In this document: piece by piece, positions 1-35,258 of the stretch
Layout of the letters: each line of letters starts with the position of its first letter
Position numbering within the stretch: position 1 is the first letter of the stretch
Origin: Candidatus Peribacteria bacterium
Lineage (GTDB): Bacteria; Patescibacteriota; Gracilibacteria; Peribacterales; Peribacteraceae
Assembly: GCA_023245765.1 (NCBI GenBank)
Contig: JAHFJP010000011.1
Coordinates: 1,763-37,020 of the forward strand
Direction of reading: 5' to 3'
DNA: 35,258 nucleotides
Notes under the pieces: model-generated
What the model was told of the DNA's origin: nothing
The model's database searches: none
Seen by the model: the letters and a program-made list of their open reading frames with translations, nothing else
Program-made: the position numbers and the translations under genes

Positions 1-1153
1 CGACGACGGCGTAGAGACCCGGAGCATCGAACGAGTGGGATTGCCGGACAAGATTCGCGCCACGTTCTTCCTTGCCGTCACCAAAGGACCAGACGACTTC
101 TTTGAGCGTCTCTTTTGTCTCGAGTCGCAGGAGAACCCCAAGTGGCGGGGGGCCGAGGAGGGTTTTAGGCTCGCTGATCAGCGTGATCGGAAATGGCAGC
201 GGCGGCTGCTCCTGGACCGTAACCATGCGCTTGTAGCCGATTTGCGTTTGGTTCGTCAGCTGCATGACCGCTGAAATCGGATAACTTCCGATCGCATAGA
301 ATGTGTGTGCGACATCAGGAACGGTGACGGTAATCGGCGGATTGCCATCCCCAAAATCCCATTGCACCTGCTTGAGAAGTTTTGGATCGGTGAGGAGCGT
401 GCCCACGCTGAACTTCACCGGCTTCTCCACGATCGGCTGCACCGGAATCATCGAAAACACGGCCTGCGGGATGCTGACGCGGCGTGTGATGCGCCGGAAA
501 TCGCCACCTTCCACCTGAATCCTGACTGCGGGAATATAGCTGCCCTGGCGCTCATACAGGACGGTAGTGGTCGGCGCGACGGTTTCTTCGTTCACCTTGC
601 CGTCACCTTCCGTATCCCACTGATACTTGGTCGGCTTCATCCCCATGTTGCGCATAATCGCGGCGGCACGCTCTGCGCTGAGCGTCACCGCGACGGGGGC
701 GATGAGGTCTGCAGCGTTCGCGGGCGAGACAACATCGAGCGGGAGCGCCGGTTCGCGCATAATGAAGAACGGCAGTGCAATACTCAGCAGCAACCCCGGA
801 GTCAGAATGCCGATCACTTTGATGAGACCCATGCGCCTGGTAGCGATTGATGCCTGTGACGAAGAAATTCGCTTGAGTGCAAAAAGTCCTGCGCCGATGA
901 ACGCCAACGCGCCGGCAAGGCAGACCAGGAGTCCCATGGAGACGAGATTTCCTCCCGCTCCCGTCGGGTCAGGAAGCATCATCAGAAGGAAGACACACAC
1001 CAGCACGTAGAGTCCATAGAGAACCCCTCCGGCGAAAAGAACACGCCGCTTGGCCAGATGAACCGCATCAACGGACGGTCCGGCGTTCGCAGGCGCACCC
1101 GATGCAGTCACGCTGTCCACCGCTGGGGCCGGTGTTGGAGGAGTATCGGGCAT
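1..1153 (-). CDS. Membrane-anchored PKD-repeat protein (partial, C-terminus beyond window)
   Basis: Translating the minus strand from ATG at 1153 gives 384 codons open to the window edge, so the C-terminus is missing. Residues ~1-30 are Pro/Ala-rich. Three hydrophobic segments follow (around residues 38-60, 70-92 and 110-130). After these come at least two PKD-type beta-sandwich repeats, each marked by the W-[DS]-F-G-D-G core (QWDFGDGNPP and WSFGDGKEE), and a weaker one (QWDTEGDGK). PKD domains are extracellular immunoglobulin-like modules used for adhesion or protein contact. The start lies 3 nt after the stop of the upstream lipoprotein gene, so the two are almost certainly co-transcribed. 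No Shine-Dalgarno is visible. I infer a surface-exposed protein held by its N-terminal membrane segments. The exact function is unknown. Confidence 0.85.
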   Translation of the reverse strand, partial: MPDTPPTPAPAVDSVTASGAPANAGPSVDAVHLAKRRVLFAGGVLYGLYVLVCVFLLMMLPDPTGAGGNLVSMGLLVCLAGALAFIGAGLFALKRISSSQASIATRRMGLIKVIGILTPGLLLSIALPFFIMREPALPLDVVSPANAADLIAPVAVTLSAERAAAIMRNMGMKPTKYQWDTEGDGKVNEETVAPTTTVLYERQGSYIPAVRIQVEGGDFRRITRRVSIPQAVFSMIPVQPIVEKPVKFSVGTLLTDPKLLKQVQWDFGDGNPPITVTVPDVAHTFYAIGSYPISAVMQLTNQTQIGYKRMVTVQEQPPLPFPITLISEPKTLLGPPPLGVLLRLETKETLKEVVWSFGDGKEERGANLVRQSHSFDAPGLYAVV

Positions 1154-1156
1154 GGA

Positions 1157-2038
1157 TCAGTGGAACAAGGATATCGTTGGCACTGCTGAAAGGATGTTCT
1201 CCAGAAGACCAGTATCGAGTACCTGCGGGTTCTCCGGAAGTATAATGGGTGCCGCGGCATTGTGGTGACGCAGATCCACACTAAACTCCATACGCTCGGA
1301 CGGTGGATCTCCTTTGGACGTGATCGTCCATTGCAACCGGTGAGGAAAGAATGTCTCGGCATCTATCCAGAGCTCACCAATAGTATCGTAACGGGCAAAC
1401 TGGCCCCGTGCGGTGACTGGATCGAACGGCTTGCCTTGCTGCTCCGCAGTCGATTTCATCAACGCCACAAGACGTTCGGGATCGATCGTGACCGCATACC
1501 GGTACGCGTCTCGTCCATTGATACTGTCGAGTCCCTTGTCGCCCGTCACGGTTACCACCGAGGCTTGAGCGCGGAGGAACTGCGGATCGGGAGTAAGCGA
1601 CTGCACGGAAGAAGGCTCCGCTCCCGGAATACTCCACCATACATTGATGACCTCCTGACCGGCTCCGGACGGGAGAAGTTCTGGCGACACCGTGCGGGCA
1701 CGCACAAAGAGATTCTGCGATTCACTCACGACGTCTCCCAACAAATGGAATGCCTTGGCGGGTTGCCCGGCGTGTTTCGTCGTCCCCTCAATATCCGCAG
1801 AAAAAGACGTCTGTTGTCCCCCATGCGAAAGCGTTCCCTGGAGCTTTGCCGTCGTCTGCAACGTCATCGCAGACGTTGCCTGCGAGAGACTTGCCGTGCC
1901 CTCATAGTCCACGGACTGGAGCTGCGCGCTCGCCGCCATCGATCGTTGCAGCACTTCCGCAGGCGAAAGGTCCCCCGCTCTCCGGCAACCGGAGAGGAGC
2001 AGAATTCCCATTGCCGCAAATGCGCCCAACCGTTTCAT
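1157..2038 (-). CDS. Lipoprotein, possible LolA/LppX-like fold
   Basis: This is a 293-aa protein with a clear type II signal peptide: MKRLG, a hydrophobic stretch, then lipobox LLSGC with the acylated Cys at about residue 18. The rest is a soluble beta-rich domain with features such as 'YEGTASLSQ' and 'IGELWIDAETFFPHRLQW'. That pattern of strands plus a late 'lw.D..t..p.r' segment resembles the LolA/LppX-type half-barrel lipoproteins often seen in actinobacteria and CPR. This assignment is by eye and weak. It sits in the envelope operon between a secreted protein (24 nt upstream) and the PKD protein (3 nt downstream). A -10-like TACACT lies at 2050-2055, 11 nt before the ATG, and could be an internal promoter. 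The function is unknown, probably cell-surface. Confidence 0.8.
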   Translation of the reverse strand: MKRLGAFAAMGILLLSGCRRAGDLSPAEVLQRSMAASAQLQSVDYEGTASLSQATSAMTLQTTAKLQGTLSHGGQQTSFSADIEGTTKHAGQPAKAFHLLGDVVSESQNLFVRARTVSPELLPSGAGQEVINVWWSIPGAEPSSVQSLTPDPQFLRAQASVVTVTGDKGLDSINGRDAYRYAVTIDPERLVALMKSTAEQQGKPFDPVTARGQFARYDTIGELWIDAETFFPHRLQWTITSKGDPPSERMEFSVDLRHHNAAAPIILPENPQVLDTGLLENILSAVPTISLFH

Positions 2039-2062
2039 GGTTGGACATCAGTGTACAGAAGA

Positions 2063-2995
2063 CTAACGACCTATAACAGGGCTCGCCTCCACGTCGCTCG
2101 GCTCCTGAATGATGAACCTCACAGTCTTCCTCCTGCTCGCACGGATATCGGCGAGCAGTTGAATCTGGCGGATTTCGTTCTTCTTGAGAATTAGTGGCGG
2201 ATCGAGGACCACGCGAATGCGATCACTCTCAAGATAGGGATATGTTTTGGAGAGGATGGTATGGCCGCTCGTCTCGAGTAAGAGGTTCTGAAGATCGGTG
2301 TCACGCGCCGTACCATCGTTGATAAACGTGATAGCGCTGACCGCCTGATCATCACGGCTGTCGGCGCGCAAACGCAGACGAGAAACTGTGCGCGCGGCAC
2401 CATAGGTGAGCGTCCCGGGGAGCGGCAGATACTCGAACGTGACGGTCCCACTGACGGCACCGACAGGAATCGTGACCGACGGCGCTCCTGCAGGATTCAC
2501 AACAATGCGAACTGGTGCATCGGCATTCACATCATCCCGACTGTCGATGGCAAACGCGTGTTCTCCGGCCGCAGCCGCGGACGCACTGAAATCGGCAACG
2601 ATATCCATGCTGACCGTCTCGCATGCCTTCACCGTAAGGCCGCGAAACCAACGAAGAGCTACTGTTCCCTCGCTGCCGGTCATCGGTGCCGTGCGTGTCT
2701 GTCGCTTGGTGTCCGCCATCGCATACACGCGCTCAACATCATGGAAATCGCCGAGTGCTTTGTGGTGCACCGTCATAGCGGCCACGTGGACGTCACGCGC
2801 GCAGGACGCGGTAAAGCGCACCGTCAGCATCGTGACCCGCTGTGCCCCGATCGGTACCGAGGCCGACGGACGCGAGACCACCTGCACGACAAGCTCGGCG
2901 GGAGTCGCTGCAAAAACAGGAACCGCACATGATCCGATGCTCAACGAAGCGATAATCATGGCGGAGATGACTGCCCTTCCACTCATGGAACTCAT
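2063..2995 (-). CDS. Secreted protein of unknown function
   Basis: A 310-aa protein is predicted. I chose ATG at 2995 because it is preceded at suitable distance by GAGAGGTG, one of the few good Shine-Dalgarno sequences in the window. An upstream in-frame GTG (3028) lacks one. The N-terminus is a signal peptide (hydrophobic core AVISAMIIASLSIGS, probable cleavage near VFAAT). The mature part is beta-rich without obvious repeats. It carries phrases such as 'VEYLPLPGTLTYGAARTVSRL'-like strands and two Cys pairs spaced far apart, suggesting an exported beta-sandwich. I do not recognise a family. It lies 54 nt after the TPM-domain gene and 24 nt before a lipoprotein gene, within the envelope operon. 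Confidence 0.75.
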   Translation of the reverse strand: MSSMSGRAVISAMIIASLSIGSCAVPVFAATPAELVVQVVSRPSASVPIGAQRVTMLTVRFTASCARDVHVAAMTVHHKALGDFHDVERVYAMADTKRQTRTAPMTGSEGTVALRWFRGLTVKACETVSMDIVADFSASAAAAGEHAFAIDSRDDVNADAPVRIVVNPAGAPSVTIPVGAVSGTVTFEYLPLPGTLTYGAARTVSRLRLRADSRDDQAVSAITFINDGTARDTDLQNLLLETSGHTILSKTYPYLESDRIRVVLDPPLILKKNEIRQIQLLADIRASRRKTVRFIIQEPSDVEASPVIGR

Positions 2996-3012
2996 TGTAC
3001 ACCTCTCGTTCC

Positions 3013-3041
3013 ATTTTTCACTTTTCACTTTTCATTTTCAC
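3013..3041. repeat. Short tandem TTTTCAC repeat
   Basis: Four near-identical 7-8 nt units (TTTTCAC / TTTTCAT) run in tandem in the gap between the TPM gene and the secreted-protein gene. They could affect spacing or transcription, but no function is evident. Confidence 0.6.
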
Positions 3042-3049
3042 TGATCTAT

Positions 3050-3922
3050 CTACCACCTCCCACTCGCCCCTCCCCCTCCTGAACTTCCTCCCCCAAATCC
3101 CCCGAACCCTCCCCCTCCCCCACCCGATCCTCCGCCAAATCCGCCCCCGCCCCATGGCCCTCTGCGACCACGTTGGAAAGCGCCGGGGTGCTTTGAGACA
3201 ATGTAATCAAAAAGCAATCCGAGTCCCACGAGCACGGGAATCGCCACCCACCAGGCGAAGACGATCGCCAGAATAATGCCGAACAGGCCACCCACGATGC
3301 CACCCAGCCACCACGATTTGCTCCGTGCCATCCAGGCGGCAAAGAAGTTCATCAGCACGAAGAAGAAAAAGAACACGAAAGGAAAGAAGTCTCCTGGGCT
3401 GCTGGTTTCCGTATACCGCTGCGCAGTATATTCGCCGGCAATATGCTTTTTGAGGGAATCGATAGCAGCGACAAATCCCTCTTTGTACTTGGCCTCTCGG
3501 AAGGGCGGTACGAGATCGGTATCGATGATGCCCTTCGCGACGATGTCGGGAACCGCACCCTCAAGACCGTAGCCGACTTCAAATCGCATCTCTCGATCGG
3601 CACTGGCAACGAGGAGCAGGATGCCATTGTCGTGCCCGGACTTGCCGATGCCCCACGTGCGAAACACGGCATTCGCGGCATCCTCAATCGGCTCATCGTG
3701 CAGTGACTCCACGACGAGAATGGCAATCTCATTGCTTGTCTGTTGCTCAATATCGCTCAGGATCCGCTCAATCTCGACCTCATCGGCGGGAGCGAGCAGT
3801 GGCGTTGTTTGGGTGTAGAAGCCGTCGTTGGCCGGTACGTCGAACGCGAGCGCGACGGAAGGTGCCCGCGAGAGAACGGCGATCACCGCCAGCGCAATGA
3901 GCGGATATCGGTAGAAGATCAT
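3050..3922 (-). CDS. TPM-domain (YgcG/DUF477-type) membrane protein
   Basis: A 290-aa protein with an N-terminal signal/anchor (residues ~6-26). A TPM domain follows (about residues 35-165) with the typical features: 'LAPADEVEIERILSDIEQQTSNEIAIL' style start, 'FRTWGIGKSGHDNGILLLVA' and 'MRFEVGYGLEGAVPD'. Two transmembrane segments lie around residues 175-240. The tail is very Gly-rich and ends in GASGRW, as in YgcG-like proteins. TPM domains have been described as acid phosphatase-like or as photosystem-repair factors in plants; the bacterial role is unclear. The gene starts 7 nt after lemA. LemA and TPM proteins are a recurring pair, often with rhomboid or other membrane proteins. The family call is firm, the function is not. 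Confidence 0.92.
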   Translation of the reverse strand: MIFYRYPLIALAVIAVLSRAPSVALAFDVPANDGFYTQTTPLLAPADEVEIERILSDIEQQTSNEIAILVVESLHDEPIEDAANAVFRTWGIGKSGHDNGILLLVASADREMRFEVGYGLEGAVPDIVAKGIIDTDLVPPFREAKYKEGFVAAIDSLKKHIAGEYTAQRYTETSSPGDFFPFVFFFFFVLMNFFAAWMARSKSWWLGGIVGGLFGIILAIVFAWWVAIPVLVGLGLLFDYIVSKHPGAFQRGRRGPWGGGGFGGGSGGGGGGFGGFGGGSSGGGGASGRW

Positions 3923-3929
3923 GATGTGA

Positions 3930-4493
3930 TCAGAATTTCACGGCAGGAGCCTTATCAGCGCCTTCATCGCTTGCAAAGAGCTTCTCCGGACCAAAGCCGA
4001 ACATGCTCGCGAGGATGTTTCGCGGAAAGCGGGCGACGAGAACGTTATACGTCTGCACGCTGAGATTGTAATCACGCCGGGCGACGGCGATACGATTCTC
4101 AGTTCCCTCAAGCTGCGTCATCAGATCACGAAAAGCCTGCGTTGCCTGGAGCTGGGGATACGCCTCAACCGTGACGAGAAGTCTGCTGAGAGCGGAATCG
4201 AATCCTGATGCCGCAGTGATTTTGTCATCGCGGGATCCCGCACTCTGCCACTGCGACCGGGCGGCCGTGATCGCCGTGAAAGTGTCCTGCTCGAACGCTG
4301 CAGCACCTTTGACCGTACTGACAAGATTTGGGACAAGGTCGAAGCGGCGCTGATACTGCGTTTCGACCTGTGCCCACGAGGCCTCGACTCCTGTCTTCGC
4401 GGTGACGAGGCCGTTGTAGCCGGTCCAGACCCAGAGAAGCAGCAGAGCTGCGACGCCAAGGATGATGTACAGAGAACGTGAAGAAGACGTCAT
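3930..4493 (-). CDS. lemA: LemA family protein
   Basis: A 187-aa protein with a single N-terminal transmembrane segment (SLYIILGVAALLLLWVW). The LemA helical domain follows: 'YNGLVTAKTGVEASWAQVE', 'YQRRFDLVPNLVSTVKG', 'YPQLQATQAFRDLMTQLEG', and the terminal 'VQTYNVLVARFPRNILASMFGF'. LemA proteins are membrane-tethered helical bundles of uncertain function. I prefer ATG at 4493. An in-frame TTG nine bases earlier (4502) would add three residues. Neither has a Shine-Dalgarno. It is directly followed by the TPM-domain gene (7 nt), the usual LemA partner, and preceded by the DUF1761 gene (23 nt). Confidence 0.95.
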   Translation of the reverse strand: MTSSSRSLYIILGVAALLLLWVWTGYNGLVTAKTGVEASWAQVETQYQRRFDLVPNLVSTVKGAAAFEQDTFTAITAARSQWQSAGSRDDKITAASGFDSALSRLLVTVEAYPQLQATQAFRDLMTQLEGTENRIAVARRDYNLSVQTYNVLVARFPRNILASMFGFGPEKLFASDEGADKAPAVKF

Positions 4494-4516
4494 AGAGATC
4501 AAAGAGAGAATGATAA

Positions 4517-4909
4517 CTACACTGTCATCAAAATCCAGGAGACAAGCAAGACATTCGCGGCCTGATGTCCGGATTCAATCAGAACCAGTTCCAATGGCTT
4601 CTTGCTAAAGAGTGACCGAGTAACGTTGGGCATGAAATCGAAGCCAAACCAAAGCAACGTGCCGAGCTTCCAGGCGTTCGAGAGCGTCTTGATATCCGCG
4701 AGTTTGATCACCACGGCAAGGAGGAAGGCGATCACAAGGCTCGTGAAAAAGGTCGAGAGGAATGGCACCAGCATCGATCCCTTCTTTTTCCTTGGATTAA
4801 TGCCATGGAGACGGATCCAGGGCTTGGCAAACAGAAGTGGTGAAAACCAGACAAATCCAAGAGGAACTGTGGCGAGAGCTGCGAGAAAAATAGACAGTGG
4901 ATCGAGCAT
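4517..4909 (-). CDS. DUF1761 family membrane protein
   Basis: A 130-aa protein with four predicted transmembrane helices. It opens with MLDPLSIFLAALATVPLGFVWFSPLLFAKPW-type sequence, matching the DUF1761 signature (small aliphatic helix, then 'W.sPllF.k.W...'). The long open frame continues upstream to 5068, but that extension overlaps the tRNA-Pro gene, so the start is set at ATG 4909. The biochemical role of DUF1761 is unknown. It heads the minus-strand envelope operon that continues with lemA. Confidence 0.82.
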   Translation of the reverse strand: MLDPLSIFLAALATVPLGFVWFSPLLFAKPWIRLHGINPRKKKGSMLVPFLSTFFTSLVIAFLLAVVIKLADIKTLSNAWKLGTLLWFGFDFMPNVTRSLFSKKPLELVLIESGHQAANVLLVSWILMTV

Positions 4910-5006
4910 ACCGTTGGGGAAGGGATGAATAGACGAACGGTAGTACTCTTTCACGCCGAAAAAAACTGCCTTGAAGCGCAGACTATGTTGCCATGCATGA
5001 AAGTAT

Positions 5007-5083
5007 TGGTCGGGACGAAAGGACTTGAACCTTCGACCTCGCGGTCCCGAACCGCGCGCTCTAGCCAACTGAGCTACGTCCCG
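5007..5083 (-). tRNA. tRNA-Pro(CGG)
   Basis: The minus strand folds as a full cloverleaf: acceptor CGGGACG/CGTCCCG, D-arm GCTC..GAGC, anticodon stem CGCGG/CCGCG with loop TTCGGGA (anticodon CGG, reads CCG, G37 as usual in tRNA-Pro), and T-arm GAAGG-TTCAAGT-CCTTT. Discriminator A and the CCA end are encoded (5007-5010). A promoter-like TTGGCG-17-TATGTT ends 8 nt before the mature 5' end. Confidence 0.97.
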
Positions 5084-5091
5084 ATGGAGTG

Positions 5092-5120
5092 AACATAGCG
5101 AAAATGCCGTCTATCGCCAA
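5092..5120 (-). promoter_or_regulatory. Promoter for tRNA-Pro
   Basis: On the minus strand TTGGCG (5115-5120) and TATGTT (5092-5097) are separated by 17 nt. The -10 ends 8 nt before tRNA position 1, so transcription would start at or very near the mature 5' end. Confidence 0.6.
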
Positions 5121-5157
5121 CGACAACTTCTGATCACAATAGTCCTTGCTGAGAAAT

Positions 5158-5337
5158 TCAGGCAGCATTGGAATTCCGCTTCTTTGCTTCCAACAATTCT
5201 TGAACAGATCGATATCCTTGTTCTTGGAGCCAAGATTCAAGAGAAGCATATGAACCATGTATCCAACGACTAAAACGTTGTGCTTCTTGATCCTTTTCTG
5301 GAGCTGCGTTATCGGTAGGCAATTTATCAGTACTCAT
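5158..5337 (-). CDS. Small hypothetical protein (59 aa)
   Basis: The predicted product starts MSTDKLPTDNAAPEKDQE, then has a compact helical part (SYASLESWLQEQGYRSVQELL) and ends KKRNSNAA. It is soluble and has no known family. I chose ATG at 5337 rather than the upstream GTG at 5343. A -10-like TAAGAT (5346-5351) sits 8 nt before it, matching the leaderless geometry of other genes here; the best -35 is weak (TGTTAA, 17 nt away). It is transcribed towards the tRNA-Pro gene. It could be a real small protein of this lineage; homologues would settle it. Confidence 0.5.
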   Translation of the reverse strand: MSTDKLPTDNAAPEKDQEAQRFSRWIHGSYASLESWLQEQGYRSVQELLEAKKRNSNAA

Positions 5338-5351
5338 ACGCACGTATCTTA

Positions 5352-5640
5352 ATACCTTCTTACGTGTCTTAACACCTTGGACTCAATGGCATTCGAAAAT
5401 ATGTAATAAAACAATTTTTATTTTTTTCTATTATCAAGTGAGTCGAATCAACAACTTTATGTACACATTTTTTATACAATATTTTCTAATGCTATTCGGC
5501 TTTTGATTGAATTTTATCAGATATAAATGGGCAAGGGATGACGTTGCCCAAAGAGTAGTGATCACCAGAGTTCGCCAACGATTACCTAGACACGATTTGA
5601 CAGTTCCGTACACTCCCCGCCCCTGTCCCCGGGGCTCTAG
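5352..5640. other. AT-rich intergenic stretch without convincing genes
   Basis: No supported gene is seen on either strand. Bases 5395-5525 are strikingly AT-rich (runs such as AATTTTTATTTTTTT), unlike the GC-rich neighbours. A 7-bp hairpin TGGGCAA/TTGCCCA lies at 5528-5550. A direct repeat TCTTAAYACCTT appears at about 5348 and 5368. The C/G-rich segment 5614-5636 contains CCCCGGGG. This may hold regulatory elements or a short non-coding RNA, but I cannot support one. Confidence 0.5.
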
Positions 5641-5641
5641 T

Positions 5642-5758
5642 ATGGTACCCGTGAAGCAATTCACATCCCTGGCTTCACTCGCGCACGTGCTCATGCACGC
5701 GCTTCTCATCACCGTCCTGATGATCAACATCGTGATGAGCCTCCCCGCCCTCAGCTGA
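5642..5758 (+). CDS. Possible 38-aa hydrophobic peptide
   Basis: ATG at 5642 opens a 38-codon frame with a charged start (MVPVKQF) and a single hydrophobic segment (HVLMHALLITVLMINIVMSL), ending LPALS then TGA. Base composition changes abruptly from the AT-rich gap to coding-like GC-rich sequence here. There is no Shine-Dalgarno and no clear -10 at the usual distance. It could encode a single-span membrane peptide or be chance. Low confidence. Confidence 0.25.
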   Translation: MVPVKQFTSLASLAHVLMHALLITVLMINIVMSLPALS

Positions 5759-5837
5759 AGGGAGACGAGTGAATCCCCCGCCCCATACAAAAACACACGA
5801 CCATCGCTCTGCGCTGGAGCCCTGCTCTGTATCTGCC

Positions 5838-6350
5838 TCACCGCTCAACCTCTTTGAGCAGACCTTTCGACTGCACCGGATCAGTATCATGAGGGCCAGA
5901 CTGATCCTCCAGCGTGACGAGAACATCGGTGTAGGCGCGCAGGTCTTTTGCGATTTCTGCGGTGGTCACATGCCGGACATCATTGAGAGGGTTCTGAAGA
6001 ATATCCAGACGAACACGTTCCTTCGAACCGGTCTTTGCGAGCCAGGCAACGAACTTCGACCCTTTGGGAGCAGGATGAATATTCAGATTCACCGTCACGA
6101 TCGTCGTTCCGTCGGCAAAAACATGAGACTGTGCAACGCCGTTTGCTTTGACCTTTTCATTTCCCCCCATCGCACCAAGGCCGAACCATACTTCTTTTCC
6201 ATGTTCGGGATGAATCACCTCCTTGCCTGCAGGCATCGTCACCTGGAGGATTTCATTGCCGATCGTCGCCTCCCGGCGCACCCGCTGCTTGGTGCAGGAT
6301 GCAAGGAACAGAACGCAGCAGAGGCCAATGACAACAGATGTGCGCTTCAT
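5838..6350 (-). CDS. Lipoprotein, anti-sigma-K (RskA)-like C-terminal fold possible
   Basis: A 170-aa protein with a lipoprotein signal (MKRTSVVIGLCCVLFLASC, Cys at residue 19). The mature domain is a small beta-sandwich with 'FADGTTIVTVNLNIHPAPKGSKF' and 'AWLAKTGSKERVRLDIL', and ends 'VLVTLEDQSGPHDTDPVQSKG'. That last pattern (VTLE..sgp..P...G) resembles the extracytoplasmic part of RskA-type anti-sigma factors, but no sigma factor is adjacent, so I do not assign that role. An extended -10 TGCTAGATT (6360-6368) lies 9 nt before the ATG, suggesting a very short leader. The gene lies 53 nt after the O-antigen-ligase-like gene, on the same strand. Confidence 0.8.
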   Translation of the reverse strand: MKRTSVVIGLCCVLFLASCTKQRVRREATIGNEILQVTMPAGKEVIHPEHGKEVWFGLGAMGGNEKVKANGVAQSHVFADGTTIVTVNLNIHPAPKGSKFVAWLAKTGSKERVRLDILQNPLNDVRHVTTAEIAKDLRAYTDVLVTLEDQSGPHDTDPVQSKGLLKEVER

Positions 6351-6359
6351 AGGGGCACG

Positions 6360-6368
6360 AATCTAGCA
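6360..6368 (-). promoter_or_regulatory. Extended -10 for the 5838-6350 lipoprotein gene
   Basis: The minus strand reads TGCTAGATT with the hexamer ending 9 nt before the start codon. It predicts a leader of only a few nucleotides. No good -35 was seen. Confidence 0.4.
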
Positions 6369-6403
6369 TCGCTGGGAGGCGACGGCAAACATTCGCTGGA
6401 CAA

Positions 6404-8395
6404 TCACCAGAGGAGCCCGGGAGGTCGCGAGACTGATGCCGCCCGTTCCTCGTCTGCATGTTCCAAAGCCTTTATCCGAAGTTCCTGCACGTCTTTCTCT
6501 TGGGGGTAGACAATGGAAAGCAATTTCCCCACCCGATCGAATGTCTCCACATTCGCCGAAAGGTCTATAAAGTGAGCATTGGCAAGAATCGCACTGCTGA
6601 ACTTGTCATAGATGTCGAGAACCTGATTTTTTTGAACAGAGAGCTGATCCACCTGTTTATCATGCTGGAGAATGCTGAGTATTCCCTCCAGAGGCTCCAA
6701 GTAATTGTATTTACCCCGTTCGAGAGCTGCGAAGTAGTACTGGAGAGCATCCTGCGAATTCCCCGATGCAAGAGCGGCGTCTCCCCGCAGAATCCACACA
6801 CGCGCGTCGTGACTGTTGACCTGCGCATAGTCATCGAACGCAGCGGATGCCATCGCCAAATCCCCCTTGCTCAGATACAACGCCCCTCTGCTCAAATGCA
6901 TATCACGCGAGAATATTTCACCACGCGCCGCATCGTACCATTCGAGGGCGCTACTCACATCCCCCGCCGCCTCGGCATGTCGTGCAAGCGAGGAAAGGAT
7001 CAGCATCCTTCCCTCGAGAATCGTGATGCACCCCAGGATGACCGCGATGACAATCTCCGTGATCCGGATCACATTCCGGCTTTTTGCCGAAGCTTCTGCA
7101 ACAGGCATCAGAGCGCCGAGCAGTATCCAGAAGGGCAAAACGATCCCGACAAACTGCAGATTGTAATCGATCAGATTATGGAGAAGGACCCCCGTCACCG
7201 CGATGAGTGCCGCAACCGTCAGGCCGGGAAATTGTTCCTCATTGCGCTTCGCATGACCGAGAATTCGCCGCAGCGCGGAAAGGAGAATGGACGCAAGAAT
7301 CGCCGCAAAGAGGATCGCCGCCGGCCAGCCGCGCTCCATCGCGAGTTTCAAGAAGACATTATGGGGATGGTCGGACGTGGCATAGACCGCGGTCTGCAGG
7401 CGCGGCTGAAGGAACCGGAAGCTGTAGGGACCGGACCCGATGAGTGGGCGCCGCAGCGAGAGCGTAAACGCCTGCTCCCAAAAATCGCGCCGCTCGGAAA
7501 TCGATGATGATCCTTCGGATGCGGTAAATGTCGCTTTGCTCATGACGGACTCGACATCGTGGAAGTGCGAGCGCAACGCATTCACGCCGCCAAAGACGGC
7601 AGCGGCGACGGCAGCCGTACCGATCAGAAAGAGCAGCCATCGTCTCCAGTGAATAGAGACGGCATGCCGGAGTGTCCTTGACCGGATGGCGTGAACGCAC
7701 AGGATCAGCATCCAGAAAACTGCCTGCACCAGGAAAACCAGAATCGACCCGCGAGAGTAACTGAGGAGCAAACATCCCAGCACCACGCCGGTCGAAACCA
7801 CTCTGATCGGGAGTCGGTAGCGCTCTGACCACAGCACGACGAGGGGCCAGCTAAGAAGCAGGAATTCGCCCCATGCATTGGGCCAGTAGTCGGTTACAAA
7901 GCGCCAGTCGAAGAATGTTCCCACCATGCGATTGACCGGCTGGAAAACATAGACCGCGATGCCGATCGCACACGCGATCAAGGTCGTCACCGCGATTATT
8001 CTGATGAACGAATGGATAAACCAATTATCGGAACCTGTACGGGCGTCCCGCCGAGACGCCCGCTGTACCACCCATAGGAATATCAACACACACGACACAT
8101 CCCTCAACACTTCGTCGAGACCGTAATTTCGCGTTTCAGAGAATATGAAACTGATCGTGGTCAGCAAGAGGAAGCCCATCAGCATTGCCCAAACCGGCAA
8201 CGGCGGACTCGATGCCTTCCGGTCATGCTCGTTTCGATGCAGTCCCCATGTTCCGAATGTGAGTAGAACCGCTGTGCCCGAAAGCAGCCATGTGGCATCG
8301 AGACTCTTGCCCCCTCTCCAAAGAATAGAGCCTGCGAGAAGGAGTAGGACGAGTCCTTCGAGGAGGAACCACACACGTTTTGGCTGCATCATCAT
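6404..8395 (-). CDS. O-antigen ligase/polymerase (Wzy_C) family membrane protein with TPR tail
   Basis: A 663-aa protein. About residues 1-440 form roughly 12 membrane helices. In the large periplasmic loop is the Wzy_C signature: 'SERRDFWEQAFTLSLRRPLIGSGP' followed by 'SDHPHNVFLKLAMERGWPA', with the conserved Arg, Gly and His-Asn. The C-terminal ~200 residues are TPR-like helices ('ALEWYDAARGEIF', 'GDLAMASAAFDDYAQVNSHDARVW', 'GNSQDALQYYFAALE'). Family members join or polymerise lipid-linked glycans, or transfer glycans to proteins, outside the membrane. No glycan-synthesis genes are adjacent, so the substrate is unknown. Three ATGs in tandem mark the start; I keep the first. A TGTCATACT extended -10 (8403-8411) ends 7 nt upstream. 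Confidence 0.9.
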   Translation of the reverse strand: MMMQPKRVWFLLEGLVLLLLAGSILWRGGKSLDATWLLSGTAVLLTFGTWGLHRNEHDRKASSPPLPVWAMLMGFLLLTTISFIFSETRNYGLDEVLRDVSCVLIFLWVVQRASRRDARTGSDNWFIHSFIRIIAVTTLIACAIGIAVYVFQPVNRMVGTFFDWRFVTDYWPNAWGEFLLLSWPLVVLWSERYRLPIRVVSTGVVLGCLLLSYSRGSILVFLVQAVFWMLILCVHAIRSRTLRHAVSIHWRRWLLFLIGTAAVAAAVFGGVNALRSHFHDVESVMSKATFTASEGSSSISERRDFWEQAFTLSLRRPLIGSGPYSFRFLQPRLQTAVYATSDHPHNVFLKLAMERGWPAAILFAAILASILLSALRRILGHAKRNEEQFPGLTVAALIAVTGVLLHNLIDYNLQFVGIVLPFWILLGALMPVAEASAKSRNVIRITEIVIAVILGCITILEGRMLILSSLARHAEAAGDVSSALEWYDAARGEIFSRDMHLSRGALYLSKGDLAMASAAFDDYAQVNSHDARVWILRGDAALASGNSQDALQYYFAALERGKYNYLEPLEGILSILQHDKQVDQLSVQKNQVLDIYDKFSSAILANAHFIDLSANVETFDRVGKLLSIVYPQEKDVQELRIKALEHADEERAASVSRPPGLLW
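8040..8062. repeat. Palindromic CGGGCGTC hairpin, copy inside a gene
   Basis: CGGGCGTC (8040-8047) and GACGCCCG (8055-8062) form a perfect 8-bp stem with a 7-nt loop within the coding sequence of the Wzy_C protein (encoding ASRRDARTG). The same GGGCGTC/GACGCCC stem recurs between groES and groEL (14453-14472). Confidence 0.6.
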
Positions 8396-8402
8396 GGAGG
8401 GA

Positions 8403-8411
8403 AGTATGACA
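8403..8411 (-). promoter_or_regulatory. Extended -10 for the Wzy_C/TPR gene
   Basis: The minus strand reads TGTCATACT, with the hexamer ending 7 nt before the first ATG. It is divergent from the strong promoter at 8453-8481. The -35 is not evident. Confidence 0.4.
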
Positions 8412-8452
8412 GGAACCTGCCGAAAACACCCATGATTGGCATTTATGCTACT

Positions 8453-8481
8453 TTGACTATTTGTTACAAATATTGTATAAT
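8453..8481 (+). promoter_or_regulatory. Strong sigma-70-type promoter, leaderless geometry
   Basis: TTGACT (8453-8458), 17-nt spacer, TATAAT (8476-8481). The expected transcription start (~8488-8490) coincides with the ATG at 8490, so the mRNA should have no 5' leader. Confidence 0.85.
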
Positions 8482-8489
8482 ATTACCAT

Positions 8490-8792
8490 ATGCAAACACA
8501 CTGTTCCTGTGGCGGGAAACGACGCCTCGCCCTCATCACTCTCTACGCGTCCCTCTGTTCTGTCTTCGCGCTGCAGCTTGCTGTGAGTGCAACCGGCGGA
8601 GTGCCCCCACTCGACGCAAGCGCCACGACGATGAGCGCTTTGCCGGGAGACCGCAACCTCACCGTTGAGGACCTGCGGTCGTACCAGGCACCGTCGGTCG
8701 CCCGTGCCAAGTCCAGGGCGAAGGCACGAACGGAACAGCTGATGCATGCCGCGCCAACGATGCGCAAACCTCAGGCGCGCACTGGCCGGTAA
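8490..8792 (+). CDS. Small exported basic protein of unknown function
   Basis: A 100-aa product beginning MQTHCSCGGKRRLALITLY with a hydrophobic signal segment (LALITLYASLCSVFALQLAV) and a likely cleavage near VSATG. The mature part is short, without Cys, and becomes strongly basic at the end (SVARAKSRAKARTEQ ... RKPQARTGR). I recognise no family. It has its own near-consensus promoter right at the ATG and its own terminator (8807-8839), so it is a complete single-gene unit and probably well expressed. An exported DNA- or surface-binding peptide is possible, but nothing proves it. Confidence 0.7.
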   Translation: MQTHCSCGGKRRLALITLYASLCSVFALQLAVSATGGVPPLDASATTMSALPGDRNLTVEDLRSYQAPSVARAKSRAKARTEQLMHAAPTMRKPQARTGR

Positions 8793-8806
8793 CAGCGTCG
8801 AAACAC

Positions 8807-8839
8807 AAAAACGCCCATTCAAAGCGAAGGGGCGTTTTT
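8807..8839 (+). terminator. Rho-independent terminator
   Basis: AAAAACGCCC (8807-8816) pairs with GGGCGTTTTT (8830-8839) over a 13-nt loop, 14 nt after the stop of the small exported protein gene. Confidence 0.85.
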
Positions 8840-8861
8840 CGATGAAGACTGCATGCGTGTC

Positions 8862-8870
8862 TGCTACGAT
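8862..8870 (+). promoter_or_regulatory. Extended -10 for tRNA-Leu(CAG)
   Basis: TGCTACGAT ends 8 nt before tRNA position 1, the same geometry as for tRNA-Pro. No good -35 was found. Confidence 0.4.
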
Positions 8871-8878
8871 CTGCCCGT

Positions 8879-8965
8879 GCCGATGTGGCGGAATTGGTAG
8901 ACGCGCACGCTTCAGGAGCGTGTATCCGCAAGGATGTGGAGGTTCGAGTCCTCTCATCGGCACCA
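8879..8965 (+). tRNA. tRNA-Leu(CAG)
   Basis: Acceptor GCCGATG/CATCGGC, anticodon stem CACGC/GCGTG with loop TTCAGGA (anticodon CAG), a long class II variable arm (TATCCGCAAGGATG region) and T-loop GGTTCGAGTCC. Discriminator A and CCA are encoded at 8962-8965. Confidence 0.97.
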
Positions 8966-8966
8966 T

Positions 8967-9042
8967 CCGGCTTCGTTCAGCTTCGCTGAACTACGCCGAG
9001 ATTGTTACCGGATGCCTCGGCGAAGTCCGCAGACGAAGCCGG
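8967..9042. repeat. Composite inverted repeat between tRNA-Leu and VOC gene
   Basis: CCGGCTTCGT (8967-8976) pairs with ACGAAGCCGG (9033-9042). ACTACGCCGAG (8990-9000) pairs, with one mismatch, with CTCGGCGAAGT (9016-9026). A perfect side hairpin TTCAGC-TTC-GCTGAA lies at 8976-8990. The element starts 1 nt after the tRNA CCA end and stops 1 nt before the stop codon of the convergent VOC gene. It could act as a bidirectional terminator or be a member of a dispersed repeat family. Confidence 0.7.
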
Positions 9043-9043
9043 G

Positions 9044-9439
9044 CTACTTCTTCGGCAGATCCTCCCAGAGCCCGATCACGTTACCCTCGCCGTCGGTCAC
9101 GTAGGCGTAGAAGCCCATGCCCATCATGTCCATTTTCGGCATGACGACTTTTCCTCCGGCTTTTTCGACCAGCTTCACCTTCTCGTCAATGGAAGAAACT
9201 TTGATGGCGAAAACCGGAGCCTTCACGTTGTCGTTACGCTTCATGATGCCACCATTGATCGCGCCGGGCTTCAGCGGCTCGCGGGTCTTTTCGTCAATCG
9301 GGGTCGTATGCACACCGATGTATGTTGATCCATCGGGCATCGGCCAGTCCTGCAGCTTCCATCCGAAAATGGAACCGTAGAAGCCACGGGCCTTCTCGAG
9401 ATCGTTGACCGGAATTTCGAAGTGAACAAGGGGATCCAT
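9044..9439 (-). CDS. VOC superfamily (glyoxalase/bleomycin resistance-like) protein
   Basis: A 131-aa single-domain protein of the vicinal oxygen chelate fold: 'MDPLVHFEIPVNDLEKARGF', then 'YGSIFGWKLQDW', 'YIGVHTTPID', 'VKLVEKAGGKVVMPK' and a final 'YVTDGEGNVIGLWE'. Candidate metal ligands are His7 in the first strand and the C-terminal Glu in GLWE; the second-module ligands are less clear. The family includes lyases, dioxygenases and binding proteins, so the substrate cannot be given. ATG 9439 is chosen over the TTG at 9451. A promoter TTGTCG-17-TATTGT ends 8 nt before the ATG, with no room for a Shine-Dalgarno. Confidence 0.9.
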   Translation of the reverse strand: MDPLVHFEIPVNDLEKARGFYGSIFGWKLQDWPMPDGSTYIGVHTTPIDEKTREPLKPGAINGGIMKRNDNVKAPVFAIKVSSIDEKVKLVEKAGGKVVMPKMDMMGMGFYAYVTDGEGNVIGLWEDLPKK

Positions 9440-9447
9440 AGGCGACA

Positions 9448-9476
9448 ACAATACGCGCGTGAATGATCATCGACAA
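9448..9476 (-). promoter_or_regulatory. Promoter of the VOC gene
   Basis: The minus strand has TTGTCG (9471-9476), a 17-nt spacer and TATTGT (9448-9453), ending 8 nt before the start codon. A leaderless or 1-2 nt leader transcript is predicted. Confidence 0.6.
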
Positions 9477-9527
9477 TAAAAATTCGTGGAGAATGTTCGT
9501 CATGAGCATCAGGGATGTGTGTCTTCG

Positions 9528-11192
9528 TTACTTCTTGCGGAGCGCTTCGAGTCTCTGCTTTGCAAACGCATTCTCTAGATCAAGCGTCAGAACGCGTTCG
9601 TAGGCGGCTATTGCATCAACAGGGTCGCTCCCCTTTTCGAGCGCGATGCCGAGGTTCAGGTACACCACAACGTTGACCGGATCGAGTTTCTGCGCGGCGA
9701 GGAGATGTTCAACGGCTTCTTCAATGCGTCCCGCATTGGTCAGGAGTCCGCCGAGATTGAGCTGCGCGTTGACGAATGTGGGCCGAAGTTCAACGGCCCG
9801 CGTAAATGCCGCAATCGCATCCTCAGAACGCTTTTCCCGCATCGCAGTGACGCCCACGTTGAACCACGCGTCACTGGTTCCGCCACCCTCCACCGCCGCC
9901 GCATACTCTCGCGCAGCTGCATCACTGTCGCCGATGCTGTCATAGTACGCGCCCAGATTATTGTGGGCGATAGCGGAATCGGGATAGTTGGCGAGCGCGG
10001 AGCGCAGCAACGTTTCGGTGTTCTTCCACACAAGCGACTGCAGCGCGGAGAGATTGCCGAGCAGCAGGACGATGGCGATCACGATCCCCTGCTTCACTCT
10101 CACCGGACCTTTCCATATGCGAAAGAGCCCAGCGGCGGCAACGAAGAAGATTCCGATCGCCGCCAGGTACACGTAGCGGTCGGAGGTGAGATAGAGCGCG
10201 GTGACCACGTCCTGGCCCTTCGCTGCAGTGAGGAAGCTCGGAGCGAGAAGCAGCAGAAACCATGCCCACCCAAAGGAGAGTGTGGGAAATCGTTTTCGCA
10301 GCATCCAGGCAGCAGCACTCGCAGCAAGAACGATGATCAGAGGAATCACGAGATCAATCCGGCCAATGGTCGCCTCACCCACAAAGGGATAGACGACGGA
10401 GTAGCCGAATGGCCAGACCAGATGCCAGAGAGAGAACACGACAGCCTTGAAGCCGACGAGAAGTTTTGCCGTCATCGTCTGCGAGCCGCCCGCTTTGCCG
10501 TACAGCGAGACGACGCCGAGGATCACGCTCAGCAGGAAGAACGGCGCCGTCGCAAGCAGAGAGTCTTTCGAGATTTTCCGCGTCCGATACCAGTCGGTCA
10601 TGACCAAAATCAGCGGCAGCGGCACGATGCTCACTTTCGATAGCAGTCCGCAGAGAAAACTGATGAGGCCTCCCGCGTACCAACCGCGATGCTTCACGTC
10701 TCTCCATTGAAGAAACAATCCGAGCGAGAGTAAAAAAAAGAACGACGAGAGAACGTCTTTACGCGCGCTCGCCCATGCGACGGCTTCCACATTGATCGGA
10801 TGTGCTGCAAAGAGGAGAGCCGTGAAAATGGCGACGGATTTTTTCTTGGAGAGCCAGAAAATGATCCATCCGACCAGAATCGCATTCCCCGCGTGGAGCA
10901 GGACGTTGGTCAGATGGTAGATAAAAGGATGCAGTCCTCCGATCAGGTAATTGATCTGGAAGCTGATGAACGTAAGCGGTACATAGAGATCGGGATCGTA
11001 GGTCGTGAATGCCTGCCAGATGTGCGAAAGAGAGAGTCCGTGACTAATCGGATTCTCCAGAATCAGCAAATTGTCGTCCCACAGGACAAAACCATTAAAG
11101 AGGGAGCGGGCATACATAACGAGCACCAGAAGGAAGATTCCCCCGCAGAAGAGAAGAGTTTCGTTAGTACGAACCTGTTGCTGAATTGTCAT
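9528..11192 (-). CDS. TMTC-like GT-C membrane protein with C-terminal TPR repeats
   Basis: A 554-aa protein. Residues ~10-380 hold about 10-11 membrane helices. Near the N-terminus is 'FNGFVLWDDNLLILENP', the acidic D-D motif typical of TMTC/PMT-like GT-C glycosyltransferases. Further on come 'AAHPINVEAVAWASARKDVLS', 'WHLVWPFGYSVVYP' and 'LTSDRYVYLAAIG', all characteristic of the TMTC group. The last ~160 residues are four or more TPR units ('AIAHNNLGAYYDSIGDSDAAAREY', 'AWFNVGVTAMREKRSEDAIAAF'). Eukaryotic TMTCs are O-mannosyltransferases acting on secreted proteins. A protein glycosyltransferase role here is inference. I set the start at ATG 11192 (MTIQQQ) because the upstream extension to 11282 overlaps the divergent gene and its promoter. 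Confidence 0.85.
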   Translation of the reverse strand: MTIQQQVRTNETLLFCGGIFLLVLVMYARSLFNGFVLWDDNLLILENPISHGLSLSHIWQAFTTYDPDLYVPLTFISFQINYLIGGLHPFIYHLTNVLLHAGNAILVGWIIFWLSKKKSVAIFTALLFAAHPINVEAVAWASARKDVLSSFFFLLSLGLFLQWRDVKHRGWYAGGLISFLCGLLSKVSIVPLPLILVMTDWYRTRKISKDSLLATAPFFLLSVILGVVSLYGKAGGSQTMTAKLLVGFKAVVFSLWHLVWPFGYSVVYPFVGEATIGRIDLVIPLIIVLAASAAAWMLRKRFPTLSFGWAWFLLLLAPSFLTAAKGQDVVTALYLTSDRYVYLAAIGIFFVAAAGLFRIWKGPVRVKQGIVIAIVLLLGNLSALQSLVWKNTETLLRSALANYPDSAIAHNNLGAYYDSIGDSDAAAREYAAAVEGGGTSDAWFNVGVTAMREKRSEDAIAAFTRAVELRPTFVNAQLNLGGLLTNAGRIEEAVEHLLAAQKLDPVNVVVYLNLGIALEKGSDPVDAIAAYERVLTLDLENAFAKQRLEALRKK

Positions 11193-11233
11193 CACGGAGG
11201 AACGGTAATGGAGGAATGGACGCAGGCAAAGCA

Positions 11234-11261
11234 TTGCTTCTGCAAAGAAATGTTGTATTGT
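11234..11261 (+). promoter_or_regulatory. Promoter of the P-loop NTPase gene
   Basis: TTGCTT (11234-11239), 16-nt spacer, TATTGT (11256-11261). The -10 ends 8 nt before ATG 11270, predicting a leaderless transcript. Confidence 0.55.
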
Positions 11262-11269
11262 ATCTCTTG

Positions 11270-12607
11270 ATGCACAAGCCAACTCTCACCGCCTCTCAGC
11301 AGCAATGTGCACTGGAAATACGCGAGTTCCTTCGTGATCAAGATCCTCAGAAGCTCGTTGTACTGAAGGGTCTGCGGGGTCAGGGAAAATCGAGCATTGC
11401 CCGACAAGCCGCAGAACTTCTGGAATGGAAACATCATGAATTTGCATCGCACTCCATTAAGTATGAGACATTTGGCGACGCGGTAGCAGCTGAGGGCCCT
11501 CACCTTCTGGCAATGGAAGAAGGATTTCAGAAGGAAGATCTCACAGAAGGAATTGCATCCGCGCGCGGCCGAGTAAGCGGAGTCATTGTGTTGGCACGGC
11601 CGTTCCACTCCGATGCCGGTGAAGCGGCCACCGAAAGTGGTGCAACGATCCTCTCGAAGCAAGCTCCCGGACTCCAGGATGACGAGATCATCCAGTTTGC
11701 GAGAACCCTGCGTCCGAATCTCACGGATCAGGAACTCGATGTCCTTCGGGAGTACTCCTTGGGAGTTCCTCTCCTGATTCAACAAATTATCAATAGCATG
11801 GAACGCGTTACAGCGGACGAGGCGGCGGTCATCTGTGCACAGTACTTACTGAAAATGGACTTCAGTTCGAATCGTCTCCCCCGGGAAGACATCTTTGAGA
11901 TTCTCAATGAGTGCGTTGGTGGTCACGTGCAACGCAAAATTCCTGATGCGTTGCGCACATCCGAATTATTCGTTGCAGAGCGCAGTCCGTTACGAGATGT
12001 GAACCTCAGCAAAGTCCCCCATGGATTTCCCCGGTGTCCCGACACTCTCGGTCGTTATCAGCGATGGGTGGAAACCGCGAAAGAAGATCGCGACACGCAC
12101 TTTTCGCTCTTCGTTCCACGACTGACGCAGAAGGAGTTCGAGGCACTCGCAGAGGAATACAAATTGGATCATAACCACTGCTTCGGATACAAGGGGCGGG
12201 TGTACATGCTCGCCGGCTCAACGAGGAAGACCAATGTCCTCATGCATGAAATGTCCAGAGCGGAACTCACCGCAGGAGAGAAGCTGCCGCTCGCAGCAAG
12301 AGATCTGCATCGATATTTGAAGAGTAACAACGCCGGCGAATGCCCGGCAGCTGAGAATCCCTGGCATAGTCATGACGATCGCTACGTCATCGAGTTGAAC
12401 GACCCAAACAACTTCCCGTTCTACGTTTACTCTGTTGATCACGCCATCTGTCACCAACTGGGCATCGGCCTCGCGATTGAATCCGATCTTCAGCATCGCA
12501 AACTCGCGTATCAAGTCGGCCTCGGTGGGCGAACGTACGATTCCTATGATCCCGTAAAAAACACATATTCCCCGTTCGTCCGGGAACCCCTGTTGAAAGA
12601 CCAATGA
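11270..12607 (+). CDS. P-loop NTPase of unknown role (AAA/STAND-like)
   Basis: A 445-aa protein. The N-terminal domain has a clear Walker A (GLRGQGKSS, about residues 34-42) and a hydrophobic strand ending in acidic residues (LLAMEEG, about 80-86) in the Walker B place. It also has 'IVLARPF' and the 'EYSLGVPLLIQQI' motif, which matches the GxP of STAND/AAA+ lid regions. The C-terminal ~250 residues, rich in His, Tyr and Cys ('HNHCFGYKGRVYMLAG', 'NPWHSHDDRYVIEL'), match no family I know. I chose ATG 11270 over upstream in-frame codons because of the promoter ending 8 nt before it. It is convergent with the small gene at 12613 (5-nt gap). It may be a lineage-specific regulatory or signalling ATPase. 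Confidence 0.75.
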   Translation: MHKPTLTASQQQCALEIREFLRDQDPQKLVVLKGLRGQGKSSIARQAAELLEWKHHEFASHSIKYETFGDAVAAEGPHLLAMEEGFQKEDLTEGIASARGRVSGVIVLARPFHSDAGEAATESGATILSKQAPGLQDDEIIQFARTLRPNLTDQELDVLREYSLGVPLLIQQIINSMERVTADEAAVICAQYLLKMDFSSNRLPREDIFEILNECVGGHVQRKIPDALRTSELFVAERSPLRDVNLSKVPHGFPRCPDTLGRYQRWVETAKEDRDTHFSLFVPRLTQKEFEALAEEYKLDHNHCFGYKGRVYMLAGSTRKTNVLMHEMSRAELTAGEKLPLAARDLHRYLKSNNAGECPAAENPWHSHDDRYVIELNDPNNFPFYVYSVDHAICHQLGIGLAIESDLQHRKLAYQVGLGGRTYDSYDPVKNTYSPFVREPLLKDQ

Positions 12608-12612
12608 AGCAG

Positions 12613-12900
12613 CTACTTCTGCAATTCCGGAAAACGTTCCCTATAGAGCGCACCAAGTTCAGCCGCAATTTTCTCTGGAGAGAATCCGGAAGGCTTGTCT
12701 CCTCCCCACGGCGGATAATCTGCCGGAAATCCAGTAGCAAGGCGTAAAGCTTGACGGGACGTAACCTCGGCATGCCCTTTATCATCGCATTGTTTACATG
12801 CGACATAGATCTGCCTCATGAGTCCACGAATCGTGAGATCGTCGAACTCCGAAAGCACCATCTCATCAGCCCTTGATAATTGAACATCCTCGGGAGCCAT
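12613..12900 (-). CDS. Small hypothetical protein (95 aa)
   Basis: It begins MAPEDVQLSRADEMVLSEFDD and contains a CxxC (VACKQCDDKG), 'SRQALRLATGFPADYPPWGGD' and a helical end 'AAELGALYRERFPELQK'. It is soluble, acidic to neutral, and I know no family. The single CxxC is too little for a zinc ribbon call. It starts 9 nt after the stop of the Gly/Ser-rich membrane protein gene, so the two are probably co-transcribed. It ends 5 nt from the end of the convergent NTPase gene with no room for a terminator. Confidence 0.65.
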   Translation of the reverse strand: MAPEDVQLSRADEMVLSEFDDLTIRGLMRQIYVACKQCDDKGHAEVTSRQALRLATGFPADYPPWGGDKPSGFSPEKIAAELGALYRERFPELQK

Positions 12901-12909
12901 AGAAACATT

Positions 12910-13971
12910 CTAGAAGTCACTCAACGTCCCACCAAACCCGCCGCTGTTGTCCGGTCCCCTGAGGATTGCGGCGCTGATCGGACAGTCACCGTCGATGAAG
13001 CCGGGGAACGTGACGGCGTCGCCCGTTGTCGCGTCGCCGATATCAAAAATAGAAAGAAGACTGCGACTGCGCAGGCATTTACCTGAAGGCAGTGTTCCGG
13101 TGCTTCCCTGCAATCCGCCATACCCGGTGATGCCGCCTCCGCCACCGGATCCGACACCCGATCCTCCACCCACGCCAACACTGCCGCCTCCATTTCCTCC
13201 ACTTCCGCCAGTTCCCGATCCGATACCACTTCCGTTGCCCCCGCTCCCGCCACCTCCCGATCCGTTGCCACTGCCGATGCCACCGTTTCTGCTTCCCCCC
13301 GATCCGTTGCCGCTCCCGGATCCTCCGCTCCCTCCGGTCCCCGCACTTCCTCCATTATTTCCCGATCCGCTGCTGCCACTGCCACCCGCTCCTCCACTGC
13401 CTCCGGTTCCCGAACCTCCCGTGGCACTTCCGGATCCGTTGCTTCCATTCGAACCGTTTGCTCCTGATCCATTTCCATTCGATGCATCACTTCCACCCGA
13501 CCCCGTTCCCGTCCCTTCACCATCCTGACAGGGCTCCCCCGTCTCCAGATCAACGCAGCCCGGACGCGACGATGATTGATCTGGGGAAAGCGATGAGCCG
13601 GATGATCTACGCGTGGAAGAAGCGGAGGAAATACTAGAACTCCTTCCAGAATGGAGCCGCGCGAGCAAAGAACCTCCGGAGAGGAGTGAAGCGCGCGATG
13701 ACGATGAACTTGAAGCCATCTGATGTTCCCAGACCATCGCCATGAATGCCTCGTTATCAAAGCCGGTTTCCGTGTCCTTCTCCTGTGGAAAGCAGATGCC
13801 CGTCACGGGATCCGGCGTGCAGGAGGTGAGCGAGTCCGTTGAGGAGAGTGCTCCGCTCGTGGACACCGAGGATGATCCGGTGCTGCGCGTGCAGCTGCGC
13901 AGGACAAAGAAGAGGAAGAAGAGAACGACAATCGTCGTGACAGTCCCGATGGCGATGTTCTTGAAGTTCAC
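12910..13971 (-). CDS. Membrane-anchored Gly/Ser-rich low-complexity protein
   Basis: About 353 aa from GTG 13971; the frame also extends to a GTG at 14040, which lies inside the groES control region. The order of parts is: a transmembrane segment (IGTVTTIVVLFFLFFVL) followed by RSCTRS; a Ser-rich stretch; two short Cys-containing segments ('SCTPDPVTGICFPQ' and 'PGCVDLETGEPCQDGEG'); about 130 residues of GGSG/GNGSG low-complexity sequence; and a compact C-terminal part with two more Cys ('GKCLRSR', 'DGDCPISAAIL'). Six Cys after the membrane span suggest disulfides outside the cell. The Gly/Ser run is probably a flexible stalk presenting the C-terminal module. No family is recognised. The precise start is uncertain. 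Confidence 0.7.
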   Translation of the reverse strand: MNFKNIAIGTVTTIVVLFFLFFVLRSCTRSTGSSSVSTSGALSSTDSLTSCTPDPVTGICFPQEKDTETGFDNEAFMAMVWEHQMASSSSSSRASLLSGGSLLARLHSGRSSSISSASSTRRSSGSSLSPDQSSSRPGCVDLETGEPCQDGEGTGTGSGGSDASNGNGSGANGSNGSNGSGSATGGSGTGGSGGAGGSGSSGSGNNGGSAGTGGSGGSGSGNGSGGSRNGGIGSGNGSGGGGSGGNGSGIGSGTGGSGGNGGGSVGVGGGSGVGSGGGGGITGYGGLQGSTGTLPSGKCLRSRSLLSIFDIGDATTGDAVTFPGFIDGDCPISAAILRGPDNSGGFGGTLSDF

Positions 13972-14004
13972 AGGAATGTTAAATTGCCATAAAATACTGC
14001 TAGT

Positions 14005-14025
14005 GTCAACGATTCCGTCGTTGAC
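14005..14025. promoter_or_regulatory. Inverted repeat upstream of groES
   Basis: GTCAACGA (14005-14012), TTCCG, TCGTTGAC (14018-14025) is a perfect 8-bp palindrome. It overlaps the groES -35 (TTGACG) on the plus strand and contains most of a TTGACA on the minus strand. It is a candidate binding site for a second regulator of the divergent pair. Confidence 0.5.
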
Positions 14026-14048
14026 GCTCCCGATTATCACTCTAGAAT
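14021..14048 (+). promoter_or_regulatory. groESL promoter
   Basis: TTGACG (14021-14026), 16-nt spacer, TAGAAT (14043-14048). The -10 lies inside the spacer of the CIRCE-type operator, as expected for HrcA repression. The predicted start near 14055 gives a ~40-nt leader. Confidence 0.75.
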
Positions 14049-14059
14049 AGAGAGTGATA
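14035..14059. promoter_or_regulatory. CIRCE-type operator (HrcA site), variant
   Basis: TATCACTC (14035-14042), 9-nt spacer, GAGTGATA (14052-14059): perfect arms with exactly the N9 spacing of the CIRCE element (TTAGCACTC-N9-GAGTGCTAA). The inner CACTC/GAGTG core is identical and the outer bases differ. It directly precedes groES, the classical HrcA target. HrcA is not in this window. Confidence 0.85.
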
Positions 14060-14095
14060 GTTCACGGTTCGGACCTTTCTCTTCCTCTTTTCTCT

Positions 14096-14443
14096 ATGGC
14101 CAGCTCATCCATTCCCAAGCTCGCGGTCCAGATTGAACCGCACGGTGACCGCGTTCTGGTCATGCCCGTCGAAAAGGAAACGACCACCAAATCCGGAATC
14201 GTGATTCCCGATACCGCCGCGGGCGAAAAGCCTCAGGAAGGAATCGTCATCGCACTCGGCAACGGCAAGATCAAGTACGACGGAAAAGAGGTCAGCAATC
14301 CGCGCGATTTCCTCAAGGTCGGTGATCGCGTTCTGTACGGAAAATATTCCGGTGATGAAGTGAAGATGAAAACGACCGAAGGCAAAGAAATCGAAGTGAA
14401 GGTTCTTCGTCTTGATTCGATTCTTGGAAAGATTGCTTCGTAA
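14096..14443 (+). CDS. groES: Co-chaperonin GroES
   Basis: A 115-aa protein, slightly longer than the usual ~95-100 aa because of an N-terminal MASSSIPKLAVQ extension. The Cpn10 fold is clear: 'IEPHGDRVLVMPVEKETTTKSGIVIPDTA', a mobile loop region, 'GIVIALGNGK', 'VGDRVLYGKYSGDEVKM' and a final strand 'EVKVLRLDSILG'. It forms the heptameric lid of GroEL for ATP-driven protein folding in the cytosol. ATG 14096 is chosen because the frame start at 14054 lies inside the operator. No Shine-Dalgarno is visible (pyrimidine-rich leader). It is followed after 57 nt by groEL and controlled by the CIRCE-type site. Confidence 0.97.
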   Translation: MASSSIPKLAVQIEPHGDRVLVMPVEKETTTKSGIVIPDTAAGEKPQEGIVIALGNGKIKYDGKEVSNPRDFLKVGDRVLYGKYSGDEVKMKTTEGKEIEVKVLRLDSILGKIAS

Positions 14444-14452
14444 CCCATTCGC

Positions 14453-14472
14453 GGGCGTCTCGAGCGACGCCC
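14453..14472 (+). repeat. GGGCGTC hairpin between groES and groEL
   Basis: GGGCGTC (14453-14459) and GACGCCC (14466-14472) form a 7-bp stem with a 6-nt loop. It may be an mRNA processing or stability element, or a copy of the dispersed palindrome also found at 8040-8062. Confidence 0.55.
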
Positions 14473-14500
14473 CTACATTTCTCTATTACCCTCCTCTTCT

Positions 14501-16138
14501 ATGGCAAAGCAATTACTGTTCAGCAACGACGCCCGCGATCAACTCCTGAAAGGCGTGACCAAGCTCGCGAACGCCGTCTCGGCCACCATGGGTCCCATGG
14601 GCCGCAACGTCTGTATCGATAAAAAGTACGGCGGACCGACCGTCACCAAAGACGGTGTGACCGTCGCACGGGAAATCGAACTCCCGAACCCCTACGAGAA
14701 CATGGGCGCACAGCTGGTGAAGGAAGCAGCCACCAAGACCAACGATGCAGCCGGTGACGGAACGACGACCGCGACCGTCCTCGCGCATGCGATCATGCAG
14801 GAAGGGCTCAAGCACATGGGCAGCGGCAAGAACGCGATCTCCATCAAGAACGGCATCCTGAAGGCCGTCGACGCCGTCACGAAGTTCCTGGAGACCATCA
14901 AGAAAACGATCACCAAGAAGGAGGAGTTCGCTGCCGTCGCGACCATCTCGGCACAGGACGAAGAGATCGGCAACGTGATCGCCGAAGTCATCGACGAAGT
15001 CGGCAAGGACGGCGTGGTCACGGTCGAAGCCGGTCAGACGCTCGGACTGGAGAAGGAATTTGTGGAAGGCATGCAGTTCGACCAGGGATACATCTCCGCG
15101 TACTTCGTGACCGATCCCGCGACGATGAAGTCGGTCTACGAGCGAGCGTACATTTTGATCACCGATAAGAAGATCAGCTCCATCCAGGAAATCCTGCCGC
15201 TGCTGGAAGCCATCGCGCAGAAGGGCCGCAAGGAACTCGTGATCATCGCCGAAAGCGTCGATGGAGAAGCGCTCGCAACCCTCGTCGTGAACAAGCTGCG
15301 CGGGACCTTCAGCACGCTCGCCGTCAAAGCCCCCGCGTTCGGCGACCGCCGAAAGGAAATGTTGCAGGACATCGCCGCTCTCACGGGAGGCCGTGTGATC
15401 AGTGAGGAAGTCGGCCTCAAACTCGAAAACACGACGATTGATGATCTCGGCACCGCGCGCAGAGTCGTCGCTACGAAGGACAACTGTCTCATCGTCGACG
15501 GCGGCGGCAAGAAGAGCGATATCGACGGCCGAGTGAACCAGATCAAAGGTGCGCTCCAGACGACCAAGTCAGACTTCGACAAAGAGAAGCTACAGGAACG
15601 CCTCGCCAAGCTCTCCGGCGGCGTCGCCATCATCAAAGTGGGCGCAGCCACGGAGGTGGAGCAGAAGGAAAAGCAGCACCGCGTCGAAGACGCGATTTCC
15701 GCCACCCGCGCGGCAGCCGACGAAGGTATCGTCCCCGGCGGCGGAACGGCCTACATCCGCGCGATTGATTCGCTCAGCAAAGTGAAGGTGGACAACGCCG
15801 ACGAGCAGATCGGTGTCGACATCATCAAGGGCGCGCTCACCGCTCCCACCATGCACATCGCCAACAACGCGGGCATGGAAGGCAAAGTGGTCGTTGATAA
15901 AGTCCGCCATGAGAAAGGCAACGTCGGCTACAACGCGATGACCCACAAGTACGAAGATCTGGTCAAAGCGATGGTCATCGACCCCAAGAAGGTGACCCGC
16001 TGCGCGCTCGAAAACGCCGCCTCGGTCGCCGCCATGTTCCTCACGCTCGAAGTCGCGATCACCGATATCCCCGAGCCCAAGACCCCGATGCCTGCAATGC
16101 CTGAGGGCGGGATGGGGGGGATGGGGGGAGATTTCTAA
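14501..16138 (+). CDS. groEL: Chaperonin GroEL
   Basis: A 545-aa, full-length Hsp60. It starts [19 protein letters not shown] and carries the ATP-site motifs ([15 protein letters not shown], and [11 protein letters not shown] with the catalytic Asp). The apical domain is normal ('[13 protein letters not shown]'), and '[13 protein letters not shown]' is followed by the C-terminal Gly-Met tail [10 protein letters not shown]. It forms the double-ring folding chamber that works with GroES. It is 57 nt downstream of groES in one operon and is closed by a strong terminator at 16153-16180. No residues look abnormal. Confidence 0.99.
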
Positions 16139-16152
16139 ATCAAAAACTCCTG

Positions 16153-16180
16153 AAAAAACCGCATCAGGATGCGGTTTTTT
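16153..16180 (+). terminator. groESL terminator
   Basis: AAAAAACCGCAT / ATGCGGTTTTTT with a 4-nt loop (CAGG), starting 15 nt after the groEL stop. A perfect 12-bp palindrome with a T-run. Confidence 0.95.
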
Positions 16181-16186
16181 CAAATA

Positions 16187-16195
16187 TGATATAAT
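16187..16195 (+). promoter_or_regulatory. Extended -10 promoter of the 55-aa gene
   Basis: TGATATAAT: a perfect -10 preceded by the TGn extension. No -35 match is seen; the groEL terminator occupies that position. The predicted start is near 16202. Confidence 0.65.
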
Positions 16196-16200
16196 AGACA

Positions 16201-16216
16201 TACGGTTTTCACCGTA
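16201..16216 (+). other. 5'-terminal mRNA hairpin
   Basis: TACGGT-TTTC-ACCGTA forms a 6-bp stem at or next to the predicted transcript start. It could protect the mRNA 5' end. It lies upstream of the Shine-Dalgarno GTGAGG. Confidence 0.45.
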
Positions 16217-16232
16217 GAAAGTGAGGCCAGAT

Positions 16233-16400
16233 ATGAGTGATAAAACACTCTTATGCCTCGCATTCGCGGGGATTCAAGTCCTCTCTGGATTGCTCATGTG
16301 GGCAATGAGAGGTCCGGATCTCCGCACCTTCCTCAGAGCCAAGGGAATCGGCGCCGGCAGCTCCCTCGTGGCAGCGGCTGTATGCCACTACCTTGGCTGA
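16233..16400 (+). CDS. Small membrane protein (55 aa)
   Basis: The frame encodes MSDKTLLCLAFAGIQVLSG, a hydrophobic helix up to about residue 24, a polar stretch (RGPDLRTFLRAKGIG) and a second hydrophobic segment (GSSLVAAAVCHYLG) to the end. A Shine-Dalgarno GTGAGG lies 6 nt upstream of the ATG, rare for this window. The gene has its own extended -10 promoter, a 5' hairpin and a terminator (16407-16433), so it is an independent transcription unit between groEL and the DUF4173-like gene. I know no family. The packaging makes a real gene likely. Confidence 0.7.
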   Translation: MSDKTLLCLAFAGIQVLSGLLMWAMRGPDLRTFLRAKGIGAGSSLVAAAVCHYLG

Positions 16401-16406
16401 AACCAC

Positions 16407-16436
16407 GGCCCAGCGTTCCGACGCTGGGCCACCTTT
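16407..16436 (+). terminator. Terminator of the 55-aa gene
   Basis: GGCCCAGCGT (16407-16416), loop TCCG, ACGCTGGGCC (16421-16430), then ACCTTT. A perfect 10-bp GC-rich stem 6 nt after the stop codon, with a short T-run. Confidence 0.85.
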
Positions 16437-16484
16437 ATGTGTAGTAGGCCCGCCACGTCTTAATCTCTTATTAACTCCCCTCTC

Positions 16485-16493
16485 TGCTATAGT
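16485..16493 (+). promoter_or_regulatory. Extended -10 promoter of the DUF4173-like gene
   Basis: TGCTATAGT with the hexamer ending 24 nt before ATG 16518. The -35 is unclear. Confidence 0.5.
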
Positions 16494-16517
16494 GCACCCT
16501 CCATTCCCCCATCGCGT

Positions 16518-18320
16518 ATGGTCGGACTGTTGTTTGTCTTTGTGCTGGTTCTGCTCGTCGGACTTCTGGTAGTCAGCACCGTCATCTCGCGATTGAAGAT
16601 GTTCGCCATTCCCGTGGAGGAAGCGGTCCGGATGCCGGCGAACATGGGATGGATCCTGCTGATCGCGATTGCCGCACTGAACGTCTTTGCATACAACGTC
16701 GGCTTTGGCATCGGCTACGGCGTTCTGGGCGCACTGATCATTGGGGGAATTCTGTTCTCGTTTCCCGCAGAGAAGCGCACCGTCGATGCCTGGTTCCTCA
16801 CCATCACCGGCATCGTCGCATATCTCCTGTTCGGCTTCCGCGCCAATGAATTCGTGCAGACGGTGAACGTGGTCGCCGCCCTCATGTGTACGGGAGCATT
16901 GATCCTGCTGCGCAGCGTCGACACGGTGCGCTGGAACGGCCTCTGGATCACCAAGATGAAGCTCGGATTCATTGCGCGTCTGCTACACCGGCCTTTCGGC
17001 ATCGGGACGCGCACCGCTGCCCCCTCTGCTGCAAGCAGGAGGCTCCTCACCGTCATCAAAACCGTCACGCTGACCGCTGTGGTGTTGTTCTTCTTCTCCG
17101 CGATTCTCTCGTCTGCCGATCCGATCTTCGAATCAATCGTGAGGGAAGTGCAGGAGCAGGCGTTCGGGCGAACGGTACTCTCGGGGATTCTCGTCGCCGC
17201 ACTTCTGCTTGCGCTGATGATCAAGATCCCGACGACATGGCAAAAAGATGTTCCGCAGATGCGCTTACTCGGCTTTACCGAACTCTTCATCCCGACGTTG
17301 AGTCTGGTGCTGCTGTTTGGCCTTTTCCTCGGCATCCAGGCGAAATACCTCTTCGCGTCGCATGAGGTCTTCCAGGCACTCAACATCACCTATTCCGACT
17401 ACGTGCACCGCGGGTTCATCGAGTTGATGGTCGCATCGTTCTTCGGATCGATGATTTCGTACGTGCTCATCCTCAAGCAGCAGACGATTCGTCAGACGGA
17501 AGACGCGCTGAAGCTGAAATGGGTAAACGGAGTCCTGCTGCTGGAACTTCTGCTTCTGCTGCTTTCAGCTGCCAAACGCGACTGGATGTACATGGAAGTC
17601 TACGGCCTCACGCGGGTACGCGTGATTGGCGTGATCTTCCTGCTCTGGCTCTTCGGCCTCATCGCGCTGATCATTGCGTTGAACTTTCTTCGATGCATGA
17701 ACGAGCAGTGGCTGATCCGCGGCACCGCGATCCTCAGCGCTATCGTTGTTTTGATCCTCAATGGTTTCAATATCGACCATCGTGTCGCATTCAGTTCGTT
17801 ATTCCACACAAATGAACCATCGGATATTGTGTATATGAGCAGGCTCTCAAGTGATGCTATCAGTCCGTGGATGATGGCAATCACTGAGGCATCCATGCGA
17901 TATGAATCATTGAGAACCAAGAAATCGTTTACCGAAGAAGAGAAACAGTCACTGGCGGACAGCAAAATCGCTATGGCGATTCTCGACAAAAAACTGGAAA
18001 AACTCCTGCAACCACGCAAGTGGCAGGAATGGAACCTCAGTGAACAAAGAGCACGGGAAGCACTGAGCCAAAGCGGGATGCAGAGTTTACCGTCGTGTAT
18101 CCGCAACGGCATTTACTCCATACAACGAGCAACGAACACCGATTTGGTGGATCTCGAGAGTCGTCGGCTCAATGATTATTATTCGCCCTTCATCTTCGAT
18201 GATGTATACGTCTATCCCGAATCGCTCAATTCGTTAGCGTTCCCGACCGGAGCGATTGCCTTGGGGGAGACTCCGCCGTCATGCGGCAAGCTTTTGGAAA
18301 GTCCCCTGACTGCCCAATGA
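16518..18320 (+). CDS. DUF4153/DUF4173-like polytopic membrane protein
   Basis: A 600-aa protein with about 11-12 membrane helices over residues 1-425 and a soluble C-terminal ~175 residues. Diagnostic parts are 'LNITYSDYVHRGFIELMVASF' and 'KRDWMYMEVYGLTRVRVIGVIFLLW', which match the core of the DUF4153/DUF4173 family ('t.aeY.r.GFfeL', 'rm.lY..ayGLt.lR'). The function of this family is unknown. The gene overlaps thymidylate kinase by 4 nt (ATGA), so they are translationally coupled. The C-terminal part is predicted to be helical ('SLADSKIAMAILDKKLEKLL') and ends in a Cys-containing region with no recognised family. Confidence 0.85.
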   Translation: MVGLLFVFVLVLLVGLLVVSTVISRLKMFAIPVEEAVRMPANMGWILLIAIAALNVFAYNVGFGIGYGVLGALIIGGILFSFPAEKRTVDAWFLTITGIVAYLLFGFRANEFVQTVNVVAALMCTGALILLRSVDTVRWNGLWITKMKLGFIARLLHRPFGIGTRTAAPSAASRRLLTVIKTVTLTAVVLFFFSAILSSADPIFESIVREVQEQAFGRTVLSGILVAALLLALMIKIPTTWQKDVPQMRLLGFTELFIPTLSLVLLFGLFLGIQAKYLFASHEVFQALNITYSDYVHRGFIELMVASFFGSMISYVLILKQQTIRQTEDALKLKWVNGVLLLELLLLLLSAAKRDWMYMEVYGLTRVRVIGVIFLLWLFGLIALIIALNFLRCMNEQWLIRGTAILSAIVVLILNGFNIDHRVAFSSLFHTNEPSDIVYMSRLSSDAISPWMMAITEASMRYESLRTKKSFTEEEKQSLADSKIAMAILDKKLEKLLQPRKWQEWNLSEQRAREALSQSGMQSLPSCIRNGIYSIQRATNTDLVDLESRRLNDYYSPFIFDDVYVYPESLNSLAFPTGAIALGETPPSCGKLLESPLTAQ

Positions 18321-18904
18321 AAGGTTTCTTCATCGTCCTCGACGGCCCCGACGCTTCGGGTACCTCCACGCAGACGAAACTGCTCGTCGAGCGTCTGCAG
18401 AAGGAAGGTCATGAGGTGATGCAGACGGCGGAACCGACAGATGGTCCAGTGGGAAAGCAGATTCGGGAATTCCTCAAAACAGGGTCCGCGGATCCCATGG
18501 AACTGCAGCTGCTCTTCACCTCCGACCGCGCGTGGCACGTGAAGCATGTGATTGAACCGGCGCTGAATGCCGGGAAGGTTGTGGTGTGCGACCGCTATTG
18601 GCATTCGACGATTGTCTACGCAGAGTCACAGGGATTGGATGTCTCGGAGCTTAAAAAACTGAACAACAACTTTATACAACCTGATGTCGTGTTCTTCACC
18701 CTCCCGCCGATTGAGGTCTCCCTCAAGCGACTGGAGAAGCGCGCATCAGCAGAAATCTTCGAACGGGAAGATCTGCAACGGACGATTCACGATGGATATG
18801 AGGAAATGGCTGCGAACAACCCGGAGATCCATGTGATTGATACCTCAGGGGAAAAAGAGGCGACGAGCAACCACATCTGGAACATTGTGAAAGACCGTCT
18901 GTAA
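18317..18904 (+). CDS. tmk: Thymidylate kinase with atypical P-loop
   Basis: A 195-aa protein that phosphorylates dTMP to dTDP for DNA synthesis. The start at ATG 18317 overlaps the upstream stop (ATGA) and gives the normal N-terminus MKGFFIVLDG. The DRY motif (VVCDRYWHSTIVYAE), the EPTDGPVG segment and a LID-like 'RASAEIFEREDLQRTIHDGY' are all present. The P-loop reads GPDASGTSTQ: where nearly all family members have GKS/GKT, Lys is replaced by Thr (codon ACC at about residue 14). The rest of the protein is intact, so it is probably active or shares this variant with relatives. The length is close to the usual ~200-210 aa. Confidence 0.92.
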   Translation: MKGFFIVLDGPDASGTSTQTKLLVERLQKEGHEVMQTAEPTDGPVGKQIREFLKTGSADPMELQLLFTSDRAWHVKHVIEPALNAGKVVVCDRYWHSTIVYAESQGLDVSELKKLNNNFIQPDVVFFTLPPIEVSLKRLEKRASAEIFEREDLQRTIHDGYEEMAANNPEIHVIDTSGEKEATSNHIWNIVKDRL

Positions 18905-18931
18905 TACTCACCTGCATCATCCGTCTCCTGT

Positions 18932-21493
18932 ATGAATCCCTCCCCCATTTTCGTTATGACCCGCCCCGCACGCGCGATCTCGGTCGCCCTCTCTCTCGCC
19001 CTCGCGTTTGAACTTCTCCCTGCAGTCGCATTCGCCTTCACCGATGTGAAAGCATCGACGCAGTATTCCGCAGCAATCAATGCGCTGCAGAAGAAAGGGG
19101 TCTTGCAGGGGTACAGCGACGCGACCTTCAAGCCATCGGCACGAATCAACCGTGCGGAGTTCGTGAAGATCATCGCGGAAGCGGCATTCGACGCGCACGT
19201 GATGCACGACTGCACCGATACCAAGACGCCACTCAAGGATATCCCGACCGACGCATGGTTCGCCCCATACGTCTGCGTGTTGCGTGGCACCAACGCCGTC
19301 AGCGGCTATCCCGACGGAACGTTCCGTCCGGGAAACGATATTAATTTTGCCGAAGCGGCGAAGATTCTCGCATCGACATACTCGTCGACAACCCGCGAAG
19401 AGGGCGAGCAGTGGTACACGGGAGTCGTTCGAACACTGGAATCTGCAAAAGCGATCCCGGCATCCGTCGCGCGACTCGATTCGCTGCTGACACGCGGCGA
19501 AATGGCCGAGATGATCTGGAGACTCACCGAACAGAAAACCGACCAGCCGACCAAGGGACTGGCCAACCTGGAGCATCCGGAGATTGCGATCAACACCGCG
19601 TCCGATGTCGTCCAGTACGCCAGGACGTGCGCTGAGTTGCAAGCCTATACCGCGCAGGTGCAGGTGAGTACCGGTCCGGGCATGTACGAGCGAGGCGTGA
19701 TGATGAATGAAGACGCGATGGGTGTTCCGCAGATGGCGATGCCGACGGCCGCGAAAGCGGAGGGCGGCTCCAACGATTACTCCCACACGAACGTCCAGGT
19801 GGAAGGAGTGGATGAATCCGATATTGTCAAAACCGACGGCACATTCCTCTATGCAGCAAGCTCGAGAGAGAAGCCCATTGTGCGCATCATCCGGGCGACA
19901 CCGGCCTCCGCGATGAAGGTGGAAAGCACGATCGACCTCGGCGCGGTGAACATGACGGTCTCGGAACTCTACGTCGATGACGGCAGATTGATCGTGATCG
20001 GACAGGAATCGTCGTACGGATGGGGACCGACGCCGCTCAGAAGTGGCATGAAGATGATGGCCCCAAGCATCTACCCGTGGCCGGGCTACAGCTCGCGAAC
20101 GGTTGTCCGCATCTACACGATCAACAGCGCAGGACAAGCCGCGCTGATACGCACAGTCTCCTTTGACGGCAACTCGGTCTCGACACGCAAGATCGGCAAC
20201 AAGCTCTACCTCGTTCTACAGGAGCCGATCGGGCGGTACGGCGACCCGCGGATCATGGAGAGCGGAACGGCAGACGGTTCTGTGGGCAAAGTGGTTCCGC
20301 AGTTTGAAGATTCGCGAACGGGCAAGACCACCGATGTCGCCCCCTGCACGCGCATCGCCATCCTGCCGCGCATCCCCTCCCCCGAATACATGACCGTCGC
20401 GATGGTGCCAACCGATAGCGCCAACGCAGCAGTCAAGACAACGGCGGTGCTTGGCAGCGCACAGACCATCTTCGCATCGCTACAGAACCTCTACGTCGCG
20501 ACGACGCGCTGGAACTACTCCTGGAACGCGATCACGTCGGAAAATCATGAGTCCACGCATTTCTACCGCTTCGCATTCACCGAGAACGGAGCGGAACTGC
20601 AGGCGCAGGGAGAGGTGCCGGGCCACGTCCTGAACCAATTCTCGATGGATGAAGACAAGGGATACTTCCGTGTCGCGACGACGGTTCAGGAATTCGGCGT
20701 CAATGGCGAGCACTCTTCCAACGACGTGCATGTTCTGGATATGAACATGGGGGAGGTCGGCTCCATCACGAACATCGCACCGGGCGAGACGATCTACTCA
20801 GCGCGCTTCGTCGGCGACCGCGCGTACATGGTCACCTTCAAGACCGTCGATCCGTTCTTCGTGCTCGATCTGCAGAACCCCCGCAATCCCCGGATCCTCG
20901 GGAAACTGAAGATTCCCGGGTTCAGCAACTACCTGCACCCGTACGACGCTACCCACGTGATCGGCTTCGGCAAAGATGTCGATGAATCCATTGATGCCGA
21001 CAAAGTGCATAGCACCGACGCCGTCTACTACACCGCCATTCAGGGACTGAAGATCGCACTGTTCGATGTCAAAGATGTTGAGAATCCCAAGCAAATAGCC
21101 GTCGAAGTGATCGGCGATCGCGGGACCGACAGCCCCCTGCTCACCGACCATCATGCACTGCTCATTGACAAGGACCGGAACCTGCTCGCCTTCCCCGTCC
21201 TCGTCACCAAGCGACCGGCGGGATCGGCGAAGAACGTCGAAGCCAACCCCGTCTTCCAAGGCGCATACGTCTACGACTTGAGTCTGGAAAACGGCTTCAA
21301 GCTGCGCGGCACCATCACCCACTACGACAACACCGATGAGTTCATCAAAGCCGGCAGCTATTGGTACGGCGGTGCAAACGATATTGCACGCATTGTCCGC
21401 ATCGGCAACCAGTTGCTGACGGTCTCGGATGGAAAGGTGAAGAGCAATAATGAGAACACGGTGAAGGAGGAAGGAAAGGTAGACCTGAAGTAA
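18932..21493 (+). CDS. Secreted SLH-repeat plus beta-propeller protein
   Basis: An 853-aa exported protein. A signal peptide (AISVALSLALAFELLPAVAFA) is followed by two good SLH domains ('FTDVKASTQYSAAINALQKKG..GYSDATFKP' and 'LKDIPTDAWFAPYVCVLRG..GYPDGTFRP') and a degenerate third ending about residue 190. From about residue 285 on comes the Beta_propel family domain, marked by NVQVEGVDESDIVKTDG, extending to near the C-terminus. SLH domains bind cell-wall polymers, so the propeller should be displayed at the surface. Its partner is unknown. The 27-nt gap after tmk holds no Shine-Dalgarno or clear terminator; it may be part of the DUF4173-tmk operon. Confidence 0.9.
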   Translation: MNPSPIFVMTRPARAISVALSLALAFELLPAVAFAFTDVKASTQYSAAINALQKKGVLQGYSDATFKPSARINRAEFVKIIAEAAFDAHVMHDCTDTKTPLKDIPTDAWFAPYVCVLRGTNAVSGYPDGTFRPGNDINFAEAAKILASTYSSTTREEGEQWYTGVVRTLESAKAIPASVARLDSLLTRGEMAEMIWRLTEQKTDQPTKGLANLEHPEIAINTASDVVQYARTCAELQAYTAQVQVSTGPGMYERGVMMNEDAMGVPQMAMPTAAKAEGGSNDYSHTNVQVEGVDESDIVKTDGTFLYAASSREKPIVRIIRATPASAMKVESTIDLGAVNMTVSELYVDDGRLIVIGQESSYGWGPTPLRSGMKMMAPSIYPWPGYSSRTVVRIYTINSAGQAALIRTVSFDGNSVSTRKIGNKLYLVLQEPIGRYGDPRIMESGTADGSVGKVVPQFEDSRTGKTTDVAPCTRIAILPRIPSPEYMTVAMVPTDSANAAVKTTAVLGSAQTIFASLQNLYVATTRWNYSWNAITSENHESTHFYRFAFTENGAELQAQGEVPGHVLNQFSMDEDKGYFRVATTVQEFGVNGEHSSNDVHVLDMNMGEVGSITNIAPGETIYSARFVGDRAYMVTFKTVDPFFVLDLQNPRNPRILGKLKIPGFSNYLHPYDATHVIGFGKDVDESIDADKVHSTDAVYYTAIQGLKIALFDVKDVENPKQIAVEVIGDRGTDSPLLTDHHALLIDKDRNLLAFPVLVTKRPAGSAKNVEANPVFQGAYVYDLSLENGFKLRGTITHYDNTDEFIKAGSYWYGGANDIARIVRIGNQLLTVSDGKVKSNNENTVKEEGKVDLK

Positions 21494-21571
21494 AGAAACC
21501 GAGGTAACCGAAGTAACCGAGGATTCCGGGGATCCTCGGTTTCATCGGATTCTTCGGCTTCTTCGGTTTCT
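21494..21571. repeat. Interspersed ACCGA(A/G)G inverted repeat, likely transcription terminator
   Basis: Three ACCGAGG/ACCGAAG units on the left mirror four TCGG(T/A/C)TTC-type units on the right. The core is perfect: ACCGAGGAT (21516-21524), a 7-nt loop, ATCCTCGGT (21532-21540). The outer GAAACCGAgG pairs with CttCGGTTTC. It sits directly after the stop codon of the SLH protein gene and before folD. A long imperfect hairpin of this kind could stop transcription from upstream. Confidence 0.7.
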
Positions 21572-21599
21572 GTTGCTAGCTCTCATCCCCACGCAACCG

Positions 21600-21605
21600 T
21601 ACAAT
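21600..21605 (+). promoter_or_regulatory. -10 element of folD
   Basis: TACAAT ending 6 nt before ATG 21612, predicting a leaderless transcript. A TTGCTA lies 21 nt upstream, too far for a normal -35. Confidence 0.4.
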
Positions 21606-21611
21606 TGAACC

Positions 21612-22463
21612 ATGACGGCTACCCTCCTCACCGGCAAAGAAGTAGCAGACTCCATCTTCAAGGAGCTGACACCACTCATCAAAAAACTCGATCCGAAGCT
21701 GGTCATCATTCAGGTCGGCGATGATCCTGCGAGCGAGAGCTACATCAAGCAGAAGGTGAAGAGCTGCGATGCGGTCGGCATGCGGCATGACCATGTCCAC
21801 TTGAAAACTGACGTGACGAAGGAAGAACTCTTCGCCGTGATCGAGAAACTCAACGGCGATCCGGATGTTACCGGCTTCATCCTGCAGCTGCCCTTGCCCG
21901 CACACCTCGCTTCCCACGTGCCGCTCTTCCTGCGCGCGATGGAGCCCAAAAAGGACGTGGACGGATTCACGGCATACAACATCGGGAAGACGCTGATTTC
22001 AAAGGAATTTGAACACCTGCCGCCGGCAACACCCGCGGGCATCATCGCGCTGCTGGAATTCTACGGGTATGGCGACGTCACCGGGAAGGAAGTCGTGATC
22101 GTCAATCACAGCAATGTCGTCGGCAAACCACTGGCGGTGATGCTGCTCAACCGCAATGCGACGGTCACCGTCTGTCATGCCGCGACCAAAGATCTCGGAT
22201 CGCACACCCGGCGCGCAGATATCCTGATCAGCGCCGTTGGCAAGCCGAAGCTGATCACGAAAGACATGGTGAAGCCCGGGGCAATTGTCATTGATGTCGG
22301 CATTACACGGACAAAGGACGGGCTCGTCGGAGACTGTGATTTTGAGGCAGTGAAGGAGGTTGCCTCGGCAATCACGCCGGTTCCGGGAGGTGTGGGACCG
22401 CTGACGGTCGCGAGCCTGATCAGGAACACGGTGCGGGCGAAGCAGAGACAGCTGGAAAGCTAG
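21612..22463 (+). CDS. folD: Bifunctional methylenetetrahydrofolate dehydrogenase/cyclohydrolase
   Basis: A 283-aa, full-length FolD. It interconverts 5,10-methylene-, methenyl- and 10-formyl-tetrahydrofolate using NAD(P). Conserved parts are 'VIIQVGDDPASESYIKQKVKSC' with the catalytic Tyr-x3-Lys, 'FILQLPLPAHL', 'PKKDVDGFTAYNIG' with the active-site Asp, the nucleotide-binding 'VIVNHSNVVGKPLAVMLLNRNATVTVCHA', and the closing 'ITPVPGGVGPLTVASLIRNT'. No key residue is missing. It is followed after 1 nt by a 47-aa gene. The 10-formyl product is a donor for purine synthesis, and purF-purD follow close by. Confidence 0.98.
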   Translation: MTATLLTGKEVADSIFKELTPLIKKLDPKLVIIQVGDDPASESYIKQKVKSCDAVGMRHDHVHLKTDVTKEELFAVIEKLNGDPDVTGFILQLPLPAHLASHVPLFLRAMEPKKDVDGFTAYNIGKTLISKEFEHLPPATPAGIIALLEFYGYGDVTGKEVVIVNHSNVVGKPLAVMLLNRNATVTVCHAATKDLGSHTRRADILISAVGKPKLITKDMVKPGAIVIDVGITRTKDGLVGDCDFEAVKEVASAITPVPGGVGPLTVASLIRNTVRAKQRQLES

Positions 22464-22464
22464 G

Positions 22465-22608
22465 ATGTTCCACGACCCCGTGGAACTGAAATCATGGCTT
22501 ATTAAAGAGCAAAAACAAGCATATCGAAAAGAATCTTTTACGGCACTTCTTCCACTTTTTCATAGACTTTTGCAGAGTGTAATTGCATTCTTCTCCCCTC
22601 ATCCATGA
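22465..22608 (+). CDS. Small protein (47 aa) coupled between folD and a coiled-coil gene
   Basis: The ATG at 22465 comes 1 nt after the folD stop (TAG-G-ATG). The frame encodes MFHDPVELKSWLIKEQKQAY, then KESFTALLPLFHRLLQSVI and FFSPHP. Its TGA overlaps the next gene's ATG (ATGA at 22605-22608). This tight fit on both sides argues for a real, translationally coupled gene. The N-terminal half is charged and helical, the C-terminal half amphipathic to hydrophobic, possibly a membrane-associated helix. A hairpin GTTCCAC/GTGGAAC (22467-22486) covers its first codons and could limit initiation. No family is known. Confidence 0.55.
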   Translation: MFHDPVELKSWLIKEQKQAYRKESFTALLPLFHRLLQSVIAFFSPHP

Positions 22609-23006
22609 CGACCGATATGGCTGCACCCGCGACCAAGAAAGACCTGGCAATCCTCAAGAAAACGCTTCAAAAGAGCTGTGCCTCAAAGAAGGATCTAAAC
22701 AAGCTCTCCTGTACTACAGAGGAACTGAAGCACGGATTGGCAAGAACAGACGAACGCCTCACCGATTTTCACGACGAATTCCTTGATTTCAAGGACGAAT
22801 CGATCAGACGTTTCAATCGACTGGACGAGCACATGTACGGACTCGGGACACGGATGGACGACATGAAAGAGGAGCTGAAGCTCCATTTTGACACCGCAGT
22901 CGAAATAATCCGACACGACCTACGGAGCGCCAACAAGGAAGAGATTCTGAACATCAAGGACCGCGTTACCCGACTGGAAGTTCGCACAGGGATCCGCGCA
23001 GCATAA
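22605..23006 (+). CDS. Coiled-coil protein of unknown function (133 aa)
   Basis: It starts MTTDMAAPATKKDLAILKK and is helical almost throughout. Heptad spacing is clear in 'ELKHGLARTDERLTDFHDEF', 'DESIRRFNRLDEHMYGLGTRMDDM' and 'NIKDRVTRLEVRTGI'. This type of short charged coiled coil with repeated 'D-E-R-L' and 'R-L-D' steps is common in CPR and phage genomes and usually oligomerises. There is no signal peptide or membrane span. The start overlaps the stop of the 47-aa gene by 4 nt. Function is unknown; it is likely a folD-operon passenger that works with the 47-aa protein. Confidence 0.75.
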   Translation: MTTDMAAPATKKDLAILKKTLQKSCASKKDLNKLSCTTEELKHGLARTDERLTDFHDEFLDFKDESIRRFNRLDEHMYGLGTRMDDMKEELKLHFDTAVEIIRHDLRSANKEEILNIKDRVTRLEVRTGIRAA

Positions 23007-23019
23007 GTGACAGGAATTC

Positions 23020-23047
23020 TTGCGTACGATCGAATTTTCCGTACACT
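23020..23047 (+). promoter_or_regulatory. purFD promoter
   Basis: TTGCGT (23020-23025), 16-nt spacer, TACACT (23042-23047). The predicted start near 23054 gives a leader of about 68 nt, long for this window. Confidence 0.6.
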
Positions 23048-23079
23048 GTGTCCGTGGAGCCCCGCCCCACCGCCATTTC

Positions 23080-23104
23080 GGCTTTCCCCTCTCTGGGAAA
23101 AGCC
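23080..23104 (+). other. Hairpin in the purF leader
   Basis: GGCTTTCCC (23080-23088) pairs with GGGAAAAGCC (23095-23104) with one bulged A, loop CTCTCT, 17 nt before the purF ATG. It could be an attenuator or a binding site in the mRNA. It does not match a purine riboswitch that I can recognise. Confidence 0.45.
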
Positions 23105-23121
23105 ATGTTCAACGATCAACT

Positions 23122-24627
23122 ATGTGCGGAATAATCGCTGTATCCGGCTACCGCGACGTCATTCAGGATTTGTATGACGGACTCATCGTGCTCCAGCACC
23201 GCGGGCAGGACGCGGCGGGGATCGTCACCTACGACAACCAGTTCCATCTGAAGAAGAGCAACGGCATGGTCCGTGATGTGTTCCACACGCGCTCGCTCAC
23301 GCGCCTCAGGGGTCCAATGGGTATCGGCCATGTGCGGTACCCGACCGCAGGATGTTCTAGTGAATTCGAAGCGCAGCCGTTCTTCGTGAATTCCCCATTC
23401 GGCATGGCCCTCGCGCACAACGGCAATCTGACCAACAGCGACAAACTCGCAAAGGAAATCCGGGAGCAGGATTACCGGCATCTCAATACAACGTCGGACT
23501 CGGAAGTGCTGCTCAACGTCTTCTCGCTGGCGCTGCGCAAGCAACGCCCGGGCACGCTCACTCCGAGTCACGTCTTCCGCGCTGTGAAGATGGTGTTTCG
23601 CCGCTGCCAAGGGGCGTATTCCGCCGTGGCGCTGATCGGCGGACACGGCATCGTCGGCTTCCGCGATCCGCACGGCATCCGGCCGCTGCAGCTGGGCAAA
23701 CGCAAGTACGGCATGAAGGAGGAGTACATGATCGCATCCGAGAGCACCGTCTTCAAAGCCCTCGACTACGAATTCGTCCGCGACATCAAGCCGGGCGAAG
23801 TCGTGTACATCGACCGTCACAACAAGCTGCACGCCGCGATCGTGAAGAAGGGCGAACTCAATCCCTGTCTTTTCGAATGGGTCTACCTCGCCGCTCCGGA
23901 TTCGACCATCGACGGCGTCAATGTGTACAAGGCTCGGGTCCGCATGGGCGAGGCTCTCGCGCAGCAGATCAAGAAGAGCGGTATTCACATCGATTCGGTG
24001 ATCCCCATCCCCGATACCGGCCGCCCTGCCGCCGCCGGCCTCGCCGACAAACTGAAGGTCCGCTATCGCGAGGGATTCGTGAAGAACCGCTACATCGGAC
24101 GAACGTTCATCATGCCGGGGCAGGAAATCCGCAAACGTTCGCTCAACTTCAAGCTGCATCCAATCGACCTCGAATTCAAAGGTAACAGTGTCCTGCTCGT
24201 GGATGACTCCATCGTCCGCGGCAACACGAGCCGTAAGATCGTTGAGATGGCACGCAAAGCCGGCGCCAAAAAGGTCTACTTTGCATCCGCGTCTCCGCCG
24301 ATCATCGGACCGGACCCCTATGGCATTGATCTTCCCACCACGAACGAACTGATCGCAGCGGACCATTCCATTCAGCAAATTTGCAAAGCCATCGGTGCCG
24401 ACGGACTCTTCTACACCACCGTTCGCGACCTCCATAGAGCCGTTCAGATCGGGAATCCGAACATCAAGCACTTCAGCGAAGGATGCTTTACCGGCAAATA
24501 TCCGACACCGGAGGTGAACCGCAAGATGCTCATCAAGATTGGCAACCAGAGGAACTTCACGCGGGAGAATCCGAGTACGGCGACCGATGAGGAGGGAGAA
24601 GCGTATAAGGCAATGACATTAATTTAG
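23122..24627 (+). CDS. purF: Amidophosphoribosyltransferase
   Basis: A 501-aa enzyme that makes 5-phosphoribosylamine from PRPP and glutamine, the first step of purine synthesis. Start ATG 23122 places the catalytic Cys at position 2 (MCGIIAVSGY), with no propeptide. The Ntn glutaminase domain shows 'LQHRGQDAAGI', 'GHVRYPTAG' and 'LAHNGNL'. The phosphoribosyltransferase domain shows 'VIPIPDTGRPAA', 'GRTFIMPGQEIR' and the PRPP loop 'VLLVDDSIVRGNTSR'. The Fe-S ligand Cys of the B. subtilis type look mostly absent ('GPDPYGID', 'SEGCFTGKYP'). It is followed after 1 nt by purD. Confidence 0.97.
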   Translation: MCGIIAVSGYRDVIQDLYDGLIVLQHRGQDAAGIVTYDNQFHLKKSNGMVRDVFHTRSLTRLRGPMGIGHVRYPTAGCSSEFEAQPFFVNSPFGMALAHNGNLTNSDKLAKEIREQDYRHLNTTSDSEVLLNVFSLALRKQRPGTLTPSHVFRAVKMVFRRCQGAYSAVALIGGHGIVGFRDPHGIRPLQLGKRKYGMKEEYMIASESTVFKALDYEFVRDIKPGEVVYIDRHNKLHAAIVKKGELNPCLFEWVYLAAPDSTIDGVNVYKARVRMGEALAQQIKKSGIHIDSVIPIPDTGRPAAAGLADKLKVRYREGFVKNRYIGRTFIMPGQEIRKRSLNFKLHPIDLEFKGNSVLLVDDSIVRGNTSRKIVEMARKAGAKKVYFASASPPIIGPDPYGIDLPTTNELIAADHSIQQICKAIGADGLFYTTVRDLHRAVQIGNPNIKHFSEGCFTGKYPTPEVNRKMLIKIGNQRNFTRENPSTATDEEGEAYKAMTLI

Positions 24628-24628
24628 T

Positions 24629-25981
24629 ATGCGCGTTCTTCTCGTCACATCCAGCGCTCGTGGTCATGCATTGGCCGATGCTCTTGCGCGCAGTCCAGAG
24701 AAGCCGGAGATCATTTCGATATGCGCAAACAACAATCCGGGAATCCGCTCGCTTGCGTCGGAGATGCACGTGATGAACGTGATGGATTTCGAGAAGATCC
24801 TCGAGGTCGTGAAGCAGACCACGCCGGATTTTGCGGTGATCGGCCCCGATGATCCGATCGGCGCGGGCCTTGCGGATGTGTTTGAAGAGATCGGTCTGCC
24901 GAGTGTCGCGCCGAAAAAATCTCTTGCAAGAGTCGAGAGCAGCAAAGGCTTTACCCGGAATTTGATGGAGAAACATTGCATCAATGCCTCGCCAAAATTC
25001 ATGGTGTTTGAACGAAAGCAAAATTCACGGGGAGACCCAGCAGAAGAGGAAAGAGACATGTACACATTTATTGATCAGGAACTCTCCGGAAATTACGTCG
25101 TGAAGTACGACGCGCTCAAGGGCGGCAAGGGTGTGAAGGTGAGCGGAGAACATTTGAAGAACGTGGATGAAGGAATTCAGTATGCACGGGAGTGCTTGGA
25201 TGAATGCGGACGCGTGGTGATCGAAGAAAAACTGATCGGTGTTGAATTCAGTCTTCTCTCCTTCGTCTCGGGATCAACGACAGTCGAAATGCCTGCGGTG
25301 CAGGATCACAAGCGAGCGTACGAGGGAGATACGGGACCCAACACTGGCGGCATGGGAACATACTCCGACGCGAACCACTCACTCCCCTTTCTTACCCACA
25401 CGGATCTCCGCCAGGCATCCGAGATCAATCGTCTGGTCGCCGCCGCGCTGATCAAAGAATGCGGAGAACCCTATCGGGGATTTCTCTACGGCGGCTTCAT
25501 CGCGGTCAAGGACGGCGTGAAAGTGATTGAATACAACGCGCGCTTCGGCGATCCCGAAGCGCTGAACATTCTTCCACTCCTCTCCTCCGACTTCGTCACG
25601 ATCTGCCAAGGCATCATCAGCGGAGAACTCAATGACGAGATGGTCCGCTTCGACAAGAAAGCGACTGTCTGCAAGTACATCGTTCCGAAGAGCTATCCCG
25701 AACGCAAAGACGAAAAAGGAATGGAGGTGAAGTTTCCGAGAGAGATTCCAGGCAACGCCAGGATCTACTATGGTGATCTCAGTGAAGTGGACGGAAAGAT
25801 GTTTCTGGGAGGATCACGTACGGCTGGGATCGTCGGTATAGGAAAGAATCTTGCAGAAGCCGAAAAAGTTGCACAAGAAATTTGCTCGAAAGTGGAGGGT
25901 CCGGTCAGATTCAGGAGTGATATCGGCAGCGGTAACCTCATTCAGAAAAGGATCGACGAAATGAAGCGAATCAGGGGATAG
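24629..25981 (+). CDS. purD: Phosphoribosylamine--glycine ligase
   Basis: A 450-aa ATP-grasp enzyme that joins glycine to phosphoribosylamine, the second purine step and direct consumer of the PurF product. It has the N-terminal Rossmann-like part (MRVLLVTSSARGHALADAL, 'FAVIGPDDPIGAGLADVFEE'), the ATP-grasp core ('YVVKYDALKGGKGVKVS', 'VIEEKLIGVEFSLLSFV', 'DHKRAYEGDTGPNTGGMGTYS') and the metal-binding 'VIEYNARFGDPEALNILPLL'. It lies 1 nt after purF with no own Shine-Dalgarno, hence a two-gene operon. Residues ~130-145 ('KQNSRGDPAEEERD') look like a small lineage insertion. Confidence 0.96.
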   Translation: MRVLLVTSSARGHALADALARSPEKPEIISICANNNPGIRSLASEMHVMNVMDFEKILEVVKQTTPDFAVIGPDDPIGAGLADVFEEIGLPSVAPKKSLARVESSKGFTRNLMEKHCINASPKFMVFERKQNSRGDPAEEERDMYTFIDQELSGNYVVKYDALKGGKGVKVSGEHLKNVDEGIQYARECLDECGRVVIEEKLIGVEFSLLSFVSGSTTVEMPAVQDHKRAYEGDTGPNTGGMGTYSDANHSLPFLTHTDLRQASEINRLVAAALIKECGEPYRGFLYGGFIAVKDGVKVIEYNARFGDPEALNILPLLSSDFVTICQGIISGELNDEMVRFDKKATVCKYIVPKSYPERKDEKGMEVKFPREIPGNARIYYGDLSEVDGKMFLGGSRTAGIVGIGKNLAEAEKVAQEICSKVEGPVRFRSDIGSGNLIQKRIDEMKRIRG

Positions 25982-26014
25982 TCTACTGTTCTTCTTTCGG
26001 ATCCCTCCACCCAG

Positions 26015-26042
26015 CCTCCCCCTCCGGGGGAGGGGTGTTTTG
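26015..26042 (+). terminator. purFD terminator
   Basis: CCTCCCCC (26015-26022), loop TCC, GGGGGAGG (26026-26033), then GGTGTTTTG. A strong GC stem with a short T-run, 34 nt after the purD stop. Confidence 0.75.
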
Positions 26043-26058
26043 TATGTTGTTTTTGTTT

Positions 26059-26064
26059 TACAAT
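26059..26064 (+). promoter_or_regulatory. -10 element of the BT1-type transporter gene
   Basis: TACAAT ending 8 nt before ATG 26073. The upstream T-rich stretch offers only weak -35 matches. Confidence 0.4.
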
Positions 26065-26072
26065 TGCTCCCA

Positions 26073-27398
26073 ATGCGCCTCGACCTGACCAGAATTCTGA
26101 TCCCGTTTGTCTACTTCATTGCTGGAGCGACGTCACTCGCCGGTGTCGCAACGACGTTCTACTTTAAAGATGATCTGCACCTGAGCATTCAGCAGGTCCA
26201 GTTCCTCGGATCCATCGCGATTATCCCGTGGAGCGTCAAACCGATCTATGGTCTGGTCTCCGATGTCCGCCCTGTCTTCGGATTGCGACGGAAACCGTAC
26301 CTGTTCCTCGCCGGACTCCTCGGTTCAGCGGGCTACTTTTCGCAAGCGACATGGGTGAGTGGATTCTGGGGCGCGGCCTTTGCGGCGATTACATCGGCGC
26401 TGGGATTCGCACTGGCGGACGTGATCGTCGATGGCATCGTCGCGGAGAAGAGCAAGACGCAGAAAGAGGCGGGAAGACTCCAGAGCATCTGCCGCGGCGC
26501 GCTCCTCGCCGGAGCAATTGCGGTCTCGTACGCGTCGGGAATCCTCGTGGAAGCGATCGGTGCACGGAACGTGTTCTTCATCACCGGTACTCTGCCGCTT
26601 GTGACCGTCATCTTCTCCCTCCTGGTTCTTGAAGGACCACTGCCCGAATCGGACTTTTCGATCCGGAAAGTCTGGAAGCAATTCAAGGGCGCCCTGAGCC
26701 CCGGACTCCTCTGGAGCGCCGCATTCCTGTTCGTGTGGCGTGCGACACCGACCTCCGGCGGCGCGTTCAATTACTTCCTGATCGATGAACTGCATTTCAC
26801 GCCCGAATTCTTCGGCCGCCTGGCGTTCATCAGTCATGTAACCGGCATCATCGGCGTCGTGGTCTTCCGCAAACTGCTCCTGAACGTGCCGCTGAAAAAA
26901 CTCTTCTTCTGGCTGATGGTTGCGAGCGTCGTTCTGTCGCTGCCTTCCATCGGACTGCTCTACAAATGGTATGACCTCATCGGTGTGAGCCCCCAGTTCT
27001 TCGCGATGGCCGATACGCTCATCGGCGGCATGCTCTTTGAGCTCGCCTTCCTGCCGCTCCTCGTGCTGGTGGCCCGCGTGTGCCCCAAAGGCATCGAAGC
27101 GACGATGTTCGCCGTTCTCGCGAGTTTGATGAACATCGGTCTCAGCGTCAGTGACCTTGGTGGCGCGGCTTTGACGACATACTTCGGTGTCCACTCCGCG
27201 ACGGAAACTCTTGCCGCAGATTATTCGAAGCTCCACATCGTCATGTGGATCGCGATCCTCTCGTCCTTCCTCCCATTGCCGCTATTGCCCTTCCTGCCCG
27301 AAACGCGGACGACGGACGATTTGGGAACGCAGGCGGCTCCGTCGATCATGACGCCGATGCTCACACCGATGGAAACAACAAAGGAGGAGATTGCTTGA
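26073..27398 (+). CDS. BT1/FBT-type folate-biopterin transporter (MFS)
   Basis: A 441-aa protein with 12 predicted membrane helices. The N-terminal part 'LSIQQVQFLGSIAIIPWSVK' and 'PIYGLVSDVRPVFGLRRKPY' matches the BT1/FBT signature (P-W-x-x-K-P-x-Y-G-x-x-S-D ... RR-x-Y). 'ALADVIVDGIVAEKSK' is also typical, with the D-x-x-x-D around helix 4. Known members move folates or pterins by proton symport in protists, plants and cyanobacteria. ATG 26073 is chosen because of the -10 element 8 nt upstream. It ends in TGA overlapping the next ATG. Closeness to folD and purF-purD supports a role in folate uptake, but the substrate is inferred. Confidence 0.85.
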   Translation: MRLDLTRILIPFVYFIAGATSLAGVATTFYFKDDLHLSIQQVQFLGSIAIIPWSVKPIYGLVSDVRPVFGLRRKPYLFLAGLLGSAGYFSQATWVSGFWGAAFAAITSALGFALADVIVDGIVAEKSKTQKEAGRLQSICRGALLAGAIAVSYASGILVEAIGARNVFFITGTLPLVTVIFSLLVLEGPLPESDFSIRKVWKQFKGALSPGLLWSAAFLFVWRATPTSGGAFNYFLIDELHFTPEFFGRLAFISHVTGIIGVVVFRKLLLNVPLKKLFFWLMVASVVLSLPSIGLLYKWYDLIGVSPQFFAMADTLIGGMLFELAFLPLLVLVARVCPKGIEATMFAVLASLMNIGLSVSDLGGAALTTYFGVHSATETLAADYSKLHIVMWIAILSSFLPLPLLPFLPETRTTDDLGTQAAPSIMTPMLTPMETTKEEIA

Positions 27399-28186
27399 TG
27401 GATGGGCAAAACTTCTGCATGATCCTTGCAATGAAACGGTTCGTACTTGTCTTTGGCGTCATTGCACTAACGGCCTGTTCGAGCCCAGTTCTTCCCCAAA
27501 CAGAAGACTCGTCGGCAAGCTCCTCGCTCAGCGCAAGCTCTTCTTCAACGGTATCATCGAGTGCCTCGTCGAAAGTTGCCCCCGTTATACACTGGAAAAC
27601 GTATCGCAACGATTTTGCCGGGTTCACGATCGACGTGCCGGAAGCCGTCATGGATGCGTCGCAACTCGATTGCAGGAAGGAAGTGCCAGTCTCCGTCGTC
27701 ATGAACAAAGAGCGCACGATGATCTTCCAAAACTACTGGCTCCAGAGCGACTGTTCCATTGCCACTCCGCTGAGTACCGACGTGTTCACCGCAACCTCGC
27801 CGGTATTTCCTTTCGACGATCCTGAGAGTTTTTACCCCACGAACACCGCCGGGTCGTTTGCAAACATCTGGGCAACGAAGGCCCAAAACAAAGCCGCGGT
27901 TCTTGATTTCGTTCATCATGTCAAAGGAAAAGATTGCGCGCTGGGCGAAGAGAGTGATGTGACACCCACCGAAAAATATCTCTTCATCACCGCGGGCAAG
28001 ACGGATGATGTTGAAGCATCGATGAAGTGTTCCGGTATCGTTCTCTATCACCCCTCAACAGGGACGGCGATCATTCATGATTTCCCTCTCAAAACGGCAG
28101 TGACGTTTTTTGGATGGGATGAACAACATCAGGATCTTGATGCAACGATCATCGGCAGCATCAAATTTATTGATCAAAATAATTGA
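27398..28186 (+). CDS. Lipoprotein with Ser-rich linker
   Basis: A 262-aa product from ATG 27398, or 251 aa from ATG 27431 (MKRFVLVFG), which would give a more usual signal peptide. The first is favoured because AAGGAGGAG lies 8 nt upstream and the ATG overlaps the transporter's stop codon. The lipobox is LTACS. Next comes a Ser/Ala-rich linker of about 35 residues, then a soluble domain beginning 'IHWKTYRNDFAGFTIDVPEAV', with several Cys ('DCRKEV', 'SDCSIATP', 'GKDCALGE', 'MKCSGIV'). The opening phrase is common in Patescibacteria lipoproteins of unknown function. It is convergent with prfA. Confidence 0.8.
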   Translation: MDGQNFCMILAMKRFVLVFGVIALTACSSPVLPQTEDSSASSSLSASSSSTVSSSASSKVAPVIHWKTYRNDFAGFTIDVPEAVMDASQLDCRKEVPVSVVMNKERTMIFQNYWLQSDCSIATPLSTDVFTATSPVFPFDDPESFYPTNTAGSFANIWATKAQNKAAVLDFVHHVKGKDCALGEESDVTPTEKYLFITAGKTDDVEASMKCSGIVLYHPSTGTAIIHDFPLKTAVTFFGWDEQHQDLDATIIGSIKFIDQNN

Positions 28187-28196
28187 TCAATTATTT
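28177..28196. repeat. 20-bp perfect palindrome across two convergent stop codons
   Basis: AAATAATTGA/TCAATTATTT with no spacer. It contains the TGA stop of the lipoprotein gene (28184-28186) and the TAA stop of prfA (28191-28193, minus strand). It could serve both transcripts as a weak terminator or be a protein-binding site. Confidence 0.7.
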
Positions 28197-29255
28197 CCTC
28201 TCCAGTGAAGCCAACTTCTGCTCTTCATCCTTCTCTTTCAGCGTCTCGAAAATCTTGCCCGCATTGCCTTCCATGATCGACGGCAGATTGCTGAAGTTCT
28301 CGCCGATGCGGTGATCAGTCACGCGGTCCTGCGGAAAGTTATAGGTCCGAATTTTTTCCGAGCGATCCCCCGAACCGATCTGGCCGGAGCGCATCTCCCC
28401 GCGTTCCTTCGCAAGCTTTTCCTGCTTCGCCGCATAGAGGCGTGACCGCAGCAAACTCATCGCGAGCGTCTTGTTCTTGAGCTGGCTGCGCTCCGTCTGG
28501 CACGCGACGACGGTGTTCGTCGGCAGATGTGTGATGCGCACGGCCGTCTCGACTTTGTTCACGTTCTGTCCTCCGGCTCCCCCGCTGCGGTAGGTGTCGA
28601 TCTTCAAATCATTGGGATTGATGACGATATCGACCTCTTCGGCTTCGGGGAGAATCGCCACCGTCACGGTCGAGGTGTGAATGCGGCCTTTGGCTTCCGT
28701 CGCCGGTATGCGCTGGACACGGTGCACGCCGGACTCGTATTTGAGCTTGCCGTAGACGCCCGAGCCCTCGATCTTGCACGAGACCTCTTTGATACCGCCC
28801 GATTCCGCGTCGGACTTGTCCATAAGTTCGACCTTCCATCGCTGCGCTTCGGCGTAGCGCAGGTACATGCGGAAGAGTTCCGCACCGAACAGTGCCGCCT
28901 CCTCGCCGCCGGCACCGGCACGCACCTCGAGGATCACGTTCTTATCGTCATCGGGATCCTTCGGGACCAGAAAGGCCTTCATGCGCTTTTCCAGATCGGG
29001 AAGCTTTTGCCTGGCAACCACTGCGTCTTCCTCGGCCATCGCTTTGAGTTCGGGATCGTTTTTGATCTTGTCGACCTCCGCTATGGCCTTCTGTGCATTG
29101 TCATACTCCTGCAGAAGCTCGATCAACGGATCAAGCTCCTTGATGCGCTTGCCGATACGCGCAAGTTCTTTGTGGTCACCGTGCACGGCGGTATCGCCGA
29201 GCTTCGCCTGAAGGTCGGCATGTTCGCGCGCAAGCTGACGGAGTTTTTCAATCAC
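28191..29255 (-). CDS. prfA: Peptide chain release factor 1
   Basis: A 354-aa RF1 that reads UAA and UAG and releases the finished protein. It contains the GGQ loop ([18 protein letters not shown]) and the RF1-type '[15 protein letters not shown]' (RF2 has a different 'RRHTSF..V'). It also has '[12 protein letters not shown]' and '[14 protein letters not shown]'. The start is GTG at 29255. A -10-like TAGTCT ends 6 nt before it, with GTGACA 18 nt further, so a leaderless mRNA starting on the G of GTG is predicted. The gene is full-length and its 3' end is 4 nt from the convergent lipoprotein gene. Confidence 0.97.
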
Positions 29256-29261
29256 TCGATT

Positions 29262-29291
29262 AGACTACAGAAAAAGATGCTTCATTGTCAC
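29262..29291 (-). promoter_or_regulatory. prfA promoter
   Basis: On the minus strand GTGACA (29286-29291), 18-nt spacer, TAGTCT (29262-29267), ending 6 nt before the GTG start. The -35 overlaps the stop of the upstream DUF5671 gene. Confidence 0.55.
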
Positions 29292-30358
29292 TTCGCCATC
29301 TCCAGGACATCAAAGTGAAAGCATTTTTCACCGGCCGGATGGTTCCAGAAGATGTCGTACTGCAGGTCGCGCGCGAGGGAGAACGTTGCGCAGAGCTGGA
29401 ACTCATGACCGGACGGACGCGTGTACGTATACGGAACGCTCGTTTCGGGATCAACGATGTTCGGCGTCTGGTACTGCGCATTCTGCACGACGTCGTCCAG
29501 CGTCGCCGGGAGAGGGTTCACCGGCTTGGTCACGACAGGCGGCATGCCGCGCGGGTCATTGCCCCAGGCAATGTTGAGAATCTCACTCTGGATTGAGCGC
29601 AGATCGTTGATTCGCTGCTCGTCAAACCGTTCGGCGCGTCCCCGCAGCGGACTGCCCGTCACGATGAATGCACCGATAACAGTGGCGAGGACGATGACGA
29701 CGCTACAGACGAAGTAGCGCATGTGAATTTTGTGCTGTGAGAACCGTTCGGGAGCGATGCGCAGCGAATACAGATAATAACGGAATGGGAGCCCTGCGAG
29801 GACGAGGAGCGTGATGATCTTGAGGAAGAATCGCAGCGTGACCTCGCCCTGGAGCAGCGAGAAGATCAGCGCGATCAGATCGCCGACGAGCGTGCACGCC
29901 GTCGCGAAGAGGATCAGATACGTGAGCCAGCGGCGGACACCCGAAGCGAGCTTGTCCGGATGCACGGCGAACTCCTTGAGCAACAACCGCGACATCCAAA
30001 GGTACAGCGGGTACGAGACAATCAGAACCGCAAGCTCCCACCGGACGGACGAGACGTCATCGTAGTAATTGGGAAAAGCGGGATCGGGCAGAAGCCGGTT
30101 GAGGAAATCGAATGTGAGGAAAATCAGACTCACGACCGTGGAGGTCAATGCCGTGAAGCTGAGCAAATGGAAGAAGGCATCACGCGCGCTGCCGACATCT
30201 GGCGGCAGAGGAACGGGCATCGTCAGCGTTTCGGATGCGAGCGCTTCGGCGATATCCTTTTCCTTCCAACCGGCGCTCAGAAGGAGCATCCGGATCGTCT
30301 GGTGGTCCATTCCTTTGGACCGGGCATGCGCAATGAAGGTGGAGATGGATTTGCTCAT
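29288..30358 (-). CDS. DUF5671 membrane protein
   Basis: A 356-aa protein. The N-terminal ~40 residues look like a helical SHOCT/UBA-like motif ('ARSKGMDHQTIRMLLLSAGWKEKDIAEAL'). The DUF5671 domain follows (about residues 58-215) with four membrane helices and the conserved 'RWELAVLIVSYPLYLWMSRLLLKE' and 'WLTYLILFATACTLVGDLIALI'. A further span (VCSVVIVLATVIGAFIV) leads to a C-terminal extracytoplasmic domain containing 'RINDLRSIQSEILN'-type sequence and 'HPAGEKCFHFDV'. The domain is widespread in Patescibacteria and its function is unknown. An extended -10 TGCTACGAT ends 6 nt before the ATG. Confidence 0.88.
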   Translation of the reverse strand: MSKSISTFIAHARSKGMDHQTIRMLLLSAGWKEKDIAEALASETLTMPVPLPPDVGSARDAFFHLLSFTALTSTVVSLIFLTFDFLNRLLPDPAFPNYYDDVSSVRWELAVLIVSYPLYLWMSRLLLKEFAVHPDKLASGVRRWLTYLILFATACTLVGDLIALIFSLLQGEVTLRFFLKIITLLVLAGLPFRYYLYSLRIAPERFSQHKIHMRYFVCSVVIVLATVIGAFIVTGSPLRGRAERFDEQRINDLRSIQSEILNIAWGNDPRGMPPVVTKPVNPLPATLDDVVQNAQYQTPNIVDPETSVPYTYTRPSGHEFQLCATFSLARDLQYDIFWNHPAGEKCFHFDVLEMAK

Positions 30359-30364
30359 ACACGC

Positions 30365-30373
30365 ATCGTAGCA
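30365..30373 (-). promoter_or_regulatory. Extended -10 of the DUF5671 gene
   Basis: The minus strand reads TGCTACGAT, the hexamer ending 6 nt before ATG 30358. It is divergent from the mnmA promoter. Confidence 0.45.
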
Positions 30374-30386
30374 TGAGACGTTCGAT

Positions 30387-30413
30387 TTGAAGATATCTTA
30401 CTTCTTGTACACT
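30387..30413 (+). promoter_or_regulatory. mnmA promoter
   Basis: TTGAAG (30387-30392), 15-nt spacer, TACACT (30408-30413), ending 7 nt before ATG 30421. The spacer is short, so the -35 is uncertain; the -10 is plausible. Confidence 0.45.
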
Positions 30414-30420
30414 ACTTCAT

Positions 30421-31515
30421 ATGCGTATTCTTGTCGCTCTCTCCGGCGGAATCGATTCGAGCACTGTTGCTCATCTTTTGGCTCAACAGGGCCATGAACT
30501 GATCGGCGTACGGTTTGGTCTGTGGAGCGATCCGCTGGCCCCGGCTCTCGCGGAAATCCTGCCAAGCAAATGCTGCAATGCGCAGTCCGCTGCACGAACG
30601 CAGCACGTCGCGAAGCAGTTGAAGATCCCCCTCCACGTGATCGACCTTAGTGAGGAATTCAAACGGCACGTGGTCGATCCGTTCCTGGAAGGATACAGGC
30701 AGGGACTTTCACCAAACCCGTGCATCGGCTGCAACCGGACGATCAAGTTCGGGAAACTTCTCGAGTTGATGAAGGAATTTGGGTGCGAAAAGCTCGCCAC
30801 CGGCCACTACGCGCGCGTCGCACGGGAGAGACTTCCGGATGGCAGCGAGCGTCATCTGCTCCTCGAGGCAGTGGATCACATGAAGGATCAGAGCTACTAC
30901 CTGTACGGACTGACGCAGGAGCAATTGAGTAGCGTGATCTTCCCACTCGGAGCGATGCTGAAGAGCGAGGTATTTTCATTAGGTCGCGCCTTCGGCGTGC
31001 CGTTCGACGAGCAGTATCGTGAGAGTCAGGATCTGTGTTTTTTCCCCGAGAAGACGCCGCAGGAATTTTTGAAGCGGCACCTCCGCGATGATCTCCAGCC
31101 CGGCGAGATCGTCAGGCGTGACGGCACGATCGTCGGTAGTCACGATGGCCTGCCTCTCTACACGATCGGTCAGCGGCGCGGACTGAAGATCGGCGGTTTA
31201 AAAATTCCTTTGGAAGTCGTCTCGAAGGATCCCGCGCGCAATCAATTGATTGTCAACGAACAGGGACGTGAGCGCACATCATCTGTTCAACTCAAAGAGC
31301 TACGATGGATTTCATGGAAACCGGAGGAAGATTGCCCGGCACCATTTGACTGCCGGACACGCTCGTTGAGTGACCGGTTGCATGGGTCGATCCGCTTCGC
31401 GAATGATCACGGGATTTTCGATTTTGACCGGCCACAACCACCCCAGTCTCCGGGGCAGTCGTTGGTGCTGTACAGGGGGGAAGAAGTGGTAGGTGGGGGG
31501 GTGATCTGCCACTGA
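30421..31515 (+). CDS. mnmA: tRNA-specific 2-thiouridylase MnmA
   Basis: A 364-aa enzyme that puts sulfur on U34 of tRNA-Lys, -Glu and -Gln. The PP-loop is LVALSGGIDSST near the N-terminus. The two catalytic Cys are in 'SPNPCIGCNRTIKF' and 'ESQDLCFFPE'. 'ATGHYARV', 'DQSYYLYGLTQEQL' and 'YTIGQRRGL' are the standard family blocks. The gene is full-length and ends in a G-rich stretch. It heads a short intergenic gap to the calpain-like gene. Start ATG 30421 is next to a -10 element and lacks a Shine-Dalgarno. Confidence 0.97.
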   Translation: MRILVALSGGIDSSTVAHLLAQQGHELIGVRFGLWSDPLAPALAEILPSKCCNAQSAARTQHVAKQLKIPLHVIDLSEEFKRHVVDPFLEGYRQGLSPNPCIGCNRTIKFGKLLELMKEFGCEKLATGHYARVARERLPDGSERHLLLEAVDHMKDQSYYLYGLTQEQLSSVIFPLGAMLKSEVFSLGRAFGVPFDEQYRESQDLCFFPEKTPQEFLKRHLRDDLQPGEIVRRDGTIVGSHDGLPLYTIGQRRGLKIGGLKIPLEVVSKDPARNQLIVNEQGRERTSSVQLKELRWISWKPEEDCPAPFDCRTRSLSDRLHGSIRFANDHGIFDFDRPQPPQSPGQSLVLYRGEEVVGGGVICH

Positions 31516-31520
31516 AAACG

Positions 31521-31529
31521 TGGTATAAT
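31521..31529 (+). promoter_or_regulatory. Extended -10 promoter of the calpain-like gene
   Basis: TGGTATAAT: consensus -10 with TGn extension, ending 25 nt before ATG 31555. No good -35; no Shine-Dalgarno in the ~18-nt leader. Confidence 0.65.
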
Positions 31530-31554
31530 AATCGGAATTCATTCATACCAACAT

Positions 31555-33558
31555 ATGGATCCACAATTGAACGGAGGTGAACAGCCACTGTTGAAACGGG
31601 CACTCAGCAATAATGACGTGAACCCGGCATCTGGCGAACGGCAGGTACCCCATCCGGAGACGACCAACAAGATGGCTGTTGTGAGAGCTGACCAGACGTT
31701 GGAAAAAACAACAAAAGAAATTCAACCCTTCACGCCCGTGAATGCACCGTCGGGAACTCCGGCGGAAATTCACAAGCGCGTTGCCGCATTGGGTGAAGAC
31801 CTTTTGCAGCGGATGGAACGCTCAACGGCTGCAGGTCAACGATATGCAAAAAATCCTGGTGCACGCGGTGAATATATTCAGGCTCTCCAGGAGGAACGCA
31901 AAGCGATCCTGGATGGCGATACTCAGCTGAATGGTCATCCATTGGCGAGTCTCATACGCGGCACGCACCGGAGCCGCGTGAACATGATTGAGCAGACGTT
32001 CAAGCAACTTGGATACACTCAACCGGAAGCAAAAACAGAAACGGAGAGGAAAGAAGATCCAGCACTCAAGCGGGCAGCCGACAGAGTGAAAGATGAATAT
32101 GACAAATATGAAGCGGCGAAAAGGCTCAAGCAACAAACGGAAGACAACCCTGATGAAAAAATCCTGAAACAGGAATTCCAGGATCTCCGCGACCGGATCG
32201 ACAGCAGAATCAAAGCGACAAATGCGAACATCCGGTACCTGGAGAGGGAGATCCAGAATCTTGGAAGGATCGGACGCTTCGTTGCGCGATTCACGGGAAC
32301 GCTCCGGGGCATGCGACTGTCACTGGAAGCGGATCAGAAATTACTCAACTCGTACGGAAAAATCCGATCGCAACTCGATACGGTTGCGCGGCTCAACCCG
32401 AAACAACGGCGGGAGGGATTCCAGAGACTCTGGAAGGATCTCGGCGCAACAAGGCCAGATTATCGTGATGCCAATGCGCAGCTCGCGAGGTCCGTCGATA
32501 CCATTGATACGTATGATTACTTCAACGTTATCACGACCCCACAACCGCGGGCGCCCTTTGTTGCCGGACAGGAGGTATACACACTGACCGAACGCTCGAC
32601 CGTTGAGCGCGGATGGCGCGTGATGTCCGTCTCGGAAAACCGCATCGCCGTGCGGCCGATCACCGGCGGTGCATTACGGGTTCTGACGCCGCAACAGGTC
32701 TGGCACGTCGGCGAAATCGATGGCGCACGGATGCTGCCACGCAACGTCCCGCGACACGTGCAGGCCGAAATGCAGAACCGCCGCAACACACTCATGCAGA
32801 GGTACGCACGTATCACAGAGGAGGAGTACCACCAGCTCTTCGACGGGCCCCTCCAGCAGCAGAATGTCGGCAACTGCTACCTGATCGCCGCATTCAACAG
32901 TCTCCGCCATTCACCCCACGCCGAAGTGATTTTGAGAACATCTGTGCAACGACAAGGAACAGGATTCATCGTGAAGATCCCCCTCGGCAATGCCGACGGC
33001 ACACCCATTGCCGTTTCGGCGCAAGACATGCAGGCGATGACTATTCCTACGGACTCTCATGGAAGAACGCAACTGCAGCCGGTGAACGCAGCGCCCGGAT
33101 GGGTGGCGCTCGAAGCGGCATTCATCATCAAACGGTTTGGCCGTCTGGACCGACGGGCGGCTGAAGGCGGATTGGGCGAAGCGGCGCTTTCTGCTCTGAT
33201 GGGTAATGCAGTACAGACTCTGAGAATTCGCAACAATTTCGCGACATTGAGCGAAGATGCACGATCAAGAGAGCAGGCAATCGCACTACTCAATTCGTTC
33301 TCACCCGAACGGCACATACTCACAGCATCTTCTCGTGTTTTCCAAGATGAACGGAGTAGTTTTAGGACAGGTCCGCACACGTTCCTCACAAAGCATGCTT
33401 ATTCCATCTTCCGAGTAGACCCAGGAAGCAGACAGATTATTCTTGCAAATCCTCATAATACAGCGATACATATACAGGTAACCTACGACGAATTTCTCAC
33501 TTCATTCAGAGGGATCGGTATCGCCACGGTGAATGATGCGCGAATTTTCCGGGTCTAA
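31555..33558 (+). CDS. Calpain-like (C2 family) cysteine peptidase with coiled-coil N-terminus
   Basis: A 667-aa protein with no signal peptide or membrane span. Residues ~1-60 are low-complexity; ~60-320 are charged helices and coiled coil ('KILKQEFQDLRDRIDSRIKA'). A small beta-rich part around 330-395 ('FVAGQEVYTLTERSTVERGW') precedes the catalytic domain. The active site is recognisable: 'QQQNVGNCYLIAAFNSL' with Cys441, 'TFLTKHAYSIFRV' with His614 and 'ILANPHNT' with Asn632, matching calpain's QxxxGxCxxxA, HAY and N-P motifs. Trp after the Cys is replaced by Tyr. Substrate and trigger are unknown; no EF-hand is seen. It lies 72 nt upstream of a sortase gene on the same strand, with a separate promoter between them. 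Confidence 0.82.
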   Translation: MDPQLNGGEQPLLKRALSNNDVNPASGERQVPHPETTNKMAVVRADQTLEKTTKEIQPFTPVNAPSGTPAEIHKRVAALGEDLLQRMERSTAAGQRYAKNPGARGEYIQALQEERKAILDGDTQLNGHPLASLIRGTHRSRVNMIEQTFKQLGYTQPEAKTETERKEDPALKRAADRVKDEYDKYEAAKRLKQQTEDNPDEKILKQEFQDLRDRIDSRIKATNANIRYLEREIQNLGRIGRFVARFTGTLRGMRLSLEADQKLLNSYGKIRSQLDTVARLNPKQRREGFQRLWKDLGATRPDYRDANAQLARSVDTIDTYDYFNVITTPQPRAPFVAGQEVYTLTERSTVERGWRVMSVSENRIAVRPITGGALRVLTPQQVWHVGEIDGARMLPRNVPRHVQAEMQNRRNTLMQRYARITEEEYHQLFDGPLQQQNVGNCYLIAAFNSLRHSPHAEVILRTSVQRQGTGFIVKIPLGNADGTPIAVSAQDMQAMTIPTDSHGRTQLQPVNAAPGWVALEAAFIIKRFGRLDRRAAEGGLGEAALSALMGNAVQTLRIRNNFATLSEDARSREQAIALLNSFSPERHILTASSRVFQDERSSFRTGPHTFLTKHAYSIFRVDPGSRQIILANPHNTAIHIQVTYDEFLTSFRGIGIATVNDARIFRV

Positions 33559-33613
33559 GAGCAGGAACAGGAAAACCTGTGTCATCGTTTTACTTTCTGC
33601 AAAGCCATTTTTC

Positions 33614-33622
33614 TGGTATACT
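33614..33622 (+). promoter_or_regulatory. Extended -10 promoter of the sortase gene
   Basis: TGGTATACT with the hexamer ending 8 nt before TTG 33631. A weak TTTCTG lies 17 nt upstream. It predicts a 0-2 nt leader ahead of a TTG start. Confidence 0.55.
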
Positions 33623-33630
33623 CTTAAGAT

Positions 33631-34905
33631 TTGTTGAACCCTCCTTTCGACCACCGGGCCAGCTACGACGACGACGGGAATATCATTCTCCCGTCCATGC
33701 ACAATGCGCACATGCGCGACGACGACGTTGACGTTGAACCGATGCAGGGATTCATCGCGGAAACGCGGAGTGACTCCGACGACATCGTCGAATGGATCAT
33801 CACGGAAGACGCGCCGGCCGATCTCCACCCCGTCGAAACAATCGCTGCGCCACGCTTTGTTCCCGGTGAACCAACGATCCCCTTCTCCCTTCACGTACGG
33901 GAGAGAATTGTGGGACTCCGAACGATGACACGCGGAGCAGTGCGCGAAGGTGCGCGGCAGTACAAGGTGAGCATCTCCTCTGGCATTCCACTCCTGCAGC
34001 AGATCACAGAAGACACACTGAAATTTCTGCGGATCGTCTGGGATTTCCTGGCACAGCCAGTATGGGTCCCCGGGCGTAAGCGGGAGATCAAACAGTACAG
34101 CCGGGGCACCCTCTTCCTCCTCGACATTGTCCGCTTCGGCGGAACCTTCACCGTAATCTTCCTCGCGCTCTTCGTCGCGCTCAACTACGACAGCTTCTGG
34201 CAGATCACGCGAAGCAAAATCACAATGGTCCTCAGTAGTCCCACAATCGAAGCCCCGGAGTCACAAATCGATAACGCCATGATCGAAACGCTGAAGCAGA
34301 CGTCTGCGGTGTCGCAAGACGGCCGCGAGCGCGGAGAACTGCTGAGTTTTCTGCCCAACGTCGGTCCTCCCGATAACCGCATTCTGATCCCAAAACTCAA
34401 GCTCAATGTACCGCTCGTGCAGCCGCCGCTTGAATCACTCCTACGCCAGGATTGGGCACAGGTGGAAGAGGACATCCAGACGGCACTCGCAGACGGTGTG
34501 GTGCACTACCCGGGAACCGCAAAGCCCGGCCAGGCGGGCAACTTCTTCGTGACCGGTCACAGCTCCTACTACCCGTGGGCACCGGGACACTACAAAACCG
34601 TCTTCGCGCGACTCCATGACCTCAACCCCGGCGACGAGTACTGGGTTTACTACAAAGGCGACCGTCATCGCTACATTGTGACCGAAAAGAAAGAAGTGAG
34701 CCCGGGTGACATCACCGTGCTGGATCAGCCCGAAGCAAAACGCATCTCGACATTGATGACCTGCACGCCCGTCGGAACCACCTTACGCCGCCTCGTCGTC
34801 ATCGCGCAGGAGGTCAATCCGCTCACGGGTGAGGTCCTCGCGGTCGGTCAGAGGGGGGAGAAGGGTGTGACGCCAAAGGTGAAGCTGGAGGCGTTGCCGA
34901 TTTAG
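33631..34905 (+). CDS. Sortase family transpeptidase with long N-terminal region
   Basis: A 424-aa protein. About residues 1-165 are cytoplasmic, acidic at first ('DDDGNIILPSMHN', 'MRDDDVDVEPM'). One membrane span follows (FGGTFTVIFLALFVALNY) and then an extracytoplasmic sortase domain. The catalytic His310 is in 'FFVTGHSSYYPW', Cys378 in 'STLMTCTPVGTTLRRLVV' and the Arg just after it (386/387). Sortases cut a C-terminal sorting signal and link the protein to a surface amine. The TTG start is chosen because it lies 8 nt after the -10 element; a downstream ATG (33697) is the alternative. No substrate with an LPxTG-like tail was found in this window. The stop codon begins a G-rich tract. Confidence 0.92.
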   Translation: MLNPPFDHRASYDDDGNIILPSMHNAHMRDDDVDVEPMQGFIAETRSDSDDIVEWIITEDAPADLHPVETIAAPRFVPGEPTIPFSLHVRERIVGLRTMTRGAVREGARQYKVSISSGIPLLQQITEDTLKFLRIVWDFLAQPVWVPGRKREIKQYSRGTLFLLDIVRFGGTFTVIFLALFVALNYDSFWQITRSKITMVLSSPTIEAPESQIDNAMIETLKQTSAVSQDGRERGELLSFLPNVGPPDNRILIPKLKLNVPLVQPPLESLLRQDWAQVEEDIQTALADGVVHYPGTAKPGQAGNFFVTGHSSYYPWAPGHYKTVFARLHDLNPGDEYWVYYKGDRHRYIVTEKKEVSPGDITVLDQPEAKRISTLMTCTPVGTTLRRLVVIAQEVNPLTGEVLAVGQRGEKGVTPKVKLEALPI

Positions 34906-34930
34906 GGCTAGGGCTAGGGGTGGGGCTGGG
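34905..34930 (+). repeat. G-quadruplex-type G-rich tract
   Basis: GGG-CTA-GGG-CTA-GGGG-T-GGGG-CT-GGG: five runs of three or more G with 1-3 nt loops, directly after the sortase stop codon on the coding strand. It could fold as a G-quadruplex in DNA or in the mRNA 3' end. Confidence 0.6.
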
Positions 34931-35011
34931 AGTTGGTAATGATGGATACATTCGCCATGAAAACGTTATACTTTTTTCCGTTCGTTTCGCGCCAGACTTC
35001 GTTCATTCTCA

Positions 35012-35101
35012 GCCGCTGTGGTGAAATGGTAGACACGGGGGACTTAAAATCCCCTGACCTCTTATCGGGTCATGCTGGTTCGATTCCAGCCGGCGGCACC
35101 A
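35012..35101 (+). tRNA. tRNA-Leu(TAA)
   Basis: Acceptor GCCGCTG/CGGCGGC, anticodon stem GGGGA/TCCCC with loop CTTAAAA (anticodon TAA), a long variable arm (TGACCTCTTATCGGGTCA) and T-loop GGTTCGATTCC. Discriminator A and CCA are encoded. A TATACT at 34967-34972 is a possible -10 about 40 nt upstream. Confidence 0.97.
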
Positions 35102-35130
35102 TTGTAATAATATCAATAATAGTGTATAAT
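35102..35130 (+). promoter_or_regulatory. Promoter of the right-edge gene
   Basis: TTGTAA (35102-35107), 17-nt spacer, TATAAT (35125-35130). It begins 1 nt after the tRNA CCA end. The predicted start is ~14 nt before ATG 35151. Confidence 0.75.
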
Positions 35131-35150
35131 ATACATACACCAAAAACCGC

Positions 35151-35258
35151 ATGCAAACCTCTTTTTCCACCGGAGACAAGAGAGACATCCTCGCAATGCT
35201 CCCGGCTCTTGAACCACTGATTTCCGATAAGGAAGCGCAGCTACTTGAGAGGCTCAGA
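35151..35258 (+). CDS. Partial gene at right edge, unknown
   Basis: ATG 35151 opens 36 codons to the window end: MQTSFSTGDKRDILAMLPAL then EPLISDKEAQLLERLR. A helical, soluble N-terminus with no recognisable family. It is supported by a near-consensus promoter just upstream and no stop before the edge. The C-terminus is beyond the window. Confidence 0.6.
   Translation, partial: MQTSFSTGDKRDILAMLPALEPLISDKEAQLLERLR

Follow-up and report, generated by a model that had tools for sequence, protein, structure and literature searches.

Promoter -10 elements next to start codons and an altered anti-Shine-Dalgarno tail suggest largely leaderless initiation in a Peribacteraceae-like lineage

The window, meaning here the whole stretch of 35,258 nucleotides that was analysed, has a G+C content of 55.7% and comes from a source genome of 1,447,856 bases in 71 contigs. 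Its RF1 gene (prfA, 28191-29255, minus strand) encodes a protein 66% identical to RF1 of Candidatus Peribacteraceae bacterium STB_179; among the best 80 loci, the next ones after STB_179 belonged to other phyla, at about 50% identity, and the source family is on this ground named Peribacteraceae-like here. A sequence-only reading of this DNA had listed twelve start codons with a -10-like hexamer 6-9 nt away. When read by eye, all twelve hexamers were present as written and at that distance. On the plus strand, they are TATAAT (8476-8481) at -14 of ATG 8490, TATTGT (11256-11261) at -14 of ATG 11270, TACAAT (21600-21605) at -12 of the folD ATG 21612, which is predicted to be leaderless, TACAAT (26059-26064) at -14 of the folate transporter ATG 26073, TACACT (30408-30413) at -13 of the mnmA ATG 30421, and TATACT (33617-33622) at -14 of the TTG 33631 of a sortase-domain gene, for which a caller using coding signal only favours ATG 33697. 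On the minus strand, TAAGAT (5346-5351) is -10-like at -14 of ATG 5337, the start of a 59-codon ORF, TAGATT (6360-6365) is -10-like at -15 of ATG 6350 with a low matrix score of 3.5, and CATACT (8403-8408) is -10-like at -13 of ATG 8395 and is not among the learned-matrix scores above 3. The same strand carries TATTGT (9448-9453) at -14 of ATG 9439 of a glyoxalase-like gene, TAGTCT (29262-29267) at -12 of the prfA GTG 29255, and TACGAT (30365-30370) at -12 of ATG 30358 of a DUF5671 gene. The four quoted -35 hexamers, those of the 8490, 9439, 11270 and 29255 promoters, were also found with the spacers given for them; that of 8490 is TTGACT (8453-8458, plus strand), at a spacer of 17. One further hexamer, absent from the earlier twelve, is the -10-like TACCCT (14487-14492, plus strand) at -14 of the groEL ATG 14501, which was retrieved with the learned matrix and is not a strict hit. 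The 62-bp divergent intergenic region between the DUF5671 gene and mnmA (30359-30420) holds two predicted leaderless promoters pointing apart, so that their footprints must overlap.

Several of these starts are supported by homology. FolD (21612), RF1 (29255, a GTG), MnmA (30421) and the glyoxalase-like protein (9439) match their family profiles in alignments that begin among the first residues on either side, and the RF1 of STB_179 also aligns from its GTG, with CATAAT at -12. The start of the folate transporter at 26073 is less certain, the profile match beginning only at residue 12 and at profile position 33. No Pfam match was obtained for the 8490 (100 codons) and 6350 (170 codons) products, nor for that of 11270, which was searched only from residue 82 on. 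With coding-only starts and the strict hexamer defined below, 6 of the 22 leading genes of the window matched (28 genes called). The presence of a -10 element next to the start codon in the window is confirmed, and it extends beyond the window.

For the genome-wide test, 20 stretches were taken together with the window, giving 411,534 bases (28% of the genome). Genes were called with a purpose-built simple caller which picked starts by coding potential and start-codon type and left the upstream signal unused; its version 1 called 340 genes, and its version 2 called 329, 239 of them leading, i.e., with an opposite-strand neighbour or a gap of more than 50 nt. A hexamer was counted as strict if it read TANNNT and shared one or more of its three central bases with TAA. 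The motif search that the sequence-only reading had proposed for aligned start upstreams gave, on this 28% of the genome, a sharp -10 peak centred at -12. The strict hexamer was found at -14 to -12 in 63 of the 239 leading genes (26%), while 60 dinucleotide shuffles averaged 7.9 and never exceeded 17. At -12 alone, 33 of the 239 carried it, whereas positions from -60 to -26 had 2.8 each on average (Poisson p about 6e-24). With caller version 1, the peak was likewise at -12, in 26 of 132 genes with an opposite-strand neighbour, whereas each position between -60 and -16 had 0-4; internal in-frame starts (n=4981) showed no hexamer peak. An EM run seeded with TATAAT learned a TATACT-like motif, placed at -17 to -10 in 0.43 of the leading genes (n=239) and in 0.48 of those of seven family relatives (n=196); in the source genome, the highest single position outside this interval was -32, at 0.05, and EM in control windows gave no such motif. 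EM was unstable on Deinococcus deserti, Escherichia coli and some single genomes. The excess of learned-matrix hits over a shifted null was, by threshold, 22-32% at called starts and 29-45% with alternative starts allowed. In the whole source genome, TATAAT-N6-ATG with at most one mismatch occurred 237 times versus 95 for the reversed pattern; of the 66 matches within the sample, 25 fell at called starts, although such starts make up only 266 of the 14403 ATGs. About half of the leading genes have no detectable hexamer. Internal genes of the source genome had one in 9 of 38 cases, which looked like promoters within tandem genes; hexamers at internal genes were nevertheless given no weight, since 7 of the 15 found in the source genome and seven relatives overlap the upstream stop codon.

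We then looked at MnmA, whose start is fixed by homology and which is present in 70 of 74 family genomes. The upstream regions came from the best-scoring 30 of the 70 matches, which is not a random choice, and 29 were read (L187 was left out). A strict hexamer was located at -14 to -12 in 15 of the 29 family loci and at -15 or -16 in four more, for a chance expectation of about 3% taken from shuffles of source-genome leading genes. By eye, these upstream sequences were otherwise mostly dissimilar, save in a few close relatives.

The hexamers also have the character of promoters. Among the 74 hexamers at -15 to -11, at least four of six matches to TTGACA were found in 17, 7 and 6 at spacers of 16, 17 and 18, respectively, and in 0-4 at each of nine other spacers from 12 to 23; in this tally, one hexamer may be counted at two spacers. 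The 99 control hexamers at -60 to -25 displayed no -35 spacer peak, with 3-9 per spacer. TGn before the hexamer was modestly commoner, at 18 of 74 versus 16 of 99 in the control. A pyrimidine at -1 was present in 69% of cases in the source genome versus 60% in the E. coli sample and 61% in D. deserti, which is not far above. These data support the view that the hexamers with -35 partners are real sigma-70-type promoters. With a hexamer at -12 to -7, transcription would be expected to begin with the start codon's first nucleotide, and the earlier proposal that transcription begins at or within about 3 nt of the start codon is backed by -35 elements at the right spacing.

Shine-Dalgarno (SD) sequences had been described as nearly absent, with exceptions at 2995, 16233 and 27398. 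The near absence held: SD-like words were detected at 17 of 303 starts versus 21 of 303 in the control, as compared with 26 of 74 starts versus 5 in E. coli. Of the exceptions, that at 2995 is doubtful as an SD start and would more simply be a leaderless gene starting at the alternative ATG 2986, with TACAAT (2994-2999, minus strand) at -13 overlapping the 2995 start codon. The start at 16233 opens a 55-codon ORF with TATAAT about 43 nt upstream. At 27398, the start codon overlaps the upstream stop by one base and AAAGGAGGAG lies within the upstream gene; this looks like coupling, with a possible surviving SD-coupled start. SD pairing was next calculated as the energy of the -20 to -4 region against each genome's own 16S tail, with -60 to -44 as the control window, which for close genes may fall in coding sequence. 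In the source genome (n=303), pairing was weaker than control, at -1.91 against -2.69. The same held for a pool of seven family relatives (n=275; -2.27 against -2.85) and for a pool of seven other members of the class (n=296; -1.27 against -2.48), whereas the comparison genomes gave -5.47 vs -2.50 for E. coli (n=74) and -4.92 vs -3.52 for a D. deserti plasmid (n=97). At tightly spaced internal genes, no SD enrichment was detected in the source genome (-2.11 vs -3.30, n=38); in contrast, the internal genes of the D. deserti plasmid reached -6.93 vs -3.97 (n=19), so that SD pairing at internal genes is enriched in the mixed SD and leaderless system of the Deinococcus type and not here. A raw excess of AGGAGG-N6-ATG in the source genome (587 vs 435 reversed) was rejected as SD enrichment because only 1 of 132 matches in the sample falls at a called start, which implies that the raw count reflects coding sequence.

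To follow the architecture in other Patescibacteria, a panel of genomes was chosen by raw TATAAT-N6-ATG counts, 16S tails and contig sizes; its non-family part is not random, and the raw counts across 286 genomes shift with base composition. The hexamer peak was found in seven of seven sampled family relatives, with 4-10 matches each (p from 4e-9 to 0.0014); in one of them, G341, the maximum over 60 shuffles was the same as the observed count, 9. Among seven other class members, two were marginal (G227, p 0.03; G040, p 0.05) and five not significant. Elsewhere in the phylum, six of seven genomes had p < 0.01 (G074, G140, G297, G241, G062 and G104), the highest shuffle equalling the observed count in G241 and G104. 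EM gave TATAAT in G297, G241 and G062, and G297 and G104 use SD as well. In G099, the peak was not significant (p 0.17) and SD enrichment was absent too. The controls gave 7 of 76 for the D. deserti plasmid (p 7e-5), weaker than the source genome, and 3 of 43 for E. coli (p 0.08). Judging from sequence statistics, we take the architecture to be real and spread over the whole of the genome sample, and all family members that were sampled share it. With six of seven genomes outside the class positive, some of them picked for high raw counts, leaderless promoters may be frequent in a wider range of Patescibacteria. The class genomes outside the family that have no SD enrichment and little or no peak indicate that loss of SD use needs no leaderless promoters. 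Same-strand gaps of at most 20 nt made up 21% in the source genome, 31% in the family, 44% in the class, 60% in E. coli, but also 28% in D. deserti; the samples are small, and the few short gaps are consistent with fewer operons.

The 16S 3' end could be read in 59 of the 74 family genomes, giving 60 tails, and CCUCC was kept in 3 of the 60. The commonest forms were CACTTCC (25), CATCTCC (18) and CATTTCC (8). In one bin, G017 (C11 and C14), two different tails, CACTTCC and CATTTCC, were found, corresponding either to two operons or to contamination. The source-genome tail is CATCTCC, without CCUCC; its 16S gene is cut by a contig end, with 118 bases preceding the matched stretch, and this is presumably why an Rfam search of the source genome did not detect 16S. 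This tail, AUCUCCUU, retains CUCCUU and can still pair with AAGGAGAU, so that the source anti-SD is altered, not abolished. Outside the family, a hand count over 136 listed genomes found 9 without CCTCC, of which 6 belong to the same class (11 listed) and 3 lie elsewhere (125 listed); this survey started from 286 genomes, of which 126 had no match and 11 others matched without being on the list. Within the class, the loss of SD use appears to reach further than the erosion of the anti-SD. A Patescibacteria genome outside the class apparently has no anti-SD at all (GGAACACTTAAACAAG, G099:C5:20725-20786). The stretch just after the tail was conserved beyond the canonical 16S end, with TTACCAGG in 57 of 60, and the family tail can fold on this trailer. 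At one position of the stem, 36 of the 60 tails have a T-A pair and 22 a C-G pair, while in 2 the pair is broken, these being counts of sequences and not of independent events; such covariation indicates that anti-SD changes are matched by trailer changes. Since many other Patescibacteria have similar complementary stretches after an intact CCTCC, the anti-SD/trailer stem probably predates anti-SD erosion. GAUCA, the Era-binding word at the 16S 3' end (PMC10582724), was kept in none of the 60 family tails, which have GAACA (53), GAACG (4), GAATA (2) or GAACT (1); the tail at G000:C16:7732-7793 (minus strand) is one without it.

The promoter position, the -35 partner, the missing SD enrichment and the 16S changes were established as sequence statistics. 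From them we infer the actual 5' ends, the translation of leaderless mRNAs and a causal order in which SD use was lost first and anti-SD erosion came later. For a large fraction of the genes, transcription would depend on a sigma-70-type promoter with its -10 element 6-8 nt ahead of the start codon. RNA polymerase would begin on that codon's first base, or no more than about 3 nt away, yielding a leaderless mRNA, which the ribosome would bind via the 5'-terminal start codon and the initiator tRNA. SD pairing would no longer be detectably used for start selection, and the 16S tail would thereby be free to change, with CCUCC lost across most of the family. We consider it highly probable that, in this Peribacteraceae-like lineage, SD-independent and largely leaderless initiation has relaxed selection on the 16S tail. 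The stronger statement, that the whole family gave up SD:anti-SD selection and relies mainly on leaderless mRNAs while its tail evolves under trailer pairing, is in our judgement evenly balanced.

The earlier suggestion that leaderless translation is a main initiation mode is a fair one, with 43-48% of leading genes by EM and 22-45% by the shifted-null excess; 'predominant' would be too strong. The erosion of the 16S anti-SD itself (3 of 60 with CCUCC) was out of sight of the sequence-only reading. It is also conceivable, if rather doubtful, that leaderless mRNAs serve a minority of genes and that most genes are leadered and SD-less by virtue of unstructured leaders, as in Bacteroidota and perhaps in the rest of the class. 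This would fit the strict hexamer being found in only 26% of leading genes, as well as the seven class relatives that have no SD enrichment and mostly no peak. However, the EM fraction of 43-48% and the alternative-start estimate of 29-45% were reached despite start-calling errors, and outside -17 to -10 no single position in the source genome exceeded 0.05 (at -32) by EM.

It is hardly credible that the hexamers arise spuriously from AT-rich start regions or from a biased choice of starts. Intergenic DNA is indeed rich in weak -10-like words (2.8 at each position over 239 genes), but this explanation is contradicted by the dinucleotide shuffles, the control windows and the 4981 internal starts, as well as by the coding-only starts, the homology-fixed MnmA starts and the -35 spacing. 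A re-coded SD system, in which mRNAs pair with the changed 16S tail, could draw on the CUCCUU retained in AUCUCCUU, on AAAGGAGGAG at 27398 and on four small relatives slightly richer in SD-like words than control (G016, 5 of 37 vs 3; G021, 3 of 46 vs 1; G011, 5 of 44 vs 3; G004, 3 of 13 vs 0). We regard it as very improbable, because own-tail pairing at -20 to -4 was weaker than control both in the source genome (n=303) and in the seven relatives (n=275). Relaxed selection on the 16S tail under largely leaderless initiation is the reading we prefer. If the family-wide statement is true, the family offers a natural series of steps in anti-SD loss: CACCTCC, CATCTCC, CACTTCC, CATTTCC and CGTTTCT. 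In a lineage with an eroding anti-SD and no detectable SD use, it becomes possible to study what ordinarily keeps the 16S tail in place, and how initiation manages when the anti-SD is gone. Gene finders that score SD sequences may misplace starts in these genomes, for which a -10 element at -12 would be a better start signal.

In bacteria, leaderless initiation is usually described alongside SD initiation. In the TA-led genes of Zheng et al. 2011 (PMC3160421), TANNNT lies about 12 bp before the start, significantly so versus dinucleotide shuffles; according to the accessible text, such genes exceed 20% in Actinobacteria and Deinococcus-Thermus, with leaderless genes widespread and not dominant. 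The TANNNT peak near -12 above dinucleotide shuffles is common to both data sets, whereas here no SD enrichment accompanies the leaderless genes. The same accessible text makes no mention of TM7, candidate division or Patescibacteria. For Deinococcus-Thermus, the sections available of PMC12340547 report a -10 motif 6-7 bp before the ORF, most commonly TACACT; in D. radiodurans, -10-adjacent ORFs amount to nearly one third of genes, and a second motif is an RBS (GGAG). The place of the motif is alike in our genomes, the Peribacteraceae-like motif being TATACT-like, but these genomes have an altered 16S anti-SD and no enrichment in SD pairing. Flavobacterium has SD-less mRNAs and, as far as the consulted part of PMC6847099 goes, its anti-SD is kept, unlike here. 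Table 4 of PMC10783764 includes Ca. Peribacter riflensis (7% SD) as SD-scarce without CCUCC, and also lists Absconditabacteria, Campbellbacteria and Wolfebacteria. That table has one Peregrinibacteria genome, and 'promoter' is absent from the main text of the paper; the present data concern 59 genomes of one family, together with promoters of the leaderless type and a 3' stem that covaries. In the available excerpts, PMC12641178 mentions YchF with leaderless mRNA, and in PMC6851277 'leaderless' appears only in the reference list. PMC10783764 was the single open-access hit for Peregrinibacteria and Shine-Dalgarno and, among the papers listed on Peregrinibacteria, Gracilibacteria and Absconditabacteria, the one that contains 'leaderless', and no open-access account of the anti-Shine-Dalgarno in Patescibacteria was found, an absence which is weak evidence. 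The leaderless promoter architecture is of a known kind (Deinococcus, Actinobacteria) and the loss of CCUCC in one Peribacter is already published; a description of this architecture across a family whose anti-SD is eroding and whose SD use is undetectable was not found in the open-access literature, which is likewise weak evidence of novelty.

Finally, the initiation and ribosome machinery was surveyed. Loss of IF3 was rejected as a cause, since 58 of 59 relatives keep a match (it was missed in G030); this retention weighs against the preferred reading. An rpsA match was found in 58 of 59, none over the curated cut-off, and those of G002 and G028 are weak. bS21, searched with a 55-position profile, matched in 41 of 144 genomes, mostly weakly, with 11 over the cut-off and none in the source genome. 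For Era, 51 of 59 passed the cut-off when same-frame stretches were summed; among the matches listed, a full-profile single match was present in 3 of 59 (G037, G048 and G057), none in the family, and we read the other matches as EngA-type double-domain proteins. Most class members were also without a full-profile Era match among the matches listed, so that Era loss may permit the change of the tail and would not explain it. An rpsA-type match in the class member G046 (G046:C23:9207-10256) contains 36 in-frame TGA codons, which suggests that this genome has TGA reassigned to an amino acid.

What the first reader, a model, noticed from the sequence alone, without database searches (positions are those of the whole stretch)
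31555..33558. Calpain-like cysteine protease in a tiny-genome-type bacterium, beside a sortase
Cys441, His614 and Asn632 sit in calpain-like motifs (QNVGNCY, KHAYSI, ANPHNT) after a long coiled-coil region. No secretion signal is visible, so it may act inside the cell or leave by an unusual route. An episymbiotic lineage could use such a protease on host proteins or for regulated self-cleavage. The next gene is a sortase.
Basis: partly seen in the sequence, partly recalled or inferred. Interest (0 to 1): 0.65.

Follow-up and report, generated by a model that had tools for sequence, protein, structure and literature searches.

The report
Calpain-like protease in a Peregrinibacteria-group bacterium
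This tiny-genome bacterium carries a gene for a relative of the animal protease calpain, slotted between two ordinary genes where its closest relatives have nothing; patchy relatives across its class, on differently built proteins, suggest an exchangeable accessory enzyme, with no functional tie to the neighbouring sortase.

Summary
Observation confirmed. Window 31555-33558 (+) is a 667-aa ORF with Cys441, His614 and Asn632 in calpain motifs. Its last 272 residues pass the Pfam Peptidase_C2 cut-off (24.3 vs 23.8 bits). A profile of 16 relatives finds calpains as its 18 best PDB sequences (E 2.5e-6). The 20 best Foldseek matches of an AlphaFold2 model are calpain cores. The canonical Ca2+ sites are degenerate, as in many bacterial calpains.

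The sortase link fails. mnmA and the sortase are adjacent, with no calpain, in all eight family members compared, three of them congeners; only here is the calpain gene, with its own promoter-like site, between them.

Relatives occur in 30 of 353 genomes of the class (Gracilibacteria-type, some with TGA recoded), triad intact (Asn to Asp in two). They sit on unlike carriers: the helical/SH3-like form here, calpain-FHA proteins, and 1,500-2,400-aa proteins, several preceded by a small helical gene. The SH3-like module also precedes a metallophosphatase and an HExxH protease-like domain.

Best reading: a bacterial calpain without the Ca2+ sites, used as an exchangeable catalytic module of an accessory effector; calpain membership about 0.95, effector role about 0.5. 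I found no report of calpains in this class in the open-access library searched.

The parts
30421..31515 (+). mnmA (tRNA 2-thiouridine synthase), upstream neighbour; adjacent to the sortase without calpain in relatives
   Evidence: NCBIfam PRK00143 E 1.1e-102; synteny
31521..31529 (+). extended -10 promoter-like site TGGTATAAT between mnmA and the calpain gene
   Evidence: read from sequence; the sigma-70 consensus scan found no full two-hexamer site, so unproven
31555..33558 (+). calpain-like cysteine protease gene, 667 aa
31555..31749 (+). residues 1-65, predicted disordered
   Evidence: pLDDT below 50
31759..32499 (+). residues 69-315, helical / coiled-coil-like region; part shared with the G221 homologue
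   Evidence: model helices; blastp 217-678 vs 172-681 of the stop-to-stop frames, 29% identity
32566..32730 (+). residues ~338-392, small SH3-like (integrase-C-term/Tudor-like) beta domain, motif TVERGW
   Evidence: Foldseek hits to RSV integrase CTD and TDRD3 Tudor; same domain in other proteins of the class
32740..33555 (+). residues 396-667, calpain (Peptidase_C2) catalytic domain at the extreme C terminus
32875..32877 (+). codon of catalytic Cys441
   Evidence: 20 of 20 relatives
33394..33396 (+). codon of catalytic His614
   Evidence: 20 of 20
33448..33450 (+). codon of catalytic Asn632
   Evidence: N in 18, D in 2
33614..33622 (+). extended -10 promoter-like site TGGTATACT of the sortase gene, in a stretch also found upstream of the sortase in relatives
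   Evidence: read from sequence, and blastn match to G001
33631..34905 (+). sortase-domain membrane protein, downstream neighbour; not functionally linked by synteny
   Evidence: PF04203 E 3.7e-24; adjacency to mnmA in relatives

Best explanation
The gene encodes a true member of the calpain (C2) peptidase family that most likely works without the canonical calpain Ca2+ switch. Shown by sequence and model: a papain/calpain-fold C-terminal domain with Gln435 (oxyanion), Cys441, His614 and Asn632, preceded by an SH3-like domain and a long helical N-terminal part. Shown by comparison: it is an accessory gene, absent from congeners and placed between an ancestral mnmA-sortase pair, and its catalytic domain is used across the class on very different carriers. 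Inferred: it is an effector-type protease. The helical and SH3-like parts carry or dock it, and the C-terminal calpain domain cuts a specific protein, most likely after delivery to, or contact with, another cell by a Sec-independent route, and less likely inside the producing cell. The first two steps are secure; the effector role is a reasoned guess at about one in two, and substrate and delivery route are unknown.
For: Family: Pfam C2 above cut-off for the domain and matched by 15 of 16 relatives; profile vs PDB, 18 best hits all calpains, E down to 2.5e-6; AF2 model (pLDDT 78, pTM 0.69, four sequences) whose 20 best Foldseek hits are calpain cores (E 4.2e-6 to 3.7e-4). Active enzyme expected: triad kept in relatives. 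Accessory status: absent from 3 congeners and nearly all of family f1; mnmA-sortase directly adjacent in 8 of 8 family genomes compared; lowest GC3 of 12 window genes (0.573 vs 0.616-0.806); nearest homologue of the same family at another locus and only 29% identical over 521 aa, whereas mnmA is 56-58% identical. Module shuffling: calpain domain on unlike N-termini, with FHA, or in 1,500-2,400-aa proteins; the SH3-like module also precedes a metallophosphatase (PF00149, E 4e-11) and an HExxH protease-like domain. Precedent: calpain domains fused to WXG100 are regarded as probable T7SS toxins (Rawlings 2015, PMC4631099, with Aravind's review).
Against: No secretion signal, trafficking domain or immunity gene is seen at the window locus. 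Small ORFs directly downstream of some relatives (L004, L038, L045) are mostly not homologous to each other, and the L004/L038 pair has no credible copy in this genome. The FHA-linked relatives fit intracellular phospho-signalling as well as an effector role. In a 19-row tree the window groups with the other family-f1 member (94/92), which also fits vertical inheritance with many losses. Activity, Ca2+ independence and location were not measured.
Confidence: 0.5

Rival explanations
1. Regulated intracellular protease: the helical and SH3-like parts sense or hold a partner, and the calpain domain makes limited cuts in the cell's own proteins (stress response, cell-cycle or surface-protein maturation), like eukaryotic calpains but switched by something other than Ca2+.
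For: No signal peptide; relatives carry FHA phosphopeptide-binding domains (PF00498, E 1e-14 to 2e-6), and the SH3-like module also sits before a metallophosphatase, all plausible cytosolic signalling parts.
Against: Very patchy presence (30 of 353 genomes), absence from congeners and an extra-gene position argue against a core cellular role.
Confidence: 0.3
2. Suicide or abortive-infection type defence protease: triggered by phage, the calpain domain destroys essential self proteins.
For: Patchy, accessory gene with a sensor-like helical N-terminus; proteases are common defence effectors (general knowledge).
Against: No PADLOC model hits the protease domain; the two weak hits (LmuB, JetC, E 3e-4 to 2e-3) lie in the helical part (residues 69-311) and are what long helices give. 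No defence neighbours: mnmA, prfA, sortase, tRNA. No relatives in viral contigs.
Confidence: 0.1
3. Functional unit with the sortase: the protease processes sortase substrates or the sortase anchors the protease to the surface.
For: Adjacent, same strand, 72-bp gap.
Against: mnmA and sortase are adjacent without calpain in 8 of 8 relatives; the sortase has its own conserved promoter-like region; G221 has both genes on different contigs. The protease ends ...DARIFRV with no C-terminal sorting signal or TM segment.
Confidence: 0.03
4. Catalytically dead calpain relative acting as a binding scaffold.
For: A minority of calpain homologues are non-peptidases (Rawlings 2015).
Against: Gln, Cys, His, Asn all present here and conserved across relatives.
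Confidence: 0.04

Closest known systems
Bacterial calpains (Peptidase_C2; Rawlings 2015, PMC4631099; cyanobacterial set, PMC9380684)
   Same: Calpain-fold domain, usually C-terminal; Cys/His/Asn; no signal peptide in most; lacking Ca2+ sites in many; rare and patchy even within genera.
   Different: Found in a candidate-phylum class not among the phyla listed in 2015; SH3-like plus helical N-terminus here; calpain-FHA and giant-protein architectures in relatives, not among the domain fusions listed by Rawlings.
Eukaryotic calpains (CAPN1/2/3/5 protease cores)
   Same: Fold, oxyanion Gln, triad order, HAYS and NP motifs; best Foldseek and PDB sequence matches.
   Different: About 12-16% identity in the structural alignments; Ca2+ site residues not kept; no CIII or EF-hand domains.
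Papain-fold polymorphic toxins (Tox-PL families, PMC3482391) and WXG100-calpain proteins
   Same: C-terminal papain-like domain as probable catalytic end of modular, patchily distributed proteins.
   Different: No recognised trafficking domain or immunity gene at the window locus; calpain itself is not named in that survey (0 occurrences in the text held).
Interbacterial cysteine protease toxin cutting GyrB/ParE (PMC12136450)
   Same: Precedent for a cysteine protease as antibacterial effector (abstract).
   Different: Not compared by sequence here; [quoted passage not shown]

Membership tests
Calpain family peptidase C2 | Cys-His-Asn triad in this order with a Gln before the Cys | tested here: met
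   Q435, C441, H614, N632; conserved in 20/20, 20/20, 20/20 and 18 N + 2 D of 20 relatives
Calpain family peptidase C2 | Score above the Pfam PF00648 cut-off (23.8 bits) | tested here: met
   24.3 bits for the domain; 21.1 for the full length, just below
Calpain family peptidase C2 | Calpain protease-core fold | tested here: met
   20 best Foldseek hits all calpains, TM 0.35-0.47 with an extra N-terminal domain in the model
Calpain family peptidase C2 | Endopeptidase activity | not testable with these tools
   needs purified protein
Ca2+-dependent (classical) calpain | Ca2+ site residues in the core (m-calpain D96, E175, E292, D299) | tested here: not met
   equivalents by distance from conserved residues are P432, A513, I638 and D645; only the last agrees, and the loop lengths there differ
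Ca2+-dependent (classical) calpain | CIII and/or EF-hand domains | tested here: not met
   no Pfam match; calpain domain ends the protein
Polymorphic toxin | N-terminal trafficking domain or secretion signal | tested here: not met
   none by Pfam or hydropathy
Polymorphic toxin | Interchangeable C-terminal catalytic domains on a shared carrier | tested here: inconclusive
   SH3-like module precedes calpain, metallophosphatase and HExxH domains in five genomes, but the rest of the carriers differ
Polymorphic toxin | Immunity gene next to the toxin | tested here: not met
   72 bp then sortase; no credible copy of the small downstream ORFs of the nearest relatives
Sortase-linked surface system | Conserved protease-sortase neighbourhood | tested here: not met
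   no calpain between mnmA and sortase in 8 relatives

The most novel reading that the evidence does not exclude
The class holds an undescribed modular effector system: giant proteins preceded by a small helical (chaperone-like) gene, with exchangeable C-terminal enzymes (calpain, metallophosphatase, HExxH protease), used by these host-dependent bacteria on partner cells; the window gene is a stand-alone offshoot of its calpain branch.
Probability: 0.2. Interest if true: 0.8.

Novelty: new variant of a known kind. Interest (0 to 1): 0.42.

Why it matters
Bacterial calpains are rare, their functions are unknown, and their spread bears on where eukaryotic calpains came from. A class of reduced, presumably host-dependent bacteria in which about one genome in twelve keeps a calpain gene, on several kinds of carrier and despite genomes near 1-1.5 Mb, gives a focused set in which calpain function without the Ca2+ switch could be tested, and points to possible protein effectors in lineages with few known weapons.

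Tried and rejected
Sortase linkage: rejected by synteny. Phage or plasmid origin: no relatives in viral contigs or, at useful E-values, in plasmids. Known defence system: only weak coiled-coil hits in PADLOC. Flanking repeats of 9 bases or more around the extra segment, as a sign of a transposition event: none. A common inhibitor or immunity gene: small ORFs downstream of relatives are mostly unrelated, and the nearest pair has no credible copy in this genome. A single phmmer search of the full protein against PDB gave nothing useful, so a profile was needed. The class-wide count for the small helical gene profile (314 of 353 genomes) is not trusted as a system count: most hits are weak, and helical composition may help them.

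Full report
Setting. The window lies on contig 4 of a 1.45-Mb, 71-contig genome, 95% complete. A homologue of the query in a named collection comes from a Candidatus Peregrinibacteria MAG (NORP126; L035), whose contig length (50,576) equals that of class member G056. The class also holds families whose calpain genes are open only with TGA read as an amino acid, so it is the Gracilibacteria-type class (the exact name is inference).

Observation. The ORF, its coordinates and the three motifs are as stated. Cys441 is the only cysteine of the protein. There is no hydrophobic N-terminal segment. A shallow full-length model gives residues 1-65 disordered, 69-151 helical with fair confidence, 169-315 helical with low confidence, 340-390 a small beta domain and 400-660 the protease.

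Is it a calpain? The full protein scores 21.1 bits against Pfam Peptidase_C2 (cut-off 23.8), the last 272 residues alone 24.3 bits, and 15 of 16 relatives match (best 4.2e-11). A profile of the 16 relatives against all PDB sequences returns calpains for its 18 best hits (E 2.5e-6 for calpain-3). An AlphaFold2 model of residues 319-667 from four sequences (pLDDT 78, pTM 0.69) matches calpain protease cores in its 20 best Foldseek hits (CAPN5 first, E 4.2e-6). TM-scores are modest (0.35-0.47), in part because the model carries the extra N-terminal domain. In the alignment of 21 relatives Gln435, Cys441 and His614 never vary where present and Asn632 is Asn or, twice, Asp, a change that can leave calpains active (Rawlings 2015). 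By distance from conserved residues, the Ca2+-site positions named in that paper (D96, E175, E292, D299 of m-calpain) read P432, A513, I638 and D645 here: the sites are not kept, as for many bacterial homologues. Ca2+ independence of the activity is inference.

The small domain. Residues about 338-392 hit the SH3-like C-terminal domain of RSV integrase and the Tudor domain of TDRD3 by Foldseek. A profile of it (A7) finds only six of 353 genomes: before calpain in the window genome, G056 and G242, twice in tandem before a metallophosphatase (PF00149, E 4.2e-11) in G279, twice before a domain with an HExxH motif (YLHERTHS) in G251, plus one weak match.

Neighbourhood. mnmA and the sortase gene are direct neighbours in three congeners (gaps of about 141, 85 and 47 bp) and in G221, G004, G005, G007 and G010 of the family; none has anything homologous to calpain between them. 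Only the window genome has the 2-kb calpain gene there. A TGGTATAAT site lies before it and the sortase keeps its own TGGTATACT region, which aligns with G001; both are sequence readings, and the consensus scan found no full promoter. The simplest account is gain at this site. Loss in all eight others is possible, and one MAG cannot exclude a local assembly error, although both flanks are in conserved order on one contig. No flanking repeats were found. GC3 is the lowest of 12 window genes (0.573), a mild sign of a different history.

Distribution. A two-sequence profile of the C-terminal 331 aa finds 30 of 353 genomes of the class (19 of 236 good ones). In an even draw of 380 genomes of the phylum only six match, four of them in this class. 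No congener has it. The tree of 19 domains splits into a group that includes the window (eight rows, 98/95) and a group of calpain-FHA, giant and other proteins (11 rows); the window pairs with G221 of the same family (94/92), a gene at a different place. Three genomes hold two calpain genes each (G242, G269, G289).

Architectures of relatives. Group 1 has the calpain domain at or near the C-terminus (448-1,513 aa). In others it is followed by 160-240 aa, which in L045, L048 and (by alignment) L050 include FHA-type sequence; L042 has FHA before the calpain domain. Proteins of 1,481-2,415 aa (L039, L042, L045, L047, L053) have a hydrophobic middle segment. Several of the large ones (L004, L039, L042, L047, L053) are preceded, overlapping or within about 10 bases, by a small helical gene (101-113 aa); leave-one-out profiles recover most members (E 1e-8 to 3e-3), miss two (L039, L047), and find a further copy before the giant phosphatase gene in L055. 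About 25 of the best 30 loci found with this profile have a long ORF directly downstream (most of the training loci are among them). The window gene has no such partner. The window genome itself has three weak matches elsewhere, E 1.7e-6 to 2e-3.

Function. The secure part is a conserved, probably active, C2-family peptidase on an accessory gene. The effector reading rests on patchiness, modular carriers, a C-terminal catalytic domain, and the published view that WXG100-fused calpains are likely secreted toxins. Against it stand the lack of a trafficking domain, signal or immunity gene at this locus, and the FHA and phosphatase links that suit intracellular signalling. I put effector at about 0.5, intracellular regulator at 0.3, defence at 0.1, and the rest small.

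Known or new. Bacterial calpains are known; none of the phyla listed in 2015 is this one, and searches of the open-access library for calpain with Patescibacteria, Gracilibacteria or candidate phyla radiation gave no paper on such calpains. The library lacks most subscription papers and preprints, so absence there is weak evidence. I file it as a new variant of a known kind.

Noticed in passing
L004 10966-11295, L039 11414-11788, L042 2019-2384, L047 3209-3535, L053 3852-4241, L046 7793-8104, L050 2638-2958, L055 13118-13447: Small helical proteins (about 101-113 aa) encoded directly before giant proteins, mostly homologous to each other by leave-one-out profile; profile matches in 314 of 353 class genomes, many weak. 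Possible chaperone-effector type gene pair.
   Followed up: partly
L055 6410-13114 and L054 3-2132: Tandem SH3-like modules before a metallophosphatase (2,235-aa protein) and before an HExxH-motif domain: same adapter, different enzymes.
   Followed up: partly
L045 2099-2494 and 7197-7628: Two paralogous small genes, each directly downstream of one of two calpain genes (the larger with a clear FHA domain); candidate inhibitors.
   Followed up: no
L038 5345-5593 and L004 8145-8429: Small ORFs directly downstream of the calpain genes of G221 and G056, near relatives of the window's; 27% identical, possible cognate inhibitors, no credible copy in the window genome.
   Followed up: partly
L038 1035-4349: 1,105-aa protein with an N-terminal VEPLEDRCLLS motif, resembling (from memory) a planctomycete-type surface signal, near the calpain gene of G221.
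   Followed up: no
window 35012-35101: tRNA-Leu (TAA), in a stretch conserved at 77-96% in several relatives near the sortase; also tRNA-Leu (CAG) 8879-8965 and tRNA-Pro (CGG) 5007-5083 on the minus strand.
   Followed up: yes
window 26040-27398: BT1-family folate/biopterin-type transporter (PF03092, E 9e-88), a family best known (from memory) from protists and plastids.
   Followed up: no
L037 7575-9455: Calpain-type protein readable only with TGA as a residue (626 aa, 17 TGA codons) in an 'uncultured bacterium' MAG: the family spans recoded lineages.
   Followed up: partly
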